NCBI GenBank assembly: GCA_017507805.1
Contig: JAFWAC010000024.1
Location: forward strand, 96,146 to 160,145
Length of the DNA stretch: 64,000 nt
From: Clostridia bacterium
GTDB taxonomy: Bacteria > Bacillota > Clostridia > Oscillospirales > Acutalibacteraceae
Reading direction: 5' to 3'
The notes beneath the pieces were generated by a model, which was not told the origin of the DNA, searched no databases, and worked only from the letters and a program-made list of their open reading frames with translations. Each line of letters begins with the position of its first letter. Position 1 is the first letter of the stretch. The position numbers and the translations under genes are program-made. Below, one piece after another: positions 1 through 64,000 of this stretch.

Positions 1-18
1 CGAAGGGAGAAAAACAGA

Positions 19-2739
19 TTGAAACGGCTGATAGCGGTTATCGCAGTAATACTTATAACGGTTGGTTCTGTTGTGCCGATTTCTGTATGTGCCACTTCGG
101 CAGAGGAAAATTTTCACCGTATCGGTGAAAACAGCAGTTTTTCCTCCGGGATTACGGTTGCTAATGAAGGTGAATATACCGTAAGACTTAAATATAAATG
201 TGATTTAAACAGCAGTGCAGACCCTGTAATTGGTTTGCTGATAGACGGAGTATATCCGTTTGAGGGGGCGGAAAAAATCACACTTGACCGTGGGTGGAAG
301 GATAACGCTGAACAGCGTTATGACATACAGGGAAATGAAATCCGCCCTTCGCAGTTGCAGGCAGATGTTATTTTCGAAAAAATATTGAAGGATAATAGTG
401 TTGCTTCGGATGATGTATACCTTTTTGAGCTTAATTCGGGTATTCACAAGGTTACTGTTATAACATACGAGCAACCGATAGAGCTTTATTCGGTAGAGTT
501 GGTTGAGTTTGAAAATTTGCCTGAATACAGCAAAGCGGTAGAGCAATACCGCGCATTGGGAGCAAAGGAAATACTTGATGTAAATCCGATTTTAATTCAG
601 GCAGAAAAACCGTCTTTAAAGTCGGCGCAGTCCTTGCTTTCGGTTAATGACCGCGCTTCAAGTATTACTCAGCCCTATGATGCGGTTAAGGCACGCTATA
701 ATTGTATTGGGGGAGGCCGTTGGTCAGAAAACGGTCAATGGCTTGAATGGGAAATAAATATTCCGCAAACGGGACTTTATCCGATAGCATTGCGTTGGAA
801 GCAGGACCAAAAGAATAACGATATTTCTTCAAGAGCAATTTATATTGACGGTGAAATTCCTTTTAAAGAAGCGGCAACCCTCGAATTTCCCTATAGCAAC
901 AAATGGCAGGTTTCTTTTATAGGCGAAAAGGAAACAGAGGGCGGTTATTTGTTTTATCTTACAGAGGGTAAACACACACTGCGTTTAGAGGCGACAATAG
1001 GCCGCCAGAAGGAGCTTATAGCCGATATGCAGCGGATTATAGGGCAGGCTAATCAGCTTTATCTTGATATTGTTATGGTTACGGGTCCATCACCGGATAT
1101 TAACCGTGATTACGATTATGAAAAGCTTATTCCTGATACCTTGAAGGAAATGCTTCAGGTGAGTAAGGAGCTTAAAGGGCTTGAGGCTGAGGTGATTACA
1201 CTTTCAGGCGAAAGCGGTCAAAATACCTCATCTATAAAACGGCTTTACGGTGTTATTGATAAAATGACAGAGGACAGTGAGACTATATCGCGCCGTTTAG
1301 GTGATTTTCAGGATGCGATTTCCTCTTTAGCCGTTTCCCTTACTGATATGCGTTCTCAGCCGCTTACGGTTGATTATCTGACCTTGGGCGCAAAGAAAAA
1401 CCAACTCAAGGCGGAGGGCAGTTTTTTCGCTCAGCTTATTCATTATATTAAGCAGTATATCGGTTCCTTTGCGGTGGATTACAACACCCTCGGAAACACG
1501 AAAGAATCGGATGCAGATGCGCTAAGAGTATGGCTTGGCGCGGATACCACTGTAATAGCAGCCTCGGCGGGCGGAACAGCCGGTAGAGATCAATCGCAGA
1601 TAGTGCGTGAGCTTGTGACTGATGATTTCTCATCAAATACAGGTATTCCCGTGAGTGTTCAGCTTGTAAATACAGGCTCGCTTTTGCCGGCAACCCTTGC
1701 AGGTATAGGTCCGGATGTTGCTTTGGGGCTTGCTCAAGCTACACCGGTAAATTATGCTTTGCGTAATGCACTTTATAATTTGAGTGAATTTGAGGATTGT
1801 GCCGAGATTTTAAACGGCTTTAATGACGCGGCAGTATTACCCTTTACTTTAGATGGTTCGGTATATGCTATACCGGAGACTATGGTTTATCCTATGCTTT
1901 TTTACCGCAGCGATATACTTTCAGAATGCGGTGTGGAATTAGATGAGCTGGAAACCTGGGACAGTCTTTTGCAGGTGGCATTGCCAAAGCTTCAAATGAA
2001 ATATCTGGAGTTTGGAGTGCCAGCTACATATAACACTTTTTCTACGCTTTTACTGCAAAATGGCGGAGCAATGTATAACGAGGAGCATACTGCTTCTGCC
2101 TTTAATTCAACACAGGGAATGGCGGCTTTTAAGCTTATGACCTCGCTTTATACAGAATACCGCCTTGATTTGAGCTTTAACTTCCTCAATCGCTTCAGAA
2201 GCGGTCAAATGCCTCTTGCAATACAGGATTATACAATGTATAACCAGATTTCCGTGTATGCTCCTGAAATTGAAGGGCTTTGGGGAATGCTTCCGGTTTG
2301 CGGAATAAAGGATGCGGCAGGTCAGGTTAATCGTACCGTTGCAGGTACTATGACCGGCTGCGGAATTACCTCGTATTCCAAGCTTAAAGAGGAGGCTTGG
2401 GAGTTTGTAAAGTGGTGGACAAAGGCGGAAACCCAAATTGAATTTTCTCAGGCGCTCGAAGCGGTGTTGGGTACTGCTGCGCGTAATCCTACCGCAAATC
2501 TTGAGGCACGCGAAAGCCTTGCGTGGAGCAGTGATATAAAGGATGCATTAAGGATGCAGGAGGCTTCACTTTCCTGTATCCCCGAAATTGCCGGTGGGTA
2601 TTACAGCTCCAGAAATTATGATTTCGCATTCAGAGATGTTGTGTATGAGGGTAAAGATATTAAGGCAACCCTTAACTCTGCGGCTGAAAGCATTGATACT
2701 GAAATAGCAGAAAAAAGGAATGAATTTTACGGTGAATAA
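19..2739 (+). CDS. Large extracellular solute-binding protein with N-terminal carbohydrate-binding-like modules
   Basis: Probable sugar-capture component of an ABC importer, exported and held at the cell surface. A hydrophobic signal segment covers residues 1-25, with no proper lipobox cysteine. Residues about 30-165 and 200-350 look like two beta-sandwich carbohydrate-binding modules; both contain an IDG(E/V)xPF-type motif. A helical stretch follows (about 350-490). Residues about 505-890 resemble a family 1 solute-binding protein (WLGADTTV, TGIPVSVQLV, GPDVALGLA, MLFYRSDIL, ETWDSLLQ). At 906 residues it is about twice the usual length. TTG start, with AGGGAG at 4-9 about nine bases upstream. 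It sits directly ahead of a permease pair and is paralogous to the protein at 50612. The operon probably begins upstream of the window. The binding-protein call is firm; the substrate is unknown. Confidence 0.85.
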   Translation: MKRLIAVIAVILITVGSVVPISVCATSAEENFHRIGENSSFSSGITVANEGEYTVRLKYKCDLNSSADPVIGLLIDGVYPFEGAEKITLDRGWKDNAEQRYDIQGNEIRPSQLQADVIFEKILKDNSVASDDVYLFELNSGIHKVTVITYEQPIELYSVELVEFENLPEYSKAVEQYRALGAKEILDVNPILIQAEKPSLKSAQSLLSVNDRASSITQPYDAVKARYNCIGGGRWSENGQWLEWEINIPQTGLYPIALRWKQDQKNNDISSRAIYIDGEIPFKEAATLEFPYSNKWQVSFIGEKETEGGYLFYLTEGKHTLRLEATIGRQKELIADMQRIIGQANQLYLDIVMVTGPSPDINRDYDYEKLIPDTLKEMLQVSKELKGLEAEVITLSGESGQNTSSIKRLYGVIDKMTEDSETISRRLGDFQDAISSLAVSLTDMRSQPLTVDYLTLGAKKNQLKAEGSFFAQLIHYIKQYIGSFAVDYNTLGNTKESDADALRVWLGADTTVIAASAGGTAGRDQSQIVRELVTDDFSSNTGIPVSVQLVNTGSLLPATLAGIGPDVALGLAQATPVNYALRNALYNLSEFEDCAEILNGFNDAAVLPFTLDGSVYAIPETMVYPMLFYRSDILSECGVELDELETWDSLLQVALPKLQMKYLEFGVPATYNTFSTLLLQNGGAMYNEEHTASAFNSTQGMAAFKLMTSLYTEYRLDLSFNFLNRFRSGQMPLAIQDYTMYNQISVYAPEIEGLWGMLPVCGIKDAAGQVNRTVAGTMTGCGITSYSKLKEEAWEFVKWWTKAETQIEFSQALEAVLGTAARNPTANLEARESLAWSSDIKDALRMQEASLSCIPEIAGGYYSSRNYDFAFRDVVYEGKDIKATLNSAAESIDTEIAEKRNEFYGE

Positions 2740-2750
2740 GGGGTGAAACA

Positions 2751-3641
2751 GTGAAGGTTAGAGGATTTTTCAGAAAATACGGCGAGGATTATCTGTTTGC
2801 ATTACCGTATATGTTGCTTTTTACGGTTTTCACTGTTTTACCGGTTTTAATTTCGGTAGTTTTAAGCTTTAGTTATTTTAATGTGCTTGAATCACCTGAA
2901 TTTATCGGACTTGGCAATTATACTAAGATGTTTGTAAATGACAATCTCACGGTTAAAGCCTTTTCAAATACAGTTATTATTGCTATGATTGTAGGCCCCG
3001 GAGGATATTTGCTTAGCATTGCTCTTGCGTGGATTATAAGTGAATTTCCGCGCGGACTTCGTTCTGTGCTGACCTTGCTTTTGTATGCTCCGTCCATTTC
3101 GGGAAGTGCATATATGATATGGCAGATTATTTACAGCGGTGACCAATACGGTTGGCTTAACGGAATTTTAATGTCTCTTAATTTGATTTATGAACCGATA
3201 CAATGGCTTACCGATACAAGCTATATGATGGTTGCGGCTATAATAGCAATTTTGTGGACCAGCTTAGGCACCGGCTTTTTATCCTTCATAGCAGGCTTTC
3301 AGTCTATGGACAGAAAGCTTTTCGAAGCGGCTGCCGTGGACGGAATTAAAAACCGTTTTCAGGAGCTTTGGTATATCACACTTCCGTCTATCAGACCGCA
3401 GCTTATGTTTGGCGCGGTTATGTCCATTACCGCATCATTCGGTGTGGGTGATATTATAAATGGTCTTTTCGGATTTCCAAGTACCAATTATGCACTTTAT
3501 ACCGTTGTTCATATGCTTCAGGATTATGGCTCCACAAGGTTTGAGATGGGTTATGCGTCTGCTATAGCGACCGTTTTGTTCCTGTTAATGATAATCATTA
3601 ATAAGGTAGTCCAAAAAGTTTTATCAAAGGTGGGGGAATAG
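2751..3641 (+). CDS. Sugar ABC transporter permease (UgpA/MalF-like)
   Basis: Inner-membrane channel subunit of a CUT1-type carbohydrate ABC importer. Six hydrophobic segments are visible in 296 residues, the usual length. The EAA loop that docks the ATPase lies near residues 192-212 (EAAAVDG then LPSIRPQL). GTG start with AAGGGGTGA just upstream; the gap from the preceding gene is 11 bases. It pairs with the permease at 3644, presumably with the binding protein at 19 supplying substrate. No ATPase gene lies in the window, so a shared MsmK/MsmX-type ATPase elsewhere is inferred. Closest relative in the window is the permease at 53504, with the same position in its cassette and motifs such as SLGTGFLSFIAG versus SFGSGFLSFIAG. 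Confidence 0.93.
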   Translation: MKVRGFFRKYGEDYLFALPYMLLFTVFTVLPVLISVVLSFSYFNVLESPEFIGLGNYTKMFVNDNLTVKAFSNTVIIAMIVGPGGYLLSIALAWIISEFPRGLRSVLTLLLYAPSISGSAYMIWQIIYSGDQYGWLNGILMSLNLIYEPIQWLTDTSYMMVAAIIAILWTSLGTGFLSFIAGFQSMDRKLFEAAAVDGIKNRFQELWYITLPSIRPQLMFGAVMSITASFGVGDIINGLFGFPSTNYALYTVVHMLQDYGSTRFEMGYASAIATVLFLLMIIINKVVQKVLSKVGE

Positions 3642-3643
3642 GT

Positions 3644-4516
3644 ATGAAAAAAATTAAGATTCTCCCCACCTCGCATAAGGTAAACCGTTCGTTTGGCGGC
3701 ACTGTCGGACTTTTTCTTTTCATTTTAACAGTAGCTTGCTTTATGGCATTACCGATGGTGCTTATTATAAGCAATTCATTTAAGCCTTTGGATGAATTGT
3801 GGGCATTTCCTCCTAAGCTGTTTCCCGTACAGCCCACACTCCGTAATTATTCTGATATGATGGATGTAATGGCAGATTCACTTGTTCCGTTTACACGGTA
3901 TTTAAGTAATACGGTATTTATCACCTTTGCAGGTACGCTGGGACATATTATTCTTTCGTCTATGTGCGCTTTTGTTTTTGCAAAGAAAAGCTTTCCGGGA
4001 CGCAAAGTGATGTTTGAAACGGTTGTTCTTACACTTATGTTTAATGCTACCGTTACTGCTATACCTAATTATCTTGTGATGGCGAAGCTTGGCTGGATAA
4101 ACACCCTGTTTTCTTTGGTGGTGCCTGCTCTTGCTTCTCCCTTGGGGCTTTATCTGATGAAGCAGTTTATGGAGCAATCCATTCCGGATGCTTTGATAGA
4201 GGCTTCCCGAGTTGACGGAGCTTCACAGTTCGTTATATTTTGGCGTATTGTAATGCCGAATGTCAAGCCTGCATGGCTTACACTTATGTTGCTTTCGGTA
4301 CAAAGCCTTTGGAATATAGGAGGAACTACATATATTTTCAGCGATGAGAAAAAGACCTTGGCTTATGCGTTGCATCAAATTACAACTGCCGGTATAGCAA
4401 GGGCAGGTGTAAGCGCCGCCGTTTCGGTGGTATTAATGAGTGTGCCTATCGGTATTTTTCTTTTTAGTCAGAGTAAGATTATTGAAACTATGGCAGCTTC
4501 CGGCATGAAGGATTAA
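3644..4516 (+). CDS. Carbohydrate ABC transporter permease (UgpE/MalG-like)
   Basis: Second membrane subunit of the importer, 290 residues with six hydrophobic segments. The EAA loop reads EASRVDGASQF followed by IVMPNVKPAW, the form usual in MalG-like partners. A short basic cytoplasmic N-terminus (KVNRSFGGTVG) is shared with the paralogue at 54438 (RVNLSRSFGGTLG). ATG start two bases after the preceding stop, with GGGGG and AATAGG upstream, so it is probably translationally coupled to its partner permease. It would act with the permease at 2751 and the binding protein at 19. Substrate unknown, presumably an oligosaccharide. Confidence 0.93.
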   Translation: MKKIKILPTSHKVNRSFGGTVGLFLFILTVACFMALPMVLIISNSFKPLDELWAFPPKLFPVQPTLRNYSDMMDVMADSLVPFTRYLSNTVFITFAGTLGHIILSSMCAFVFAKKSFPGRKVMFETVVLTLMFNATVTAIPNYLVMAKLGWINTLFSLVVPALASPLGLYLMKQFMEQSIPDALIEASRVDGASQFVIFWRIVMPNVKPAWLTLMLLSVQSLWNIGGTTYIFSDEKKTLAYALHQITTAGIARAGVSAAVSVVLMSVPIGIFLFSQSKIIETMAASGMKD

Positions 4517-4532
4517 CGAAAGGATGGGAAAT

Positions 4533-6614
4533 TTGATCAAAAAATTATCTTGCATTTTGCTTGCTTTTATGTTACTCAGCCTTTGCGTGTTCACCGCCGC
4601 TGCTTCGGTTGATGTCAGTGACGGTATTGCTTATAATTCTTATACATACGATAACGATTTTGAGCCTGTTGCCATACCTGCACCCTTTACCGCTGTGCGT
4701 GAGGTTAGCGGAGGTGTTGTCGGAGCTTCAAATTTTTTATCGCCTGCCGATATATGCTATTCATCGGAAAGCGGATATATTTATATTGCCGATTCGGGTA
4801 ACAACGCTGTTGTTGTGCTTGATAGCAATTATAACCATGTTATAACACTTTCTGTTTTTGACAACGGCGGCAAAAGCGATTCATTAATATCACCCTCAAG
4901 TATGTCAGAGCGTGACGGTAAGCTTTATGTTGCCGATACAGGTAACAGCAGAATTGTTTGTTTCAATGTATCTGATTTCAGTCTTTTGAAAATATACCCA
5001 AAGCCCGTAATTTCACAGCTCGGGGAATATAGCTATAAACCTACCAGACTTTGTGTTGATATGGCAGGCAGAATATATGTTGTGGCACAAGGTATCAATA
5101 AAGGACTGTTGTTGCTTAATGAGGAGGGCATTTTCCAGGCGTTTCTGGGTGCTCCCGATGTTGTTGTGGATTTTTGGGACGGTCTTTGGAAAAAAATATT
5201 GGGAAAAGAACAGCGAAGCGGACTTTTGAGCGCTGTACCGACAGAATATAACAGTGTTTCAATAGATGAAAAGGGCTTTCTTTATGCCACAACACAATCT
5301 CAGGATGTGGAACCGATAGTGAAGCTTAATTCACAGGGCGAAAATGTTTTATATTACACAGATAACTATTATCCTAATGCAGACGGTTGGTACACTAAGG
5401 CAAAAATACAACCATTTGTTGTGGATATGACACAGGATGACAAGGGTAACTATTTTTTGCTCGACAGTAAAACAGGTAGAATATACGGCTATGATGTGCA
5501 AGGAAATATGCTCTACGCCTTCAGCGGTATCGGTCGGCAGATAGGCACCTCTTATTCTCCGTGTGCCATTGAATATATTGACGGAAAGCTTATAGTGTTA
5601 GACGGTTTTTACGGCACCTTCACTATATATGAGCGCACAGAATTTGGTAATGATATTTATCTTGCAAGCTCTTATATGGAAATGGGCGACTATGAGCAGG
5701 CAGAAATTTATTGGAATAATGTATACCGCACAGTTCCTGCTTATATACCTGCCTGTATAGGCATTGGCAGAATTGCTACATATAACGGGGAATATACCGA
5801 GGCTTTGTCAATGCTGGAATATACCCAAAGCAAGGACTACTATTCCGAGGCTTTCGTTCTTTTCAGAAAGACAGTAATGCAGCAACAATTTGATACTGTT
5901 GTAATTGTGCTGACAATTATCGGGGTTGCTGCAGTTGCCATTATGGTTCTGCAAAGAAAAAAGAAAATTTTCTCTGCTGTTTTAAACAATAAATTAATTT
6001 CCGATTACAGGTATGCTTCTTATTGCTGTTTTCATCCCTTTGACGGTTTTTGGGATTTGAAGCGCGAAAAGAGAGGAAATTTGCGTACCGCAAATATACT
6101 TTTTCTTTTGTTTACAGTTCTGTGTGCTTTGCGAATCCAAATGTCGGGATTTTTATTCTCCAACGGTAATAACGGAGATATAAATGTCATCGTTGAGCTT
6201 CTTAAGGTATTGCTTCCTCTCATACTTTGGTGTATTTCCAATTGGTGCTTTACTACCTTGATGGACGGTGAGGGAAGCTTTAAGGATATTTATATCGCTT
6301 TATGCTATTCCTTAAAGCCGTATATTACGGCGGCGGTACCGTTGCTGTTGCTTTCACATTTTTTAACTGCCGAGGAAGCATTTATATATACCACCCTTGA
6401 CCAAATTGTTTGGATATGGGTGATAGCACTTATATTTTTAAGTATGGTTACAACACACGATTATTCGATGTCTAAGGGTGTTTTAACGGCAATTCTTTCT
6501 TTGGTCGGAGTTGCGCTGATGATATTTATAGGCATTGTATTTTCAAATATGGTTGAGGATTTTATTGAGTTTGCAGGCGATATTTATCGTGAGCTTATGT
6601 ATCGGTTTTATTGA
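4533..6614 (+). CDS. NHL-repeat / TPR / Yip1-like membrane protein
   Basis: Multi-domain membrane protein of unknown function. After a signal segment, residues about 60-370 form an NHL-type beta-propeller (repeated YIADSGNNAV, LYVADTGNSRIV and GRIYGYD patterns). Residues about 375-440 look like one or two TPR helices (YMEMGDYEQAEIYW, YNGEYTEALSML). A transmembrane helix lies near 455-475. Residues about 500-690 form a multi-pass region resembling the Yip1 family. I chose the TTG at 4533 because AAAGGA (4519-4524) is correctly spaced to it. An in-frame ATG at 4524 overlaps that site. The gene sits between the permease pair and the DUF5696 gene and has a paralogue of like architecture at 55351. 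A role in sensing or organising the transporter is only a guess. Confidence 0.75.
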   Translation: MIKKLSCILLAFMLLSLCVFTAAASVDVSDGIAYNSYTYDNDFEPVAIPAPFTAVREVSGGVVGASNFLSPADICYSSESGYIYIADSGNNAVVVLDSNYNHVITLSVFDNGGKSDSLISPSSMSERDGKLYVADTGNSRIVCFNVSDFSLLKIYPKPVISQLGEYSYKPTRLCVDMAGRIYVVAQGINKGLLLLNEEGIFQAFLGAPDVVVDFWDGLWKKILGKEQRSGLLSAVPTEYNSVSIDEKGFLYATTQSQDVEPIVKLNSQGENVLYYTDNYYPNADGWYTKAKIQPFVVDMTQDDKGNYFLLDSKTGRIYGYDVQGNMLYAFSGIGRQIGTSYSPCAIEYIDGKLIVLDGFYGTFTIYERTEFGNDIYLASSYMEMGDYEQAEIYWNNVYRTVPAYIPACIGIGRIATYNGEYTEALSMLEYTQSKDYYSEAFVLFRKTVMQQQFDTVVIVLTIIGVAAVAIMVLQRKKKIFSAVLNNKLISDYRYASYCCFHPFDGFWDLKREKRGNLRTANILFLLFTVLCALRIQMSGFLFSNGNNGDINVIVELLKVLLPLILWCISNWCFTTLMDGEGSFKDIYIALCYSLKPYITAAVPLLLLSHFLTAEEAFIYTTLDQIVWIWVIALIFLSMVTTHDYSMSKGVLTAILSLVGVALMIFIGIVFSNMVEDFIEFAGDIYRELMYRFY

Positions 6615-6625
6615 GGTGGGGAATT

Positions 6626-9175
6626 ATGAAAAATATTAAAATATTCTTTGCTCCGCTTTGTACCGTACTTGCACTTTGCTGTTTTATAAGCGGTTGCGGA
6701 TTGAAGGCTTCTAACCCCATTAAGCAAACCGTTTCTGAGAATGGCATTAAATGGTCACAAGCAACGGATTCTGTTTTGCTTGAAAATGACCGTATTGCAT
6801 TCCGACTTGATGCTTCTACATCCCATTTCAAAGTCAGGGATAAGCTTATGGGTGTGGAATATATTTCCGTACCCGACAGCTGTGCGGAGCTTGATGAAAC
6901 ATATTCATCGGTATCAAGTGAAATAGCCGTTAAATATTATGAAAGCACCTCAGGAACCACAAATTATATTTATTCGGGTATAAACAGTGTGGATTACGGC
7001 GCTTTTAAGGTAGAGGCTGCCGATAATGCAGTGCGTGTTACATATACTCTGCGTTTTACAGAGCAGGCGGTTCTGGCACCGGTGGTATTAACCGAGGAAC
7101 GCTTTGAAGAATTGCTTGAAAATATGGAAGCTTCGCATCAGCGCAAGATGAGGCTTTACTATAAAAAGTATTCGCCCGAAAAAAAGACCGAAAAATATAA
7201 GGAATACCTGAAGCAGTACGATTATCTTGAAAAAAATGCTCTTTATATTTTCAAAACCAATGCTACCGAGCTTGATAAAATTGAGGTTTCGGAATATGTG
7301 CTTGGCGCAGGATACAGCGACAGTAGATATGTTGAGGATCTGGAACAGATAGGTGTTGAAAATGAGGATATTGATTTGCCGCTTTCCTATGTGATTCCTG
7401 TTGAATATCGGTTGGAGCCTGACGGCTTTACTGCTGAAATTCGCACGGATTTGATACAAATCGGAAACCCAAGGTATGAAATCAATGAAATCCTACTTTT
7501 GCCTTGGCTTGGCACGGCTCAAAAATCAAGCGGGGGATTTGCTGTTTTACCGGATGGTAGCGGCGCGGTTGTAAATTTTGACTGTGCTGACGATGCGGTT
7601 TACAGCAACCGCTTCTTCGGCAGTGATCCTGCAAAGGATTCTGAGGCTTCTTCAAAGCTGATACAAAACTCCTGTATGAATATGGCGGCTGCAAATTTCG
7701 GCACAGGCTCGTTTCTGGCTGTTGTCGAGAGCTGTGCTGCACAAGGCTCATATAATTTAAAAAGACAGGGTAAGGGAAATTATCAGGATAGTGTGTATAT
7801 GTCGTTTGAGGTGTATAACTCTGATGAAACACCTATACGGCGCGAGAAATCTCTGTTTCTTGTATCGGATGTTGCAGTTTCGGAAAATCCGTCTGTACGG
7901 TATATATTGTTAGGAAAGACATCGCCTTGGGAAATCGGAACGGCATATAAAAATTATCTTATAAGCAAGGGCGTTCTTGCGAAAGAAAAGACCTCGGAAT
8001 ATCCTATCTATCTTGAGTTTACAGGGTATATCACGGTTCCCGCCTCATTCCTTGGTATTCCTTATGAAAAAAAGGTTACACTTTCCACTCTTAAGGATAT
8101 AACAGACTATGTTGAACGCCTTAGCGCCCAAGGTATTAAAAATATTGTTATCCGCTTGAAAAACTTTGGTTTCGGTGGGGAAAAGCATAAAATTCAAAAT
8201 AAGTTTTCACTTTATTCGGGGGTTGGTACTGCAGATGAGCTTGTTGCATTGTCGAAGCTTCTGAATGGATTAGGCGGAAAATTGTATCTTGAAAATGATT
8301 GCTCGGTTATATACAGAGATACATTATTTGACGGATTTTATACCTTTAAAAATACCGCAAGACAGCTTGATAACACAATAGCAACAAAGCACAGCTTTAA
8401 TCTTGTGACCGGAGAAAAGGACAACGACGAGCTTTCCGGTTACTATGTTGCCCCTGCGTACTACAAAACAGTCGCAACCGGTTTTGCAGGCTCTGCATTG
8501 GAGAAGTTCGGAGCTGACAGCTTTGGAATTTCACTTAGCTTCGCCGGCAAGACAGTTATATCCGATTTTTCTGACACGCATATATCTGACCGTTGTGCAA
8601 CGGTAGGCTATATTAAAAATACGGTGTCAGCAGTAAACGAGCTTGTACCCGGTGTTATGACCGATGTGGGCAACATATATGCATTGGGACTTGCAGAGCA
8701 TATTTTGAATATGCCGCTTTCATCTTCAATGCTTAATATACAAAGCTATTCTTTGCCTGTTTATCAAATGGCTGTTCGTTCTTATATTGATTATGCCGGA
8801 AATGCAATAAATATTAACGCTGACCCTATAAGGGAGTATTTGCGCAGTGCCGCTGTCGGTGGCAGCCTTTATTACTCCTTTATCACTCGCACAGATGCAT
8901 TGCTTGAGGTGGGTGCAGGTCAAAAGGCATATCCGGGCGGTTGCAATGAATATTTTGATACGCTGGTTAAACAATATGGCAAAATGTATAGCTTAAACAA
9001 GGCGGTCTCGGGTGCGGAAATTGCTGAATACCGACCTTTGAGCGAAAATGTTTTTATCACAGCTTATGATAGCGGTGTCAGTGTGATCACTAATTTTTCG
9101 GATGGTGCATTTCAATATAAAGGACAGACGGTAAATGCTTATGAGTTTATCTGTGAGGAGGGGGAAATCAGTTGA
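6626..9175 (+). CDS. DUF5696-type lipoprotein
   Basis: Exported lipoprotein of unknown function, about 849 residues. A lipobox (ISGC) ends the signal peptide near residue 25. The middle carries a motif (LPDGSGAVVNF, near residue 315) that is also in the paralogue at 57473 (IPDGSGALIDF). Both proteins then continue into a region with alternating strands and helices suggesting a TIM-barrel. I place it in the DUF5696 group from memory of that family's company with sugar ABC permeases; no search was run. ATG at 6626 follows GAGGTGGGG and is preferred over a TTG at 6611 that overlaps the previous stop. Its last bases overlap the next permease gene, so they are translated together. It might be a surface glycosidase or a binding partner; neither is shown. 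Confidence 0.75.
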   Translation: MKNIKIFFAPLCTVLALCCFISGCGLKASNPIKQTVSENGIKWSQATDSVLLENDRIAFRLDASTSHFKVRDKLMGVEYISVPDSCAELDETYSSVSSEIAVKYYESTSGTTNYIYSGINSVDYGAFKVEAADNAVRVTYTLRFTEQAVLAPVVLTEERFEELLENMEASHQRKMRLYYKKYSPEKKTEKYKEYLKQYDYLEKNALYIFKTNATELDKIEVSEYVLGAGYSDSRYVEDLEQIGVENEDIDLPLSYVIPVEYRLEPDGFTAEIRTDLIQIGNPRYEINEILLLPWLGTAQKSSGGFAVLPDGSGAVVNFDCADDAVYSNRFFGSDPAKDSEASSKLIQNSCMNMAAANFGTGSFLAVVESCAAQGSYNLKRQGKGNYQDSVYMSFEVYNSDETPIRREKSLFLVSDVAVSENPSVRYILLGKTSPWEIGTAYKNYLISKGVLAKEKTSEYPIYLEFTGYITVPASFLGIPYEKKVTLSTLKDITDYVERLSAQGIKNIVIRLKNFGFGGEKHKIQNKFSLYSGVGTADELVALSKLLNGLGGKLYLENDCSVIYRDTLFDGFYTFKNTARQLDNTIATKHSFNLVTGEKDNDELSGYYVAPAYYKTVATGFAGSALEKFGADSFGISLSFAGKTVISDFSDTHISDRCATVGYIKNTVSAVNELVPGVMTDVGNIYALGLAEHILNMPLSSSMLNIQSYSLPVYQMAVRSYIDYAGNAININADPIREYLRSAAVGGSLYYSFITRTDALLEVGAGQKAYPGGCNEYFDTLVKQYGKMYSLNKAVSGAEIAEYRPLSENVFITAYDSGVSVITNFSDGAFQYKGQTVNAYEFICEEGEIS

Positions 9176-10086
9176 GATTATCAGGTTCAGGCAAAAAAAT
9201 AATTTCCCTCGAAAGACGGAAAATAAGGGCGGCTTACCTTTTTATATTGCCTCTTATAATCGGTATTGCGTTTTTCTTTGTTCCTAATATGGTAAAAAGC
9301 TTTTGGTTTTCTCTGAATGAAATCAATATTTTGGGCGGCGGTAACGGGTATTCACTCACCTTTAAGGGAATAGTAAGCTATCATAAAGCACTTTTCGAGG
9401 ATTCCCACTTCGTGAGATATGCAGTTGAGTCGCTTGGTAAGATAATCGTAAGAGTACCCACGATTTTGATTTTTTCACTTTTTATAGCCTCTATATTAAA
9501 TCAAAAATTCAGAGGGCGCATAGTTGCAAGAACGGTGTTTTTTGTACCTGTAATTCTTGCGACAGGTATAGTTGGACTTCTAAACAGTTGGGATCTTTCT
9601 TATTATATGGGATCGGATGCAATGTCCGATGCCATAGGCGGCTCCCAATTTGCCCTTAGCGAATTTCTTGCTTCTCTTGATTTTAATGAAACCCTTATGG
9701 AGGTTGTAACCTCCGCCGCAAGCGGAATATCATCCATAGTGAATGCATCGGGATTGCAGATTTTCATATTCCTTGCGGCATTCCAAGAGGTGCCCGAAGC
9801 GCTGTTTGAGGCGGCTTATGTTGAAGGCTGCACAGGCTGGGAGGTTTTTTGGAAAATAACATTTCCGATGGTCTCGCCTCAACTTGCGGTAAATGCGGTT
9901 TACACCGTTGTAGATTCCTTTACCCAATCAAACGATACACTTTTTACTTATATAGAGGAATTGGCTTTTTCACAAAATCAGTATTCGACAGCTATGGCAA
10001 TGTATATCATTTACCTCACAGGGCTTGGACTTATTATGGCGGTTGTGGCAACAGCCCTTGCACGCATGATAAAGAACGGGAGGTAG
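9172..10086 (+). CDS. Sugar ABC transporter permease
   Basis: Inner-membrane subunit of a second ABC importer in this operon, 304 residues. The first transmembrane segment reads LFILPLIIGIAFFFVP. The EAA loop reads FEAAYVEGCTGWEVFWKITF, close to EVEGATGWESFWKIT in the paralogue at 59722. Both proteins have an unusual extracytoplasmic insertion of about 50 residues in the middle (here near 140-185). TTG start within a TTGA overlap with the preceding stop, backed by GAGGAGGGGG at 9155-9164. It pairs with the permease at 10090. The binding protein is probably the lipoprotein encoded at 10996. Confidence 0.92.
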   Translation: MRLSGSGKKIISLERRKIRAAYLFILPLIIGIAFFFVPNMVKSFWFSLNEINILGGGNGYSLTFKGIVSYHKALFEDSHFVRYAVESLGKIIVRVPTILIFSLFIASILNQKFRGRIVARTVFFVPVILATGIVGLLNSWDLSYYMGSDAMSDAIGGSQFALSEFLASLDFNETLMEVVTSAASGISSIVNASGLQIFIFLAAFQEVPEALFEAAYVEGCTGWEVFWKITFPMVSPQLAVNAVYTVVDSFTQSNDTLFTYIEELAFSQNQYSTAMAMYIIYLTGLGLIMAVVATALARMIKNGR

Positions 10087-10089
10087 ACT

Positions 10090-10974
10090 ATGAGCAAATT
10101 AAATAAAAGACATTTACTTTCCGGACTTTATTCGGTTTTTCGTTTCGTTCTGATATTCGGTCTGTGTTATCTTATATTAAAGCCCTTTGTCATTCAGTTT
10201 TTGGGCGCTTGTATGTCGGTGGAGGATTTGAACGACATTACTGTTGAAAAAATACCTAAGCATTTCAGTAGCTTTCATTGGGAAAAAGCGATAGCTATGC
10301 TTGATATACCGGTGTCCGGAACAATAACCCTCACGATTTCCTTTTTTTCGGCATTGATTCAGGTGATGGTTTGCGCACTTATCGGGTACGGAATTGCCAG
10401 ATTTGAGTTTCCCGGCAAAAAGCTTATAACAGTTTTTGTTATAATAATTATGCTTGTTCCGCCGCAGGTATATCATATACCGCAATACCTGCAATTCAGA
10501 TATTTCGGATTGCTTGGTATTGATGTCAATCTGATAGATTCGGCGTGGCCGTTACTTGTTTTATCTACTGTTGGCTTGGGGTTAAAGCAGGGACTTTATA
10601 TCTATCTTGCACGCTCCTTCTTTTTGGGATTGCCAAACGATTTGGAAAATGCGGCTTATATAGACGGTGCCTCAATCCCTAAAACCTTTTTCTTTGTAAT
10701 ACTTCCTAATGCCCGAACGGTGCTTATGACTATTTTTCTGTTTTCCTTTTGTTGGCATTGGACCGATACCTCTTTCACATCGGTTTATTTTTCGAAGGCA
10801 ACCACGCTTGCAAGTATGGTTTTGCAGGGTAATACAGGCGTGAAGGAGACCCTCAGCAGTGTGATGGTTCAGCGAGCCGCTGTACTGCTGATAGTTGTAC
10901 CTCTTTTGGTACTGTTTATGTTTTTTCAGAAATTTTTGGTACAGAGCATTTCACGCAGTGGTCTTGCCAATTAA
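10090..10974 (+). CDS. Carbohydrate ABC transporter permease
   Basis: Partner membrane subunit of the second importer, 294 residues, six hydrophobic segments. The EAA loop reads ENAAYIDGASIPKTFFFVIL. Upstream of it lies the motif VPPQVYHIPQYLQFRYFGL, matching VPPQTILPSKLLNFQFF in the paralogue at 60648. ATG start three bases after the previous stop with GGGAGG upstream. It acts with the permease at 9172 and presumably the binding lipoprotein at 10996. ATPase not encoded nearby. Confidence 0.92.
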   Translation: MSKLNKRHLLSGLYSVFRFVLIFGLCYLILKPFVIQFLGACMSVEDLNDITVEKIPKHFSSFHWEKAIAMLDIPVSGTITLTISFFSALIQVMVCALIGYGIARFEFPGKKLITVFVIIIMLVPPQVYHIPQYLQFRYFGLLGIDVNLIDSAWPLLVLSTVGLGLKQGLYIYLARSFFLGLPNDLENAAYIDGASIPKTFFFVILPNARTVLMTIFLFSFCWHWTDTSFTSVYFSKATTLASMVLQGNTGVKETLSSVMVQRAAVLLIVVPLLVLFMFFQKFLVQSISRSGLAN

Positions 10975-10995
10975 TAAAAAACGGAGGTTTTATTT

Positions 10996-12423
10996 ATGTA
11001 CAAGTATTTAAAAACGGGCATTTGTTTTTTGCTGGCGCTTGCAATGGTGCTGACGGTTGTCGGTTGCGGTGACAGTAAAGAAAATAATGAGGAAACAGTG
11101 TATGAAAAGGTAGAGCCTTACACAAATGACGAGGTTGTTGATATGAAGGGATATGAATTTACTATCGTTTCTCCCTTCATTTTCCCCGACCCCGAGGATG
11201 CCCTCACGGTTGCAGAAGCTCAGTTTCACGCACGCTGTGCAGAGATAGAGGATGAGTATAACTGTAAAATCAAAATCGTTACTCATAAAACCGATACAGC
11301 ATCTATTGCGGCAACAATGCTTGCAGGCGATAAGCTTGGTGATATAGTACAGTTTGATATGGCAGACCTTTATCAGGCGATTGGTAGCGGATATCTGCGC
11401 CCTCTTAACACCATTAAGGGTATTGATGCGGCTGATAGCCGTTGGGAGCAGGGCTATACAAAAATGGCATATTATAAGGGTGATCCATACGGACTTTATT
11501 TTTACCGTCCGCAAGAGCTCCGTTATTGTATACTTTACAATAAGTCGCTTTTAAAGCAGTACGGTATAAACGAGGATCTTAATCAGCTTGTGCGTGACGG
11601 TAAATGGACCTTTGAAAAGCTGAGAGAGCTTGCAATCACCTGCACTAAGGATACAAACGGTGATGGTGAACCCGATACCTACGGACTTATGAGCAGTACA
11701 CCTGAAGCACTTGCTACAAACTTTATGACGGCAAACGGCAGTGCGGTTGCTAAAATAATTAACGGAAAGGTTACAGAAACAACCAACGAGCCTGCTGCGG
11801 CAAATGCTTTAGAGTTTTTATATAACCTTGTAAATATAGATAAGGTTATGTATGTTCCCGAACAGTGGAAAACCAAAAAGACCTATTATGCCGGCGGTGT
11901 TGGCTATAAGGAACTTAATGCCCTCTTTACTGACGGTAAGATTGCATTCAATTTAGCTGAAGCGTGGATGGCAAATCAGGTTGTTAAGCCCAACGCTACA
12001 AAGATTTCCTACGGTCTGCTTCCGTTCCCAAAGGGTCCTGATGCTGATGCGTATTATACCCCTGCAAACTTTGCACTTGTTTTTGCTGTTACCAAGAATA
12101 ACAAAGATATCGATAAGATAGTTCCGATTATCAATGCTTTGGGAATTACTGCTGAAGGCTATGAGGGTGAGGATTGGATTAACGATGCCATAGAGGTTGA
12201 CTATCTGCAATCCGGTGACAGTGAAAGTGTTGAGATGTATAAAAAAAGCTATGAAAACTCTACCTTTGATATAGGAATGAGTATTCAAAGTGTGTGGTCG
12301 GAATTTTCGGAGGTTGTTGCAATGGCGCCTATTTTCTGGGGACAGGGAACACCTGCTTCTCAGCTTGAGGCATTCAACGGTACCGCGCAAAAGGCGTTGG
12401 ATAACCTTTTTGGTAAGCAATAA
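10996..12423 (+). CDS. Extracellular solute-binding lipoprotein (family 1)
   Basis: Lipid-anchored sugar-binding component of an ABC importer, 475 residues, typical family length. The signal peptide ends in a lipobox (VVGC, cysteine near residue 24). Family features include YEFTIVSPF near the mature N-terminus, GDIVQFDMADL, YILYNKSLLKQYGI-like lobe-crossing segments and a late GKIAFNLAEAW stretch. ATG start with ACGGAGG upstream. It follows the permease pair at 9172/10090 by 21 bases and is the last gene of this operon. An 11-bp stem-loop follows at 12440. Substrate unknown; the starch-type enzymes downstream suggest an alpha-glucan oligosaccharide. Confidence 0.9.
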   Translation: MYKYLKTGICFLLALAMVLTVVGCGDSKENNEETVYEKVEPYTNDEVVDMKGYEFTIVSPFIFPDPEDALTVAEAQFHARCAEIEDEYNCKIKIVTHKTDTASIAATMLAGDKLGDIVQFDMADLYQAIGSGYLRPLNTIKGIDAADSRWEQGYTKMAYYKGDPYGLYFYRPQELRYCILYNKSLLKQYGINEDLNQLVRDGKWTFEKLRELAITCTKDTNGDGEPDTYGLMSSTPEALATNFMTANGSAVAKIINGKVTETTNEPAAANALEFLYNLVNIDKVMYVPEQWKTKKTYYAGGVGYKELNALFTDGKIAFNLAEAWMANQVVKPNATKISYGLLPFPKGPDADAYYTPANFALVFAVTKNNKDIDKIVPIINALGITAEGYEGEDWINDAIEVDYLQSGDSESVEMYKKSYENSTFDIGMSIQSVWSEFSEVVAMAPIFWGQGTPASQLEAFNGTAQKALDNLFGKQ

Positions 12424-12439
12424 CAGCACCGATTTAATC

Positions 12440-12487
12440 GAGTTTGATATGCAACGCTGAAAATTAGCAATTAGCAATATCAAACTC
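12440..12487 (+). terminator. Stem-loop after operon 1, possible weak terminator
   Basis: Perfect 11-bp inverted repeat, GAGTTTGATAT at 12440-12450 and ATATCAAACTC at 12477-12487, with a 26-base loop containing AATTAGC twice. No run of T follows directly, so Rho-independent termination is uncertain. A 16-bp AT palindrome follows at 12501-12516. The next promoter begins at 12530. Confidence 0.4.
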
Positions 12488-12529
12488 AAATTACAACACG
12501 ATTTTTTATAAAAAATGTCAATAAAAATC

Positions 12530-12558
12530 TTGACTTTAGAATGAAAATGAGCTATAAT
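12530..12558 (+). promoter_or_regulatory. Sigma-A promoter for the dockerin/GH13 operon
   Basis: TTGACT at 12530-12535, a 17-base spacer, then a perfect TATAAT at 12553-12558. Transcription should start near 12565, giving a leader of about 115 bases before the gene at 12681. No other promoter of this quality is visible before 31593. Confidence 0.8.
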
Positions 12559-12564
12559 ATCTGT

Positions 12565-12680
12565 GTTGTAATAGCCAAAAATAATAGCACCTCCCTTCGG
12601 GCGGTGTTATTATAGGGTTGTTAAACCGATTTAACAGCCGTTAAATAGCGAAATTTTAAATATTTATAGGAGATGATCAA
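12565..12680 (+). promoter_or_regulatory. Structured 5' leader with a strong hairpin and competing stems
   Basis: About 16 bases after the expected transcription start lies a long hairpin. Arm 12581-12595 pairs with 12599-12613 around a TTC loop, with one mismatch and one G-T pair. No T-run follows, so it is not a classical terminator. Further on, TGTTAAA (12619-12625) can pair with TTTAACA (12630-12636). TTTAAC (12630-12635) can instead pair with GTTAAA (12640-12645). These two stems exclude each other. The ribosome site GGAGATG follows at 12669-12675. It could stabilise the mRNA or control entry into the operon; it matches no riboswitch class I know. Confidence 0.45.
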
Positions 12681-15461
12681 ATGAAAACCTTTTCCCTGAA
12701 AAAAATTATCGCATTTCTTCTTTCTTTGGCAGTTTTGATGTCGGTAATGATTTTGCCGACCGGTGTTTTCACATCTGCCGAAACCTCCGCAACACCCACC
12801 TTTGATGCAAATAAGCACGCAAGCTATCCGATTAATGTTACAAAAGGCGGCGCGGCTTACAACTATGACGGCAACATAACAGAGAGCTCTGCAAACGGTA
12901 ATGTGGAGTATGTGCTTTCAACAGTTTTGCCAACCCTTGACATTCAAGGCGATAAAGAGTTTTACTTGCAGGCGAGTCTCACTGTTGATACCGTTAATGC
13001 TTTTTGGCAAACACCGATCTTCTATCTCCGTTCCTATGAGGGCGAACGCTACGGTATATCTCTGCGTACAGACGGTGTGTACCTGCTTAACCAAGCCACT
13101 AACGGAATAGGTGAGAATTACAAGGCTGATTTTACAGTAGAGCAGGGCAAAACCTATGAATTGGTTATCCTCTCGACCCCGACCACCGCTACAGTCTGGA
13201 TTGACGGTACAGAAATCGTAACCTACGAGCTTCCCGAAGCTTATGTTCAGAATGCCGATAAGGATAATGAGTATACTGCTGATTATACTTATATGAATAT
13301 TGACACATCGGTTAAGTTTATGCAATCAGATGCAACCGTTTCTGACATAGTTATCTATAATGCTGATGTTAAACCGATTTACAACAGCAAGGAAAACACC
13401 TGCCTTAGTGATAATATGAATATAAATATTACTGACGGTGCCACTGCGCCTTATACAGGCAACGATATAACCGGAAGCGGGTTAAGCAGCTTTGACCGTT
13501 ATTGGTTATCTCCCGCACCTGCAGCCGGCAGTGACATATATTTTTCTGCTGACGTATATTCTGAAAATGTAAATCAATTCTGGGCAGCAGCGGCTTTCTA
13601 TCTGACACCGTATTTGAATATATCCCTGCGCGGTGATGATTTATTTATTTTCGGCCCTGGTTCTAACGGTAATAGCGATACCTTGGAACGTACATATAAT
13701 CTTTATGGGAAAACACTTGTAACCCGTCAGCCGGGCAAATCATATAACATTGCTGTTGCTGTAAAGGATATGTGTATTTCTGTTTGGGTAGACGGTATCA
13801 AATACATTGATTCCTATAATTGTGAAGCCCAGCTATCCGGCGGATATAATCTGAGTGTTCGTCTTAATTACGGTTCTTCCGAAACAGACGCAACAGACTT
13901 TAAGGTCAGCAACCTTAAAATTTGGAATGATGCAGAGCCTTGCCCCGTATATGACCCTGAGACTCAAACCTCTTATACAGAGGATCTTGCTGATATGAAG
14001 CGCGGAACAGAGGCTTATACATATAATGGCACGATAACTGAGGATAACGCAAAGGGACAAATTAAATATTATTTTGATACCCCCGTTTCTCAGGTTTACA
14101 GCTCATCAGTTTATTATTACAGCGCAACCGTTCGTATGGATAAGATAACCAATGAGTGGGCAGGACCTATTCTTTACCTTCGCGGTGATGGTACCAAGGA
14201 ATACGGTGTAACCTTGCAAAAACGCGGAGCCTTGGTGATGAATAAGGAAACTAACGGTGTTAATAGTGCCGAAGGCGATCATTACCAAAACAGTAATTTC
14301 AAGCTTGCCGCTGAAAAGGATTATGTTCTAACCGTTAAATCGGCAGGCGATAGGTTCTCCCTTTGGGTTGACGGAAAGGCTGTATTCACAGACTATGTTT
14401 TGCCTGATGAGTATAAGAATCTGCCTGCAAATCCACGACTAACCTTTGTTATGGGCAGCACTGAAGGAGATAACGAGGTAACCGTTAAGGATATTGAGCT
14501 TTGGAATAACGAGAGTCCGGTATACTATGATTTCAATTTGCATACCGAGGAAGACGGCTCCACTCAATATGACGGCACACCGATTGTAAAGACCTCAACA
14601 AGTGGTAAATATGATATGATCTATCTTACCGGAAGCGCTATTAAGCGTAACACACCTTTCTATATGGATGTTGATGTTAAGCTTACAGAAACCAATGCAG
14701 ATTGGTCGGGTGTAAGAATTATTCCGCGTGAGGGTAAGCCTGTGGATACCGGCATATACGGCAGTATACAGGTAATGTTCCGCGAAACAGGCTTATATGT
14801 ATTCGGTGTTCAGTCAGCCGGTGACGTTAACATTGCTTATACACAGCAAGTAAAGCTTGCGGTTGGCAGAAAATATCATATAGGAATTTATTCCACGGTA
14901 GACTCAATAACAGTTTGGGTTGATGATATCAAGGCGATTGATAATGCACCCCTCAAAACGGATGCATTTGACTTTACAAATATCCCTGTAAATCCGCGTT
15001 TAAAATATTTCCCCGGCAACGAAGACGGTAATCTTGTGAGTGAGCTTACAAACATTTCACTTATGACAGCTGCTGATTGGGTTAATATTTCGACACCGGA
15101 TGAAATGGTTTACGATATGATTAAGGCTTTGCCTAACAGAGAGGAAGTAACACTTGAGCATGCAGAAATGATAACTGATGCCAGAAATGCTTATGAGGCT
15201 CTCTCCGAGCAAGAAAAGACACTTGTTACAAATTATAGCCGTCTTATCCATGCTGAGGATGGACTTAAATATGCGTCACTTACAGCAGGTGATGTTAATT
15301 TTGACGGCATTCTTGATATATGTGATATGGTAATCGTTCAGAGAGAGATCGAGGGAATAGCTTTCCTTGACGGTGATGCATACTTCGCCGGTGACTACGA
15401 TTGGGACGGAGCTATTGAGGAGGATGACCTTGAAGCCATAAGGTTGGCTATATTGGGTTAA
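12681..15461 (+). CDS. Secreted protein with four lectin-like modules and a C-terminal dockerin
   Basis: Exported protein of 926 residues without a recognisable catalytic domain. A signal peptide covers residues 1-33. Four modules of about 190 residues follow (roughly 35-235, 240-425, 430-625, 630-820). Each has the LamG/concanavalin-like signature of a WAxPxFYLR-type strand and a late SVWVDGxxxF strand. A helical linker (about 820-866) leads into a type I-like dockerin (867-926). Its two calcium loops read DVNFDGILDICD and DYDWDGAIEEDD. It probably plugs carbohydrate-binding modules into a cohesin scaffold. ATG start, 6 bases after GGAGATG. It is first gene after the promoter at 12530 and shares modules with the proteins at 15502-26241. 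Confidence 0.85.
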   Translation: MKTFSLKKIIAFLLSLAVLMSVMILPTGVFTSAETSATPTFDANKHASYPINVTKGGAAYNYDGNITESSANGNVEYVLSTVLPTLDIQGDKEFYLQASLTVDTVNAFWQTPIFYLRSYEGERYGISLRTDGVYLLNQATNGIGENYKADFTVEQGKTYELVILSTPTTATVWIDGTEIVTYELPEAYVQNADKDNEYTADYTYMNIDTSVKFMQSDATVSDIVIYNADVKPIYNSKENTCLSDNMNINITDGATAPYTGNDITGSGLSSFDRYWLSPAPAAGSDIYFSADVYSENVNQFWAAAAFYLTPYLNISLRGDDLFIFGPGSNGNSDTLERTYNLYGKTLVTRQPGKSYNIAVAVKDMCISVWVDGIKYIDSYNCEAQLSGGYNLSVRLNYGSSETDATDFKVSNLKIWNDAEPCPVYDPETQTSYTEDLADMKRGTEAYTYNGTITEDNAKGQIKYYFDTPVSQVYSSSVYYYSATVRMDKITNEWAGPILYLRGDGTKEYGVTLQKRGALVMNKETNGVNSAEGDHYQNSNFKLAAEKDYVLTVKSAGDRFSLWVDGKAVFTDYVLPDEYKNLPANPRLTFVMGSTEGDNEVTVKDIELWNNESPVYYDFNLHTEEDGSTQYDGTPIVKTSTSGKYDMIYLTGSAIKRNTPFYMDVDVKLTETNADWSGVRIIPREGKPVDTGIYGSIQVMFRETGLYVFGVQSAGDVNIAYTQQVKLAVGRKYHIGIYSTVDSITVWVDDIKAIDNAPLKTDAFDFTNIPVNPRLKYFPGNEDGNLVSELTNISLMTAADWVNISTPDEMVYDMIKALPNREEVTLEHAEMITDARNAYEALSEQEKTLVTNYSRLIHAEDGLKYASLTAGDVNFDGILDICDMVIVQREIEGIAFLDGDAYFAGDYDWDGAIEEDDLEAIRLAILG

Positions 15462-15501
15462 TACCAGATATAAATTCAAAATACAATTCGGGGTGAACCG
15501 A

Positions 15502-18500
15502 TTGAGAAAACTATTAAAAAGGATAGCGATATTTATGATTTCCGGTGCCATTCTTTCGTCATCATACATTTCGGCAGATACGGATAACACCCCGGTTGTG
15601 TTGAATTCGGAAACACAATTTGAAATATTTCACGACCAAGGTCCGGGGTATATTTCAAATATTGAACCGCGCGCAAACGAAGCTGTAACCCTCAGCTTGC
15701 GCGCGGATAAGGGAATAATAACCAAGGCGTATATACAGTATACCGAGGACGGTAGTACCTGGAAAAGCGTTAATATGAATCGCAAGACTTATGACCAAAC
15801 CGGTTATTATGAGTTTTGGCAGGGCACCGTTCCCGCAACCGACAAAAAGTATTATTATCGCTTCTATTCCCAGAGCAGTGAGGGAAGCTTTTATTACGGC
15901 CCTAACGGAATGAGCGAAAGTGCACCGCTTTGTGAAAATTGTTTTCTTATAATTCCGGGCCTTTCCACTCCCGATTGGGCAAAGGGTATTTTGTGGTACT
16001 CCATTCTGCCTGACGCATTTTTTAACGGTGACATTCTTAATGATAAAACCAATAGCTCGGGCGACAGAACTATACCTTGGGGGGCTTCAGTTCAAGGCTT
16101 GCGCGAATATTACGGCGGAGATATTTCAGGTGTTGTTTCTAAAATTGACTACCTGAAAGAGCTTGGGGTAGACGCGGTTTATCTCAATCCGATGTGGACG
16201 AGTAATTCCAATGCAGGCTATGGTCCGAATAACGATTTTGAGACCTCTCCGAATTACGGTAATGAGCAGGATCTGGTGAAGCTTAGCGAAGCACTCCACG
16301 ATAACGGCTTTAAGATAATGCTTGATGCGGTTTTTTCGTATTCGCAGATGAACAGTATATATACAAACCGTTACGGTTATCAGCCGTTGACGGGAGCTAT
16401 GCAGTCCCAAAGCTCACCCTATTATGAGATGTTCAATTTTATAAGCTGGCCTAATTCCTATACGGAAAAATGGGGCGGTATTGAAATTAACCTTGGCAAT
16501 TCACTTGCACAGTCCCTTTTCTGGCAAGCCGACAACTCTGTTTTAAAGCGCTACCTTAAAGCACCGTATAACATAGACGGTTGGCGTCTTGATGCAGTAA
16601 GCTCTTATGCCGGTACAGATGTAACCATAACCGAGCTTGGTGCCGATATAAGAAAAAATGTAAAAGCAGTAAATTCGGACGCACTCCTTGTTGCTGAGGA
16701 TTTTATGCAAAGTGAAATTATGTCCGGAAATTGGGACGCCACTTGGAATAATTTTTTCCTTCATTCTGAAAGACTTTGGTTTGAGGGCGGTCAGTATGAC
16801 CAATCCTGGCTCAGGGACCGACTTAATATTATCTCGAAAATCCCGCGCACAATCGGACTTTGTATGTATAATCACTACGATTCGCATGATGCGGTAAGAT
16901 TGGCTTCTGACAACGAGGAACAAAAGCATCTTCTGCGCGGAGTTTATCTTATGCTTATGACCTACATCGGATCTCCCTGTATTTATTATGGTGATGAGGT
17001 CGGTGTAGAAAATGACAGCGATATTTCAAAATCTCAACCGAGAAACAGCTTTAATTGGAATACAGGCGAATGGGATTATGATATTTATTATATTCACCGC
17101 GCGTTAAGCGACCTGCGCAAGGAATACACTGCGTTAAAGGACGGCGTTTTTAAAATCGGTCTTACCGATGATGAAAACAAGCTTACTGTTTACGGTCGTT
17201 GGGACGATAACGGTTCAGTGGTGACAATGCTTAATCAGTGTGATTTTTCACAGACCGTAGCGCTTAATCTGAAGCAGTATAATATAAAGGACGGAACGGT
17301 TGTAACCGATTATCTCACGGGGCAAGCCTATACTGTAAGCAATGGCTTTGCAACTGTTAATATACCGGCAGGCGGCAGTATTTTGGTTACCGGAAAAGCC
17401 GGAAGCTACCGTGACAGCTTTAACCTGACCGGGGAGCTTGATATTATAAAAACCGGTGAGGACAGTTATTTAATTTCTACCGATTATGATGTGGATGAAA
17501 TCAAAAGTGCTAATGCCGCGCTGACACCGCTTTACGGTTGCGGATACATTGAAGCTGATATGAGTTATTCTGACGGTGCTGTCCTTTTGCTTAGGGACGG
17601 ATTGGACGGAAAACAGCTTACAGCCGTAATGAAAAACGGTAAGCTCTCGGTTTACGGTAATGAAAACACTGCTTTATGTTCAGTTAATATTCCCGCAAGC
17701 GCAAAGGTAAGATTGGGAATGACTGCGGAGGGGCTTGCGGCAGTATTTGTGGGCACATCAGGAGAAAACGGGATGTCCTATCACGCCCTTGCAGGATGTG
17801 TTATTCCTTTTGAAAACACTAAGCCTTATGCAGGAATTTCGGCAGTTAAAGGCACCGCTTCGATTACGGGTGTTAGGGTTGGCAAAAACGGGACACCGTT
17901 GTATGATAGCTTTGAGGGAAATCACCTCGGCGCGCTTTTGTCCGATTATTCGGTTGAGCCTTGCAATTATACCGTTGAAAACGGTATTCTCAATATAAAA
18001 GCAGGCGATTTTGAGACATTGCTTTTAAGTGAGGAAAAATCCTCTGATTACACCTTTAAAGCTGCACTTAATGATGTGACTTCAGGCTTTGCAGGCGTAG
18101 TGAGCTATTGTGACCGACAAAATGCGGTAATTCTGGTACGGGATACCCGCAACGGCGACCGTCTTTGTTTTGGTATTTATAAAAACGGTAAAATCATCGA
18201 GATTGAAACAATTTCGGGCGATTTTTCGGATGGTGTTGTTTTACAGTTGCAGAAGGTGGGCACAGCCTATTCTGCTTCGTATATACATAACGGTCAAAGC
18301 TATAGCTTTGCGGAACAGATAACGGCTAATATGAGTGTTTCGAGGGCAGGCATTATTTGTTCTGCCGCCGGCAGTACCTCATTTGATTATGTAAGCTTTG
18401 GTAACAGCATTTCAGACGGCTCCTCTGTGAATACCCCAATGACAGTCTTGGAAAATGTTATTCCTGATATGGATGCTGTAACAGAGGATTTTGTCACCGA

Positions 18501-20823
18501 GAATTACGAAATTATTGGTAATTCCTCCGAGTGGGAATATGCCTTGGGTGGTATTGCAAGAGTATCCGGTGAAGGTCTGTCACAATTAGCTGTTGTTAAT
18601 AAGCTGTATAGTGACTTTAAGCTTCAATGCACCTTGCTTCGCACCTCGGGCAGCGGCACAATGGGTATTACAATGCTCAGAAGTGCTATAGATGAAACCT
18701 TAGGAGACGGATATACTCTTGTTCTTGATGCGGAGGATAATTTATCTGTAAAATATGATGAAAAGATACTATATAGCAGTAAAGTAAGCTATTCGCACGA
18801 TTACGGCTTGAAGCTTAATATAATCCGTAAGGGCGAGTATATTTACATTTATTACGGAGAAGAAAATCAATTATTAACTGTGATTTCGGGTGTTACGGTG
18901 AAAAACGGTTATTGCGGTTTTTATCTTGACAGCACCTTAGGACATATAAACAACTATCTTGTTTTGGGTGACAGCTCGTTGTGGCTTGAGCCTCTGAGTC
19001 CGTATACATATAATTTCACACAGGAGGGTAGCGGATTTAAGGTTAATACAGCCGAGCTTGTATATGCAAACCTGAAGGGTGTTGCCTTTACATCGTGTAA
19101 GGCTTCTGTGGGAATAAGCCTGCAGCCTTCCGATACTCAAGCTGTTGCTTATGCCGGTCTTTTATTCGGAGCGCCTCAAAACACAGAACCCAAAAACGGC
19201 GGCGTTTTGATTTCGCTTGAAGCCGGCGGTATACTTTCAATCAGTAAAAAAGGTACGGTGATGCAAAAAGTATCCTTAGGGGCAGATGTGTCATCGGTGT
19301 ATATTACCGTTATTGCAGATAAGGGCAGCTATAAGGTGTATATTGACGGTATGAACGAGCCATCCCTTATATGGCAGGATACTTCTTATGACGGCGGAGT
19401 AATAAGCCTTGTTTCTTATAATTCCCTTAGTAAGTTCTCACAGCTTCAAATGGAGGATATATCCAATATAAAAACAGATTATTGCGCACCGGATTATTTA
19501 ATAAGCCGTAACGCCAATGTTATTGATGCAAAATCCACTTATAATGAAACCCGCACCACAGGGGATATAGGCTATTATATCGAGCCTTTCCTTGACCTGC
19601 AGGAGGAATATACCTTAGAGTTGGATTTTGTTGTGAGAAATCCTGCTTCTGCCGCAAGTGCGCCAATTATATATTTCCGCGGAAACGATTTTCTGAAAAT
19701 AGGATTATATATTAACGGTAACGGAACATATCTTGTAAAACAAAATAAGGCGGTTATTTCAGATGTCAATGCTGAAAGCACATATCGGCCTATAAGATGT
19801 GTTGCAGGAACTAATTATCATATAAAAATCGTTTCAAGCTCCGATACGGTTACTGTTACTGTAAACGGCACCTTGGTTTACGATAACTTTAACATATCAA
19901 ACTGTTTGTCAGGCAATTTTTCCGGACTTCCGATAAAGCCTGAAATAATTTGTGTTCAGGGCTCGTCAGGCAAAACTGTTACTGTTCTTAAAAATATAAC
20001 CGTAGCAGGTGTAAAAAAGGAATGGGTAACTGCAGACAAAACGGTTTATGGTGATACAGAGCCGGTATATAATCAAAACCTATCTACACTTTACAGTGAA
20101 GGTATGACCGTGACACGCCTTGGTGAGAATGTTGAGCAATTAAGCTCATATACCGAGACCGTAAGCGGTAAGAATATAACCTATAATTTCGGTACAGAGC
20201 TTCTTGAAACAGCAGATTATCTGTTCTCAGCCGAGCTTTGCACCGAGAGCCGCACAACAAGCTGGATTGCGCCGCAGCTTGTAATATGCAGCGGTTATAT
20301 TGACGGTGTTTTCCGCCGCATTTCGGTAACGGCACGCGGTGACGGAATGTTTATACTTAATGAAAAGACCTTCAGCTTTTCTAAGGAGAGCGCAAATTAC
20401 GATATAAAGACTGCCGAGGGGCAAAAACGCCGTATAACTGTATTGCGGAAAGGTAATACATTAAGTGTTTGGTGTGACGGTTTGCTGGTGTTCGATAATA
20501 TCGATATGGGCGAATACAGTGCTTTACCTAATACACCGGGATTACTGTATATTATGAATAATACCGCAAGTACACAAACCTCAACCTGTACCGTTTCAAA
20601 TATCCAAATCTGGAACAATGGTATTGTCCACGATAAAAACCTTGTTTCGGGGGATATTAACGCTGACGGTGTAATTGATATTTGTGATTTGGTGCTTGCT
20701 AAACGCAGAACAGTTTCACTTAATATTTTAGATAAGAATGCTGCCGCGGCGGCAGATGTGATTTTTGACGGTGTTTTAGATCAAGCCGATGTGGAGGAAA
20801 TCAGATCAAACATTCAGTTCTGA
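15502..20823 (+). CDS. Giant GH13 amylase-like enzyme with lectin-like modules and dockerin
   Basis: Secreted glycoside hydrolase family 13 protein, 1773 residues. Signal peptide 1-26; N-terminal beta domain about 35-145, as in neopullulanase types; catalytic barrel about 155-555. The barrel opens with YSILPDAFFNGD, where these enzymes normally have PDRF. The catalytic acids are present: Asp near 364 (WRLDAV), Glu near 399 (VAED) and Asp near 463 (SHD). Region I reads LDAVFSYS and lacks the usual Asn-His. A beta C-domain (about 560-640) and several lectin-like modules follow. The dockerin (about 1715-1773) has loops DINADGVIDICD and DVIFDGVLDQAD. TTG at 15502 is spaced correctly from GGGGTG; the GTG at 15493 overlaps it. 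Likely acts on alpha-glucan in a cohesin-bound complex. Confidence 0.85.
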   Translation: MRKLLKRIAIFMISGAILSSSYISADTDNTPVVLNSETQFEIFHDQGPGYISNIEPRANEAVTLSLRADKGIITKAYIQYTEDGSTWKSVNMNRKTYDQTGYYEFWQGTVPATDKKYYYRFYSQSSEGSFYYGPNGMSESAPLCENCFLIIPGLSTPDWAKGILWYSILPDAFFNGDILNDKTNSSGDRTIPWGASVQGLREYYGGDISGVVSKIDYLKELGVDAVYLNPMWTSNSNAGYGPNNDFETSPNYGNEQDLVKLSEALHDNGFKIMLDAVFSYSQMNSIYTNRYGYQPLTGAMQSQSSPYYEMFNFISWPNSYTEKWGGIEINLGNSLAQSLFWQADNSVLKRYLKAPYNIDGWRLDAVSSYAGTDVTITELGADIRKNVKAVNSDALLVAEDFMQSEIMSGNWDATWNNFFLHSERLWFEGGQYDQSWLRDRLNIISKIPRTIGLCMYNHYDSHDAVRLASDNEEQKHLLRGVYLMLMTYIGSPCIYYGDEVGVENDSDISKSQPRNSFNWNTGEWDYDIYYIHRALSDLRKEYTALKDGVFKIGLTDDENKLTVYGRWDDNGSVVTMLNQCDFSQTVALNLKQYNIKDGTVVTDYLTGQAYTVSNGFATVNIPAGGSILVTGKAGSYRDSFNLTGELDIIKTGEDSYLISTDYDVDEIKSANAALTPLYGCGYIEADMSYSDGAVLLLRDGLDGKQLTAVMKNGKLSVYGNENTALCSVNIPASAKVRLGMTAEGLAAVFVGTSGENGMSYHALAGCVIPFENTKPYAGISAVKGTASITGVRVGKNGTPLYDSFEGNHLGALLSDYSVEPCNYTVENGILNIKAGDFETLLLSEEKSSDYTFKAALNDVTSGFAGVVSYCDRQNAVILVRDTRNGDRLCFGIYKNGKIIEIETISGDFSDGVVLQLQKVGTAYSASYIHNGQSYSFAEQITANMSVSRAGIICSAAGSTSFDYVSFGNSISDGSSVNTPMTVLENVIPDMDAVTEDFVTENYEIIGNSSEWEYALGGIARVSGEGLSQLAVVNKLYSDFKLQCTLLRTSGSGTMGITMLRSAIDETLGDGYTLVLDAEDNLSVKYDEKILYSSKVSYSHDYGLKLNIIRKGEYIYIYYGEENQLLTVISGVTVKNGYCGFYLDSTLGHINNYLVLGDSSLWLEPLSPYTYNFTQEGSGFKVNTAELVYANLKGVAFTSCKASVGISLQPSDTQAVAYAGLLFGAPQNTEPKNGGVLISLEAGGILSISKKGTVMQKVSLGADVSSVYITVIADKGSYKVYIDGMNEPSLIWQDTSYDGGVISLVSYNSLSKFSQLQMEDISNIKTDYCAPDYLISRNANVIDAKSTYNETRTTGDIGYYIEPFLDLQEEYTLELDFVVRNPASAASAPIIYFRGNDFLKIGLYINGNGTYLVKQNKAVISDVNAESTYRPIRCVAGTNYHIKIVSSSDTVTVTVNGTLVYDNFNISNCLSGNFSGLPIKPEIICVQGSSGKTVTVLKNITVAGVKKEWVTADKTVYGDTEPVYNQNLSTLYSEGMTVTRLGENVEQLSSYTETVSGKNITYNFGTELLETADYLFSAELCTESRTTSWIAPQLVICSGYIDGVFRRISVTARGDGMFILNEKTFSFSKESANYDIKTAEGQKRRITVLRKGNTLSVWCDGLLVFDNIDMGEYSALPNTPGLLYIMNNTASTQTSTCTVSNIQIWNNGIVHDKNLVSGDINADGVIDICDLVLAKRRTVSLNILDKNAAAAADVIFDGVLDQADVEEIRSNIQF

Positions 20824-20842
20824 TAGCAAAAGGAGAAGATTT

Positions 20843-21748
20843 ATGTCTGTTTTACGGCAATACACGATAAGGATATTAGCTATTATATCGGTGACTGTAA
20901 TGTTAGCTACTGCTCTGCTGTGCAGTATTTGCAGTGCTGAAGAAAACTTTTTTTTGCGTGAAACACCGCCCGAAATACCAAAGGGGAATATTAATCTTAT
21001 AACTACATATTCCACTATCAGCGATACATCAAACAAAGCGTTGGAAATTTCTTATGATAAGCTTAACCATATTTTGCAAAACAAGGTTGACGATAAGAAT
21101 GGCTTTGTAAAGTTTGAGGGTATTAAGGGACTTAAAATGTCTGATACCTATATGTACCGTTTAAAGCTTACTGTCTTTTCAGCACAACCTAATCCGGAGT
21201 ATAATGATTCAACATCGCAGGGTGCGAGAATTATATTCCGCGGTAATGATAACGCTTCTTATTGTTTTTTCAGTTTGTTCTCAAGTTCGGCAAGCTATTA
21301 TTCTTATATTGAAAACTCTATGCTGGGTTCAAAAACTGTGACCTTTGACAGAGAACTAAATAAAGAATATGATATTTGCATTTTGACGGGCCCCACGGAG
21401 CTTAGTGTTTGGGTGGATAATGTGCTTTTTATGCACGAAACAGATATGCCTAACTTTGAGCCTTATATCGGAGCACAGATTTACCGTTCCTCGGTGAAAT
21501 TGGCTGATATAGAGGTTTATAATATGGCTCCTGACGATAAAGATGCTTTAGCTTCTGAGGAAAAAAATGTAGATGTTCTGACAAGCTATAAAGAATTTGA
21601 GGGTGTGGACGGTAAGCTTCCGAGCACAGAAACTGATTTGCTCACAAGGGCTGTTATATGGCTGTCGGTCGCTGTAGCGGCACTTTTGGCATTGCTTACA
21701 GCTGTATTTATTCCGATAATTAAAAGAAAGAAGGGGGCAAGTAAATGA
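20843..21748 (+). CDS. Membrane-anchored single lectin-like module protein
   Basis: Surface protein of 301 residues. An N-terminal signal segment is followed by one lectin-like module of the type found in its neighbours (IIFRGNDNASY strand, then LSVWVDNVLFMHET). A transmembrane helix near residues 266-290 is followed by a basic tail (KRKK). It therefore faces outward and stays in the membrane. ATG at 20843 follows AGGAGA (20831-20836); a longer reading frame from 20789 would overlap the preceding gene. It overlaps the next gene in an ATGA arrangement, so both anchored lectin proteins are translated together. A role in holding glycan near the cell is inferred; no enzyme motif seen. Confidence 0.7.
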   Translation: MSVLRQYTIRILAIISVTVMLATALLCSICSAEENFFLRETPPEIPKGNINLITTYSTISDTSNKALEISYDKLNHILQNKVDDKNGFVKFEGIKGLKMSDTYMYRLKLTVFSAQPNPEYNDSTSQGARIIFRGNDNASYCFFSLFSSSASYYSYIENSMLGSKTVTFDRELNKEYDICILTGPTELSVWVDNVLFMHETDMPNFEPYIGAQIYRSSVKLADIEVYNMAPDDKDALASEEKNVDVLTSYKEFEGVDGKLPSTETDLLTRAVIWLSVAVAALLALLTAVFIPIIKRKKGASK

Positions 21749-24700
21749 AAAAAATAGTTTCTGTATTGGCAGTAATTGCTGTTTTATTTGCTTGCATCCC
21801 AACCTTCAGCTTTTCCGTTGCCGCGGCACCGGTATATAATGAGGAAAATCATACTGATTATACATCGAAAATGTCGGTGACATATAACGGAGCTTCATAT
21901 AATTACAAAAATTCAATATCACAAAACAGCAAAAGCGGAACAAACACCTATGCATTTTTAACCGAGCTTCCTAATAATTCTGATTTTTATTTTTCTGCTT
22001 CGGTCAATACCGTAACAGAAAATGTTAGCTGGGCGGGTGCAAGATTTATTATAAAAAAGGGTGCTAACGGAAAAGAAAACGGCACCTCAGCTTCTGACTA
22101 TGTGTATTTGATATTCCGTTCGGACGGTATTTTCCTGCTTGGAATTTCCGGCGGTGAACGGGTGATTGCTTCTGACACGACCGTTAAGAGGCAACTTAAT
22201 AAAAGCTATAAAATAACGATATATTCAAAACAGGACACTGCAAGCGTTTGGGTTGATGAAACTCTTGTTTTTGATAATGTATCATTGGTTTATCAAAAGG
22301 ATAGTACGACCATTGACTTTACAGGTATGCCTTCTGTTACTGAAATTGCTCTTGCCAGCGGTGACGGAAGCGGACGGCGTCCTACCAATACAACCGTTTC
22401 CCAAATTGCTATATGGGGAGATAAAACGGTTGAAATAACTGACGAACCGCAATTTGACGAACAAATACATACAGATTATTCTCTGAACGGACAGTATGAG
22501 GCCGATAAGGTTTTGTCTGTTTATGATGGGCAACCCATCACCGAAACCGGAATAAGCGGAGTTAAACGCTATAGCTTTATTACGGCTATGACGCCACAGG
22601 CAAGCTATGTCTTTACTGCAGAGATAAATACCTCAAGTAAAAACACCTTCTGGAGTGGTGTCCGCTATGTTATAAGAAGCGGTAATAATTATATTGAAAA
22701 CGGTGTCAGTGACGGAGAGGTGTATGTACTTTTTCGTGATGACGGACTTTATGTGATAGGTATTTCCAACGGTGAAAAGGTTATAGCCTCTGACAAAACC
22801 GTAAAGCGAGTTGCGGGCTATACCTACCGTATAACTGTGCAGACCACACCTGATACGGTGAGCGTTTGGATAGACGGTAAAAAGAAATTGGAAAATGTGG
22901 CTCTTGTGTGGACTAACGGTATCGATACGGTTGATTTCACAGATTTACCGTCAACACCTCAGTTGTGCTTTGCAAACGGTAACGGGGAAAGTCAAATTCA
23001 AACCGTTTCAACCGTAAACAAGATAAAAATATTTAATAATCCTCTGACAGATAATCCGGCAGACCCTTATGCGGAGCCTGTATATGATTCGGATAAGCAT
23101 ACAGACTATACCTCGCAGATGACCGTTACCCGTGACGGCGCTGTGGTTGATACCAAAAGCAGTTACTCCGAAAAGGGAAGCGGAACAATAGATTATATTT
23201 TCGACACTCAGCTTACAAAAGCTTCAACATATTATTATACTGCGACAGTTTCCTTCCCGACCATTTCTGCCGAATGGAGTACACCGCAGCTTATTCTCCG
23301 TGAGGGCAGAATGCCGGACGGTACAAATCAAACCTTACAGCTTGTTTTCAGAACAAACCTGATGGGAATTGTTAATGAAAAGGGAAGCAGTATAGGCAGT
23401 GATTTTATTAATACAAAAACGGTCGGCACGGTTGGACGCAGTTACAGACTGACTGTAAAATCGACTCCCGATACAATTTCTGTTTGGGTGGACGGAAAAA
23501 TTGTGTTCCGCGATTTAAGTCTTGGGGAATACAGCGGATTAAAATCTGCACCCGGTATACGCTTTATGTTAGGCACAGGTGAGACCGAGGGCAAAGTTAA
23601 GGATATTTGTATTTGGAACGAGCCGTCTGCCGAAAATCCTCCTGATGTATATGACCCTACTGATGAACCGAAATATAATGGGATTACAGATGTGAATTTT
23701 TCCGAAACCATGTCGGTTAGCAGACAGGATGAAAATTATACCTCGGACAGCTATTCCGAAAAAGGAGAAAACGGGGATATAATCTATTCCTTTAAGACGG
23801 GTCTTACAAATAATTCGACCTACTATATGTCATATTATATTGATTATGAAAGTATGGCGGGTAGCTGGACAACACCGCATATTCTGCTCAGAAGCGGTGT
23901 TGCACAGAACGGTGAGTACGAGGAAATTTATCTTTCTTTTCGTACAAACGGTTGTGTTGTGGTTAATAAAAAAGGCTCCGGTCTTACAGAGCTTGTGGAT
24001 TATGATATAAAAGCACAGGAGGGTAAAACCTATAAGCTTACTGTTAAATGCTCTCCTGATAATATATCGGTATGGCTTAATAAAAAGCTTATTTTTTATG
24101 AGGTAAGCCTTATGGAATATTCGGAGCTGTATTCAACACCGGGAATTAAGTTCAGACTCGGGAATGCAGACACACCGGGTATTTCATCAAGTAAAATATA
24201 TGACCTTATTATTTGGAACAACGGCACCGATGAAAATCCGCCCAACATATATAAACCTACTGACGAGCCGGTTTATAATCCTGAAACCGATACGGATTAT
24301 ACTCTAAAAATGACGGCTGCGGATAAAAAGGGTAATGTTTCAAATGGGAAAAAGAATTACAGAGTAAAATCAAGTACAGATTTAAGCTATTCTTTTAAAA
24401 CGAATGTTGCACGTAATGCGATTTATAACTTTACGGCTGATATTTGCCTTAATTCTCTTGCAGAAGAATGGGCATCTCCGCAGTTTGTTTTGCGCAGCGG
24501 TATCGGCAGTGACGGTAAAGCGATATGTGTCGGCGTAGTGGTGAGAAAAAATTGCGTAGCCGTTGTTAATCAGGAAAGGGTATCTGTAAACGGACTTATA
24601 AATTATGATGTTATGGCTACTGTCGGTAAAACCCATAGATTAACCGTGAGATGCGAGAGCGATAAAATCAGTGTTTGGTTTGACGGACGGCTTGTAATCT

Positions 24701-26241
24701 ATAACGGGAATTTGGGTGAATACAGTGGACTCAAGGCAAATCCCGGTCTGTATTTTCAGTGTGGTTCAGCCGTTACAACCGGTATTACCGATATCTCTGT
24801 CAATAATATTATAATATGGAATAATGAAAGCGAGAATATATCTGCTCCTGAACACGTTTTGTTTGAGGATATGATTGCAGATTTCCCTCCGGAGGGTGAG
24901 CTCAGATTAACCCATGCCGATTTGATTTTAAAGACGAATACTTTTTATAACAATATGTCTGCCGACCAAAAGGCATTACTTTCCGATAATTCAATTAAAA
25001 CACTTAATGCCTATGTAGAAAGAATAAACCGTTGGTTGTCGGTGGGAAATGCTCCCAAAATACAGTCGGGTCAGAAAAATTTTGCAGATGAGGCTTCCGT
25101 TTTGCTGGATGGCAAACCTTACCTTCAATATTCCTCAAATCTTATAAAGCAAGCTGATCCGACAAAGTTTTATAAATATGTTTTTGAAACAGACCTTTCC
25201 ACATACGACAGTTATTATTACAGCGGTACTGTGAAATGCACCTCGGCTGAGGAGGAATGGCAACGCCCAAGAATTGTGTTCAGGGGTGACGGAAGTCATA
25301 AGCTTTCGGTGGCATTTCTCAAAAAAGGCATTTATATTATGGATAACGACTCCAAATCGCTTTACCGCGAGACCTCATTTGAAACAAAGGTTGGCGAGGA
25401 ATATGATTTTGTGATTCACAGTACGCCTACTTCGATCTCGCTTTGGGTAAACGGTGCGTTGATTTTCGGTAATGAGCCTTTGAACGGTGAATATCGCAAC
25501 CTTCCGGTATATCCGGGAATAACCTTTGCTCAGGCGGCCGGAGAGGTAAAAAATATATGTATATGGTCTGCCGATAACCATTCTGAGCAATTGGTGCAGA
25601 CAGTCGGTGTGAACAGCATAAAGCAATATTATTTGCCCGTTTCTGTAATAGGAAATAGCGCTGTTGCAGAAGCAGTTACCAAGGTGTCGTGGCAAGATGC
25701 TGAAAGCCCGAGTATACATCACCTTATATCCTCGTTGGTTAGCGATGATATTTATAGTATTTCGGGTAAGCTGAGTAATTTAAAGCTCGGTGAAAACGGC
25801 GCATTTGAAATTATATTCAGAGGAAGTAATTCAGGCGAAAATATAAGAGTGCGCTTTACCGCAGAAAAGATAAGTGTAATTGAATCGTCAGGCAATATCA
25901 TCTGCTCAGATGAAACAGTAAACCCGTCAGAGAACAGCTATGATTTGATTATAAGCAGCAGTAACGAAAAATTTTCACTCTACCTTAGCGGAAAATGCAT
26001 TTTCTCAGATGTTGCTATAAACGGTAATTTTAATGAGCTTGTTCCTGCGCTGTGCTTCAAAGGAGCAACGGGAGATTTTCTTGATATGGAGCTTTCGTTA
26101 GTTGCTGAGAAACAGCCGCAAAAGCCGGTCGAAGCTGAGAACGCTAAATCTCCGCTAACCGTTGCTGTGATTATTTCGGGTGCGTTGTTAGCTGTTTTGG
26201 TCGGTGTAATATTTATTGTCGTCAGGAGGAAGCACAGGTGA
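21745..26241 (+). CDS. Membrane-anchored protein with about seven lectin-like repeats
   Basis: Surface protein of 1498 residues. Signal peptide 1-27, then five tandem modules (about 28-235, 238-440, 443-630, 635-835, 840-1045). Each starts with a P-x-Y/F-x(5)-TDY-type segment and ends with SVWVDGxxVF followed by an INIW/IWNN strand. A helical linker (about 1050-1085) resembles the one before the dockerin of the protein at 12681. A sixth module and a divergent seventh follow, then a transmembrane helix (about 1468-1490) and the tail RRKHR. No catalytic motif found. It is likely a long glycan-binding stalk on the membrane. ATG lies in an ATGA overlap with the previous gene; its end overlaps the next gene. 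Confidence 0.75.
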   Translation: MKKIVSVLAVIAVLFACIPTFSFSVAAAPVYNEENHTDYTSKMSVTYNGASYNYKNSISQNSKSGTNTYAFLTELPNNSDFYFSASVNTVTENVSWAGARFIIKKGANGKENGTSASDYVYLIFRSDGIFLLGISGGERVIASDTTVKRQLNKSYKITIYSKQDTASVWVDETLVFDNVSLVYQKDSTTIDFTGMPSVTEIALASGDGSGRRPTNTTVSQIAIWGDKTVEITDEPQFDEQIHTDYSLNGQYEADKVLSVYDGQPITETGISGVKRYSFITAMTPQASYVFTAEINTSSKNTFWSGVRYVIRSGNNYIENGVSDGEVYVLFRDDGLYVIGISNGEKVIASDKTVKRVAGYTYRITVQTTPDTVSVWIDGKKKLENVALVWTNGIDTVDFTDLPSTPQLCFANGNGESQIQTVSTVNKIKIFNNPLTDNPADPYAEPVYDSDKHTDYTSQMTVTRDGAVVDTKSSYSEKGSGTIDYIFDTQLTKASTYYYTATVSFPTISAEWSTPQLILREGRMPDGTNQTLQLVFRTNLMGIVNEKGSSIGSDFINTKTVGTVGRSYRLTVKSTPDTISVWVDGKIVFRDLSLGEYSGLKSAPGIRFMLGTGETEGKVKDICIWNEPSAENPPDVYDPTDEPKYNGITDVNFSETMSVSRQDENYTSDSYSEKGENGDIIYSFKTGLTNNSTYYMSYYIDYESMAGSWTTPHILLRSGVAQNGEYEEIYLSFRTNGCVVVNKKGSGLTELVDYDIKAQEGKTYKLTVKCSPDNISVWLNKKLIFYEVSLMEYSELYSTPGIKFRLGNADTPGISSSKIYDLIIWNNGTDENPPNIYKPTDEPVYNPETDTDYTLKMTAADKKGNVSNGKKNYRVKSSTDLSYSFKTNVARNAIYNFTADICLNSLAEEWASPQFVLRSGIGSDGKAICVGVVVRKNCVAVVNQERVSVNGLINYDVMATVGKTHRLTVRCESDKISVWFDGRLVIYNGNLGEYSGLKANPGLYFQCGSAVTTGITDISVNNIIIWNNESENISAPEHVLFEDMIADFPPEGELRLTHADLILKTNTFYNNMSADQKALLSDNSIKTLNAYVERINRWLSVGNAPKIQSGQKNFADEASVLLDGKPYLQYSSNLIKQADPTKFYKYVFETDLSTYDSYYYSGTVKCTSAEEEWQRPRIVFRGDGSHKLSVAFLKKGIYIMDNDSKSLYRETSFETKVGEEYDFVIHSTPTSISLWVNGALIFGNEPLNGEYRNLPVYPGITFAQAAGEVKNICIWSADNHSEQLVQTVGVNSIKQYYLPVSVIGNSAVAEAVTKVSWQDAESPSIHHLISSLVSDDIYSISGKLSNLKLGENGAFEIIFRGSNSGENIRVRFTAEKISVIESSGNIICSDETVNPSENSYDLIISSSNEKFSLYLSGKCIFSDVAINGNFNELVPALCFKGATGDFLDMELSLVAEKQPQKPVEAENAKSPLTVAVIISGALLAVLVGVIFIVVRRKHR

Positions 26242-29200
26242 AAAAGATTTTTATAAAAAAGCTTTCATATATTATTTGCTGTGTTCTTCTTGCGGCGGCA
26301 ACGGCAGGCGCGGGTGCAATGTCGGTTTTGGCGTATGTGGATTATTCTGCACAAAATGAGCTGAAGGAAAACCGTTATGCTGATATGATGGAGCTGTATC
26401 ATGACCAGGGATATGTTTATATTTCTGATATTGAGCCCGAGGCAGGGGAAGCTGTAACACTTAGAATCCGAACCGGCAGATACAATGTTACAAAAGCAAA
26501 AATTCAATACACTGTTGATGACGGCAAAACCTGGCAGGAAATACCAATGAAATTCGATTCTGTTGATAAAACGGGATATTATGATTATTGGATTGGTACT
26601 ATTCCGGGGCAGGATAAGCTTTGCCGATACAGGTTTGTTGTTGATAATGACGGTCAAAAAAATTTAACCTACCTTTATGCAACCGGTCAGTCAAGCTATC
26701 AACAGGATATCGAAGAAATGTATACCTTTTTACCCGGCCTTAAAACTCCTGATTGGTCTAAAGGAACATATTGGTATTTTATTCAGCCGGATGCTTTTTA
26801 TAATGCAGACCCAACTAACGACTTGACCGATTCTTCATCTTATAGGGCAATTCCCTGGGGAAGCAATGTAACAAGTCTGCGTCAGCGCTACGGGGGAGAC
26901 CTAAAGGGTATTAAGGAAAAGCTTTCTCATATAAAAGCTTTAGGTGTTGAGGCAGTTTATCTTAATCCTATATGGATATCAAACAGCAATGTCGGCTATG
27001 CACCGAGCCATCCTTACGAAATTTCACCATATCTTGGGAACGATGAGGATTTGCTTGAGCTTATTAATGAAATTCATAATCAAGATATGTATATTTCACT
27101 TGATGCCGTTCTTTCAAATGAGCCGGCAGACAGTATTTATATAAATACATATCACGAATTTCCGCTTGGCGGCGTGGCTCAGGATATAAACAACCCCTAC
27201 AAGGAAATGTTTATTTATTATCAATGGCCATCGTCATTTAAAACTGCTTGGGGAAATGTGACATCAAACCATGCTTCGGAGCTTTTGCAAAATATTTATT
27301 ACAAGGCAAATAATTCTATAATCCAGACATATTTAAAAGCTCCTTATAAAATTGATGCTTGGCGTTTTGATGCTGTTACTTCATTTTTCTCGACCGAAAC
27401 CTCAGATACCAATGATATAGCGGCGCAAATAAGAAAATATTTTAAGAGTGTTAATCCGGACGCATTGATGCTTGTAGAGGAATTTGTAACAGATTATATT
27501 GAATCGGGTATGTGGGATGCGAGCTGGAATAACTCTTTTGCCAATGCAGGGCGTAATTGGTTTTCCTCGGTGATTTCAGGCTCGGATATGTTTGCAACAC
27601 TGTATAAAACCGTTTTATTGCCCCGTGCTTACGGTCTTTCTACAATTAATATGTATAATGACCACGATTTTTCACGGCTGTCCGATAATGTTGAACAGGA
27701 CTTGTCTAAAATAAAGGCACTTCAGATTTTGAGTATGACCTTTGTTGGCTCACCGTGTTTATATTACGGTGATGAGGTTGGAATGCCTAACAATTCCTCT
27801 CAGGGAGTGGTGAGCCAATCAAGAGATTCGTTTGAATGGAATGAAAAAGAGTGGAATTATGAAATATATTCACTCCAAAAGGCTTTGGGAGAGCTGAGAC
27901 AGGAATACTCCGCTTTGCGTGACGGAGCAGTTAAGCTTGGAGCTACAGACGATGTTAATCTAACCGCTGTTTTCGGAAGATTTGATAAGCACGGCAGCGT
28001 GATATCTGTTCTTAACCAAAGCGATGCTGTTCAAGCAATGGAAATAGATGTGAAGCAGTTTAATGTGTGTGACGGTGACACCCTCAGTGATTATCTTACA
28101 GGTAATAGCTACACGGTTAAAAACGGCAAAATAACGGCAAATATAATTCCGGGCGGAACCGTTTTTGTGACCGGAAAGGAAACCGCATCAAGCCGCGGAA
28201 GCTTTTCACTTTCAAATATGGGATACGGTGCACAGGTTATAAAAACCGATAAGAACAGCTACAGCCTAAAGGCACCATTGCTTATAGGAAAGCTTTTAAA
28301 CCGTTCTGCAACGGGCTTTGCCGAGTGCTTTGGCAATGTTACGGTTAAGGCAACACCGCAGGGAAACGGAACGGTAAACCTTGCAATCACAAAGAGCAAT
28401 ACATTTAACGATGCATATTACGGAGTTCGCATAAATGGAAATGAAGCTACGGTTATCTATCGTGAGGACAAAAACGGTAAGGAACAGAAGGACAGTAAAT
28501 TTTCTTTGGACATCGGAGACTCTGTATGTATTATCCGTGAAGGCGATAATAGCTTTTATGTAGGAATTTGCTCCGAAAACGGTGATGTGGAGAAAATTGA
28601 GGAAAGCAAGGTCACCGTTAATATGCCTGACAAGGTTTATACCGCATTTGAGACTGTAAGCGGTGAATTGACGCTTAATAATCTTACATATACAGTATCC
28701 GAGGATACATATTACGAGGATTTTGAAGGCGAGACCTTGGGTAGCGCATTTTCGGTTGAAGGTAAGGAATTGAAGCTTGTTGGCGGTAAAGCTCAAATCA
28801 ATGCTAAAGATAAGGTGACAATACTTTCTTCTGTTCCGGAAACGGATTATACAATTAAAGCATCTGTTTCGGCAGGAAGTGTAGCATATCTTGCGGCAGG
28901 CGAGTCGATTGATGAATTTGTTTTTGTGAAGCGTACAAGCGAAGGCACAATAGCTTTCGGACGGCATACAGACGAGACGGATATCATATACGCCTATGTT
29001 GATGACACAAAGCCCGATTCGGAAGTGATTTTGCAGCTTCAGTACATAGGCACCGATTACAGCGCGGTAGCCTCTTATGACGGGAAAAGCTTCTTTTCTG
29101 TAGGAAACGGTATGCAGACGGGGTATTCCTATTTGCAATGCGGTGTAATTATTCCTGAAAACCAAACTGCTGAGATTGATTATATAAGCTTCGGTAATGC

Positions 29201-30890
29201 GATTTCGGATAAAACTACCGTTTGCACACCCCATACTCCGTATAACGCAGATACTTCATTTACAGATATGAATCATATGTATTTGAAGGTGTTGACCGAA
29301 ATTCAGGATGGTATAGGTGAGTGGAGCTACTGTAACGGGGGTATAGAGCGTACCGACAGCAAGGGATTGTCACAAATTTCTATTTACAGCAAGGTATTTG
29401 AAGATTTCCGTGCCATTGCCACCCTACAGATAGACAGTAATGATGCAACCGCAGGCTTCACCTTCGGTAGAGAAATTTTAAATGACACAAAGGGTAAGGC
29501 GTATGTTTTGTCGGTTAATAAAGACGGTCATATTACACTTCAATATAACGGAAAAAATCTGATAGAAGGTAATGTTGAACCAAGCTCAAACGGTATTCCG
29601 ATAAAATTAGAAAAGCTTAACGGTAAAATACACATTTTTGCCGGTTCTGACGGTTCTTATATCGGCAGTACAGATTGTGAGGCATCAAAGGGATATTTCA
29701 CCTATTTTGCGGATAACACAAAGCTTAAGCTGTGCAATTATTCTGTTACCGATATTAAAGGAAATTGGCTGGACTATTCGGGAGAATATTCATTCGATTT
29801 CATAGGTGATAATCATAATATTTTTGTTAATACCGATGACCTTACATTTGCAAGTGTATCGGGTGTTGGCTACACCGATGTCGCAATAAGCGCAGAGCTT
29901 AATTTGACAAAGGTGGCAACCACCGATTCAAATGGGGAAAAAGTGGTTTCAAAAGCCGGAATTATTTTTGGTTGCCATGCTTATGAAATGCCGAATGTCA
30001 ATAACGGATTTTCTGTTTTGATTTCAAATGAAGGCAGCCTTACACTTGAAAAGAACGGAGAAATACTTGCAACTGCATCACAAAAGTATCAAGGAACTAA
30101 ATTCAGTATGCTTGTTACCGTCAAGGACGGGGAGTGTGCGGTGTATGTCAATAATTCAGAAACACCGGCATTAACAAAGAAGCTCGGCAGCTTGAATGGC
30201 GGTACGGTGGGCATTACAACACAAAAGGCAAAAAACACAGAAATTTACGGTTTCTGTGCGGAGGACATAACCGGCATTGAGGTCGGGGAGTCGATGATTG
30301 CCAAAGAATATTTTGCAAGCTCATATTCGGGCAGAAAAAATTCGAAAAATGCCTACATCAGCGATTTTTCTAAAACTGCGGAGGTAATAACCGATTGGTA
30401 TTATCCTAAGGGCGATTGGCGCTTTGAAAAGGGTGTTTTGTCAGGCGGTACATCTGATGAAAAATGGAATTACATAGGGCTTAGCAGTGTTAGCTTTGAT
30501 GATTTCGTTATGGATGTCAAAATTAGGTTTGACGGCACTGAGGATACAGGCTTTGCAACTGTTTCGTTCGGAAAACCGAAATATCATTCACAATACACCG
30601 AGGGCGGCAACAGCGTTATGATTTTACGCTCCGGAAATGTGAGAATATATGACGGAACAGAAAATAAATATTTCAAAGCTAACGGTATCGGCACTATAAC
30701 AGACTATGACGCTGCTCAAAATGATTTTATACAGTTAAAAATTGTCAAGTCCGGTACTGAGCTTTCGGTTTATGCAAACGGCGAATTGGTCAACAGCGCA
30801 ACACTTACTGATGCTGCGGCAGGGTATATAGGACTTCACACCTCACAGGCGCGTTGCTCTTTTGACGATATATCAATAAGTCCCCAATAA
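26238..30890 (+). CDS. Second giant GH13 amylase-like enzyme, without dockerin
   Basis: Secreted GH13 protein, 1550 residues, collinear with the enzyme at 15502 through the N-terminal domain (about 50-165), catalytic barrel (about 175-575) and C-domain. Catalytic acids: Asp378 (WRFDAV), Glu414 (LVEE) and Asp477 (NDHD). Region I reads LDAVLSNE, again without the canonical Asn-His. The barrel opening reads FIQPDAFYNAD. Four or more lectin-like modules follow to the C-terminus (EDFEGETLGSAF, SGVGYTDVAISAEL, DWRFEKGVL). There is no dockerin and no membrane anchor, so it is probably released or held by its binding modules. GTG start in a GTGA overlap with the preceding stop; AGGAGGA lies eight bases upstream. 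Specificity (alpha-amylase, pullulanase or other) cannot be read from sequence. Confidence 0.85.
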   Translation: MKKIFIKKLSYIICCVLLAAATAGAGAMSVLAYVDYSAQNELKENRYADMMELYHDQGYVYISDIEPEAGEAVTLRIRTGRYNVTKAKIQYTVDDGKTWQEIPMKFDSVDKTGYYDYWIGTIPGQDKLCRYRFVVDNDGQKNLTYLYATGQSSYQQDIEEMYTFLPGLKTPDWSKGTYWYFIQPDAFYNADPTNDLTDSSSYRAIPWGSNVTSLRQRYGGDLKGIKEKLSHIKALGVEAVYLNPIWISNSNVGYAPSHPYEISPYLGNDEDLLELINEIHNQDMYISLDAVLSNEPADSIYINTYHEFPLGGVAQDINNPYKEMFIYYQWPSSFKTAWGNVTSNHASELLQNIYYKANNSIIQTYLKAPYKIDAWRFDAVTSFFSTETSDTNDIAAQIRKYFKSVNPDALMLVEEFVTDYIESGMWDASWNNSFANAGRNWFSSVISGSDMFATLYKTVLLPRAYGLSTINMYNDHDFSRLSDNVEQDLSKIKALQILSMTFVGSPCLYYGDEVGMPNNSSQGVVSQSRDSFEWNEKEWNYEIYSLQKALGELRQEYSALRDGAVKLGATDDVNLTAVFGRFDKHGSVISVLNQSDAVQAMEIDVKQFNVCDGDTLSDYLTGNSYTVKNGKITANIIPGGTVFVTGKETASSRGSFSLSNMGYGAQVIKTDKNSYSLKAPLLIGKLLNRSATGFAECFGNVTVKATPQGNGTVNLAITKSNTFNDAYYGVRINGNEATVIYREDKNGKEQKDSKFSLDIGDSVCIIREGDNSFYVGICSENGDVEKIEESKVTVNMPDKVYTAFETVSGELTLNNLTYTVSEDTYYEDFEGETLGSAFSVEGKELKLVGGKAQINAKDKVTILSSVPETDYTIKASVSAGSVAYLAAGESIDEFVFVKRTSEGTIAFGRHTDETDIIYAYVDDTKPDSEVILQLQYIGTDYSAVASYDGKSFFSVGNGMQTGYSYLQCGVIIPENQTAEIDYISFGNAISDKTTVCTPHTPYNADTSFTDMNHMYLKVLTEIQDGIGEWSYCNGGIERTDSKGLSQISIYSKVFEDFRAIATLQIDSNDATAGFTFGREILNDTKGKAYVLSVNKDGHITLQYNGKNLIEGNVEPSSNGIPIKLEKLNGKIHIFAGSDGSYIGSTDCEASKGYFTYFADNTKLKLCNYSVTDIKGNWLDYSGEYSFDFIGDNHNIFVNTDDLTFASVSGVGYTDVAISAELNLTKVATTDSNGEKVVSKAGIIFGCHAYEMPNVNNGFSVLISNEGSLTLEKNGEILATASQKYQGTKFSMLVTVKDGECAVYVNNSETPALTKKLGSLNGGTVGITTQKAKNTEIYGFCAEDITGIEVGESMIAKEYFASSYSGRKNSKNAYISDFSKTAEVITDWYYPKGDWRFEKGVLSGGTSDEKWNYIGLSSVSFDDFVMDVKIRFDGTEDTGFATVSFGKPKYHSQYTEGGNSVMILRSGNVRIYDGTENKYFKANGIGTITDYDAAQNDFIQLKIVKSGTELSVYANGELVNSATLTDAAAGYIGLHTSQARCSFDDISISPQ

Positions 30891-30939
30891 TTTTGTAGCA
30901 AATGCAAAATAAAATATATAAACTAACGGAGGAAAAGAA

Positions 30940-31593
30940 ATGAAAAAATTTATTTTGTTAGCAAGCATTGCACTCTTACTCGCGGTTTCCTTTATGGTAC
31001 CTGCATCTGCCGAAACGGCTCAGCCGATAATGAGGGTTGCCGGTGACGGCGAGACCGTAACCCTTACAGTTTCAACCGAGACAATTTATGGCGGTCTTCA
31101 GGGTGAAATTGCCTTTGATGCAACGGCTTTGACCTATGTTAATGCCGCTGTTACCGAGGGGCTTATAGATGAGGCTAAGGCAGAAACAGCAATCCAACTC
31201 AAGTCGGACGGTGTAATTAAGTTTGCTTTGCTCGGCAATGTTGAAAACGGCGCTTCCGGTGATTGGTTCACACTTACCTTTTCTGTTAATACAGACAAGG
31301 CAACAGAGGTTTCTTTTAACCTTACAAACGGTAAAGCCTCAAGTGTTGACGGATTGACTTCCACTGCCTTTGAGACCTCGGCAAGCTATACTGTTAATGG
31401 TATACTTGGTGATATAAACGGTGACACAAAGGTAGACATTAAGGATTTAATCCGCTTTAAGAAGTATGCTGCAAAGGTCACTTCCGATATTGTAGAGTCT
31501 AATGCTGACTGTGACGGAAACGGTGTTATTGAACCTGCAAACGATATGGCTAAGCTTGTGCAATATTTGATTGGAAAAAGCACATTAGGATAA
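30940..31593 (+). CDS. Small cohesin-dockerin adaptor protein
   Basis: Secreted protein of 217 residues. Signal peptide 1-24 (ends near PASAET). Residues about 28-153 look like a cohesin-type beta-sandwich (VTLTVSTETIYGGLQGEIAF, ALTYVNAAV, IKFALLGN, WFTLTFSV). Residues 157-217 form a dockerin with loops DINGDTKVDIKD (158-169) and DCDGNGVIEPAN (190-201). One cohesin plus one dockerin is the plan of adaptor scaffoldins such as ScaC of Ruminococcus flavefaciens. It could receive dockerin enzymes encoded just upstream and itself dock to another scaffold. Its dockerin has IK where the two upstream dockerins have IC at the recognition positions, so it should bind a different cohesin. The cohesin call rests on pattern alone. 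Confidence 0.7.
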   Translation: MKKFILLASIALLLAVSFMVPASAETAQPIMRVAGDGETVTLTVSTETIYGGLQGEIAFDATALTYVNAAVTEGLIDEAKAETAIQLKSDGVIKFALLGNVENGASGDWFTLTFSVNTDKATEVSFNLTNGKASSVDGLTSTAFETSASYTVNGILGDINGDTKVDIKDLIRFKKYAAKVTSDIVESNADCDGNGVIEPANDMAKLVQYLIGKSTLG

Positions 31594-31597
31594 TAAA

Positions 31598-31637
31598 AAA
31601 TCCGACCGACAGTTACATACTGCTGTCGGTCGGATTT
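31598..31637 (+). terminator. Strong hairpin terminator, possibly bidirectional
   Basis: Perfect 15-bp stem, 31598-31612 with 31623-31637, around a 10-base loop. The + strand has only TTT at the stem end, so read-through into the GH36 gene is possible. The A-run before the stem would make a better T-run on the minus strand. Confidence 0.7.
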
Positions 31638-31663
31638 AAAATTAAGTGGAGGTAGCGCAAACA

Positions 31664-33733
31664 GTGGGTAATGTTAAGGAAATGTTGCTTTCGGTCACAT
31701 ATACAGATGCTTCCGTAAGCAGAGAGAATGTACTTGGGAACACCGTTTTTAACGATGACAAACTCAAAATCAACATAAATAATGAATGTTCTGCAAACGG
31801 TAAATATAATGAAATTGTTACTGAAATTACCGCAAAACAAGATGTTGCGGTGAGGTATATAGACATTAGCTTTGTTTTGGATGAAGCTTTTTTAAATGAT
31901 AAGCTTGTGTATTTTTATAACGGTTGGCTCACAAACGATTGGGTAGAAAACCGCAAATATATCGGAAATACAGGTATAATCGGAAGGGATGTTACGCTTT
32001 TAAAGAACGCAGAAACAAACGATAGCTTTTTTGTGGGATATATAACAGCAAACCGTTTTTGGACATATATAAAGTTCAGTGAAAAAGCAGTTGTTTTCCG
32101 CCATTTTATGGAGGATAAGATTATTCCTTTGGGTAAGAGCTATGCGCTGGAGCGTATTCTAAGTGCTTACAATGCAAATGAATTTGATTATTTGGAGCAT
32201 TACAGTAATCGAATTGCAGAGATATATAATATTAAATTGGACAAAACCATGCCCACCGGTTGGTGCTCGTGGTCATGCTTTTATAAAAATATTGATCAGG
32301 AAAATGTCACAGATGCCACTGAAGGCCTTTTTAATACTTCGGTAAAAATGAACCTTTTGCAGCTTGATGATGGCTGGCAGGATGAGGGAGAGCAATTTTC
32401 CGGTGAGTGGGTAGAGGACAGAAAAAAATTCCCCGAAGGACTTCGTAGCTTTGCGGATAAATTAAATGCTCAGGGTATAAATCTCGGGTTGTGGTTAGCA
32501 CCCACATTGCCGTGGCGCAACTCGAAATTTACAGATAAGCTTGTCGGTGAGCTCTGGAAGCCACAACCTGATACCCCTGCCGAGATTTTAGAAAAAATTG
32601 CAAAAAATCCTCCTCGCTATGATATAGGGAAACCGGAGGTTTTAGAACATTATAAACGCGTTTTTAAGCGTCTTAAGGAAGAATGCGGCGCAACCTACTA
32701 TAAGCTTGACTTTCTTTTTGACACCATCCGTATTGATATAGAGAATGAGCAGTTTGTAACCTTTGAGAACGATTACTTTGTAGCGGTATACAGAAAAATG
32801 CTTATGGCAATTCGTGAAGGTGTGGGTCAGGACTCTTTTATGCTTGCATGCGGTGCGCCAATACTTGAATGTGCCGGTATTTTTGACGGAAGCCGAATAG
32901 CACCCGATATAGTTTGGCCAAAAGGTGTTGGAGAATTTTCGAGTTGGACAATAGTAAAGAGATGTATCGTAAATGTACTGCTCAGATATTTCTATCATAA
33001 CAAGCTTTTTTACGGTGATGCAGACGGTGTTATTTTGAGGGATTATGATATAGGAGACGGATTTGACGGTTCTTATCACGAGGTGCGTGCATGGGCAACC
33101 GTGGCAGCAATCAGCGGCGGTTTGATATTACAAAATGATATTAACCGTATGATTTCTCCTGCAAGAAAAAAGATTTTTTATAATTTGTTTCCAACTAATA
33201 CCAGAGCATTCAAGCCGGTAGATTTCTTTGAAATGCCTTATCCCACACAGAGCTATTTGGATGTTGCACCTGATGCAAAAATGCTTGCAGTTTTTAATCT
33301 CGATGAAAACCGCCGCCGTCATACCGTTTCTTTTGAAAATCTTGGACTGAGAGGAAAATATATTATAGTAAATGCTTGGGAAAAGAGAATAATCGGTGCT
33401 TTTGAGCAGGAATACATCGAACCGTGTTTGTTACCGCACAGCGCAGAAATGTATTTGATAAGACAAATCCCGAAAAACCCTGAGTTTATTTTCATGGATA
33501 ACAATTTGTTTTTAGGACAGGATATGGTAAAATCAAGTTATAATGACGGTAAGCTTATAATAACGATTGAAGAAAAGGCAGAACAATGCACCGACAGAGA
33601 TGTTTATTTCTTTGTTCCGAACGGATTTGAATGTGAATATGACGCGGTTTATACATTTGACGAGGGCAAAATTCACTGTCTAAAGGGACCGGTTTCTTGC
33701 GGTGAAACCGTTATATTTATTAAAGAAGGATGA
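31664..33733 (+). CDS. GH36-like alpha-galactosidase (melibiase family)
   Basis: Cytoplasmic glycoside hydrolase, 689 residues, no signal peptide. The barrel shows clan GH-D motifs: GWCSWSCFYKNI (about 199-210), LLQLDDGWQ (231-239), GLWLAPTLPW (275-284) and YYKLDFLFD, where Asp349 is the expected nucleophile. The late SRIAPDIVW segment may supply the acid/base. An N-terminal beta-sandwich precedes the barrel. It should remove alpha-linked galactose or a related sugar from imported oligosaccharides. I chose the GTG at 31664, eleven bases after GGAGG (31648-31652); an in-frame GTG at 31646 overlaps that site. No separate promoter is visible after the hairpin at 31598. It heads a four-gene run to 36378, overlapping or nearly touching the next gene. 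Exact specificity uncertain. Confidence 0.8.
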   Translation: MGNVKEMLLSVTYTDASVSRENVLGNTVFNDDKLKININNECSANGKYNEIVTEITAKQDVAVRYIDISFVLDEAFLNDKLVYFYNGWLTNDWVENRKYIGNTGIIGRDVTLLKNAETNDSFFVGYITANRFWTYIKFSEKAVVFRHFMEDKIIPLGKSYALERILSAYNANEFDYLEHYSNRIAEIYNIKLDKTMPTGWCSWSCFYKNIDQENVTDATEGLFNTSVKMNLLQLDDGWQDEGEQFSGEWVEDRKKFPEGLRSFADKLNAQGINLGLWLAPTLPWRNSKFTDKLVGELWKPQPDTPAEILEKIAKNPPRYDIGKPEVLEHYKRVFKRLKEECGATYYKLDFLFDTIRIDIENEQFVTFENDYFVAVYRKMLMAIREGVGQDSFMLACGAPILECAGIFDGSRIAPDIVWPKGVGEFSSWTIVKRCIVNVLLRYFYHNKLFYGDADGVILRDYDIGDGFDGSYHEVRAWATVAAISGGLILQNDINRMISPARKKIFYNLFPTNTRAFKPVDFFEMPYPTQSYLDVAPDAKMLAVFNLDENRRRHTVSFENLGLRGKYIIVNAWEKRIIGAFEQEYIEPCLLPHSAEMYLIRQIPKNPEFIFMDNNLFLGQDMVKSSYNDGKLIITIEEKAEQCTDRDVYFFVPNGFECEYDAVYTFDEGKIHCLKGPVSCGETVIFIKEG

Positions 33734-33735
33734 AA

Positions 33736-35025
33736 ATGTATAAAAGTAAGAAAATGACCTGTGATGCACCGGTCCGTTATGAGGTGGATGTGCTTGTAGT
33801 CGGGGGTGGTGTCGCAGGCTGTCCGGCTGCCATACAAGCTTCCCGATTGGGAGTAAAGACCTTGCTGATTGAAAAAAACGGTATGCTTGGCGGTACTGCC
33901 ACAGTTGGCGCAGTCAATTTTCCGGGATTGTTTCACGCATGGGGAAAGCAAATTATAAGCGGTATCGGTTATGATGCGGTTATTACGGCAAACGCAATGT
34001 TTTCCGGTCAGTTGCCCGATTTTTCCAAGGTGCCGAAAAATCATTGGGAAAATCAGATACGGGTAGATAGATTTGCCTTGGCTTATACCTTTGATAAAAT
34101 GTGTATTGAAAGCGGTGTGGAAATCTGCTTCCATACAATGCCTGTTTCGGTTATACGGGAGGATGATAAATATACCGTATTCTGTGCAGATAAAAACGGT
34201 ATATTTGCGGTTAGTGCTTCGGTTGTAATAGACACCACAGGCGATGCAGATGTTGTATATATGGCAGGGTACGGTACAGAAACGGGCTGTGAGCTTCAAC
34301 CGGCAACACTAATGACGTATATTGAAGGATATGATATTGACAAAATAGATTTTGACCTGCTTAAGCAGATGTGTCTTGCAGAGTACGAAAAGGGAACACT
34401 CAAAGCGGGTGATTTCCAGAGTATCGAAAAGCCTTTTTGCGATGAACTTAGGACAGGTCAGATTTATCAACATCTGCCTGTAGAGGATGCTTCTGCGAGA
34501 AGTAAAAGCCGCCTTGAAGCCGCGAGTCGTGCGGCGATTGCAAGGGCAATTAATTTTCTGAAAAAGATACCCGGCTGTGAGAATATTCGTATTTCACATT
34601 TCGGAGGTGAGTGCGGTATACGCGAAACCCGCCGAATTAAGGGTGAAACAGTTATTTCTGCCGAGAATTATGTTTCGGGCAAGGTGTATCCCGATGCCGT
34701 TTGTTACAGCTTTTATCCAATAGATTTGCATGTATCCAACGGAGAATATATTGAGCAGGTGTTCTTAAAGCCGGAAACAGTACCCACAATTCCGTATTCT
34801 GCTTTGATACCGCAGGGCTCTTTCCGTATGCTTACAGCCGGCAGATGCCTTTCAAGCGACAGACAGGCTAACAGTGCTTGCCGTGTTCAGGCAACTTGTA
34901 TGGCAACGGGGCAGGTTGCAGGCGCGGCGGCATATTTGGCAGTTAAAGACGGTTGCGGTGTTTCCGATGTTGATGTTACAGAGCTAAAGGTATTGTTAAA
35001 ACAACAGGGATTTATAGTGCCTTGA
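33736..35025 (+). CDS. FAD-dependent oxidoreductase
   Basis: Soluble flavoprotein of about 430 residues. An N-terminal Rossmann fold binds FAD (DVLVVGGGVAGCPAA, glycines near 23-28, and the ribose-binding Glu in LLIEKN). The motif LGGTATVGAV and the late segment (LTAGRCLSSDRQANSACRV ... GQVAGAAA) match the FAD_oxidored group (PF12831). Such proteins occur in carbohydrate-utilisation clusters, but their substrates are mostly unassigned; sugar oxidation is only an inference. An ATG at 33730 overlaps the preceding stop, but the ATG at 33736 is better spaced from AAGGA (33726-33730). Translationally linked to the GH36-like gene. Confidence 0.8.
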   Translation: MYKSKKMTCDAPVRYEVDVLVVGGGVAGCPAAIQASRLGVKTLLIEKNGMLGGTATVGAVNFPGLFHAWGKQIISGIGYDAVITANAMFSGQLPDFSKVPKNHWENQIRVDRFALAYTFDKMCIESGVEICFHTMPVSVIREDDKYTVFCADKNGIFAVSASVVIDTTGDADVVYMAGYGTETGCELQPATLMTYIEGYDIDKIDFDLLKQMCLAEYEKGTLKAGDFQSIEKPFCDELRTGQIYQHLPVEDASARSKSRLEAASRAAIARAINFLKKIPGCENIRISHFGGECGIRETRRIKGETVISAENYVSGKVYPDAVCYSFYPIDLHVSNGEYIEQVFLKPETVPTIPYSALIPQGSFRMLTAGRCLSSDRQANSACRVQATCMATGQVAGAAAYLAVKDGCGVSDVDVTELKVLLKQQGFIVP

Positions 35026-35052
35026 TAACGGCTTGGAAAGGAAAAGGTAAAA

Positions 35053-35718
35053 ATGTTTAAAACAGAAACACATCTTCATACATCCGAGGGAAGCGGTTGT
35101 GCAAGAATGTCGGCAGAGGAAATGGTAAAGGCTTATCATAATGCCGGCTTTAAAACCGTATTTATTTCAAATCATTTTGGCACACAGTTTTTTGAACCTT
35201 GGGGTGAAATGAGCTGGGAGCAAACGGTTGAGCGTTTTATGCTGGGATACCGTAATGCAAAGGCAACAGGCGAAAAATTAGGAATGAATATATTGCTTTC
35301 TGCTGAAATTGAGTTTGATGAGCCGAGACAGCACTATTTAGTATATGGAATAAATGAGGAATTTTTAAAGAAGTATCCCTATCTTATGAGAATGTCTATA
35401 GCAGATTTTTCTAAGATTGCAAGGGAGCATGGGATTTTATTTATTCAAGCACATCCTTTCCGTGATAATAATCAGGTTGTAACACCCGAGCTTGTTGATG
35501 GTTTTGAGGTTTGCAATCCTAATCCGCGCCATTTATCAAATGATGAAATTGCGGAGCAAACGGCAGCAGAATACGGTCTTTACCGTACTGCCGGTTCAGA
35601 TGCACACCGACCGGAGGATATTGCACAAACGGCTATGATGTCTGAAAACGAAATCAGGTCAGTTGAAGATTATATTGAGCTTGTAAAAAGCGGAAAAGCA
35701 CAATTTTTCAAAAAGTAG
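35053..35718 (+). CDS. PHP-domain phosphoesterase
   Basis: Cytoplasmic metal-dependent phosphoesterase of 221 residues. The PHP signature is complete: TETHLHTSEGSG (His7, His9), a central Glu (SAEIEFDE), QAHPFRD and the closing GSDAHRPED. Single-domain PHP proteins hydrolyse small phosphate esters such as histidinol phosphate or nucleotide phosphates; the residues seen do not distinguish these. It lies 27 bases after the oxidoreductase gene and nine before the next phosphoesterase, in the same operon. ATG start with AAAGG upstream. Confidence 0.85.
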   Translation: MFKTETHLHTSEGSGCARMSAEEMVKAYHNAGFKTVFISNHFGTQFFEPWGEMSWEQTVERFMLGYRNAKATGEKLGMNILLSAEIEFDEPRQHYLVYGINEEFLKKYPYLMRMSIADFSKIAREHGILFIQAHPFRDNNQVVTPELVDGFEVCNPNPRHLSNDEIAEQTAAEYGLYRTAGSDAHRPEDIAQTAMMSENEIRSVEDYIELVKSGKAQFFKK

Positions 35719-35727
35719 GATGATAAA

Positions 35728-36378
35728 ATGATATATTTGTTAAGTGACCTGCACGAAAATATCGAATTTGAAGCCTTTAATCGCTACATCGCAGAGGAAC
35801 ACTCAAACGATTTGCTTATCATTCTCGGCGATGTTTGTTTAAAGCTTCAGGAAACCGAAGAAAACAAAAGCTTTACCGAGCATTTTCTTTCTGCAAAATG
35901 TCCAATTGCTATTTTGGACGGAAATCACGAAAATTTTGATTATCTGTATAGCTTTCCGGTCGAGGATTGGAGGGCAGGGAAAATACACCGTATTACCCCT
36001 AATATCGTCCATCTTATGAGGGGACACATTTTTGAGCTTGAAGGGAACAGCTTTTTGGCTTTCGGCGGCTGCAGAAGCTCAGAAGGGTGGAAAGCACAGG
36101 GCAGATGGTTTCCTCAAGAGGAAGCAAACGAGGAGGAATATGCCATCGCTTATGAAAATATCAGAAAGCATAATTATAAGGTTGATTATATCCTTACACA
36201 TAAGTACAACCCCGATATCAACGATACATATTGCGTGCCGAAGCTTTGCGAATTAACCCGATTTATTGACAGTAGAGTAGAATTTAAGCAATGGTATTCA
36301 GGTCATTGTCATGAAGATAGGGTTATTGACAGCCGACACAGAACAGTGTATGACCGTTTGGTTGTAATAAAATCATAA
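35728..36378 (+). CDS. Calcineurin-like metallophosphoesterase
   Basis: Cytoplasmic phosphoesterase of 216 residues. All five metal-binding blocks are visible: SDLHEN (Asp7, His9), LGDVCL, GNHENFDYL, a late THKYNPD histidine and SGHCHED. The fold suits small single-domain phosphodiesterases or phosphatases; substrate cannot be told. ATG start with AGGATGA immediately upstream. Last gene of the operon, followed by the hairpin at 36441. Two unrelated phosphoesterases side by side in a sugar-enzyme operon suggests handling of a phosphorylated intermediate, but this is an inference. Confidence 0.85.
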   Translation: MIYLLSDLHENIEFEAFNRYIAEEHSNDLLIILGDVCLKLQETEENKSFTEHFLSAKCPIAILDGNHENFDYLYSFPVEDWRAGKIHRITPNIVHLMRGHIFELEGNSFLAFGGCRSSEGWKAQGRWFPQEEANEEEYAIAYENIRKHNYKVDYILTHKYNPDINDTYCVPKLCELTRFIDSRVEFKQWYSGHCHEDRVIDSRHRTVYDRLVVIKS

Positions 36379-36440
36379 TGTCTGAATTATGATATAGATT
36401 TCCGCTTCGCGCTACTATACCTAAAACAAAAACAAATCAC

Positions 36441-36480
36441 AAAAACGCTCAAAGCCGCATAAATACTGCTTTGAGCGTTT
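36441..36480 (+). terminator. Hairpin terminator of the GH36 operon
   Basis: Perfect 13-bp stem, 36443-36455 with 36468-36480, around a 12-base loop. The right arm ends in TTT; the left arm is preceded by A, so it can work on both strands. It lies 63 bases after the phosphoesterase stop. Confidence 0.75.
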
Positions 36481-36654
36481 GGTGTACCTAACAGGAAGCA
36501 AACTATTATTCATGCAAACCTGATGTTAAAGCCCACGCATCGTAGACTTATTTACAAAACAAAAACCAATAAGGTATACTCACTTATGAAAATATTATAA
36601 CTCATAACATTTACGATGGAAACGCAGTTTTTATAAAACTTTATTAATATTTTG

Positions 36655-36683
36655 TTGACAAAACCAAAAAACTGTTTTATAAT
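36655..36683 (+). promoter_or_regulatory. Consensus sigma-A promoter of the tRNA cluster
   Basis: TTGACA at 36655-36660, exactly 17 bases, then TATAAT at 36678-36683. Both boxes match the consensus fully. The first tRNA-like sequence starts 30 bases downstream. The strength of this promoter is typical of stable-RNA genes. Confidence 0.85.
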
Positions 36684-36712
36684 AACAAGGCTGTGATTTT
36701 AAAACTAATTAT

Positions 36713-36749
36713 CGAGGTGTGGCGCAGTTGGTAGCGCAATAGTTTTGGG
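36713..36749 (+). pseudogene. 5' half of a tRNA-Pro(TGG), truncated
   Basis: Acceptor 5' strand CGAGGTG, complete D arm (GCGC-AGTTGGTA-GCGC) and the anticodon loop with TGG match the intact tRNA at 37113 in layout. After AGTTTTGGG the similarity stops and a GC-rich sequence begins. No T arm or 3' acceptor strand is present nearby, so this copy cannot make a tRNA. Confidence 0.75.
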
Positions 36750-36862
36750 TGAGGTTGCGAGCGCGTCCGGCGGACGGTTAAGCGAGCAAAACGAAGCGCC
36801 GCGGTCAAAACTTTTAGGCGCTCCAAGCCGTAAAAAGTTTTGGGCACCGCAAGAGGGTTACC
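36750..36862 (+). repeat. GC-rich palindromic sequence joined to the tRNA half
   Basis: The stretch is much richer in GC than its AT-rich surroundings. It contains the small hairpin CGTCCGGCGGACG (36764-36776) and a larger one: GCGGT plus CAAAACTTTT (36801-36815) pairing with AAAAGTTTTG (36833-36842) and ACCGC (36846-36850). The nine bases AGTTTTGGG occur both at the tRNA break (36741-36749) and inside the right hairpin arm (36836-36844). It resembles a small repeated palindromic element but shows no open frame worth calling. Confidence 0.55.
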
Positions 36863-36904
36863 AAAACAGTAATTTTATTTTTTTATTGTTCAAATTTAAT
36901 AAAT

Positions 36905-36982
36905 CGAGGTGTGGCGCAGTTGGTAGCGCACTAGTTTTGGGACTGTGAGATAGGTAATTCAAGTAAAATCCCAGACACCTCA
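36905..36982 (+). pseudogene. Degenerate full-length tRNA-Pro(TGG) copy
   Basis: Begins with CGAGGTG and an intact D arm, and ends with CACCTCA, so six of seven acceptor pairs form. The anticodon stem (CTAGT against CTGTG) is mispaired and the T arm has lost its stem and part of the TTCGAAC loop. Probably non-functional. Confidence 0.65.
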
Positions 36983-37112
36983 AAAAAGCCTTTAATACTG
37001 CGGTTTTTCCGCTTTCATATTTTTTAGAAATATGCTAAAATAGGCCTACGACCACATAGTGTCCCACAGTTGCGGAATTTCTGTAAAAATCCGAGCATAA
37101 AATTGAATAAAT

Positions 37113-37188
37113 CGGGGTGTGGCGCAGTTGGTAGCGCGCGACATTTGGGATGTCGATGCCGCAGGTTCGAACCCTGTCACTCCGACCA
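37113..37188 (+). tRNA. tRNA-Pro, anticodon TGG
   Basis: Full cloverleaf. The acceptor CGGGGTG (37113-37119) pairs with CACTCCG (37178-37184), with one G-T pair. The D arm is GCGC/GCGC; the anticodon stem CGACA/TGTCG encloses loop TTTGGGA with TGG at 37146-37148. The variable loop has five bases; T stem GCAGG/CCTGT encloses TTCGAAC. Discriminator A is followed by encoded CCA (37186-37188). It reads CCA and, by wobble, other proline codons. A terminator follows directly. Probably transcribed from 36655. Confidence 0.95.
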
Positions 37189-37227
37189 AAAATCCTTATT
37201 CGTAAGAATGGGGATTTTTACTTTTTT
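37188..37227 (+). terminator. Intrinsic terminator after tRNA-Pro
   Basis: A 14-bp stem (37188-37201 with 37206-37219, two T-G pairs) closes on a GTAA loop and is followed by a run of six T. Its first base is the final A of the tRNA CCA end, leaving almost no trailer. Confidence 0.9.
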
Positions 37228-37242
37228 ACTATTCACTTTTCA

Positions 37243-37313
37243 CTCTTCACTATTCTCTGCGATTTTTGATAGAGGATTTTTGGAAGTAATAAGTAATAGT
37301 GAATAGTGAAGAG
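37243..37313. repeat. 13-bp inverted repeat downstream of the tRNA
   Basis: CTCTTCACTATTC at 37243-37255 and its exact reverse complement at 37301-37313, 45 bases apart. Each arm is part of a longer stretch of related ACTATTCACT-like words. It has no coding content. Confidence 0.6.
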
Positions 37314-37353
37314 GTTTGGTGTCTGCTTCGCAGACGTATTTATAATGTTTTGC

Positions 37354-37382
37354 AAAATGCCGATTTCGGCATTTTCTTTTTT
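37354..37382 (+). terminator. Terminator-like hairpin with T-run
   Basis: AAAATGCCG (37354-37362) pairs with CGGCATTTT (37367-37375) around ATTT, followed by CTTTTTT. A smaller hairpin (GTCTGC-TTC-GCAGAC, 37321-37335) lies just before it. No gene ends nearby, so it may be a second stop for the tRNA transcript. Confidence 0.55.
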
Positions 37383-37496
37383 GCGCTAGTTTATATATTT
37401 TCACATTCTCCAGTCGAATTTTTACTGATTAAAACTATTAAACAAACAAATAACATCACTCCTTTCTTGTTTGTTGTTATCATAAAACAGCACATA

Positions 37497-37525
37497 TTTA
37501 CTATTGCATGATTTTATGGTATAAT
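37497..37525 (+). promoter_or_regulatory. Extended -10 promoter of the orphan gene
   Basis: TTTACT at 37497-37502, 17 bases, then TATAAT at 37520-37525 preceded by TGG, an extended -10 form. Transcription would start about 35 bases before the ATG at 37567. Confidence 0.65.
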
Positions 37526-37566
37526 ACTTTATAAAAATATGGTTTAACTAGAAATGAGGTAAACGT

Positions 37567-38055
37567 ATGATTTATTGCGATTACAAATATAACTATGCTG
37601 ACTATGATTTTAGAAATTACGCCTTTATTGAAAATGAAGATCATCAAGATATTAATCCTGCGGTTGTTAAAATTCTTGACAAAAGAACCCATGCTATAAT
37701 CTCTTCGTTTGATAATCATCTGAAGACCGAATACAAAAAAATTGTTCTTGACAAATATAATTATATTTACATATTCGACAATAAATATGTAATATTTGCC
37801 GGGATGATGTATCGCCGTTGGCCGTACTTGGATAAAACAATGTACACAAAAGAAACTGATGACTATTATTTAAACAGAAATTTTCCCTTTGTATTTTGCG
37901 AGTTAATTTATAGTGAATTAGATATTCTTGATTTGGAAGTATTTGCCAAACAAATAAATCATCAATTTCCAGCGCACCAACACGCCCTAGAACTTTTTTC
38001 TATTCGTTTATGGCGATTTTTAGCCGTTTCCGTTACTGACGGAAATCCTTTTTAA
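37567..38055 (+). CDS. Orphan hypothetical protein, 162 residues
   Basis: I do not recognise this protein. It has no signal peptide, transmembrane helix or known motif. It is rich in Tyr, Asp, Asn and Phe, especially in the first third (YCDYKYNYADYDF) and near residues 92-112. The pattern is that of a small soluble alpha/beta protein. ATG start with GAGG eight bases upstream; the gene has its own promoter (37497) and terminator (38123), so it is a single-gene unit. It is more AT-rich than the sugar genes on either side and lies in the tRNA-Pro island between the arms of an imperfect inverted repeat. This suggests acquisition by transfer, but no mobility gene accompanies it. Confidence 0.65.
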   Translation: MIYCDYKYNYADYDFRNYAFIENEDHQDINPAVVKILDKRTHAIISSFDNHLKTEYKKIVLDKYNYIYIFDNKYVIFAGMMYRRWPYLDKTMYTKETDDYYLNRNFPFVFCELIYSELDILDLEVFAKQINHQFPAHQHALELFSIRLWRFLAVSVTDGNPF

Positions 38056-38122
38056 ACATCTTATTTCCACTAATTCCGTTAATTCCGAATCTATCTATGG
38101 GATGCTATGTGGTCGTAAAATG

Positions 38123-38165
38123 AACACCGCAAGTAAGATTTTTTGTCTTGCTCGCGGTGTTTTTG
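38123..38165 (+). terminator. Intrinsic terminator of the orphan gene
   Basis: ACACCGC-A-AGTAAGA (38124-38138) pairs with TCTTGCT-C-GCGGTGT (38146-38160), one mismatch and one G-T pair, around a seven-base T-rich loop. A run of T follows at 38161-38164. It lies 68 bases after the stop of the 162-residue gene. Confidence 0.85.
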
Positions 38166-38320
38166 TAAATATATTGAAATTTGGAAATATGGTATAGCGG
38201 TGCAAAATTTCCACCGCTATAAAACAAAGATTAGGATTGTGGAGAAGTAGGAATTAGATTGTTGATTTTTTATTTAAAGCTTATTTATTTCATTAAGTAA
38301 ATGCTTCTTAACATCTGTGA

Positions 38321-38615
38321 TGTATTATTGATGACGATGTAGCAGAACTGCCTGAAGAAGTACTTTTTCAGTAAGTATTGCTACGGCAGATATATTAATT
38401 TGCGAATACTTAAGGGCGGATATTCCTATTGATAATACCTTTCAGAGGATGAACTCCACACCTGCTACAGTGCGGAACTTAAGGGCAAAGGATTATTGGA
38501 AGTGGGACTTGATGCTGATAAAGTTATTTTTGATGATAACGTTAATCTTTGTACGCTTATAATTAACGGAAATACAATACAGGCAGAATATGTAAGCTAC
38601 CTAAATGGCGAATAA
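38321..38615 (+). pseudogene. Remains of a decayed gene
   Basis: Two frames hold protein-like pieces broken by stops. Frame 2 from 38321 reads DDDVAELPEEVLFQ then stop. The other frame resumes at 38370, meets TGA and TAA at 38430-38435, then continues from 38436 for 59 codons (SEDELHTCYSAELKGKG, VIFDDNVNLC, IQAEYVSYLNGE) to a TAA at 38613. No start or ribosome site is seen. The family is not recognisable. Confidence 0.4.
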
Positions 38616-38617
38616 AA

Positions 38618-39547
38618 TTATATGATATCCTTGGATTGCAATATAGCGTTTCGGTAATCAGTTGGTGAAATTTTAAAAAAGTTGGAAAATGCTTTGCTGA
38701 ATGCATAGACAGAAGAATAATTCAGTTTAGTTGCGATTTCGGAAATATTTAATTCGTTTTCTAAAAGCAAAATTTCTGCCACATTCATTTTCTTTTTATG
38801 AAAATAAGAAGACAAAGATTGATTTGTGGTTTTGCGGAATGTGTTTGAAAGATAACCGTAGCTATAGCCTGTAATTTTTGATAGGTCATCGAGACTTTTT
38901 ATGGAATATATATGTGTATCGATGTAGTTTATCAGATTATAACTTAATTCTTCCGTATGTGTTATTTTATATGATGTTTTTTTAGGTTTGACTTTTTGAA
39001 AATTCTGTATAAGGTAAATGAGAGTTTGAGTGAAAATTGAAAGCAATAACTGTTCAGTAAATTCGGTTTTATTATCAAGTTCTGAAATTGCATTGCCTAT
39101 AAGCCAATTGATTTTATCGTCGCATATTGTACGGTTGTTTGGGGCGTTATGAGTCATTGAAATATTATCAAATTCTTTTATGAAGTTTTCGTTTTCAGTA
39201 GCGAATGACATAAAATAAAAATTTAAAATATTTTCTGAATCGGATTCTATTTTGTGAGAATCAAAGGGCAAGGAAAGGTATATATCTCCCTTTTTAACCC
39301 TTACAGGATAATTATTCGTAGTGATAACCCCTTCACCGTCGGTAATTACCGTTAGCTCAAAAAAGTTTTTATGAATATGGGTATCAATAAGGGTATTAGT
39401 GGTTCCGTGATATTTACCTATCTGAAAAATATAGAAGGTATCGCAGATAAGGGGATTGTCAAAAAAGTTCTTATCATAATGGTATTTTACGCTTGTACTT
39501 TTTTTAAAAAGCGACGGATCCCAGAAATATTTATTGTTCGATTCCAT
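38618..39547 (-). CDS. AraC-family transcriptional regulator
   Basis: DNA-binding regulator of about 309 residues. The N-terminal half (about 35-135) looks like a cupin ligand-binding domain (HIHKNFFELTVITDGEG, KKGDIYLSLPFDSHKI). The C-terminal hundred residues carry the two helix-turn-helix units of the AraC family (SLDDLSKITGYSYGYLSNTF and LNISEIATKLNYSSVYAFSK, then the FKISPTDYR close). Two in-frame ATGs exist; I use the inner one because AAAGG is nine bases upstream of it, while the outer ATG at 39556 abuts that site. It is the only minus-strand protein gene and is divergent from the operon at 39785. It most likely activates that operon in response to a sugar. Confidence 0.92.
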   Translation of the reverse strand: MESNNKYFWDPSLFKKSTSVKYHYDKNFFDNPLICDTFYIFQIGKYHGTTNTLIDTHIHKNFFELTVITDGEGVITTNNYPVRVKKGDIYLSLPFDSHKIESDSENILNFYFMSFATENENFIKEFDNISMTHNAPNNRTICDDKINWLIGNAISELDNKTEFTEQLLLSIFTQTLIYLIQNFQKVKPKKTSYKITHTEELSYNLINYIDTHIYSIKSLDDLSKITGYSYGYLSNTFRKTTNQSLSSYFHKKKMNVAEILLLENELNISEIATKLNYSSVYAFSKAFSNFFKISPTDYRNAILQSKDII

Positions 39548-39602
39548 ATCATTCATCCTTTCAACAATATAATTTTACCATAAAGGATGTAAAAAAGCAA
39601 AG

Positions 39603-39646
39603 AAATATTAAAAAATTTCCATTTTTTTGAATAAATATTAAAAAAT
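39603..39646. promoter_or_regulatory. 14-bp direct repeats, candidate AraC operator
   Basis: AAATATTAAAAAAT occurs at 39603-39616 and again at 39633-39646, exactly 30 bases apart, about three helical turns. The second copy ends 26 bases before the -35 box at 39673. Tandem sites just upstream of -35 suit activation by AraC-type proteins. The AT-rich composition makes chance repetition possible. Confidence 0.45.
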
Positions 39647-39672
39647 GATAAATTATTGATTAAGTGATGACA

Positions 39673-39701
39673 TTTACTAAACGTATGACACTAAGTATAA
39701 T
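39673..39701 (+). promoter_or_regulatory. Promoter of the long operon at 39785
   Basis: TTTACT at 39673-39678, 17 bases, TATAAT at 39696-39701. The -35 box has four of six consensus bases, fitting an activator-dependent promoter. The leader is about 75 bases and contains the near-palindrome TTGCATATGTGCAA at 39743-39756. Confidence 0.6.
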
Positions 39702-39784
39702 GTAATTGTAGGATATTACATAAAGTGGATTTGTTATTCAATTTGCATATGTGCAAGTTGATTCATTAGAAAGGAGTAGTTTAT

Positions 39785-42700
39785 TTGAAGATACTAAAAA
39801 GAATGATTGGAGTAATATGTGCAATATGCATTTTGCTTTCGAGTTTTTGGATAGGAGCAGTTTATGCAGATGATGAGACAAATATTCTCAGTGATAATTC
39901 TGAAATGTCTATTTCGGTTCATCAAGTTGCCATTGACCGCCTTGATTGGGCTAAAACACAGTTCAGCTATGAAGGCAAAGCCCTTACAGATGCTTTTGTT
40001 GTGGGAGGCTCTGATATAGAGTCCGCTACAACTATATGGACTGACGGCGACAACAGTAATGTTGCTCATTTTAATTCGAGAAATACTGCAATTACAAATG
40101 CCACTGCTATTTCGGCACAGGAGGCTGCAACGAGAAGATTAGCATTGAAAATTGATTTAGGCGGTCACTATGATGCTTCGCTATTAAAAATAAGTGTGCA
40201 GAACGGAGGCTGGGCGGCAGCAAGGAGAATATTCAGTTACAATGTTTACGGCACTAAGGAATATTCTGAAAGCACTATACTTGATGATGATAATTTAATA
40301 GGCAGTTTTATTGTAGATCCTCAGAACTATTACTCAGGCTCTGCAAGAGAAGTGACATTTACAGATGCCAAGTATATCCGTTATGTTGTTATAGTACTGA
40401 ATCTTTTGGGATCAGATCCGGGAATTAAGGATAACACAATACTTACAGATTTGAGTGGTGTTCCGGTAACACCTGCTACAAGTTATTTATTCAGTGATAT
40501 TAACGGTAAGAATGCAGGCTATGACAGATATGCCGGTATACCTTTTATTTCAGAAATTGAGTTAATGGGTAAAAAGAGCCAAGGGGAGCCTAATCCTGAA
40601 CCTGAGAAAAATGTGCTTGTTGATAACAGCAACCTTACTGTAACACCTCATCAGATAAGTATTGACCGTCTTGATTGGACAAAGACAGAGTTTAGTTATG
40701 AGGGAAAGACATTATCGGATGCTTTTGTAGTGGGTGGTTCCGATATTGCCACTGCTAAAACTGTTTGGACAGACAGTGATTACAGTAATGTAGCATATAC
40801 AAATTCAAAAAATACTCCGATTTCTCCAGCGGGCGCAATTTCTGCAAAGGAAGCGGCAACAAGAAGATTAGCTATAAAGTTAGACCTTGGCGGTTATTAC
40901 GAGGCCTCTCTCCTTAAAATAGGCGTACAAAACGGCGGCTGGGCAACAGCACGAAGAATATTGAGTTACAATGTTTACGGTACAGAAGAATACAATGAGG
41001 CTACCATGCTAAAGGATGAAAATCTTATCGGATCCTTTATTGCAGACGGTCAGAATTATTATCAAGGTACGCCCAGAGAGGCAACGCTTACGGGTGCATC
41101 AAAAATCCGTTATGTGGTAATAGTATTCAACCTTTTGGGTTCCGACCCCGGACTTAAGGATAATACAATACTGACCGACCTGACTGATGTTACTGTTACA
41201 CCTGCTACAAGTTATATTTTTGCTGATGTTAATGGTAGTAACAAAGGCTACGATGCCTATGCGGGAATACCTTTTATTTCTGAGATAGAACTTATAGGCA
41301 GATTAGTTGAAAAGGTTCCTGAGATTGTGCCCGAGAAGAATGTTGTTGTAAATAACAGCAGAGTTTCGATAACACCCCATCAGATAAGTATTGACCGTCT
41401 TGATTGGACAAAGACCGAGTTTAGTTATGAAGGTAAAACACTTGAAGACGGTTTCGTTGTAGGTGGATATAGTCAAGAAGAAGCAACTGATATCTGGACC
41501 GACTCAAACGGTAGCAATGTTGCTTATATTAATTCGAGAAATACTGCCATTTCACCTGCGGGTGCTATTTCGGCACAAGAGGTAGCAACCAGAAGACTTG
41601 CTTTGAAATTGGATTTAGGCGATTACTATGAAGCCTCTCTTATAAAGGTTGCAGTTCAGAATGGCGGCTGGGCGGCGGCAAGAAGAATATTCAGTTACAA
41701 TGTGTACGGAACTGAAAATTATGATGCGGTTACAATACTTAATGACGAAAATCTTTTGGGTACATATATGTCAAACGGGGACGATTATTATCTGGCTTCT
41801 GCCCGCGAGGCGGCACTTACGGGTGCTTCCAAAATCCGTTATGTGGTAATAGTATTCAATCTTTTAGGCTCAGACCCCGGACTTAAGGATAATACAATTC
41901 TTACCGATTTGACAGATGTTCCCGTAACCTTGCCAACTAATGCTATTTTCTGTGATTTGAACGGTAAAAATATGGGCTATGATGCTTATGCAGGCATTCC
42001 GTTTATTTCTGAAATAGAACTTATAGGAAGATTCGTTTCAGCCGCAGATACGGATGATAAAGACGATAATGAAAAAGACGATGAGGAAGAAGATGATGAT
42101 AAGGATACCGATACCGATATTAATACCGATGTAAACATCCTTTCCAAAAATCCTTATGCAAAAATCACGACTCATCAGGTTGAAATTGACCTGCTGGATT
42201 GGACAGCAAGTTCATTCAGCTATAACGGCAAAGTGCTTAAAGATGCCTATGTTGTTGGAGGACTTTCCGCAAATATTGACAAGCAGACTAATGATATTTT
42301 TGCTACAGAAACTTGGATAAACGGTTCTAAAAGTGATTTTATAAGATTTAATTCAAAGGAATTCTGGGATGCGTCAGCTGATGCAGTACCGCCTACAGCA
42401 GCAGAAATAGCCAAGAGAAGATTGGCGGTAAAGATTGATTTGGGAGGGCTTTGTGATGTTTCTGAGATTAAGATATCGTCACATAATGCTTCTTGGGCGG
42501 CTGCAAGAAGAATCTTTAGCTACAATGTATATGCAAGTGCTATGGATGATAAGAATGTTCTGAATGATGATCATCTTGTAGGCGCGTTTATGGTAGACGG
42601 CTCTAATTTCTATTCTGCTGATTCCCGCGTTGCAGAGGTTAAGACTAACGGCAAGGTGCAATATTTGGTAGTTGTATTTAATCTTTTAGGCTCTGACCCC

Positions 42701-44203
42701 GGTGTTTACAAGAATACTATTATGACTGATTTGACAGGAGTTTCCGTAAAACCTGCTACAAGTTATTTGTTTGAAGACTTAAAGGCTTCAAATTCTGAGG
42801 GAAGCGGATATGTAAAATTTGCAGGTGCCCCTTGGATTTCTGAAATAGAGGTTATGGGTAAATCTGATATTAAACCTGTAGAAGAGGAAGAGGAAAAGAA
42901 AATTGTTCTTACAGGAAGTAATATATTATCAGGTAACAGCAATGTAAAGGCATGGATATTATCGACAGGATTTGATTTCTCTTGGGATGCGGCTTATCCG
43001 TTTACATATAACACAGATACTACTCTTGATAAAGAAAATTTCTCAAAGACAGAGATGGAAAAGCTTAAGGATTGCTTTAACGGTAAATATGATGATTTGT
43101 TCTTACATCAGCTTTCAGGTGGCGGCGGAACCTCTCACCGCAGAGGTATACTCATTGACCTTGGCGACTACTATGATTTGAATGGTATTAAGCTGTTTAT
43201 TCCCGATGATAAGGATGCTAAGGACGATACAAGCCAGATCACATATCTCAGAAGGTATTTGTATAACTATTCTGTATACGGCGGAGTTATAGATAACGAA
43301 AAGATACTGCTTAACCCCATAGGCTACGGTGGAGAAGCATACGAATTTGAGCAGAGAAAAAAAAGAGCGCTTACGGCGAATGATGTAACGGCTTCGGGGT
43401 ATAAGCATAAATCTGAGTTCACCTCAGAGCTGACATCTTCAGACTCAGTAAGATATCTGGTTGTTATGTTTGATAAATTGGGTGCCGATGTAGGAAATCT
43501 TAACGATACAAAATTCAATACAACCATTACCGGAACAAAAAATGCTCTGCCTGGATGCAGTTGGGCAAATTCAGCCTTCGCATTAAGTGAAATTGAGGTT
43601 TACGGTAAGAAGGGAACCAATCCGACTCAAACCTTGGTTGAAACAAACGAGGAATATGGTGTTGCCGTTGAGGTGGTTACCTATGCAAACAGTGAAAAGC
43701 TTGAAAAAATTAATATAACCGCGGCACCTATGGATGAAAGCCAGAAGGGTGTATTAATGGAATACGGTCTTACTTCAGCATTTGGGATGTTCAATATTGA
43801 ATTTTTAAATGCAAGTGGTAAGCCTGCAAATATGGAGGGAAGACTTGTAACCATCAAGTTTAAAATGGAAATGGGTGATGAAATGCTCTTTACTCTTGAT
43901 GAGGCAGGCAATTTAATTCCATTGGATAGTGAGCTTTATTCTATAGAGGACGATTCGCTTGTTTATTCCTCAGAAGGAGAAAATATTATTTGCAATTTCT
44001 TGGTTGCTACTACCGATTACGGTGAAGATGTGGAAACGGAAAAAGAACCTGAGGCTGATACAGATATCGAAAAAGTAGTATCTGTTCCTGAAAAGAATTC
44101 GGATTTACCGTGGCTGATAGGTGGCGGAGTATATAACGCACTGATGATTTCCCTCGGCATTATTTTGATAATTCTTTATAAGAAGAAAAAAATATTCAAA
44201 TAA
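39785..44203 (+). CDS. Membrane-anchored protein with tandem discoidin-like repeats
   Basis: Surface protein of 1472 residues. Signal peptide 1-28, then three very similar units of 243 residues (about 30-758), a fourth (about 781-1030) after an acidic D/E-rich linker, and a divergent fifth (about 1045-1280). Each unit contains ATRRLA(L/I)K(I/L)DLG, NGGWA(A/T)ARRI, YNVYG and LLGSDPG. Each closes with a SEIE(L/V) strand plus G, as in galactose-binding-like (F5/8C) folds. A further beta region (about 1290-1425) precedes a transmembrane helix (about 1440-1465) and a lysine-rich tail. No catalytic motif. TTG start with AGGAG eight bases upstream. First gene of the AraC-linked operon; probably a glycan-binding surface protein. 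The partial protein at 62995 shares its repeats. Confidence 0.75.
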   Translation: MKILKRMIGVICAICILLSSFWIGAVYADDETNILSDNSEMSISVHQVAIDRLDWAKTQFSYEGKALTDAFVVGGSDIESATTIWTDGDNSNVAHFNSRNTAITNATAISAQEAATRRLALKIDLGGHYDASLLKISVQNGGWAAARRIFSYNVYGTKEYSESTILDDDNLIGSFIVDPQNYYSGSAREVTFTDAKYIRYVVIVLNLLGSDPGIKDNTILTDLSGVPVTPATSYLFSDINGKNAGYDRYAGIPFISEIELMGKKSQGEPNPEPEKNVLVDNSNLTVTPHQISIDRLDWTKTEFSYEGKTLSDAFVVGGSDIATAKTVWTDSDYSNVAYTNSKNTPISPAGAISAKEAATRRLAIKLDLGGYYEASLLKIGVQNGGWATARRILSYNVYGTEEYNEATMLKDENLIGSFIADGQNYYQGTPREATLTGASKIRYVVIVFNLLGSDPGLKDNTILTDLTDVTVTPATSYIFADVNGSNKGYDAYAGIPFISEIELIGRLVEKVPEIVPEKNVVVNNSRVSITPHQISIDRLDWTKTEFSYEGKTLEDGFVVGGYSQEEATDIWTDSNGSNVAYINSRNTAISPAGAISAQEVATRRLALKLDLGDYYEASLIKVAVQNGGWAAARRIFSYNVYGTENYDAVTILNDENLLGTYMSNGDDYYLASAREAALTGASKIRYVVIVFNLLGSDPGLKDNTILTDLTDVPVTLPTNAIFCDLNGKNMGYDAYAGIPFISEIELIGRFVSAADTDDKDDNEKDDEEEDDDKDTDTDINTDVNILSKNPYAKITTHQVEIDLLDWTASSFSYNGKVLKDAYVVGGLSANIDKQTNDIFATETWINGSKSDFIRFNSKEFWDASADAVPPTAAEIAKRRLAVKIDLGGLCDVSEIKISSHNASWAAARRIFSYNVYASAMDDKNVLNDDHLVGAFMVDGSNFYSADSRVAEVKTNGKVQYLVVVFNLLGSDPGVYKNTIMTDLTGVSVKPATSYLFEDLKASNSEGSGYVKFAGAPWISEIEVMGKSDIKPVEEEEEKKIVLTGSNILSGNSNVKAWILSTGFDFSWDAAYPFTYNTDTTLDKENFSKTEMEKLKDCFNGKYDDLFLHQLSGGGGTSHRRGILIDLGDYYDLNGIKLFIPDDKDAKDDTSQITYLRRYLYNYSVYGGVIDNEKILLNPIGYGGEAYEFEQRKKRALTANDVTASGYKHKSEFTSELTSSDSVRYLVVMFDKLGADVGNLNDTKFNTTITGTKNALPGCSWANSAFALSEIEVYGKKGTNPTQTLVETNEEYGVAVEVVTYANSEKLEKINITAAPMDESQKGVLMEYGLTSAFGMFNIEFLNASGKPANMEGRLVTIKFKMEMGDEMLFTLDEAGNLIPLDSELYSIEDDSLVYSSEGENIICNFLVATTDYGEDVETEKEPEADTDIEKVVSVPEKNSDLPWLIGGGVYNALMISLGIILIILYKKKKIFK
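39872..42058 (+). repeat. Three tandem 729-bp coding repeats
   Basis: Units begin near 39872, 40601 and 41330 with a fixed 729-bp period, seen by matching positions 39920, 40649 and 41378. Units 2 and 3 share an uninterrupted 38-base match (40649-40686 and 41378-41415) despite free codon choice. That indicates recent duplication or gene conversion. Unit 4 follows after a 66-bp acidic-linker insertion and is more divergent. Confidence 0.8.
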
Positions 44204-44222
44204 ATTTGAAAGGAAAATTACT

Positions 44223-45611
44223 ATGAAAAGATTAATAGCTCTAATTATTGCAATCGTTATGGTTTTTTCTCTCACTTCTTGCGGTCCTGCTAATACCGAA
44301 AGTAAGGCTCAGAGCGGTTCTGCTGCAGGAGACGGAAAAATAAATACCTCGGCATCTATTAAAGAAAGTGATACTAAGGTTGAAGACGGTCTTGATTTAA
44401 ACGGTAAAACGGTTACTTACGCTATCGGAGTTCAGTTAACAGACGGTATGAAGAGGCAGATTATTGCTTTTGAGAAAAAGTATGGCTGTACTGTTGAAAC
44501 TGAATATCTCGGCTTTACCGATTATGTTCAGTTGCTCGGCTCTAAAATTGCGGCAGGAAATCATTATGATATTATTCAGGTTGAGGGTGTAAGATTTCCC
44601 AATATTGCAATCGCAAATTTCTGTGAGCCTCTTGAAGACGTCATTTCAACCGCTGATATAGGCACTGCCAAGGAAAAGAGTAAGGGCGGCTTTGATGAGG
44701 AACTTACCAATGCATTCAAATGGAACGGTCATTTATATGCTGTTGTCGGTGTTGCCGGCGAATTTTCACCTCAGATGATGGTTATGTACTATAACAAAAA
44801 ATATGTCAAAGAAGCAGGTGCAGAAGATCCGCGTGAACTTTATGAAAAGGGTGAATGGGATTTTGATGCTTTCTACCGTGTAGGAACACAGATTCGTCAG
44901 GCATTAAAGGGTAAAGACGTTTATATGTGTGATACCCAGACACTCAACAGGGCGGGCTATTGGAATGGTGCTCAGGCTGTTGATGAGAGCGACAGAGCAA
45001 ATCCTAAATCCAATATTACCAACTCGGCACAGATAAATGCTTTTAAATTTGCTCAGCAGTGTGCAGTAGGAGCAAATGCGATTTCATGGTTTGGTGACGG
45101 CGGAGCTTCAAAATTTATTGAAGGTAAGCTTGCAATGTTTTCAGGTTTCCATTTTGATTTGTACCAAAATGAAGAAATCGGTAAGAATGTTGAGGCTTCT
45201 AATGCGTTTGGAAAAAAATTAGACAACCTTGGAATGGTACCCTGCCCGATGGGTCCCGATAATACTGATGGAAAGCAAATGGTAGGATCGTGGCTTTACG
45301 GTATCGGTGCCGGTACAGGAACCTCTGACCCCAGAATTGCCATGGCGTTTGCTAAATTCTCAACCACATACAAGCAGATAAACACTACAAAATATAAGTG
45401 GTCTGATGATGATCAGGCACTTATAGATACTATTACAGATGGTCCCAAGATATGGAATAACGGCTCTTATGCAGACGGAACTAACTATGTGTATCTTGAA
45501 TATGCTAAGGCTTGCTACACTATAATGCAGGGTGACGATATTTCTCAAGCAGTTACTAAGTACGACAAGACTATACAAAACTGCATAGATGTTGCTATTG
45601 CACAGCAATAA
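44223..45611 (+). CDS. Extracellular solute-binding lipoprotein (family 1)
   Basis: Lipid-anchored sugar-binding component of an ABC importer, 462 residues. Lipobox LTSC puts the lipidated cysteine near residue 20. The mature protein begins with a flexible Ser/Lys-rich stretch. Family-typical strands then follow (GKTVTYAIGV, CTVETEYLGF, YDIIQVEGVRFP) and a late GGASKFIEGKLAMFSGF motif. ATG start with GAAAGG upstream, 19 bases after the repeat-protein gene. It plausibly serves the permease pair at 59722/60648, which lacks an adjacent binding protein. In region 1 the equivalent gene (10996) sits next to its permeases. Substrate unknown. Confidence 0.88.
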   Translation: MKRLIALIIAIVMVFSLTSCGPANTESKAQSGSAAGDGKINTSASIKESDTKVEDGLDLNGKTVTYAIGVQLTDGMKRQIIAFEKKYGCTVETEYLGFTDYVQLLGSKIAAGNHYDIIQVEGVRFPNIAIANFCEPLEDVISTADIGTAKEKSKGGFDEELTNAFKWNGHLYAVVGVAGEFSPQMMVMYYNKKYVKEAGAEDPRELYEKGEWDFDAFYRVGTQIRQALKGKDVYMCDTQTLNRAGYWNGAQAVDESDRANPKSNITNSAQINAFKFAQQCAVGANAISWFGDGGASKFIEGKLAMFSGFHFDLYQNEEIGKNVEASNAFGKKLDNLGMVPCPMGPDNTDGKQMVGSWLYGIGAGTGTSDPRIAMAFAKFSTTYKQINTTKYKWSDDDQALIDTITDGPKIWNNGSYADGTNYVYLEYAKACYTIMQGDDISQAVTKYDKTIQNCIDVAIAQQ

Positions 45612-45639
45612 AATTCTTTAAGTAAAAGGAAATTTTACT

Positions 45640-47304
45640 ATGAAAAAAATCATAACATTATTTATTTCTGTTGTGATGATAGTATGCTGTATACCGTTTT
45701 CGGCAGTTACAGTAGCTGCCGATACGGTGCCCACATACTATGTTGCGGCAGATGGTAAGGGAAATGGACTCAGTGAAGACTCTCCCATGTCACTTAAATA
45801 TCTCAATTCAAATGTTTATATTTTCGGTGGCTCAAGAGTTCTCTTCAAGTGCGGTGATATTTTCTATGGAAATATTACTCCAATACTAAAGGAAACCTCG
45901 GAATCGGCCAAAGTGGAGTTTGGTTGTTACGGGAAAGGAACATTGCCAATAATTAGCGGTGCTAAAATTGCTCTGAATAATTGGGAGCGTGAAGCAGGCG
46001 GTTTCTTTAAATATGATTTAACCGATAAGGATGGTTTCGGCGGTGTTGAAACAGATATTACCAATATTGGTTTTATTGAGGATTCAAATGGTGTGAAATA
46101 CGGTGCCAGAAGACTAAATGCTGAGGAATGTACCAAGGAATATGATTTTTACTGCGATGAACAGTATCTATACCTAAAGTCGGTAAAGAATCCTTATGAA
46201 GCCTTAGGTGAACTAAGATTAGCAACGGGCATAAGTCTTCTTTCAATTTCGAGCAATATGGTTATACATGACCTTAATTTGCGTGATGCGGGTTACGGAA
46301 TTGTATGGAAGGAAAAAAAGGCTGAAACCACAAAAAATGTTCACATATATAATTGTGTTATTGAAAATATGGGTGGGCATTATATCGGCGGTCTCAACAG
46401 CGGTACAAAAGGCGGAAACGGTATTGAGTTCTACAGTTATGCTGAAAACTGTATTGTTGAAAATAATATTATCAGAAACTGCTACGATGTTGGCTTTACC
46501 TGTCAGGGAAACGGTATCTGGAAAAATGTGACCGTTAAAAACAATATATTTGCTTATAACACACAGTCCATAGAGGTATGGCTTAAAACCGAAAATCCTG
46601 ACAGGGACGGTGTGTTCGGTCTTGATTTTTATAACAATATCTGCATAGCTCAGGGAGAGAGTTGGGGCTATGATGTGAGACCTAATAAGCGAACTGCTGC
46701 AGATGTTCTTTCTTACTATTATCAGGGCAATACATGGGATATGTCTGTGAAAAACAATGTGTTTTTCCATAAAAACTCTCAAGGTGCTGTTTATTACAAT
46801 TCAAGTCTTTCTTTTGAAAAGTTTGTAAGCGATGTAAACCCTGTTAATAATATTGTTTATATTCCGTCAGCAACAACCGATATTCATAGGGAAGAAAACA
46901 TTTCAAAGAATATGGAAGTATGGAAAACACTTTCTGATAAAAACAGCAGTTTCAATATTGTAAGTGATTATTCAAAGTATGAAAATTTACTTTCTCTTTC
47001 TGAACATTCAAATGATTTTAACAAAATTTTAAGCGAGGCTAAAGCCGTTGGTTTTAATACAGCAGCGGTTGAACTTACAAGAGAGGCAAATATCGTACCT
47101 AACAGTTTCGTATATACACCAATAGGAAAAGATACTGTTGATAAAAACGAAACTGTAACCGATAAAAATGAAAAAACCGATGTGAATATTTCTACTGACA
47201 GTAAATCGGTACCTGTTATTCCCATCGCTGTAGTATCGGTTTGTGCATTCTCTACATTGGCATTGGCAGTATTAATTATTCTTATGAAAAAACACAAAAT
47301 ATAA
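45640..47304 (+). CDS. Exported right-handed beta-helix protein, membrane-anchored
   Basis: Protein of 554 residues with a signal peptide (1-28) and a C-terminal transmembrane helix (about 527-549) followed by MKKHK. The middle (about 190-400) shows the short repeating strands of a pectin-lyase-like parallel beta-helix (VHIYNCVIENMGG, CIVENNIIRNC, VTVKNNIFAYN, DFYNNICIAQG). The N-terminal motif YYVAADGKGNGLSEDSPMS is usual for this class. Such proteins are polysaccharide lyases, hydrolases or epimerases; no subfamily catalytic signature stands out. It is paralogous in plan to the next gene, which lacks export signals. Ser/Asp/Lys-rich spacer before the membrane helix (about 490-525). Confidence 0.78.
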   Translation: MKKIITLFISVVMIVCCIPFSAVTVAADTVPTYYVAADGKGNGLSEDSPMSLKYLNSNVYIFGGSRVLFKCGDIFYGNITPILKETSESAKVEFGCYGKGTLPIISGAKIALNNWEREAGGFFKYDLTDKDGFGGVETDITNIGFIEDSNGVKYGARRLNAEECTKEYDFYCDEQYLYLKSVKNPYEALGELRLATGISLLSISSNMVIHDLNLRDAGYGIVWKEKKAETTKNVHIYNCVIENMGGHYIGGLNSGTKGGNGIEFYSYAENCIVENNIIRNCYDVGFTCQGNGIWKNVTVKNNIFAYNTQSIEVWLKTENPDRDGVFGLDFYNNICIAQGESWGYDVRPNKRTAADVLSYYYQGNTWDMSVKNNVFFHKNSQGAVYYNSSLSFEKFVSDVNPVNNIVYIPSATTDIHREENISKNMEVWKTLSDKNSSFNIVSDYSKYENLLSLSEHSNDFNKILSEAKAVGFNTAAVELTREANIVPNSFVYTPIGKDTVDKNETVTDKNEKTDVNISTDSKSVPVIPIAVVSVCAFSTLALAVLIILMKKHKI

Positions 47305-47330
47305 ATTCCGGATTCAAAGGAAGTGCTTAT

Positions 47331-48773
47331 ATGGCATCGGATAAACTTCATATTCACCGTGATTTTGTAGATAGTCTTTGTCAAGGCTCTCATTTATTAT
47401 CCAATAGTGAGATAATGACTTCAATAGATAAAATTTCCCGAATAATGAAGGAGCATATTATTGCATCTGATGATACTGTTAGGGCAACGGGAAAAACATA
47501 TTACATTTCAAATAACGGTAATGATTTGAATGACGGTCTTTCACCTGAAAAAGCCTGGGCTACTGCCGAGCATTTGCATAAAATGGGTGACAATCTCAAA
47601 GAGGGTGACGCGGTTTTGTTTGAACGCGGCGGTATATGGCGAAAACCTTTGGGATATACCGACAAAGCCACACCTATGTTTACGGCTCTTAAGGGTGTTT
47701 ATTATGGTGCTTACGGTAAGGGCAGAAAGCCAATTCTTTGCGGAAGTGAAAGAAATTTTGCCGAGGAGGCGCTGTGGGTAGAAACCGAGCAGAAAAATGT
47801 ATATCTTTGTACGCTTCCTTTCTATAATGCCGGATTAATGGCGCTGGACCATTCGGAAGAACTCGGATTATACGATGAAAAAATAGCAACTAAAGAGGTT
47901 GTCGGTTTGAACGGCTTCGGTGGTTTGAGCGATATGCATAAGGATTGCAGTTATTTTAACGATATGGAGAATAAAAAACTTTATTTTTATTCTGAAAAGG
48001 GAAATCCGGGTAAGCGATTCAAGTCTATTGAGATATGCGGCAGAGCAACAATTATCTTGAATTCCTCTGCTGCACTTATTGAAAATTTTATTTTTCAGTA
48101 TGACGGTTATGGTATAACAGGCGGTCCTGTTATGAGGGTGAAAAACTGTATATTCAGATATATGGGCGGTTGTATGCTGTATCCTGAAAATGATTGCACT
48201 GTGCCTTGCGGTAATGCTATTGAAATATACGGCAGTGTGGACGAAATGACGGTGGAAAATTGTTGGATATACCAGATGGTTGATACAGCAGTTACACATC
48301 AGATGTGGAAATACGAGGGCGACTGTATTCAAAAAAATATAAAATACACAGATAACCTTATAGAATACTGTCATTGGTCAATTGAATTCAATAATCCACC
48401 TTCAAAGGACGGTTCAAAACGTGCAGTTCAAAATTTCGAACACTCGTACAATGTTATAAATAATGGAGGCAACGGTTGGGGAAGTATTAACTTTAACCGT
48501 CAGGATAAATCGGCAGTATATAACTGCTTCGGCTGTGCTGAGGTCATAAACGGTGTATGTGAAAGCAATATTTTCAATACCTGTGCCGGAGGACTTTACC
48601 GTATGCACTTGCCGGGAGATAAGGATATTAAATACCGTAAAAATATAAACCTTCAATATAAAGGAAATATTTTAGGTCAGTATTTAGGAACCTTTTATAA
48701 TTACTATGAAAATGCAGCCGAGATTGCCTCTGAGCACAGTAACCAAAAGGATTGTGTATTTATAACTCTTTAA
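47331..48773 (+). CDS. Cytoplasmic right-handed beta-helix protein
   Basis: Soluble protein of 480 residues with no signal peptide. After a helical start, the segment TYYISNNGNDLNDGLSPEKA is the same opening motif as in the exported neighbour. Beta-helix coils follow (VKNCIFRYMGGC, EMTVENCWIYQM, IKYTDNLIEYC, HSYNVINNGGNG). A glycan lyase or hydrolase role on imported oligosaccharides is likely, but unproven. ATG at 47331 is chosen because AAAGGAAG (47317-47324) is properly placed; an upstream in-frame start at 47241 would overlap the previous gene by 64 bases. It is followed by the GH20-like gene, also without a signal. Confidence 0.75.
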   Translation: MASDKLHIHRDFVDSLCQGSHLLSNSEIMTSIDKISRIMKEHIIASDDTVRATGKTYYISNNGNDLNDGLSPEKAWATAEHLHKMGDNLKEGDAVLFERGGIWRKPLGYTDKATPMFTALKGVYYGAYGKGRKPILCGSERNFAEEALWVETEQKNVYLCTLPFYNAGLMALDHSEELGLYDEKIATKEVVGLNGFGGLSDMHKDCSYFNDMENKKLYFYSEKGNPGKRFKSIEICGRATIILNSSAALIENFIFQYDGYGITGGPVMRVKNCIFRYMGGCMLYPENDCTVPCGNAIEIYGSVDEMTVENCWIYQMVDTAVTHQMWKYEGDCIQKNIKYTDNLIEYCHWSIEFNNPPSKDGSKRAVQNFEHSYNVINNGGNGWGSINFNRQDKSAVYNCFGCAEVINGVCESNIFNTCAGGLYRMHLPGDKDIKYRKNINLQYKGNILGQYLGTFYNYYENAAEIASEHSNQKDCVFITL

Positions 48774-48793
48774 GCCAGTGAGGAGAATTAAGT

Positions 48794-50584
48794 ATGAAAT
48801 TATTTCCAAAACCTAAAAAAATTATTCCTAAGGATACAGAACTGCAACTTGGAAAATTTAGTTTTATATGGCCCGAAAATGTGGATTACCGCTTGCCTGC
48901 GGCTGCTGAAAAACTCATTCAGTTTACAAAAAGTTTCAATGGTGAAACAAAGGTTTATGTTTCATATGCTGATAATGACTGTGATGATTTGGCATTTAAT
49001 GCATATCAAGGCTACACCCTGGAAATCAATGTAGACAGTATATCGATAACTGCCGATTCTGCTCATGGTGCCTTTTATGGACTAATAACATTACAGCAAA
49101 TACTTAAAAACGGCAAAACAGTGCAATGTACTGAAATTTCCGATACTCCCGATATGATACACAGGGGTTTTTATCACGATGTTTCAAGGGGCAGAGTACC
49201 CAAACTTGAAACTCTTAAAAAATTAGTAGATACATTGGCGTATGCTAAATGTAATTCATTGCAGATATATTTTGAGCATACATACGATTTTGAGGAATAC
49301 AGGGATTTTAACGCACATTTGGGATATATGACTGCCGATGAGGTGAAAGAACTTGATAAGTACTGTTATGATAATTTTATTGAGTTGATACCTTCCCTTG
49401 CTACAATCGGTCATATGTATTCAATTTTGCAGAGTCAGAAATATCTTCATCTTTGTGAATATGAAATATACACACCGTTCGGTCATATCTGGAAAGAAAG
49501 AATGCTTCATCATTCAATAGATGTATCAAATCCCGAAAGTATAAAACTTATAAAGAGCCTTATAGACCAGTTAGGTGAGGTTTTCCATTCGAGATATTTT
49601 AATCTGTGTGGAGATGAAACCTTTGATTTGGCAAAGGGAAGAAATAAAGGCAAGGATGCAGGAGAGTGCTACATCACTTTTGCCAATAAGATTATAGAAC
49701 ATATAAAAAGTAAAAACAAAATCGCTATGATATGGGGCGATATTCTAAATAAAAATCCGCAGAATCTTTCAAGACTTCCTGACGATGTGATTGTGCTTAA
49801 CTGGACATATACTCCCGATAAGGAGGGTAGGGATTTTGAGGGCTATAAGCGGAGAATGAATGCCCTTATAGAAAACGGTAAAAAACAACTTGTAGCTCCT
49901 GCTACCTGGACTTATAACAGATTATACTCAGAATTTAAAAATTCTGTTCCTAATATTATCAATGTTATTGATGAAGCCCATGCAAACGGCATAAATGGTG
50001 TTCTCAATACCAATTGGGGAGATACAGGTCATCTTGCAAACCTTGAAAACAGTTTTTATACACTGTGTCTGGGTGCAGAAAAGGCATGGAATACTGAAAG
50101 TTTCGAATTTTATGAGTTTTCGGAAAATGTTTCGGCATTGGTTTTTGATGCTGAAGAAGATGTTTATCCCGTCCTGTATGAGATTGAAAATAACCAAAGC
50201 ATAATAATGAGCGTATGGTTTGCAGTATTCCATTTTGTGGATTTCGTGAGGGCTTTAGGTATAAAACAGATAGAAACAATATACACAGAGGATGAGGTGC
50301 TTGGACGTATTGCCTCACTAGAAGAGGTAATATCCAAAATTTCTGCAATGAAAATGCGTGAAGATTTAAAGCAAAAATCTCTGCAGGCTGCTAGGGGTAA
50401 CCTTGCTTTTTATCGCCTGACTCTTGCAAATATTCAGAATGTTAATACAGATTCTGCATTTGAGGAAATACAAAATTGGTTTGAAAAGTTCAAGGCTGAC
50501 TGGCTTAAGGAAAATAAGCCGGGTGAATTATACATATTCGAACTTTTCTTAAAGGAAATGGAAGTATATCTTTCCATTAAATAA
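48794..50584 (+). CDS. GH20-type beta-N-acetylhexosaminidase-like enzyme
   Basis: Cytoplasmic glycoside hydrolase, 596 residues, no signal peptide. Residues about 1-115 form the GH20b alpha/beta domain that precedes the barrel (ending AHGAFYGLITLQQIL). The barrel starts at RGFYHDVSRGRVP (124-136). The catalytic Asp-Glu pair is in NLCGDETFD (Asp274, Glu275); in this family Asp assists the substrate acetamido group and Glu is the acid. WGDILNK and LNWTYTP mark later strands. It should release beta-linked N-acetylhexosamine from imported glycans. ATG start with GAGGAG upstream. It implies that this operon targets a GlcNAc- or GalNAc-containing glycan, unlike the alpha-glucan set in region 2. Confidence 0.85.
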   Translation: MKLFPKPKKIIPKDTELQLGKFSFIWPENVDYRLPAAAEKLIQFTKSFNGETKVYVSYADNDCDDLAFNAYQGYTLEINVDSISITADSAHGAFYGLITLQQILKNGKTVQCTEISDTPDMIHRGFYHDVSRGRVPKLETLKKLVDTLAYAKCNSLQIYFEHTYDFEEYRDFNAHLGYMTADEVKELDKYCYDNFIELIPSLATIGHMYSILQSQKYLHLCEYEIYTPFGHIWKERMLHHSIDVSNPESIKLIKSLIDQLGEVFHSRYFNLCGDETFDLAKGRNKGKDAGECYITFANKIIEHIKSKNKIAMIWGDILNKNPQNLSRLPDDVIVLNWTYTPDKEGRDFEGYKRRMNALIENGKKQLVAPATWTYNRLYSEFKNSVPNIINVIDEAHANGINGVLNTNWGDTGHLANLENSFYTLCLGAEKAWNTESFEFYEFSENVSALVFDAEEDVYPVLYEIENNQSIIMSVWFAVFHFVDFVRALGIKQIETIYTEDEVLGRIASLEEVISKISAMKMREDLKQKSLQAARGNLAFYRLTLANIQNVNTDSAFEEIQNWFEKFKADWLKENKPGELYIFELFLKEMEVYLSIK

Positions 50585-50611
50585 CCCATTGGTTCCAAAT
50601 TAGGAGGCTAA

Positions 50612-53503
50612 ATGTTGAAAACATCTATAAGAAGATTAATTTCTGTATTGTTAATCATAACCATAAACACAGTTGTTTCTAACTGCTTCTTGGCGGTTTC
50701 GGCTGAAATAACCAAGGATAATAAAGAGACAGATGAAGTAGTTTCAAATAATACAGACAGTTATTTTTATTATTACGAAAAATATAAGGATGAGATGTAT
50801 TCTGCTACTGAGACTGTGCTGGAGGTAGGTGCAGCAGTGCCCTCAAATCCTATAGAAAATATAGATGATTTGCCTGCGGTAAGACTCGAGAGTGAAGATG
50901 ACAGTATTATATGGAGTGTTACCGTTCCACGAACGGGCAATTATATAGCGTATATAGATTATTATTCTCTTGACGGTATAAATGATACCGAAATATCCTT
51001 ACTTATTGATGGTGAGGTGCCTTTTAGCGAGGCTAAGGCTATGAGTCTGCCACGAATATGGAAGGATTCTGACGATATTGAAAATGGAAGCTTTAAAACC
51101 GACTTTTCGGGTAACGATTTAACACCCAGTCAGGAGGAGGTTAAGCGTTGGAATAGGGTTGCATTTTCCGATATGCTTGGTATGTATAGCCAACCCTATA
51201 TTTTTAATCTTGAAAAAGGTGAGCATACTGTAACCCTTAAAAATGCCAATATTCCTGTTGCGGTTTCCAAGGTGGTATTTGGAAATATGAAAGAAGTGCC
51301 TGCGTATAAGGAATATATTTCGCAATATTCGAACAGTGACCATGTTTCAGGTGAAAGCGTAAGACAGGAAGCAGAGCTTGCTTTTGAGAAAACCGATAGT
51401 TCACTTTCTCCCAAATACGACCGTTCTAATGGGGGCACTCTTCCTAACGACCCTGTGAAAATCCGTTTGAATACTATAGGAGGTTCAAGTTGGACGACCT
51501 GTGGGGATTCTATAAGCTGGCAGGTTGATGTGGAAAAGGAAGGACTTTATAGATTAGCCTTCAGGGTAAGGCAGAATTTCAGTGAAGGAATGAACTCATA
51601 CCGCCGTCTTTATGTCAATGGGGAAATCCCATTCAAAGAAGCAGAGAAGGTAAAATTTGAGTTTGATCCCGAGTGGTATATAAAGGTTGTCGGTGATGAT
51701 GAACCGTTGTACATCCATCTTAAAAAGGGAGATATTATAACCCTTGAGTGTACCTCGGGTCCTATGGATTATCCTTTGCGGGAAGTTCAGAAAGCGGTTC
51801 TCGACCTGAATGAAATCTACCGTGAAATTATAATGATAACCGGTGTGACCCCAAGTATGTATCAGGATTATGAACTTGATTCCCAGTTACCTGAACTTAC
51901 AGATGATTTGACGGCGGTGAGCAAAAGACTCAATCTTGCGGCAGATGCTATAACCAAAGAAATGGGTAAATCTTCGACAGGTGTTGCCACAATTTTGAAG
52001 GCTGTAAAGATTATTGACGAATTAGCAGAGGACCCCTTCTATATTCCTGACAGACTAAGTAATTTTAAAACAAATATTGAGAGTTTGTCATCGCTGTTGC
52101 TAACTCTCGGCGGTCAGGCAGTAGAACTTGATAGTATTCATTATATTCCTAAAGGAGCAGAAATACCCGAAGCAAGTATAGGCCTTTTCGCAAATCTTTC
52201 TTACAAATTTAAGCGTTTTATTGCAACCTTTTCAAATGACTATAACATTGTAAGTTCTGCAGGTGCGGATAGTGATAAAAGTATCCTTGTATGGGCAGAT
52301 TTAGGTCGTGATCAGGCACAAATTTTAAACCGACTGATTGAAGAAAATTTCACAACGAAGACCGAAATTCCTATTGTTCTTAATTTGGTTTCAGGTGCAT
52401 CAACTCTTATAAAAGCAGTTCTTGCAGGCAAGGGGCCTGATGTTGTTTTGCATATAGATGCGGTGACACCTGTAAATCTGGCAGCAAGGGGAGCGCTGGT
52501 TGATTTATCACAGTTTGATTTATCTGTCCTTCAGGCAGAAACTTATGATTCTGCTTGGACTACCTATAAGTATCAGGGCGGAATTTACGGTATTCCTGTA
52601 ACGCAGAACTGCGATATGCTTTTTTACAGAACGGATATTTTTGAATCTTTGGGTCTTAATCCTCCTGAAACCTGGAATGAATTCTATAATGTACTCGAAG
52701 TGCTCCAAAGTAAGAATTTGCAGGTAGGTCTCCCTGAAATTAATTCTGCCGATGCAGGAAACTCTTTGGCGATAAGCGTTTTCAGCACCTTACTTTTCCA
52801 AAATGGCGGAGATTACTTTACAGATGATCTTTCCAAAACTTTATTTGATACAGAGGTAGCAAATATAGCTTTTGAAAAAACGGTTGAGTTATATAGAGTT
52901 TATGGCATAACAAGAGAAATCAGTATCTTTAACCGTTTTAGAAGCGGTGAAGCGCCTCTTTCAATAAGTTCATATTCTTTCTACACTCAACTTACGGCAT
53001 CTGCCCCCGAAATTGCAGGGCTTTGGGATTTTACCTTAATTCCCGGAACTGTTAAAGAAGACGGTAGTGTCGAGCGCACTGAGAGCGCCACGGCATCAGG
53101 TAGCATAATGCTTACACGTGCTGTAGAACGCGGTGTTGAAAATGAAGCATTTGAGTTTATGAAATGGTGGGCAAGTGCTGAAACCCAGACAACTTATGGT
53201 AGGGCACTGGAAGGTATATTGGGTGTTATCGGAAGAATAACCCCTGCAAATTATGTGGCACTGGAAAACTTAGGTTGGTCTAAAAGTGAATTTAATAAAA
53301 TAAATACACAACTCAGTGTTTCTTATAATCAGGCAGCTGTTGTGGGTAATTATCAGATAACGAGGTCTCTTACAAGTGCAATCCGTTCGGCTATTAACGA
53401 TAAGAATTCACCTCGCCGTGCGTTGGCACTTTATAACAAGGATATAAATGACGAGATTTCCCGCAAACGTAAAGAATTTAATATAGGTAAGGAGGGGAAT
53501 TAA
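50612..53503 (+). CDS. Large extracellular solute-binding protein with N-terminal carbohydrate-binding-like modules
   Basis: Paralogue of the protein at 19, 963 residues, same plan. It has a signal segment (1-30), two binding-like modules (about 55-215 and 245-400, each with a DGEVPF/NGEIPF motif) and a helical stretch about 405-540. A family 1 solute-binding region runs about 550-945 (VWADLGRDQAQI, EIPIVLNLVSG, GPDVVLHIDAVTPVN, DMLFYRTDIFE, FNRFRSGEAPLS). The same phrases occur at the same places in the first copy (DQSQIVREL, FNRFRSGQMPL). ATG at 50612 or the adjacent TTG at 50615; AGGAGG at 50602. It begins the second copy of the seven-gene cassette and feeds the permeases immediately downstream. 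Confidence 0.85.
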   Translation: MLKTSIRRLISVLLIITINTVVSNCFLAVSAEITKDNKETDEVVSNNTDSYFYYYEKYKDEMYSATETVLEVGAAVPSNPIENIDDLPAVRLESEDDSIIWSVTVPRTGNYIAYIDYYSLDGINDTEISLLIDGEVPFSEAKAMSLPRIWKDSDDIENGSFKTDFSGNDLTPSQEEVKRWNRVAFSDMLGMYSQPYIFNLEKGEHTVTLKNANIPVAVSKVVFGNMKEVPAYKEYISQYSNSDHVSGESVRQEAELAFEKTDSSLSPKYDRSNGGTLPNDPVKIRLNTIGGSSWTTCGDSISWQVDVEKEGLYRLAFRVRQNFSEGMNSYRRLYVNGEIPFKEAEKVKFEFDPEWYIKVVGDDEPLYIHLKKGDIITLECTSGPMDYPLREVQKAVLDLNEIYREIIMITGVTPSMYQDYELDSQLPELTDDLTAVSKRLNLAADAITKEMGKSSTGVATILKAVKIIDELAEDPFYIPDRLSNFKTNIESLSSLLLTLGGQAVELDSIHYIPKGAEIPEASIGLFANLSYKFKRFIATFSNDYNIVSSAGADSDKSILVWADLGRDQAQILNRLIEENFTTKTEIPIVLNLVSGASTLIKAVLAGKGPDVVLHIDAVTPVNLAARGALVDLSQFDLSVLQAETYDSAWTTYKYQGGIYGIPVTQNCDMLFYRTDIFESLGLNPPETWNEFYNVLEVLQSKNLQVGLPEINSADAGNSLAISVFSTLLFQNGGDYFTDDLSKTLFDTEVANIAFEKTVELYRVYGITREISIFNRFRSGEAPLSISSYSFYTQLTASAPEIAGLWDFTLIPGTVKEDGSVERTESATASGSIMLTRAVERGVENEAFEFMKWWASAETQTTYGRALEGILGVIGRITPANYVALENLGWSKSEFNKINTQLSVSYNQAAVVGNYQITRSLTSAIRSAINDKNSPRRALALYNKDINDEISRKRKEFNIGKEGN

Positions 53504-54409
53504 TTGAAAAAAATACAAGGACTCAGCAAAGCGGAACTTAAAAAGAATATACCTTATTATGTTCTGTTGGCTCCTTTTTTAATTTTGTTCACGGTATTTA
53601 TGTTAGTGCCAGTTATTTCTTCGATTATTCTCAGCCTTACTGATTTTAATATGGTGCAGTTTCCAAATTGGGTAGGGCTTGATAATTATGTTCGGATATT
53701 TATAGATGATGAAATATTTATGATTGCTCTTAAAAACACCCTTGTTTATGCGCTGTTTTCGGGGCCTATCGGTTTTATTCTGAGTTTTGTTATAGCCTGG
53801 CTTATCAACGAATTAGGCAGGGCTACAAGAACAATTGTTACTTTATGTGTTTACACACCTGCCCTTGTCGGAAATGTTTTCTTCATCTGGCAGTACATTT
53901 TTTCTTCGGACAGTGCAGGTTTCTTAAACAATATACTGATTCAGTTGGGTGTCACAAGTGATCCTATATATTGGCTTACGGACACTAAATATAACTTTTG
54001 GATAGTTATGATTGTTATTATCTGGATGAGTTTCGGTTCAGGTTTCTTATCCTTTATAGCAGGTCTTCAGGCACTTGACAGAAGTTACTATGAAGCGGCG
54101 GCGCTTGACGGACTCAGAAACCGTTGGCAGGAGTTATATTATGTAACATTTCCTCAGATGGGTCCGCAATTATTGTTTGGTGCGGTTATGTCAATATCTT
54201 CGGCATTTGCGGTGGGAAGTGTAAACAGAGCACTCACAGGTTTTCCGAGTACGGATTATTCGACCCATACAATACTTCTTCATGTAACAGATTATGTTGA
54301 TAACCGATATGAATTAGGGTATGCTTCGGCTTTATCTGTAATATTACTGCTTATGATGATTTTATCGTGGGCAATAATTCAAAAGGTTTTAAAGAAATTT
54401 AATGATTAG
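53504..54409 (+). CDS. Sugar ABC transporter permease (UgpA/MalF-like)
   Basis: Membrane subunit, 301 residues, six hydrophobic segments. EAA loop EAAALDGLRNRWQELYYVTF. It matches the permease at 2751 across its length (LPVLISVVLSF versus VPVISSIILSL; GFPSTNYALYT versus GFPSTDYSTHT). TTG start directly abutting the binding-protein stop, with GGAGGGG upstream. It pairs with the permease at 54438. ATPase absent from the window. Confidence 0.93.
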   Translation: MKKIQGLSKAELKKNIPYYVLLAPFLILFTVFMLVPVISSIILSLTDFNMVQFPNWVGLDNYVRIFIDDEIFMIALKNTLVYALFSGPIGFILSFVIAWLINELGRATRTIVTLCVYTPALVGNVFFIWQYIFSSDSAGFLNNILIQLGVTSDPIYWLTDTKYNFWIVMIVIIWMSFGSGFLSFIAGLQALDRSYYEAAALDGLRNRWQELYYVTFPQMGPQLLFGAVMSISSAFAVGSVNRALTGFPSTDYSTHTILLHVTDYVDNRYELGYASALSVILLLMMILSWAIIQKVLKKFND

Positions 54410-54437
54410 TAACAATCTTTTATTAGGTGATAATGTA

Positions 54438-55340
54438 ATGAGTAAAATTGTTAAGTTGTACAGAACAATACAATTTAATCATAGAGTAAATAAGCGCGTG
54501 AATCTTTCAAGGTCGTTTGGAGGTACATTGGGAATATTCATATTTCTGGTACTTATAAGTGCTTTTATGGTGTTACCGCTGGTGTATGCTGTGATCCAGT
54601 CATTGAAGCCGCTGGATGAGATTTTTGCATATCCGCCCCGCTTTTTTGTTCAGCACCCCACTCTTGATAATTTTAGACAGGTGCTGGTGCTTACTGATAA
54701 TTTATGGGTACCTTTTGCAAGATACTTGTTTAACAGTCTGTTTATAACCATCACAGGTACGGGCATTTATGTATTTGTATCCTCTATGGCGGCATATCCT
54801 CTTGCAAAAGCAAAATTTTTCGGCAGTTCAACCATTAGTATTCTGATTATCTGGACACTTATGTTTTCGGGTGAGGTTACGGCTATACCAAAATACATAG
54901 TTATTGCAGGACTTGGATTGGTTGATACACAGTGGTCGGTAATTTTACCCTATTTATCAACCACTATGGGTGTATTTCTAATGCGTCAGTTCATGGTAGC
55001 ATCAATTCCTGATTCCACCTTAGAGGCGGCAAGGATAGACGGTGCAAACGAATACCAGATTTTTTTCCGTATAATAATGCCGAGTGTTAAGCCCGCTTGG
55101 ATGACGCTGATTATATTTGCTTTTAAGGATTTATGGAATAGCGGCACATCTGCTATTTATATTTACAGCGAGGAACTTAAAGGTCTTAGTGCAGTAATGT
55201 CTAGTATATCGACGGGTGGTCTCGGAAGAACGGGTCCTGCCTCTGCAGTTGCGGTTTTAATGATGATTCCGCCGATTGTAATATTCCTTTATTCACAAAG
55301 TTCGGTTATGGAAACTATGACCCATTCAGGACTTAAATAG
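54438..55340 (+). CDS. Carbohydrate ABC transporter permease (UgpE/MalG-like)
   Basis: Partner membrane subunit, 300 residues. EAA loop EAARIDGANEYQIFFRIIMP, followed by SVKPAWMTL as in the paralogue at 3644 (NVKPAWLTL). The C-terminus METMTHSGLK parallels IETMAASGMK. I use ATG 54438 after AGGTGA; an upstream start at 54402 would overlap the previous gene and add a non-conserved tail. Second permease of the first importer in this cassette. Confidence 0.93.
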   Translation: MSKIVKLYRTIQFNHRVNKRVNLSRSFGGTLGIFIFLVLISAFMVLPLVYAVIQSLKPLDEIFAYPPRFFVQHPTLDNFRQVLVLTDNLWVPFARYLFNSLFITITGTGIYVFVSSMAAYPLAKAKFFGSSTISILIIWTLMFSGEVTAIPKYIVIAGLGLVDTQWSVILPYLSTTMGVFLMRQFMVASIPDSTLEAARIDGANEYQIFFRIIMPSVKPAWMTLIIFAFKDLWNSGTSAIYIYSEELKGLSAVMSSISTGGLGRTGPASAVAVLMMIPPIVIFLYSQSSVMETMTHSGLK

Positions 55341-55350
55341 GAGGACTTTG

Positions 55351-57459
55351 ATGAAAAAAATAATAACAGTAGTTTTAACAGTTCTTCTGGTTTTCTCCAC
55401 CTTTAGTATCCAAGCCTTTGCAAAGGAGGTTACTTATGCTCCTTATGAAGGGTACGAATATAACGATTATAACGAATCGGTTGCAGCTCCTATAGGCTAT
55501 ATAATGGATGGTAATTTTAATAGCGACGCTATGGGCTTGGAAGTTGAGATAAAAGAACCGTCTGATATTTTATTTGACGGTGAGGATGCCGTATATATTC
55601 TTGATAGCGGTAACGGTAGAATATTGGAACTTACAACAACCTTCAGGGTAGTAAAAATCTATGATGAGTTTTTAACCGAGTTGGGAGATATCAAAAAAAT
55701 CAAAGGTGCTCAAGGGTTATCTTTGAGCCTTGATAAAAGTTGTTTTTATATTGCCAACACTCAGCAATGTGAGGTTTTAAAGGTTCGTAGGAGCGACAGC
55801 AGGGTTTTACAATGCATAACAAAGCCTGAAGACCTTGACATAAATACCAACGCTGATTTCGCTGCAACTAAGGTTACAGTTGATAATAAAGGACAGGTAT
55901 ACGTCCTTGTCAAAAGTATAAATGTGGGTGCTTTTGTATTTGATGCTGACGGTGAATTTTTAAAATTTTTTGGTTCAAACCCAATAGTTGCAACAGCAGA
56001 AACCCTCAGAAATTATCTTTTGAAGCGTTTTATGACTAAAGAACAAAGAAAAGGTCTTACGAGGATAACTCCTACAGCTTTCAGCAATTTCGATGTGGAT
56101 GAATATGGTTTTCTCTATACTGTAAGCGAGGATACAAGCCTTGTGTCTAAAGAGGGAACAGTAAGAAGACTTAATTATTCGGGAAATGATATTTTAAAGT
56201 CGGGTCTTGTTTTCGGAGATTTAGAGTGGGACCGCCTTTATGGAACGGTATCTAAATATACTTCATTTATTGACATTGATATTGATGAGGACGGTTATAT
56301 TAACCTGCTTGATAAAGGAAGGGGAAAGGTTTTTCAGTATACTACCGACGGCAAAATGACCGCTGTGTTCGGCTCATACAATGATTTGAACGGTAGTTTT
56401 AAAAATCCCGTCGCAATAGAAACAATAGGAACAGAAATATATGTGCTGGATGCAGGAAGTAATACGGTAATATCCTTTAAGCCTACTGATTATACTACTA
56501 CTCTCCGTAGTGCCTTTTCGCTTTTACAGTCAACCGATACCAAGGCTTCAAAAGAAGTCTGGACAGAAATTCTGAAAATGAATACAAACAGTCAATATGC
56601 TTATTACGGTTTAGGGACTGTTGCTGACCAAGAAGGCAATTACACCGAGGCTATGAAAAATTTCAAACTTGCGGGTGCTCATCAGGAGTATTCAAAGTCG
56701 CTTAGAGAATACCGTAAAGAATTTATAAGCGATAATTATATTTTAATTATTCTGGCTTTGGTTGTTATTGCGGTGTTGGTAATTATTTTAGTGCGGATTA
56801 TAAAGAAAAAATCGGTTCTGGTTCACGGCACTGCCTATTCGGCAATGGAAACCAAAGCTTTGTTTCCTGTGTATACCTCACTCCATCCGGCAGATGGCTT
56901 CGGTCAATTCAGAATAAGAGATGTGATGTCGGTAAGAGCTACTCTGATTATTGTTGTTTCTTGGTTTTTAATAAAAACCCTCGCATTTTTTAATACGGGT
57001 TTTGCATTCAACAATAACCGTGCAATAGATTACAGCTTTTTTACAACCCTATTTTTTACTGCGGGATTATTCATTCTTTTTGTTGTTTCAAACTGGTCCG
57101 TATGCACTTTGCTTAACGGTAAGGGTAACTTTAAGACCATAGTTGTAACTACGGCTTATTCCCTTATTCCTTATTTGCTTTGCGAAATTGTGAAAATAGG
57201 AATGTCAAATATACTAACTTTAGAGGAAAGCGCATTTATAGGTCTTGTGGGAATAATAGGACTTTTATGGAGCGGAATGATTCTGTTTATAGGTCTCTCC
57301 ACTATACATGAATATTCCTTTAAGGAAACGGTAGGCTCGGTGTTGTTGACAATTCTCTTTATGGCACTTATCTGCTTCCTTTTAATTCTCTTTTATACTT
57401 TGATACAGCAAACGGTTAATTTTGTCCGTTCTGCGATAGCGGAACTTTCACTAAGATAG
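55351..57459 (+). CDS. NHL-repeat / TPR / Yip1-like membrane protein
   Basis: Paralogue of the protein at 4533, about 702 residues. Signal peptide 1-25; NHL propeller about 60-375 (AVYILDSGNGRILEL, YIANTQQCEVLKV, IYVLDAGSNTVIS). TPR-like helices follow about 380-445 (AYYGLGTVADQEGNYTEAM). A transmembrane helix lies near 460-480. Residues about 510-695 form a multi-pass Yip1-like region, with the shared phrases SLHPADGF (FHPFDGF in the other copy) and SNWSVCTLLNGKGNFK (SNWCFTTLMDGEGSFK). Preservation of all parts in both copies argues for function. ATG 55351 follows GGAGG; a TTG at 55348 is also possible. Function unknown. Confidence 0.75.
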   Translation: MKKIITVVLTVLLVFSTFSIQAFAKEVTYAPYEGYEYNDYNESVAAPIGYIMDGNFNSDAMGLEVEIKEPSDILFDGEDAVYILDSGNGRILELTTTFRVVKIYDEFLTELGDIKKIKGAQGLSLSLDKSCFYIANTQQCEVLKVRRSDSRVLQCITKPEDLDINTNADFAATKVTVDNKGQVYVLVKSINVGAFVFDADGEFLKFFGSNPIVATAETLRNYLLKRFMTKEQRKGLTRITPTAFSNFDVDEYGFLYTVSEDTSLVSKEGTVRRLNYSGNDILKSGLVFGDLEWDRLYGTVSKYTSFIDIDIDEDGYINLLDKGRGKVFQYTTDGKMTAVFGSYNDLNGSFKNPVAIETIGTEIYVLDAGSNTVISFKPTDYTTTLRSAFSLLQSTDTKASKEVWTEILKMNTNSQYAYYGLGTVADQEGNYTEAMKNFKLAGAHQEYSKSLREYRKEFISDNYILIILALVVIAVLVIILVRIIKKKSVLVHGTAYSAMETKALFPVYTSLHPADGFGQFRIRDVMSVRATLIIVVSWFLIKTLAFFNTGFAFNNNRAIDYSFFTTLFFTAGLFILFVVSNWSVCTLLNGKGNFKTIVVTTAYSLIPYLLCEIVKIGMSNILTLEESAFIGLVGIIGLLWSGMILFIGLSTIHEYSFKETVGSVLLTILFMALICFLLILFYTLIQQTVNFVRSAIAELSLR

Positions 57460-57472
57460 GCAGGTGCAGTAA

Positions 57473-59725
57473 ATGAAATTGTTAATTAAGGTTTTGTGTT
57501 GCCTGCTTACGGTGATTACGGCTTTTTCTGTTATTACAGTAACTGCTAAGGCTCCTGAAACATTGGACATTGTTCCTGAGATTATGGGTGTTACGGATGA
57601 AACGGAAGACACCTATCTTATAAAATACGAAAAAATAACTGAAAATGATAACCTTATTCTTTATGCGGATACAAAGAGAGGACATTTTGCATTAAAGAAC
57701 AAGGCTACGGGTTATTTATGGTACAGTACACCTAACGATGTACTAACCGATGAAACAACTATAGGTCTTGAAAAATGGAACACCCATTCCCAAATAGTGG
57801 TTGAGTATGTTTATAAGGAAGATGTTTTGTCTGCCTCAGGTGTCAATACACTCAGCAGTCAGTTGGGGGTAGTAGAGAGTGGTAATGCTGAGGTTAAAAA
57901 GTCAGATAACGGAATAAGGGTGGATTATTTCTTTCAGGAAATTGACACCCTCATTCCAGTAGAATATTTCATAGATGGTGATGAATTCAGTGCCAGCATA
58001 AAACTTTCAGAAATAAAAGAAGGAAAAGAAATATATATAACTGCAATAAATCTGCTGCCTTATTTTGGGGCAGGTAACAGCAATGAATCGGGCAAACTAT
58101 TGATTCCCGATGGCAGCGGCGCACTCATAGACTTCAATAACGGAATCGAAACCTCTGTTTACAGAAAAATGATATACGGCGATAATGTTGATAGTGTTGC
58201 AGATGTTGATAATACCAAGTCTGAAGTTATAAGAATGCCGGTTTTTGCAGTTATTAAAGAAAATAATACCTTAATGGGTGTGATTACTAAGGGGGATTCC
58301 TCCGCTTCAATAAGAGCGGTAAACGGTAACGACAGCAGAAAGTATAATTGCGTAAGCAGTATTTGCGAGTTGCGTTCACTCCAGAAAATGGTGATGTTTA
58401 AAAATTCGAGTAATCGCCGAGAGATAGGAAGCATTACAAAATGGCCAGAAAATGCTGATTGTTTTGAGGTGACCTATAAGTTTTTAGACGGCGATAATGC
58501 AAACTATGTAGGTGTAGCGAAAGAATACCGTAATTATCTTATTGAGGAAAAGGGACTTACAAAAAGTGAAACAACGCCATCATTTTCACTGGATATTTAT
58601 GGCGCGATAGATGTTGAGGCGACTTTTTTAGGTGTGCAGTACTCGAAACTAAAGAGTCTTACAACTTTCAGTCAGGCTGAGGAAATTCTTGATGAACTGA
58701 AGGCTGAGGGTGTGGAAAATGTTTCGGTTAGATATTTGGGTTGGAGCAATTACGGACTCCTCAATAAAAAATTGCCTAAAAAGGCAAAAGCACTTTCAAA
58801 ATTGGGTGGCAACAGCGGTTTTAAAGAACTTTTGGATTATACCGCAGAAAATGACGGTATACTCTATGCCGATGTTGATTTATTGAGATTTAGATCAGGC
58901 TCCAAGAAAACTGTTGTTAAAAATATATTTAATGAGGTAGCAAAGCATACTGAAAGACTACGCTCGGTTTATGCTATGAAATTGAATATAGACCCATTTA
59001 TGTATCTTTCCCCCGATAAGATTTCCGAGGTTTCGGATAACTATTTAAAGTCGTTGAAGAAACAGGGGATTACAGATATTTCATTCTCTACACTAGGGAG
59101 TTATTGCTATTCAAATAATGGCAAGAAAAACACCTTCCACCGTTATTTCTTTGCGCTGGAGATTGAAAAAACTCTGAAAAACTATAAAGACAATGATTTT
59201 AACATAGCCCTTGATGATGCAAATGCTTATGCTGCTGTTTATGCAGACAGAATATATAATACACCGGTTCTTACCAGCGGTTGCAGTATATTTGATGAGG
59301 AAATTCCTTTTTATCAAATAGTATTACACGGATACACGGCTATGACTGTGGAGTCAACTACTGCGGCACAGGAGTATAAAGTGAATATACTCAAGGCTGT
59401 TGAGAGTGGAAGCGAACTTTTATATTCGGCAATGTATGAAGATTCTTCGGTGCTTACCAATACAAGATACGATTTGTATTACAGCACAAATTATAAACTC
59501 TGGATAGATGAGGCTTCCGAAATAGCCGTCCGTTATTATGATCTGCTTAGAAAGATACACGATAAGGAGATTGTTTCTCACAGAACATTGCAGGAAAATG
59601 TTTGTGAAACCGTATTCCAGAATGGTATCAAGGTCATAGTGAATTATAATGAAGATGCTGTTACCATTAACGGTAAGACTATAGAAGGTTTGAATTATAT
59701 TACAGAGGAAGGAGCAGAAGAATGA
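57473..59725 (+). CDS. DUF5696-type exported protein
   Basis: Paralogue of the lipoprotein at 6626, 750 residues, but with a plain signal peptide (1-26) and no lipobox. Conserved blocks include LLPYFGAG and IPDGSGALIDF (about 195-225), ATFLGVQYSKLKSLTTF matching ASFLGIPYEKKVTLSTL in the other copy, and RYLGWSNYG. The late part has barrel-like alternation with acidic residues at strand ends (LYADVDLL, IALDDANAY). It lacks the long charged helical insertion (about residues 160-220) of the first copy. Surface role close to the importer assumed. ATG start; the stop overlaps the next permease by four bases. Confidence 0.75.
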   Translation: MKLLIKVLCCLLTVITAFSVITVTAKAPETLDIVPEIMGVTDETEDTYLIKYEKITENDNLILYADTKRGHFALKNKATGYLWYSTPNDVLTDETTIGLEKWNTHSQIVVEYVYKEDVLSASGVNTLSSQLGVVESGNAEVKKSDNGIRVDYFFQEIDTLIPVEYFIDGDEFSASIKLSEIKEGKEIYITAINLLPYFGAGNSNESGKLLIPDGSGALIDFNNGIETSVYRKMIYGDNVDSVADVDNTKSEVIRMPVFAVIKENNTLMGVITKGDSSASIRAVNGNDSRKYNCVSSICELRSLQKMVMFKNSSNRREIGSITKWPENADCFEVTYKFLDGDNANYVGVAKEYRNYLIEEKGLTKSETTPSFSLDIYGAIDVEATFLGVQYSKLKSLTTFSQAEEILDELKAEGVENVSVRYLGWSNYGLLNKKLPKKAKALSKLGGNSGFKELLDYTAENDGILYADVDLLRFRSGSKKTVVKNIFNEVAKHTERLRSVYAMKLNIDPFMYLSPDKISEVSDNYLKSLKKQGITDISFSTLGSYCYSNNGKKNTFHRYFFALEIEKTLKNYKDNDFNIALDDANAYAAVYADRIYNTPVLTSGCSIFDEEIPFYQIVLHGYTAMTVESTTAAQEYKVNILKAVESGSELLYSAMYEDSSVLTNTRYDLYYSTNYKLWIDEASEIAVRYYDLLRKIHDKEIVSHRTLQENVCETVFQNGIKVIVNYNEDAVTINGKTIEGLNYITEEGAEE

Positions 59726-60633
59726 AAACAAAAAAGCAATTAGGTTTGACTACAAGGCTTTCCTGGACGGGATTTCTTTTTACTTTGCCATTTGTAATAG
59801 GTTTTGTATTATTCTTCTTGCGTCCTCTCTGGCAGTCTCTCACATTTGTATTCAGTAAGGTGGATATAACGCTTGACGGTTATATCACCACCTTCAACGG
59901 ACTTCAAAACATCAATTACATTTTTCGCGAGGATGCTACATATACAACAAATCTGATCGAAAGTCTTACAAATTTAATTTGGCAAGTACCCCTTATTGTT
60001 GTTTTTGCATTGTTCTTTGCTATTATTATGAATCAAAAATTCAGAGGAAGAGTGTTTGCCCGTGCAGTTTTCTTTCTACCTGTAATTATAGCGTCAGGTA
60101 TAATTTTAAACATTATTCAAAGCGATGCTGCGGCAAGCAGTATGCTTTCGGGTGAGGTGGTTTCAGGGGGCACCTCCTCTCAGAGTGATGCACTTAAAGA
60201 TTTGCTTGCAAATTCGGGAATGGATTCAAAGGTGATATCTGCAATTACGATGATAACCGATAACCTTTTTGATCTTACTTGGAAAACAGGAATACAGATG
60301 ATTCTGTTTTTAGGAGGACTTCAAGGAATTTCACCTTCCCTCTATGAGGCGGCAGAGGTTGAGGGGGCTACAGGCTGGGAGAGTTTCTGGAAAATAACAC
60401 TTCCTATGCTAATGCCTATTACCTCACTGAATGTGGTTTATACAATTATTGATAGTTTTACTGATGCTAATAACAAGGTTATGCTTCAGGTAATGAATAA
60501 TGCACAATTGGTGCGTTACGGTTGGAGTTCGGCAATGTCATGGTGCTATTTTTTACTTATTGCTGTTGTCCTTTCTTTGGTGTTCATTGTTTTTGCAAAA
60601 ATCCAGCGGTCAGGCGACCGTATCAAATACTGA
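59722..60633 (+). CDS. Sugar ABC transporter permease
   Basis: Membrane subunit of the second importer of this cassette, 303 residues. EAA loop YEAAEVEGATGWESFWKITL. It shares with the permease at 9172 the MNQKFRGRVFAR segment (LNQKFRGRIVAR) and a polar insertion of about 50 residues (near 130-180). ATGA overlap with the previous stop; GGAAGGAG upstream. Pairs with the permease at 60648; likely binding protein is the lipoprotein at 44223. Confidence 0.92.
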   Translation: MKTKKQLGLTTRLSWTGFLFTLPFVIGFVLFFLRPLWQSLTFVFSKVDITLDGYITTFNGLQNINYIFREDATYTTNLIESLTNLIWQVPLIVVFALFFAIIMNQKFRGRVFARAVFFLPVIIASGIILNIIQSDAAASSMLSGEVVSGGTSSQSDALKDLLANSGMDSKVISAITMITDNLFDLTWKTGIQMILFLGGLQGISPSLYEAAEVEGATGWESFWKITLPMLMPITSLNVVYTIIDSFTDANNKVMLQVMNNAQLVRYGWSSAMSWCYFLLIAVVLSLVFIVFAKIQRSGDRIKY

Positions 60634-60647
60634 CGGAGGTGTTTTAA

Positions 60648-61595
60648 TTGAAATTTTTAAAACAAAATCCAAAGGTATTGCGGGACAGGTCGGTTAAACT
60701 TTGTATAGATTTTCTAAGAACGGTGTTTATAATTACTCTTTCGTATCTTTTTGTTTATCCATTGCTTTTTATGGTCTGTACGGCTTTTCAGGATCCCACT
60801 TCTGTAAATGACCCAAGTGTAATACTGTTTCCTAAAAAATGGTCACTTGAAAGTGTTAAGGAAATGATAGAGGTTCTCAGATATTGGGACTCTGCATGGC
60901 TTACTCTTATCATAGCTGTTACAAGTACATTGGCATCTCTTGTTTCGTGTTCTTTGGTAGGATACGGACTTTCGAGATATAAGTTTAAGGGTCAGAATTT
61001 AATATTTATGCTGGTTGTACTCACAATTATTGTACCTCCGCAGACTATATTACCCTCCAAACTTCTTAATTTCCAATTCTTTGATTTTGGTGGTTTACTT
61101 TCCCTTATTCCGGGGAAACCGTCTGTAAATCTGCTTAATACTGTATGGACATTTGTGTTACCCTCGCTTTTTGCTACGGGTCTTCGCTCGGGACTTTTTA
61201 TCTACATATTCAAGCAGTTTTTCTCAGGTCTTCCCAAGGAACTTGAGGAGGCAGCAAGAATAGACGGTTGCAGTGCAATGCAGACCTATGTGAGAATTAT
61301 TATTCCTCTTGCAGTACCTGCATTTATAACTGTTACGCTTTTCTCGTTTATATGGCATTGGAATGATTTGTATTCATCTTCAATGTTCTTTACCAATGAT
61401 GTGAAGCCGCTTATGCCACTTCTTAACAGTCTTGATACCTTACTTGAGCGTTCATCAATAGGCTCAAGTGCTTATGTTGCAAGAACATATAAGGCTTCTG
61501 CTACTTTGCTTACTATTCTACCACCTTTGATTCTTTATATTTTTACACAGAAGTATTTCACGGAAAGTATAGAACGTTCAGGAATTGTTGGGTAA
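60648..61595 (+). CDS. Carbohydrate ABC transporter permease
   Basis: Partner membrane subunit, 315 residues. EAA loop EEAARIDGCSAMQTYVRIII; the segment FSFIWHWNDLYSSSMFF mirrors FSFCWHWTDTSFTSVYF in the paralogue at 10090. TTG start with GGAGGTG correctly spaced. Last gene of the duplicated seven-gene cassette; 13 bases ahead of the esterase gene. Confidence 0.92.
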   Translation: MKFLKQNPKVLRDRSVKLCIDFLRTVFIITLSYLFVYPLLFMVCTAFQDPTSVNDPSVILFPKKWSLESVKEMIEVLRYWDSAWLTLIIAVTSTLASLVSCSLVGYGLSRYKFKGQNLIFMLVVLTIIVPPQTILPSKLLNFQFFDFGGLLSLIPGKPSVNLLNTVWTFVLPSLFATGLRSGLFIYIFKQFFSGLPKELEEAARIDGCSAMQTYVRIIIPLAVPAFITVTLFSFIWHWNDLYSSSMFFTNDVKPLMPLLNSLDTLLERSSIGSSAYVARTYKASATLLTILPPLILYIFTQKYFTESIERSGIVG

Positions 61596-61608
61596 GGGAG
61601 GTTATGAC

Positions 61609-62898
61609 ATGAAAAAAACCACAGCAATTATTGTTATATTATTGATATTATTAATATCTGGTTGCACAGAAAAGCCTGTAGTAAGCAGTGAAAGAGAGGA
61701 TAAGGATGTGACAGAGAGTAATAGTTCAAAGTCCGAAATAGTTATTGATGACAGCACTGAGTATGATACTGAATATATTAAATTCCGTTCGGGTTTAAAC
61801 AATACATATCATGCACTTACAAGTGATAAGGAATTAACGGTTGCGTATTTAGGAGGCTCTATAACAGCAGGAGCAGGCGCAACCGACCCAAATTTCTCCG
61901 CATGGCGTCCTCTTGTAACTCAGCATTTAAAAAATGAATTTCCATCAGCCAAAATTACTGAAATTAACAGAGGAGTAGGAAGTGCCGGTTCTTTACTTGC
62001 TACATTTTATCTTGATGATAAGGTCCTTCCCCATAAGCCAGACCTTGTTTTTCTTGAGATGGCCATAAACGATAATTTTACCGTTTCTGATATAGAGAGG
62101 GTGTATATTCAGTATGAAACTATAATTCGCAAGTTACGGGAAACTAATCCTTACTGTGACATAGTTGCAGTTTTTACAACAAGTGATAAGGTGGATGCCA
62201 CCCAGCCATTCCTACAGGCAATGGCTCAGGATGAAGTGGCAGGTTGGTATTCTGTGCCGTCTGTAGATGTTGGCAGAAAAATGAGGATAGAGAAGAAACT
62301 TGTAAGGCCTAAGGTTGGTGACCAATATACACCGCTTTGGAAAAAGTATTTTACGGATAATGTTCATCCCACGGATGAGGGACACAAATTCTATGCAGAA
62401 ACGCTTATTGAGCTTTTAAATAAAGCTTTTGATGTTGCTGAAACCCAAAGTGTTTCTAAAACTGAAAAGAAATTGCCTGAGAAAAAGAATTCAGAGCTTA
62501 TGTATAACCTGAATTATGTAGAAACCACCGATTTTGATTTGAACGGTTGTAAGAACTGGCAGCACGCAGGGGAAGGTATGACATTTGTATCTCAGATAGG
62601 TATAAAAAATTATATCTATACTGAAAATCCCGATAATGAGTTGGTTTATAAGTTTAAAGGCAGTAACTTTTATATATTTAGCAGTTGGATTCCAAGTGCT
62701 ACAGGAAGCGAGTTTCAGTATTCCATAGACGGTGGAGATTGGGTGAGTATGCGAGGTTATATGGTATACCCAATACCAATTGTCGAAGGTCTTAAAAATA
62801 CAGAACATACTATTAAATTCAAAGCAGGCGGTGTAGGAAGTAATGCACCTACGTCTGATGATAAGCAATTTAAAATCGGTGCATTTTTATATTGGTAA
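61609..62898 (+). CDS. SGNH-hydrolase (GDSL-type esterase) lipoprotein
   Basis: Surface-anchored esterase, 429 residues. Lipobox ISGC puts the lipidated cysteine at residue 19. All four SGNH blocks are present: Ser84 in LGGSITAGAG, Gly in RGVGSAGS (about 122-128), Asn154 in MAINDN and the Asp/His pair in DNVHPTDEGH (about 246-255). Residues about 290-429 form a beta-sandwich accessory domain that may bind carbohydrate. It probably deacylates the glycan before uptake. ATG 61609 follows GGGAGG; a longer frame from 61585 would overlap the previous gene. It takes the place of the binding lipoprotein that follows the cassette in region 1. Confidence 0.85.
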   Translation: MKKTTAIIVILLILLISGCTEKPVVSSEREDKDVTESNSSKSEIVIDDSTEYDTEYIKFRSGLNNTYHALTSDKELTVAYLGGSITAGAGATDPNFSAWRPLVTQHLKNEFPSAKITEINRGVGSAGSLLATFYLDDKVLPHKPDLVFLEMAINDNFTVSDIERVYIQYETIIRKLRETNPYCDIVAVFTTSDKVDATQPFLQAMAQDEVAGWYSVPSVDVGRKMRIEKKLVRPKVGDQYTPLWKKYFTDNVHPTDEGHKFYAETLIELLNKAFDVAETQSVSKTEKKLPEKKNSELMYNLNYVETTDFDLNGCKNWQHAGEGMTFVSQIGIKNYIYTENPDNELVYKFKGSNFYIFSSWIPSATGSEFQYSIDGGDWVSMRGYMVYPIPIVEGLKNTEHTIKFKAGGVGSNAPTSDDKQFKIGAFLYW

Positions 62899-62934
62899 TA
62901 TAAAATTTTTATGTCAAAAATCTGAAAGGAGGAA

Positions 62935-62982
62935 ATGAATATATATTTTTTTCACGGCAAAATACAAATATGTAAATTTTAG
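62935..62982 (+). CDS. Possible 15-residue leader peptide
   Basis: Very short frame in the 96-base gap before the last gene. ATG at 62935 follows AAAGGAGG (62925-62932) and reads MNIYFFHGKIQICKF. Its TAG stop overlaps the AGGAGG site of the gene at 62995, which would allow translational coupling. The spacing to the ATG is short (two bases), so it may be a fortuitous second ribosome site. Confidence 0.3.
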   Translation: MNIYFFHGKIQICKF

Positions 62983-62994
62983 GAGGAATTCTCA

Positions 62995-64000
62995 ATGAAA
63001 AAAATCAGTAAAATTTTAAGCTTGATTCTGGCACTAAGTTTAGTTTTATCAGCATTCTGTTTCGGTACTGTATCTGCCGATGGAACAACCGACACTAATA
63101 TTTTATTAAATAATGCTAATATTTCAATTACGCCCTTACAGGTATTAACCGAGGGATTAGATTGGACAAAGACCGAGTTTAGTTATGAGGGTATGGAAAT
63201 CAGCGATTCATATCTTACAGCGGGTTCTTACGGTGCTTTGACTAATGGGGACTATGCAGATGTTACACAAATAAATTCAAAAACAGGTGTTACATTAACC
63301 GCTAAAGAGATTGCAACAAGAAGACTTGCATTAAAGGTTGATTTAGGCAACTATTATGATACTTCCCTTGTGAAAATAGGGGTTCAAAACGGTGGTTGGG
63401 CACCTGCAAGAAGAATTTACAGTTATAATGTATATGGTGTTACCCAATATGATTCTGAAACTGTTCTTAATGATTCTAACCTGATTGGTAGTTTTATTGT
63501 TGATGGCAATAACTATTATACAGCCGGATTAAGAGAAGCAACATTTGAAAGCACTACTGTTCGTTACATAGTAATTGTATTCAATCTTTTGGGAACCGAC
63601 CCTGGAATGAAAGATAATGCGATTCTTACAGATTTGACTGATGCTCCTGTAACAGTTGCTACAAGTTATATTTATGACGGTTCTAAAAATACGGGTTATG
63701 ATGCAGTTGCTGGTATGCCTTATCTTTCTGAAATTGAAATATACGGCAGTACTGTGGCTCAGAGTAATGTTTTATCAGGCAATTCAAATGTTACTTTCTC
63801 ACCATTACAGATAGCAACCGATGGACTTGACTGGACAGCATCGTCTTTTAGCTATGAGAGCTTGGAGATAAGCGATGCAAATCTTGTTGCAGGCTCGTTT
63901 GATACTTTGATTGACGGTGACTATACAACCGCAACACAGATAGACTCATCAAATACTCTTTTAAGTGCATCAGAGATCGCTACAAGAAGACTTGCATTAA
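62995..64000 (+). CDS. Discoidin-like repeat surface protein, cut by the window end
   Basis: The first 335 codons of a longer gene; no stop before 64000. Signal peptide 1-29 (ends near TVSADG). At least two tandem units of 223 residues follow, of the same type as in the protein at 39785 (IATRRLALKVDLG, VQNGGWAPARRI, YNVYG, FNLLGTDPG, YLSEIEIYG). The second unit is incomplete. A 29-base stretch (63160-63188) is identical to 41402-41430 in the first protein, pointing to shared recent ancestry or conversion. ATG start, AGGAGG eight bases upstream. Probably a glycan-binding surface protein; anchor type not visible. Confidence 0.8.
   Translation, partial: MKKISKILSLILALSLVLSAFCFGTVSADGTTDTNILLNNANISITPLQVLTEGLDWTKTEFSYEGMEISDSYLTAGSYGALTNGDYADVTQINSKTGVTLTAKEIATRRLALKVDLGNYYDTSLVKIGVQNGGWAPARRIYSYNVYGVTQYDSETVLNDSNLIGSFIVDGNNYYTAGLREATFESTTVRYIVIVFNLLGTDPGMKDNAILTDLTDAPVTVATSYIYDGSKNTGYDAVAGMPYLSEIEIYGSTVAQSNVLSGNSNVTFSPLQIATDGLDWTASSFSYESLEISDANLVAGSFDTLIDGDYTTATQIDSSNTLLSASEIATRRLAL

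Follow-up and report, generated by a model that had tools for sequence, protein, structure and literature searches.

A GH129-fold protein in a conserved, co-inherited importer cassette with thirteen copies in a Clostridia genome

This work describes a seven-gene cassette that constitutes a conserved, multi-copy and co-inherited importer unit. The cassette encodes a large solute-binding protein (SBP1), two permeases (P1 and P2), an NHL/TPR/Yip1 membrane protein, a DUF5696 protein with a GH129-type fold, and two further permeases (P3 and P4). Two copies, A and B, lie in the window, which is the whole 64-kb stretch of Clostridia DNA that was analysed, and eleven more are found elsewhere in the same genome. 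Each cassette is probably one Gram-positive machine for capturing and importing glycans, with components that would assemble together, and with surrounding genes setting the substrate.

Results

Two copies of one gene order in the window

An earlier note on this DNA reported that the order SBP1-P1-P2-NHL/TPR/Yip1-DUF5696-P3-P4 occurs twice, at 19-10974 and 50612-61595, and both runs were found at these positions on the forward strand (Table 1). Each gene's best BLASTP partner was its positional counterpart, as had been claimed, with identities of 26-46% (SBP1 32%, P1 46%, P2 45%, NHL/Yip1 26%, DUF5696 26%, P3 34% and P4 35%). The gaps between adjacent cassette genes are at most 15 bases, or the genes overlap slightly, which is an operon-like arrangement. 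Both copies contain the Pfam domains SBP_bac, BPD_transp_1 (four times), Yip1 and DUF5696, and BPD_transp_1 exceeded its Pfam cut-off in all eight permeases, giving each importer the two permease subunits characteristic of type I sugar ABC importers. Copy A runs on beyond these seven genes into a second binding protein (SBP2), and a second binding protein also lies upstream of B.

Table 1. Cassette genes and associated binding proteins in the window (DUF5696 values are Pfam scores, against a cut-off of 25.6 bits).
Feature	Position	Strand	Remarks
Cassette A SBP1, large solute-binding protein	19..2739	+	CBM35-like domains at the N-terminus, then a helical region and a C-terminal SBP domain; lacks a lipobox
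Cassette A permease P1	2751..3641	+	BPD_transp_1; 46% to B counterpart; UgpA/MalF-like by B counterpart
Cassette A permease P2	3644..4516	+	BPD_transp_1; 45% to B counterpart; UgpE/MalG-like by B counterpart
Cassette A NHL-TPR-TM-Yip1 membrane protein	4524..6614	+	NHL and Yip1 over cut-off; hydrophobic segments
Cassette A DUF5696 protein	6611..9175	+	375 bits; lipobox ISGC; no Asp at GH129 nucleophile-equivalent position
Cassette A permease P3	9172..10086	+	BPD_transp_1
Cassette A permease P4	10090..10974	+	BPD_transp_1
Cassette A SBP2, 475 aa	10996..12423	+	SBP_bac_1; lipoprotein-type, lipobox VVGC
Probable SBP2 of cassette B, 462 aa	44223..45611	+	SBP_bac_8; lipobox LTSC; 5 kb upstream of SBP1
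Cassette B SBP1	50612..53503	+	SBP_bac_1; CBM_35 match under its cut-off
Cassette B permease P1	53504..54409	+	BPD_transp_1
Cassette B permease P2	54402..55340	+	BPD_transp_1
Cassette B NHL-TPR-TM-Yip1 protein	55348..57459	+	
Cassette B DUF5696 protein, GH129-type fold	57473..59725	+	556 bits; AlphaFold2 pLDDT 91.0, pTM 0.90
Cassette B permease P3	59722..60633	+	BPD_transp_1
Cassette B permease P4	60648..61595	+	BPD_transp_1

Thirteen old paralogous cassettes in one genome

The earlier note called the cassette duplicated; two copies are indeed present, but they are two of 13 old paralogous cassettes in a genome of 2,340,196 bases (36 contigs, 87.6% complete). Searching this genome for DUF5696 gave 14 matches. 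Of these, 13 were full-length or near-full-length genes, each of them inside a complete cassette, while the fourteenth was a genuine GH129 enzyme (L026:9104-10957; E 1e-130 to NagBb) without a cassette. The canonical order was found in 11 of the 13, the exceptions being L017, where P3-P4 precede SBP1, and L024, where P1 follows P4. These cassettes account for 51 of the genome's 59 permease-domain matches. SBP2 was found near 8/13 of them, 48/80 cassettes of the named genomes and 20/37 of those from the same family. The Pfam scan detected no ATPase gene in either window cassette; a single MalK-type (OB_MalK) ATPase was found in the genome (88% complete), on a contig (C15) without a permease match.

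The expectation that counterparts in A and B would be each other's closest relatives failed, both in the comparison of the 13 cassettes and in a FastTree phylogeny. Cassette A was closest to that at L019 for every part. Ranked by closeness to A, cassette B came only 4th to 10th among the 12 others, and in the ranking for B, cassette A came 6th to 11th. The phylogeny, built from 138 DUF5696/GH129 proteins and read without its deep order, given a long-branch warning (L173 with L174; GH129 with L024), grouped A with L019 and with L148 from another genus, and B with L034, on separate branches. The genome's 13 DUF5696 copies were scattered through this tree, with well-supported branches forcing at least eight label changes. 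An ortholog of B, with all seven parts at 51-77%, is present in L034, a Clostridia metagenome-assembled genome from goat rectum, and the distance matrices of the cassette parts across the 13 copies were correlated in 28/28 pairs. Hence the kinship ranks, tree scatter, L034 ortholog and correlated part distances argue that the cassettes are old, and that each has evolved as a unit. A simple recent duplication between A and B is ruled out by the ranks, the tree and the ortholog.

Conservation across Bacilli and Clostridia

The gene order is also conserved elsewhere, in named Bacilli and Clostridia. Among the best 80 of 417 DUF5696 relatives, a set biased towards the window's DUF5696 by its choice on similarity, all parts were present at 68 loci and in canonical order at 67; contig ends cut 11 of the 12 partial loci, and the twelfth (L043) is a true deviation, missing the upstream half. 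The same order was found in Paenibacillus, Cohnella, Evansella, Alkalihalobacillus, Ruminococcus, Lachnospiraceae and other Clostridia records. DUF5696 exceeded its cut-off in 58/70 genomes of a genus survey, with up to at least 15 matches per genome, and did so in 26/299 genomes of a phylum sample.

A same-family sample comprised 55 of the 64 matches of at least 230 bits from other genomes, omitting nine (one each from G055, G096 and G104, and six from G059). It contained 29 full cassettes, 8 partial ones and 18 DUF5696 genes without a cassette. Five of the partial loci lie at contig ends, and three (L162, L170 and L171) have no recognisable P4 despite DNA being read beyond, with L170 also cut upstream. 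Seventeen of the 18 stand-alone proteins form one group in the FastTree phylogeny (support 99), adjoined by L176, which is counted as stand-alone but sits on a 4.1-kb contig that leaves its cassette status undecided. Across ten neighbours at eight of the 18 loci, no constant partner of stand-alone DUF5696 was seen: a sigma factor (L155, L157) and homoserine O-succinyltransferase (L160, L172) recurred, and others appeared once each.

The reverse test searched an NHL/Yip1 profile against 38 genomes drawn from larger sets (this genome, 14 with cassettes, 13 with stand-alone DUF5696 and 10 without DUF5696), scoring 30 of 32-41 first-look candidates in 5/38 genomes. It matched in 14/14 cassette genomes, each time adjoining DUF5696, and at exactly the 13 cassettes of this genome. 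Only one of the 13 genomes with stand-alone DUF5696 had a match (G080), which was short and in the TPR part, and there was none in the 10 genomes without DUF5696. The proposal that the cassette is one functional machine is therefore borne out for a single genetic unit, through conserved order, the reverse test and common history, while we infer the physical assembly of its products.

Binding and membrane proteins

The N-terminal regions of 20 SBP1 proteins were combined into a profile, which matched regions in the structures of several enzymes that we take to be CBM35-type, the label coming from Pfam only in the CBM_35 match of the B protein. The helical part of the profile matched designed coiled coils, and the C-terminal part of SBP1 matched sugar-binding proteins. 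By a crude regular expression, a lipobox is present in 15/112 SBP1 vs 69/77 SBP2 proteins, and in 44/124 cassette DUF5696, 11/18 stand-alone DUF5696 and 10/119 NHL proteins.

The window's two membrane proteins belong to the Yip1 family (PF04893), scoring 45.8 and 53.9 bits vs a cut-off of 28.6. In copy A, NHL was over its Pfam cut-off and TPR_2 under it; copy B had no Pfam NHL match, hence its assignment as a propeller comes from a weak NCBIfam match and the structure model. In the predicted structure, a membrane helix carries the beta-propeller and TPR and connects them to the Yip1 part, a bundle of some five transmembrane helices. Neither the Pfam scans nor the model revealed an intracellular signalling domain in this protein.

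A glycosidase fold mostly without catalytic residues

DUF5696 is predicted to fold like the GH129/GH101 glycosidases. Only 15/114 cassette proteins have acidic residues at both of the positions equivalent to the catalytic carboxylates of NagBb, the second of which is presumably Glu478, these being alignment-based counts with a register uncertain by one residue. The other carboxylate is Asp435 in this GH129 enzyme, according to the accessible text of its report (PMC8106489). An Asp falls within the nucleophile window of the alignment in 45/114 cassette proteins, including 20/25 from Bacilli, only 2/25 of which add the second acidic residue; it is missing from both copies analysed here and from 33/44 named Clostridia copies. 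Given the copies that keep it, some cassette DUF5696 proteins may be enzymes. The stand-alone proteins have this Asp in 18/18 cases, and an acidic acid/base position in 9/18. Most cassette proteins (91/115) retain an Asp close by, at column 548, and the only invariant acidic residue in a 71-row alignment, D213, comes ahead of the barrel in the predicted structure. PF11308, the model of the GH129 family, had no match up to E=1 in five DUF5696 proteins scanned; it had none in 20 relatives either, a comparison given no weight because the controls were also blank. DUF5696 as an ordinary GH129 is ruled out by the catalytic residues together with the scan of those five proteins.

Neighbouring genes

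The window encodes two GH13 enzymes, a melibiase-type protein, a GH20 enzyme and GDSL proteins. An AraC-type regulator lies at 38618-39556, between cassettes A and B. The window thereby combines transporters, enzymes (GH13, GH20, melibiase) and an AraC-type regulator, the constituents by which Gram-positive polysaccharide utilisation loci (gpPULs) are defined in the accessible part of PMC10318527. A scan of 20 proteins, a subset of those flanking the other 11 cassettes of this genome, found a glycoside hydrolase or deacetylase at 8/11 loci (rhamnosidase, GH16 at three, GH38 with GH106, deacetylase, GH35 and GH2), and dockerin, GDSL or CE2-type proteins at the remaining 3/11. The neighbours of Bacilli cassettes include GH32 (L058, from Paenibacillus castaneae, which also has a response regulator near the cassette), GH10 with GH43 (L074, from Alkalihalobacillus trypoxylicola) and GH38 (L077). 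Two proteins scanned next to the L034 ortholog of B matched nothing in Pfam. The earlier suggestion that the imported glycans may be long or insoluble agrees with the CBM35-like domains recognised in SBP1, the glycosidase fold modelled for DUF5696 and the varying carbohydrate-active neighbours.

Discussion

In the favoured reading, DUF5696 would be anchored at the outer face of the membrane by a lipid or an N-terminal helix, where it would serve as a mostly non-hydrolysing holder of glycans. The NHL-TPR part is proposed to dock soluble SBP1, and perhaps DUF5696 too, beside the permeases, mainly because most SBP1 proteins are without the lipid anchor that a binding protein of a Gram-positive cell would be expected to have. 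Cargo may then pass from SBP1 to P1P2 and from SBP2 to P3P4, with the Yip1 part assembling with or gating both pairs, by analogy with YknW. One MsmX-type ATPase, encoded elsewhere, could drive all copies, for which MsmX itself, a multitask ATPase, is the precedent in the text available (PMC7658222).

A bolder version of this model is offered tentatively, as somewhat less than an even prospect. It would make the cassette the Gram-positive counterpart of the Bacteroides Sus system, in which a glycosidase scaffold, by now largely non-catalytic, acts as glycan receptor, an NHL-TPR-Yip1 platform in the membrane gates the two paired ABC importers and provides the dock for a CBM35-type binding protein that has no lipid, and about thirteen glycan-specific machines in a small genome share one ATPase.

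Other explanations divide over the two accessory proteins. DUF5696 could instead be an active extracellular glycosidase, belonging to a GH101/GH129-clan family not yet described, and trim the glycans once captured, making the cassette an importer pair with its own exo-enzyme. The clear GH129-type fold, the nucleophile-window Asp of all stand-alone and most Bacilli proteins and the commonly kept column-548 Asp all favour activity, as does the precedent of DagB, which is active although its homologs keep one of the two NagBb catalytic residues, in the text accessible to us (PMC5698469). Yet both copies in the window and most named Clostridia copies lack that Asp, few cassette proteins are acidic at both positions, only half of the stand-alone proteins have an acidic residue at the acid/base position, and the sole invariant acidic residue is predicted to lie before the barrel. 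On balance, this explanation is rather unlikely. It is slightly less likely still that the NHL/TPR/Yip1 protein has a sensory or regulatory role, reading glycan binding outside the cell and signalling or gating without tethering SBP1, as it has no detected intracellular signalling domain, and regulators of other types, AraC-type in the window and a response regulator in L058, lie near some cassettes.

The cassette might also be no more than a pair of ordinary importers with two accessory genes that are unrelated, held together only by recent tandem duplication or linkage, since transporters and enzymes are often found side by side at Gram-positive sugar loci, by the accessible account (PMC10318527). 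This is very unlikely: the order is common to Paenibacillus and Ruminococcus relatives whose DUF5696 is about 30% identical to the window's, in the genomes tested the NHL/Yip1 protein is confined to cassettes (apart from the short TPR match in G080), and the copies are old.

With 13 copies in a 2.3-Mb genome and conservation reaching from Paenibacillus to Clostridia of the rumen and gut, the gene set is likely to be a major route of complex-glycan uptake, and the neighbouring enzymes provide a basis for predicting the substrate of each copy. If the capture-and-import model is true, it explains how captured polysaccharide fragments are handed to Gram-positive importers where SusCD is lacking, assigns roles to DUF5696 and a bacterial Yip1 protein, and provides an example of a glycosidase fold turned mostly non-catalytic. 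The open-access literature searched contained no paper naming DUF5696, no description of the gene combination (DUF5696/NHL/Yip1/ABC, or NHL with Yip1 and a permease), and nothing on Yip1 with Paenibacillus ABC operons, NHL repeats with ABC permeases or a GH129 pseudoenzyme.

Known systems resemble the cassette in parts. In Bacteroidota, SusC/SusD couple glycan-binding surface proteins to import, which is an analogous idea, and none of the 34 window proteins scanned had a SusC/SusD or TonB-type match. A beta-mannoside locus considered as a description of the cassette proved, from its accessible text, to be a different cluster (PMC4264767). The gpPULs, such as the mixed-linkage glucan locus of Blautia producta, likewise place a sugar ABC importer and binding protein beside carbohydrate-active enzymes and a regulator, but as far as the available text describes it, that locus has one importer and lacks a Bacteroides-type surface protein for glycan binding (PMC10318527), whereas the fixed core of the cassette comprises two pairs of permeases, the CBM35-type SBP1, DUF5696 with its GH129 fold and the NHL/Yip1 membrane protein. 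In YknWXYZ of Bacillus, a Yip1-family membrane protein (YknW) is similarly tied to an ABC transporter, whose assembly it is said to modulate; however, this is a MacB-kind peptide exporter in which Yip1 is a separate protein, the accessible text names no NHL, DUF5696 or binding protein (PMC4887032), and the likeness is one of family membership and analogy rather than a homology comparison. Relative to GH129 NagBb and GH129-like DagB, as described in the available texts (PMC8106489, PMC5698469), cassette DUF5696 is 15% identical with its catalytic residues mostly gone, and the true GH129 is a separate gene in the same genome. Finally, type I sugar ABC importers served by the multitask ATPase MsmX likewise have BPD_transp_1 permeases, with an ATPase encoded apart and shared, as that of the cassettes may be, on the accessible evidence (PMC7658222); to this arrangement the cassette adds the NHL/Yip1 and DUF5696 proteins, and pairs its importers in a fixed operon.

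Variant cassettes and neighbouring genes

Two cassettes elsewhere in the window's own genome have a rearranged permease order, with P3 and P4 placed ahead of SBP1 in locus L017, and P1 placed behind P4 in locus L024, thereby offering a handle on which permeases pair. In cassettes L162, L170 and L171, from same-family relatives, P3 was present, and no recognisable P4 was found in the several kb of downstream DNA covered.

A group of DUF5696 genes without importers also occurs in same-family relatives (L146, L149, L151, L153-L157, L160, L164, L166-L169 and L172-L174). Aspartate was invariant at the column aligned with the GH129 nucleophile in all 17 encoded proteins, and no constant neighbour was seen among the part of their flanking genes scanned. 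Judged by its sequence, the NagBb-type enzyme encoded in the same genome as the window cassettes is a true GH129 (Table).

Pfam scans of the three proteins flanking cassette B's probable SBP2 returned no match for any of them. The open reading frames of the 554- and 510-aa proteins overlap by 64 bases, hence the start of the second is uncertain.

Table. Features discussed in the text
Feature	Position	Strand	Remarks
GH13 protein	15493-20823		dockerin match below its cut-off
Cohesin and dockerin protein, 217 aa	30940-31593		both domains in one protein
1472-aa protein	39785-44203		directly upstream of cassette B SBP2
Two proteins, 554 and 510 aa	45640-48773		between cassette B SBP2 and GH20 gene
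GH129 enzyme, NagBb-type	L026:9104-10957	minus	YLDVF motif kept

Between the cassettes, the GH13 gene lies in the vicinity of the cohesin-dockerin gene. Judged by its domain pair and this setting, the cohesin-dockerin protein appears to be an adaptor within an amylosome-like complex.
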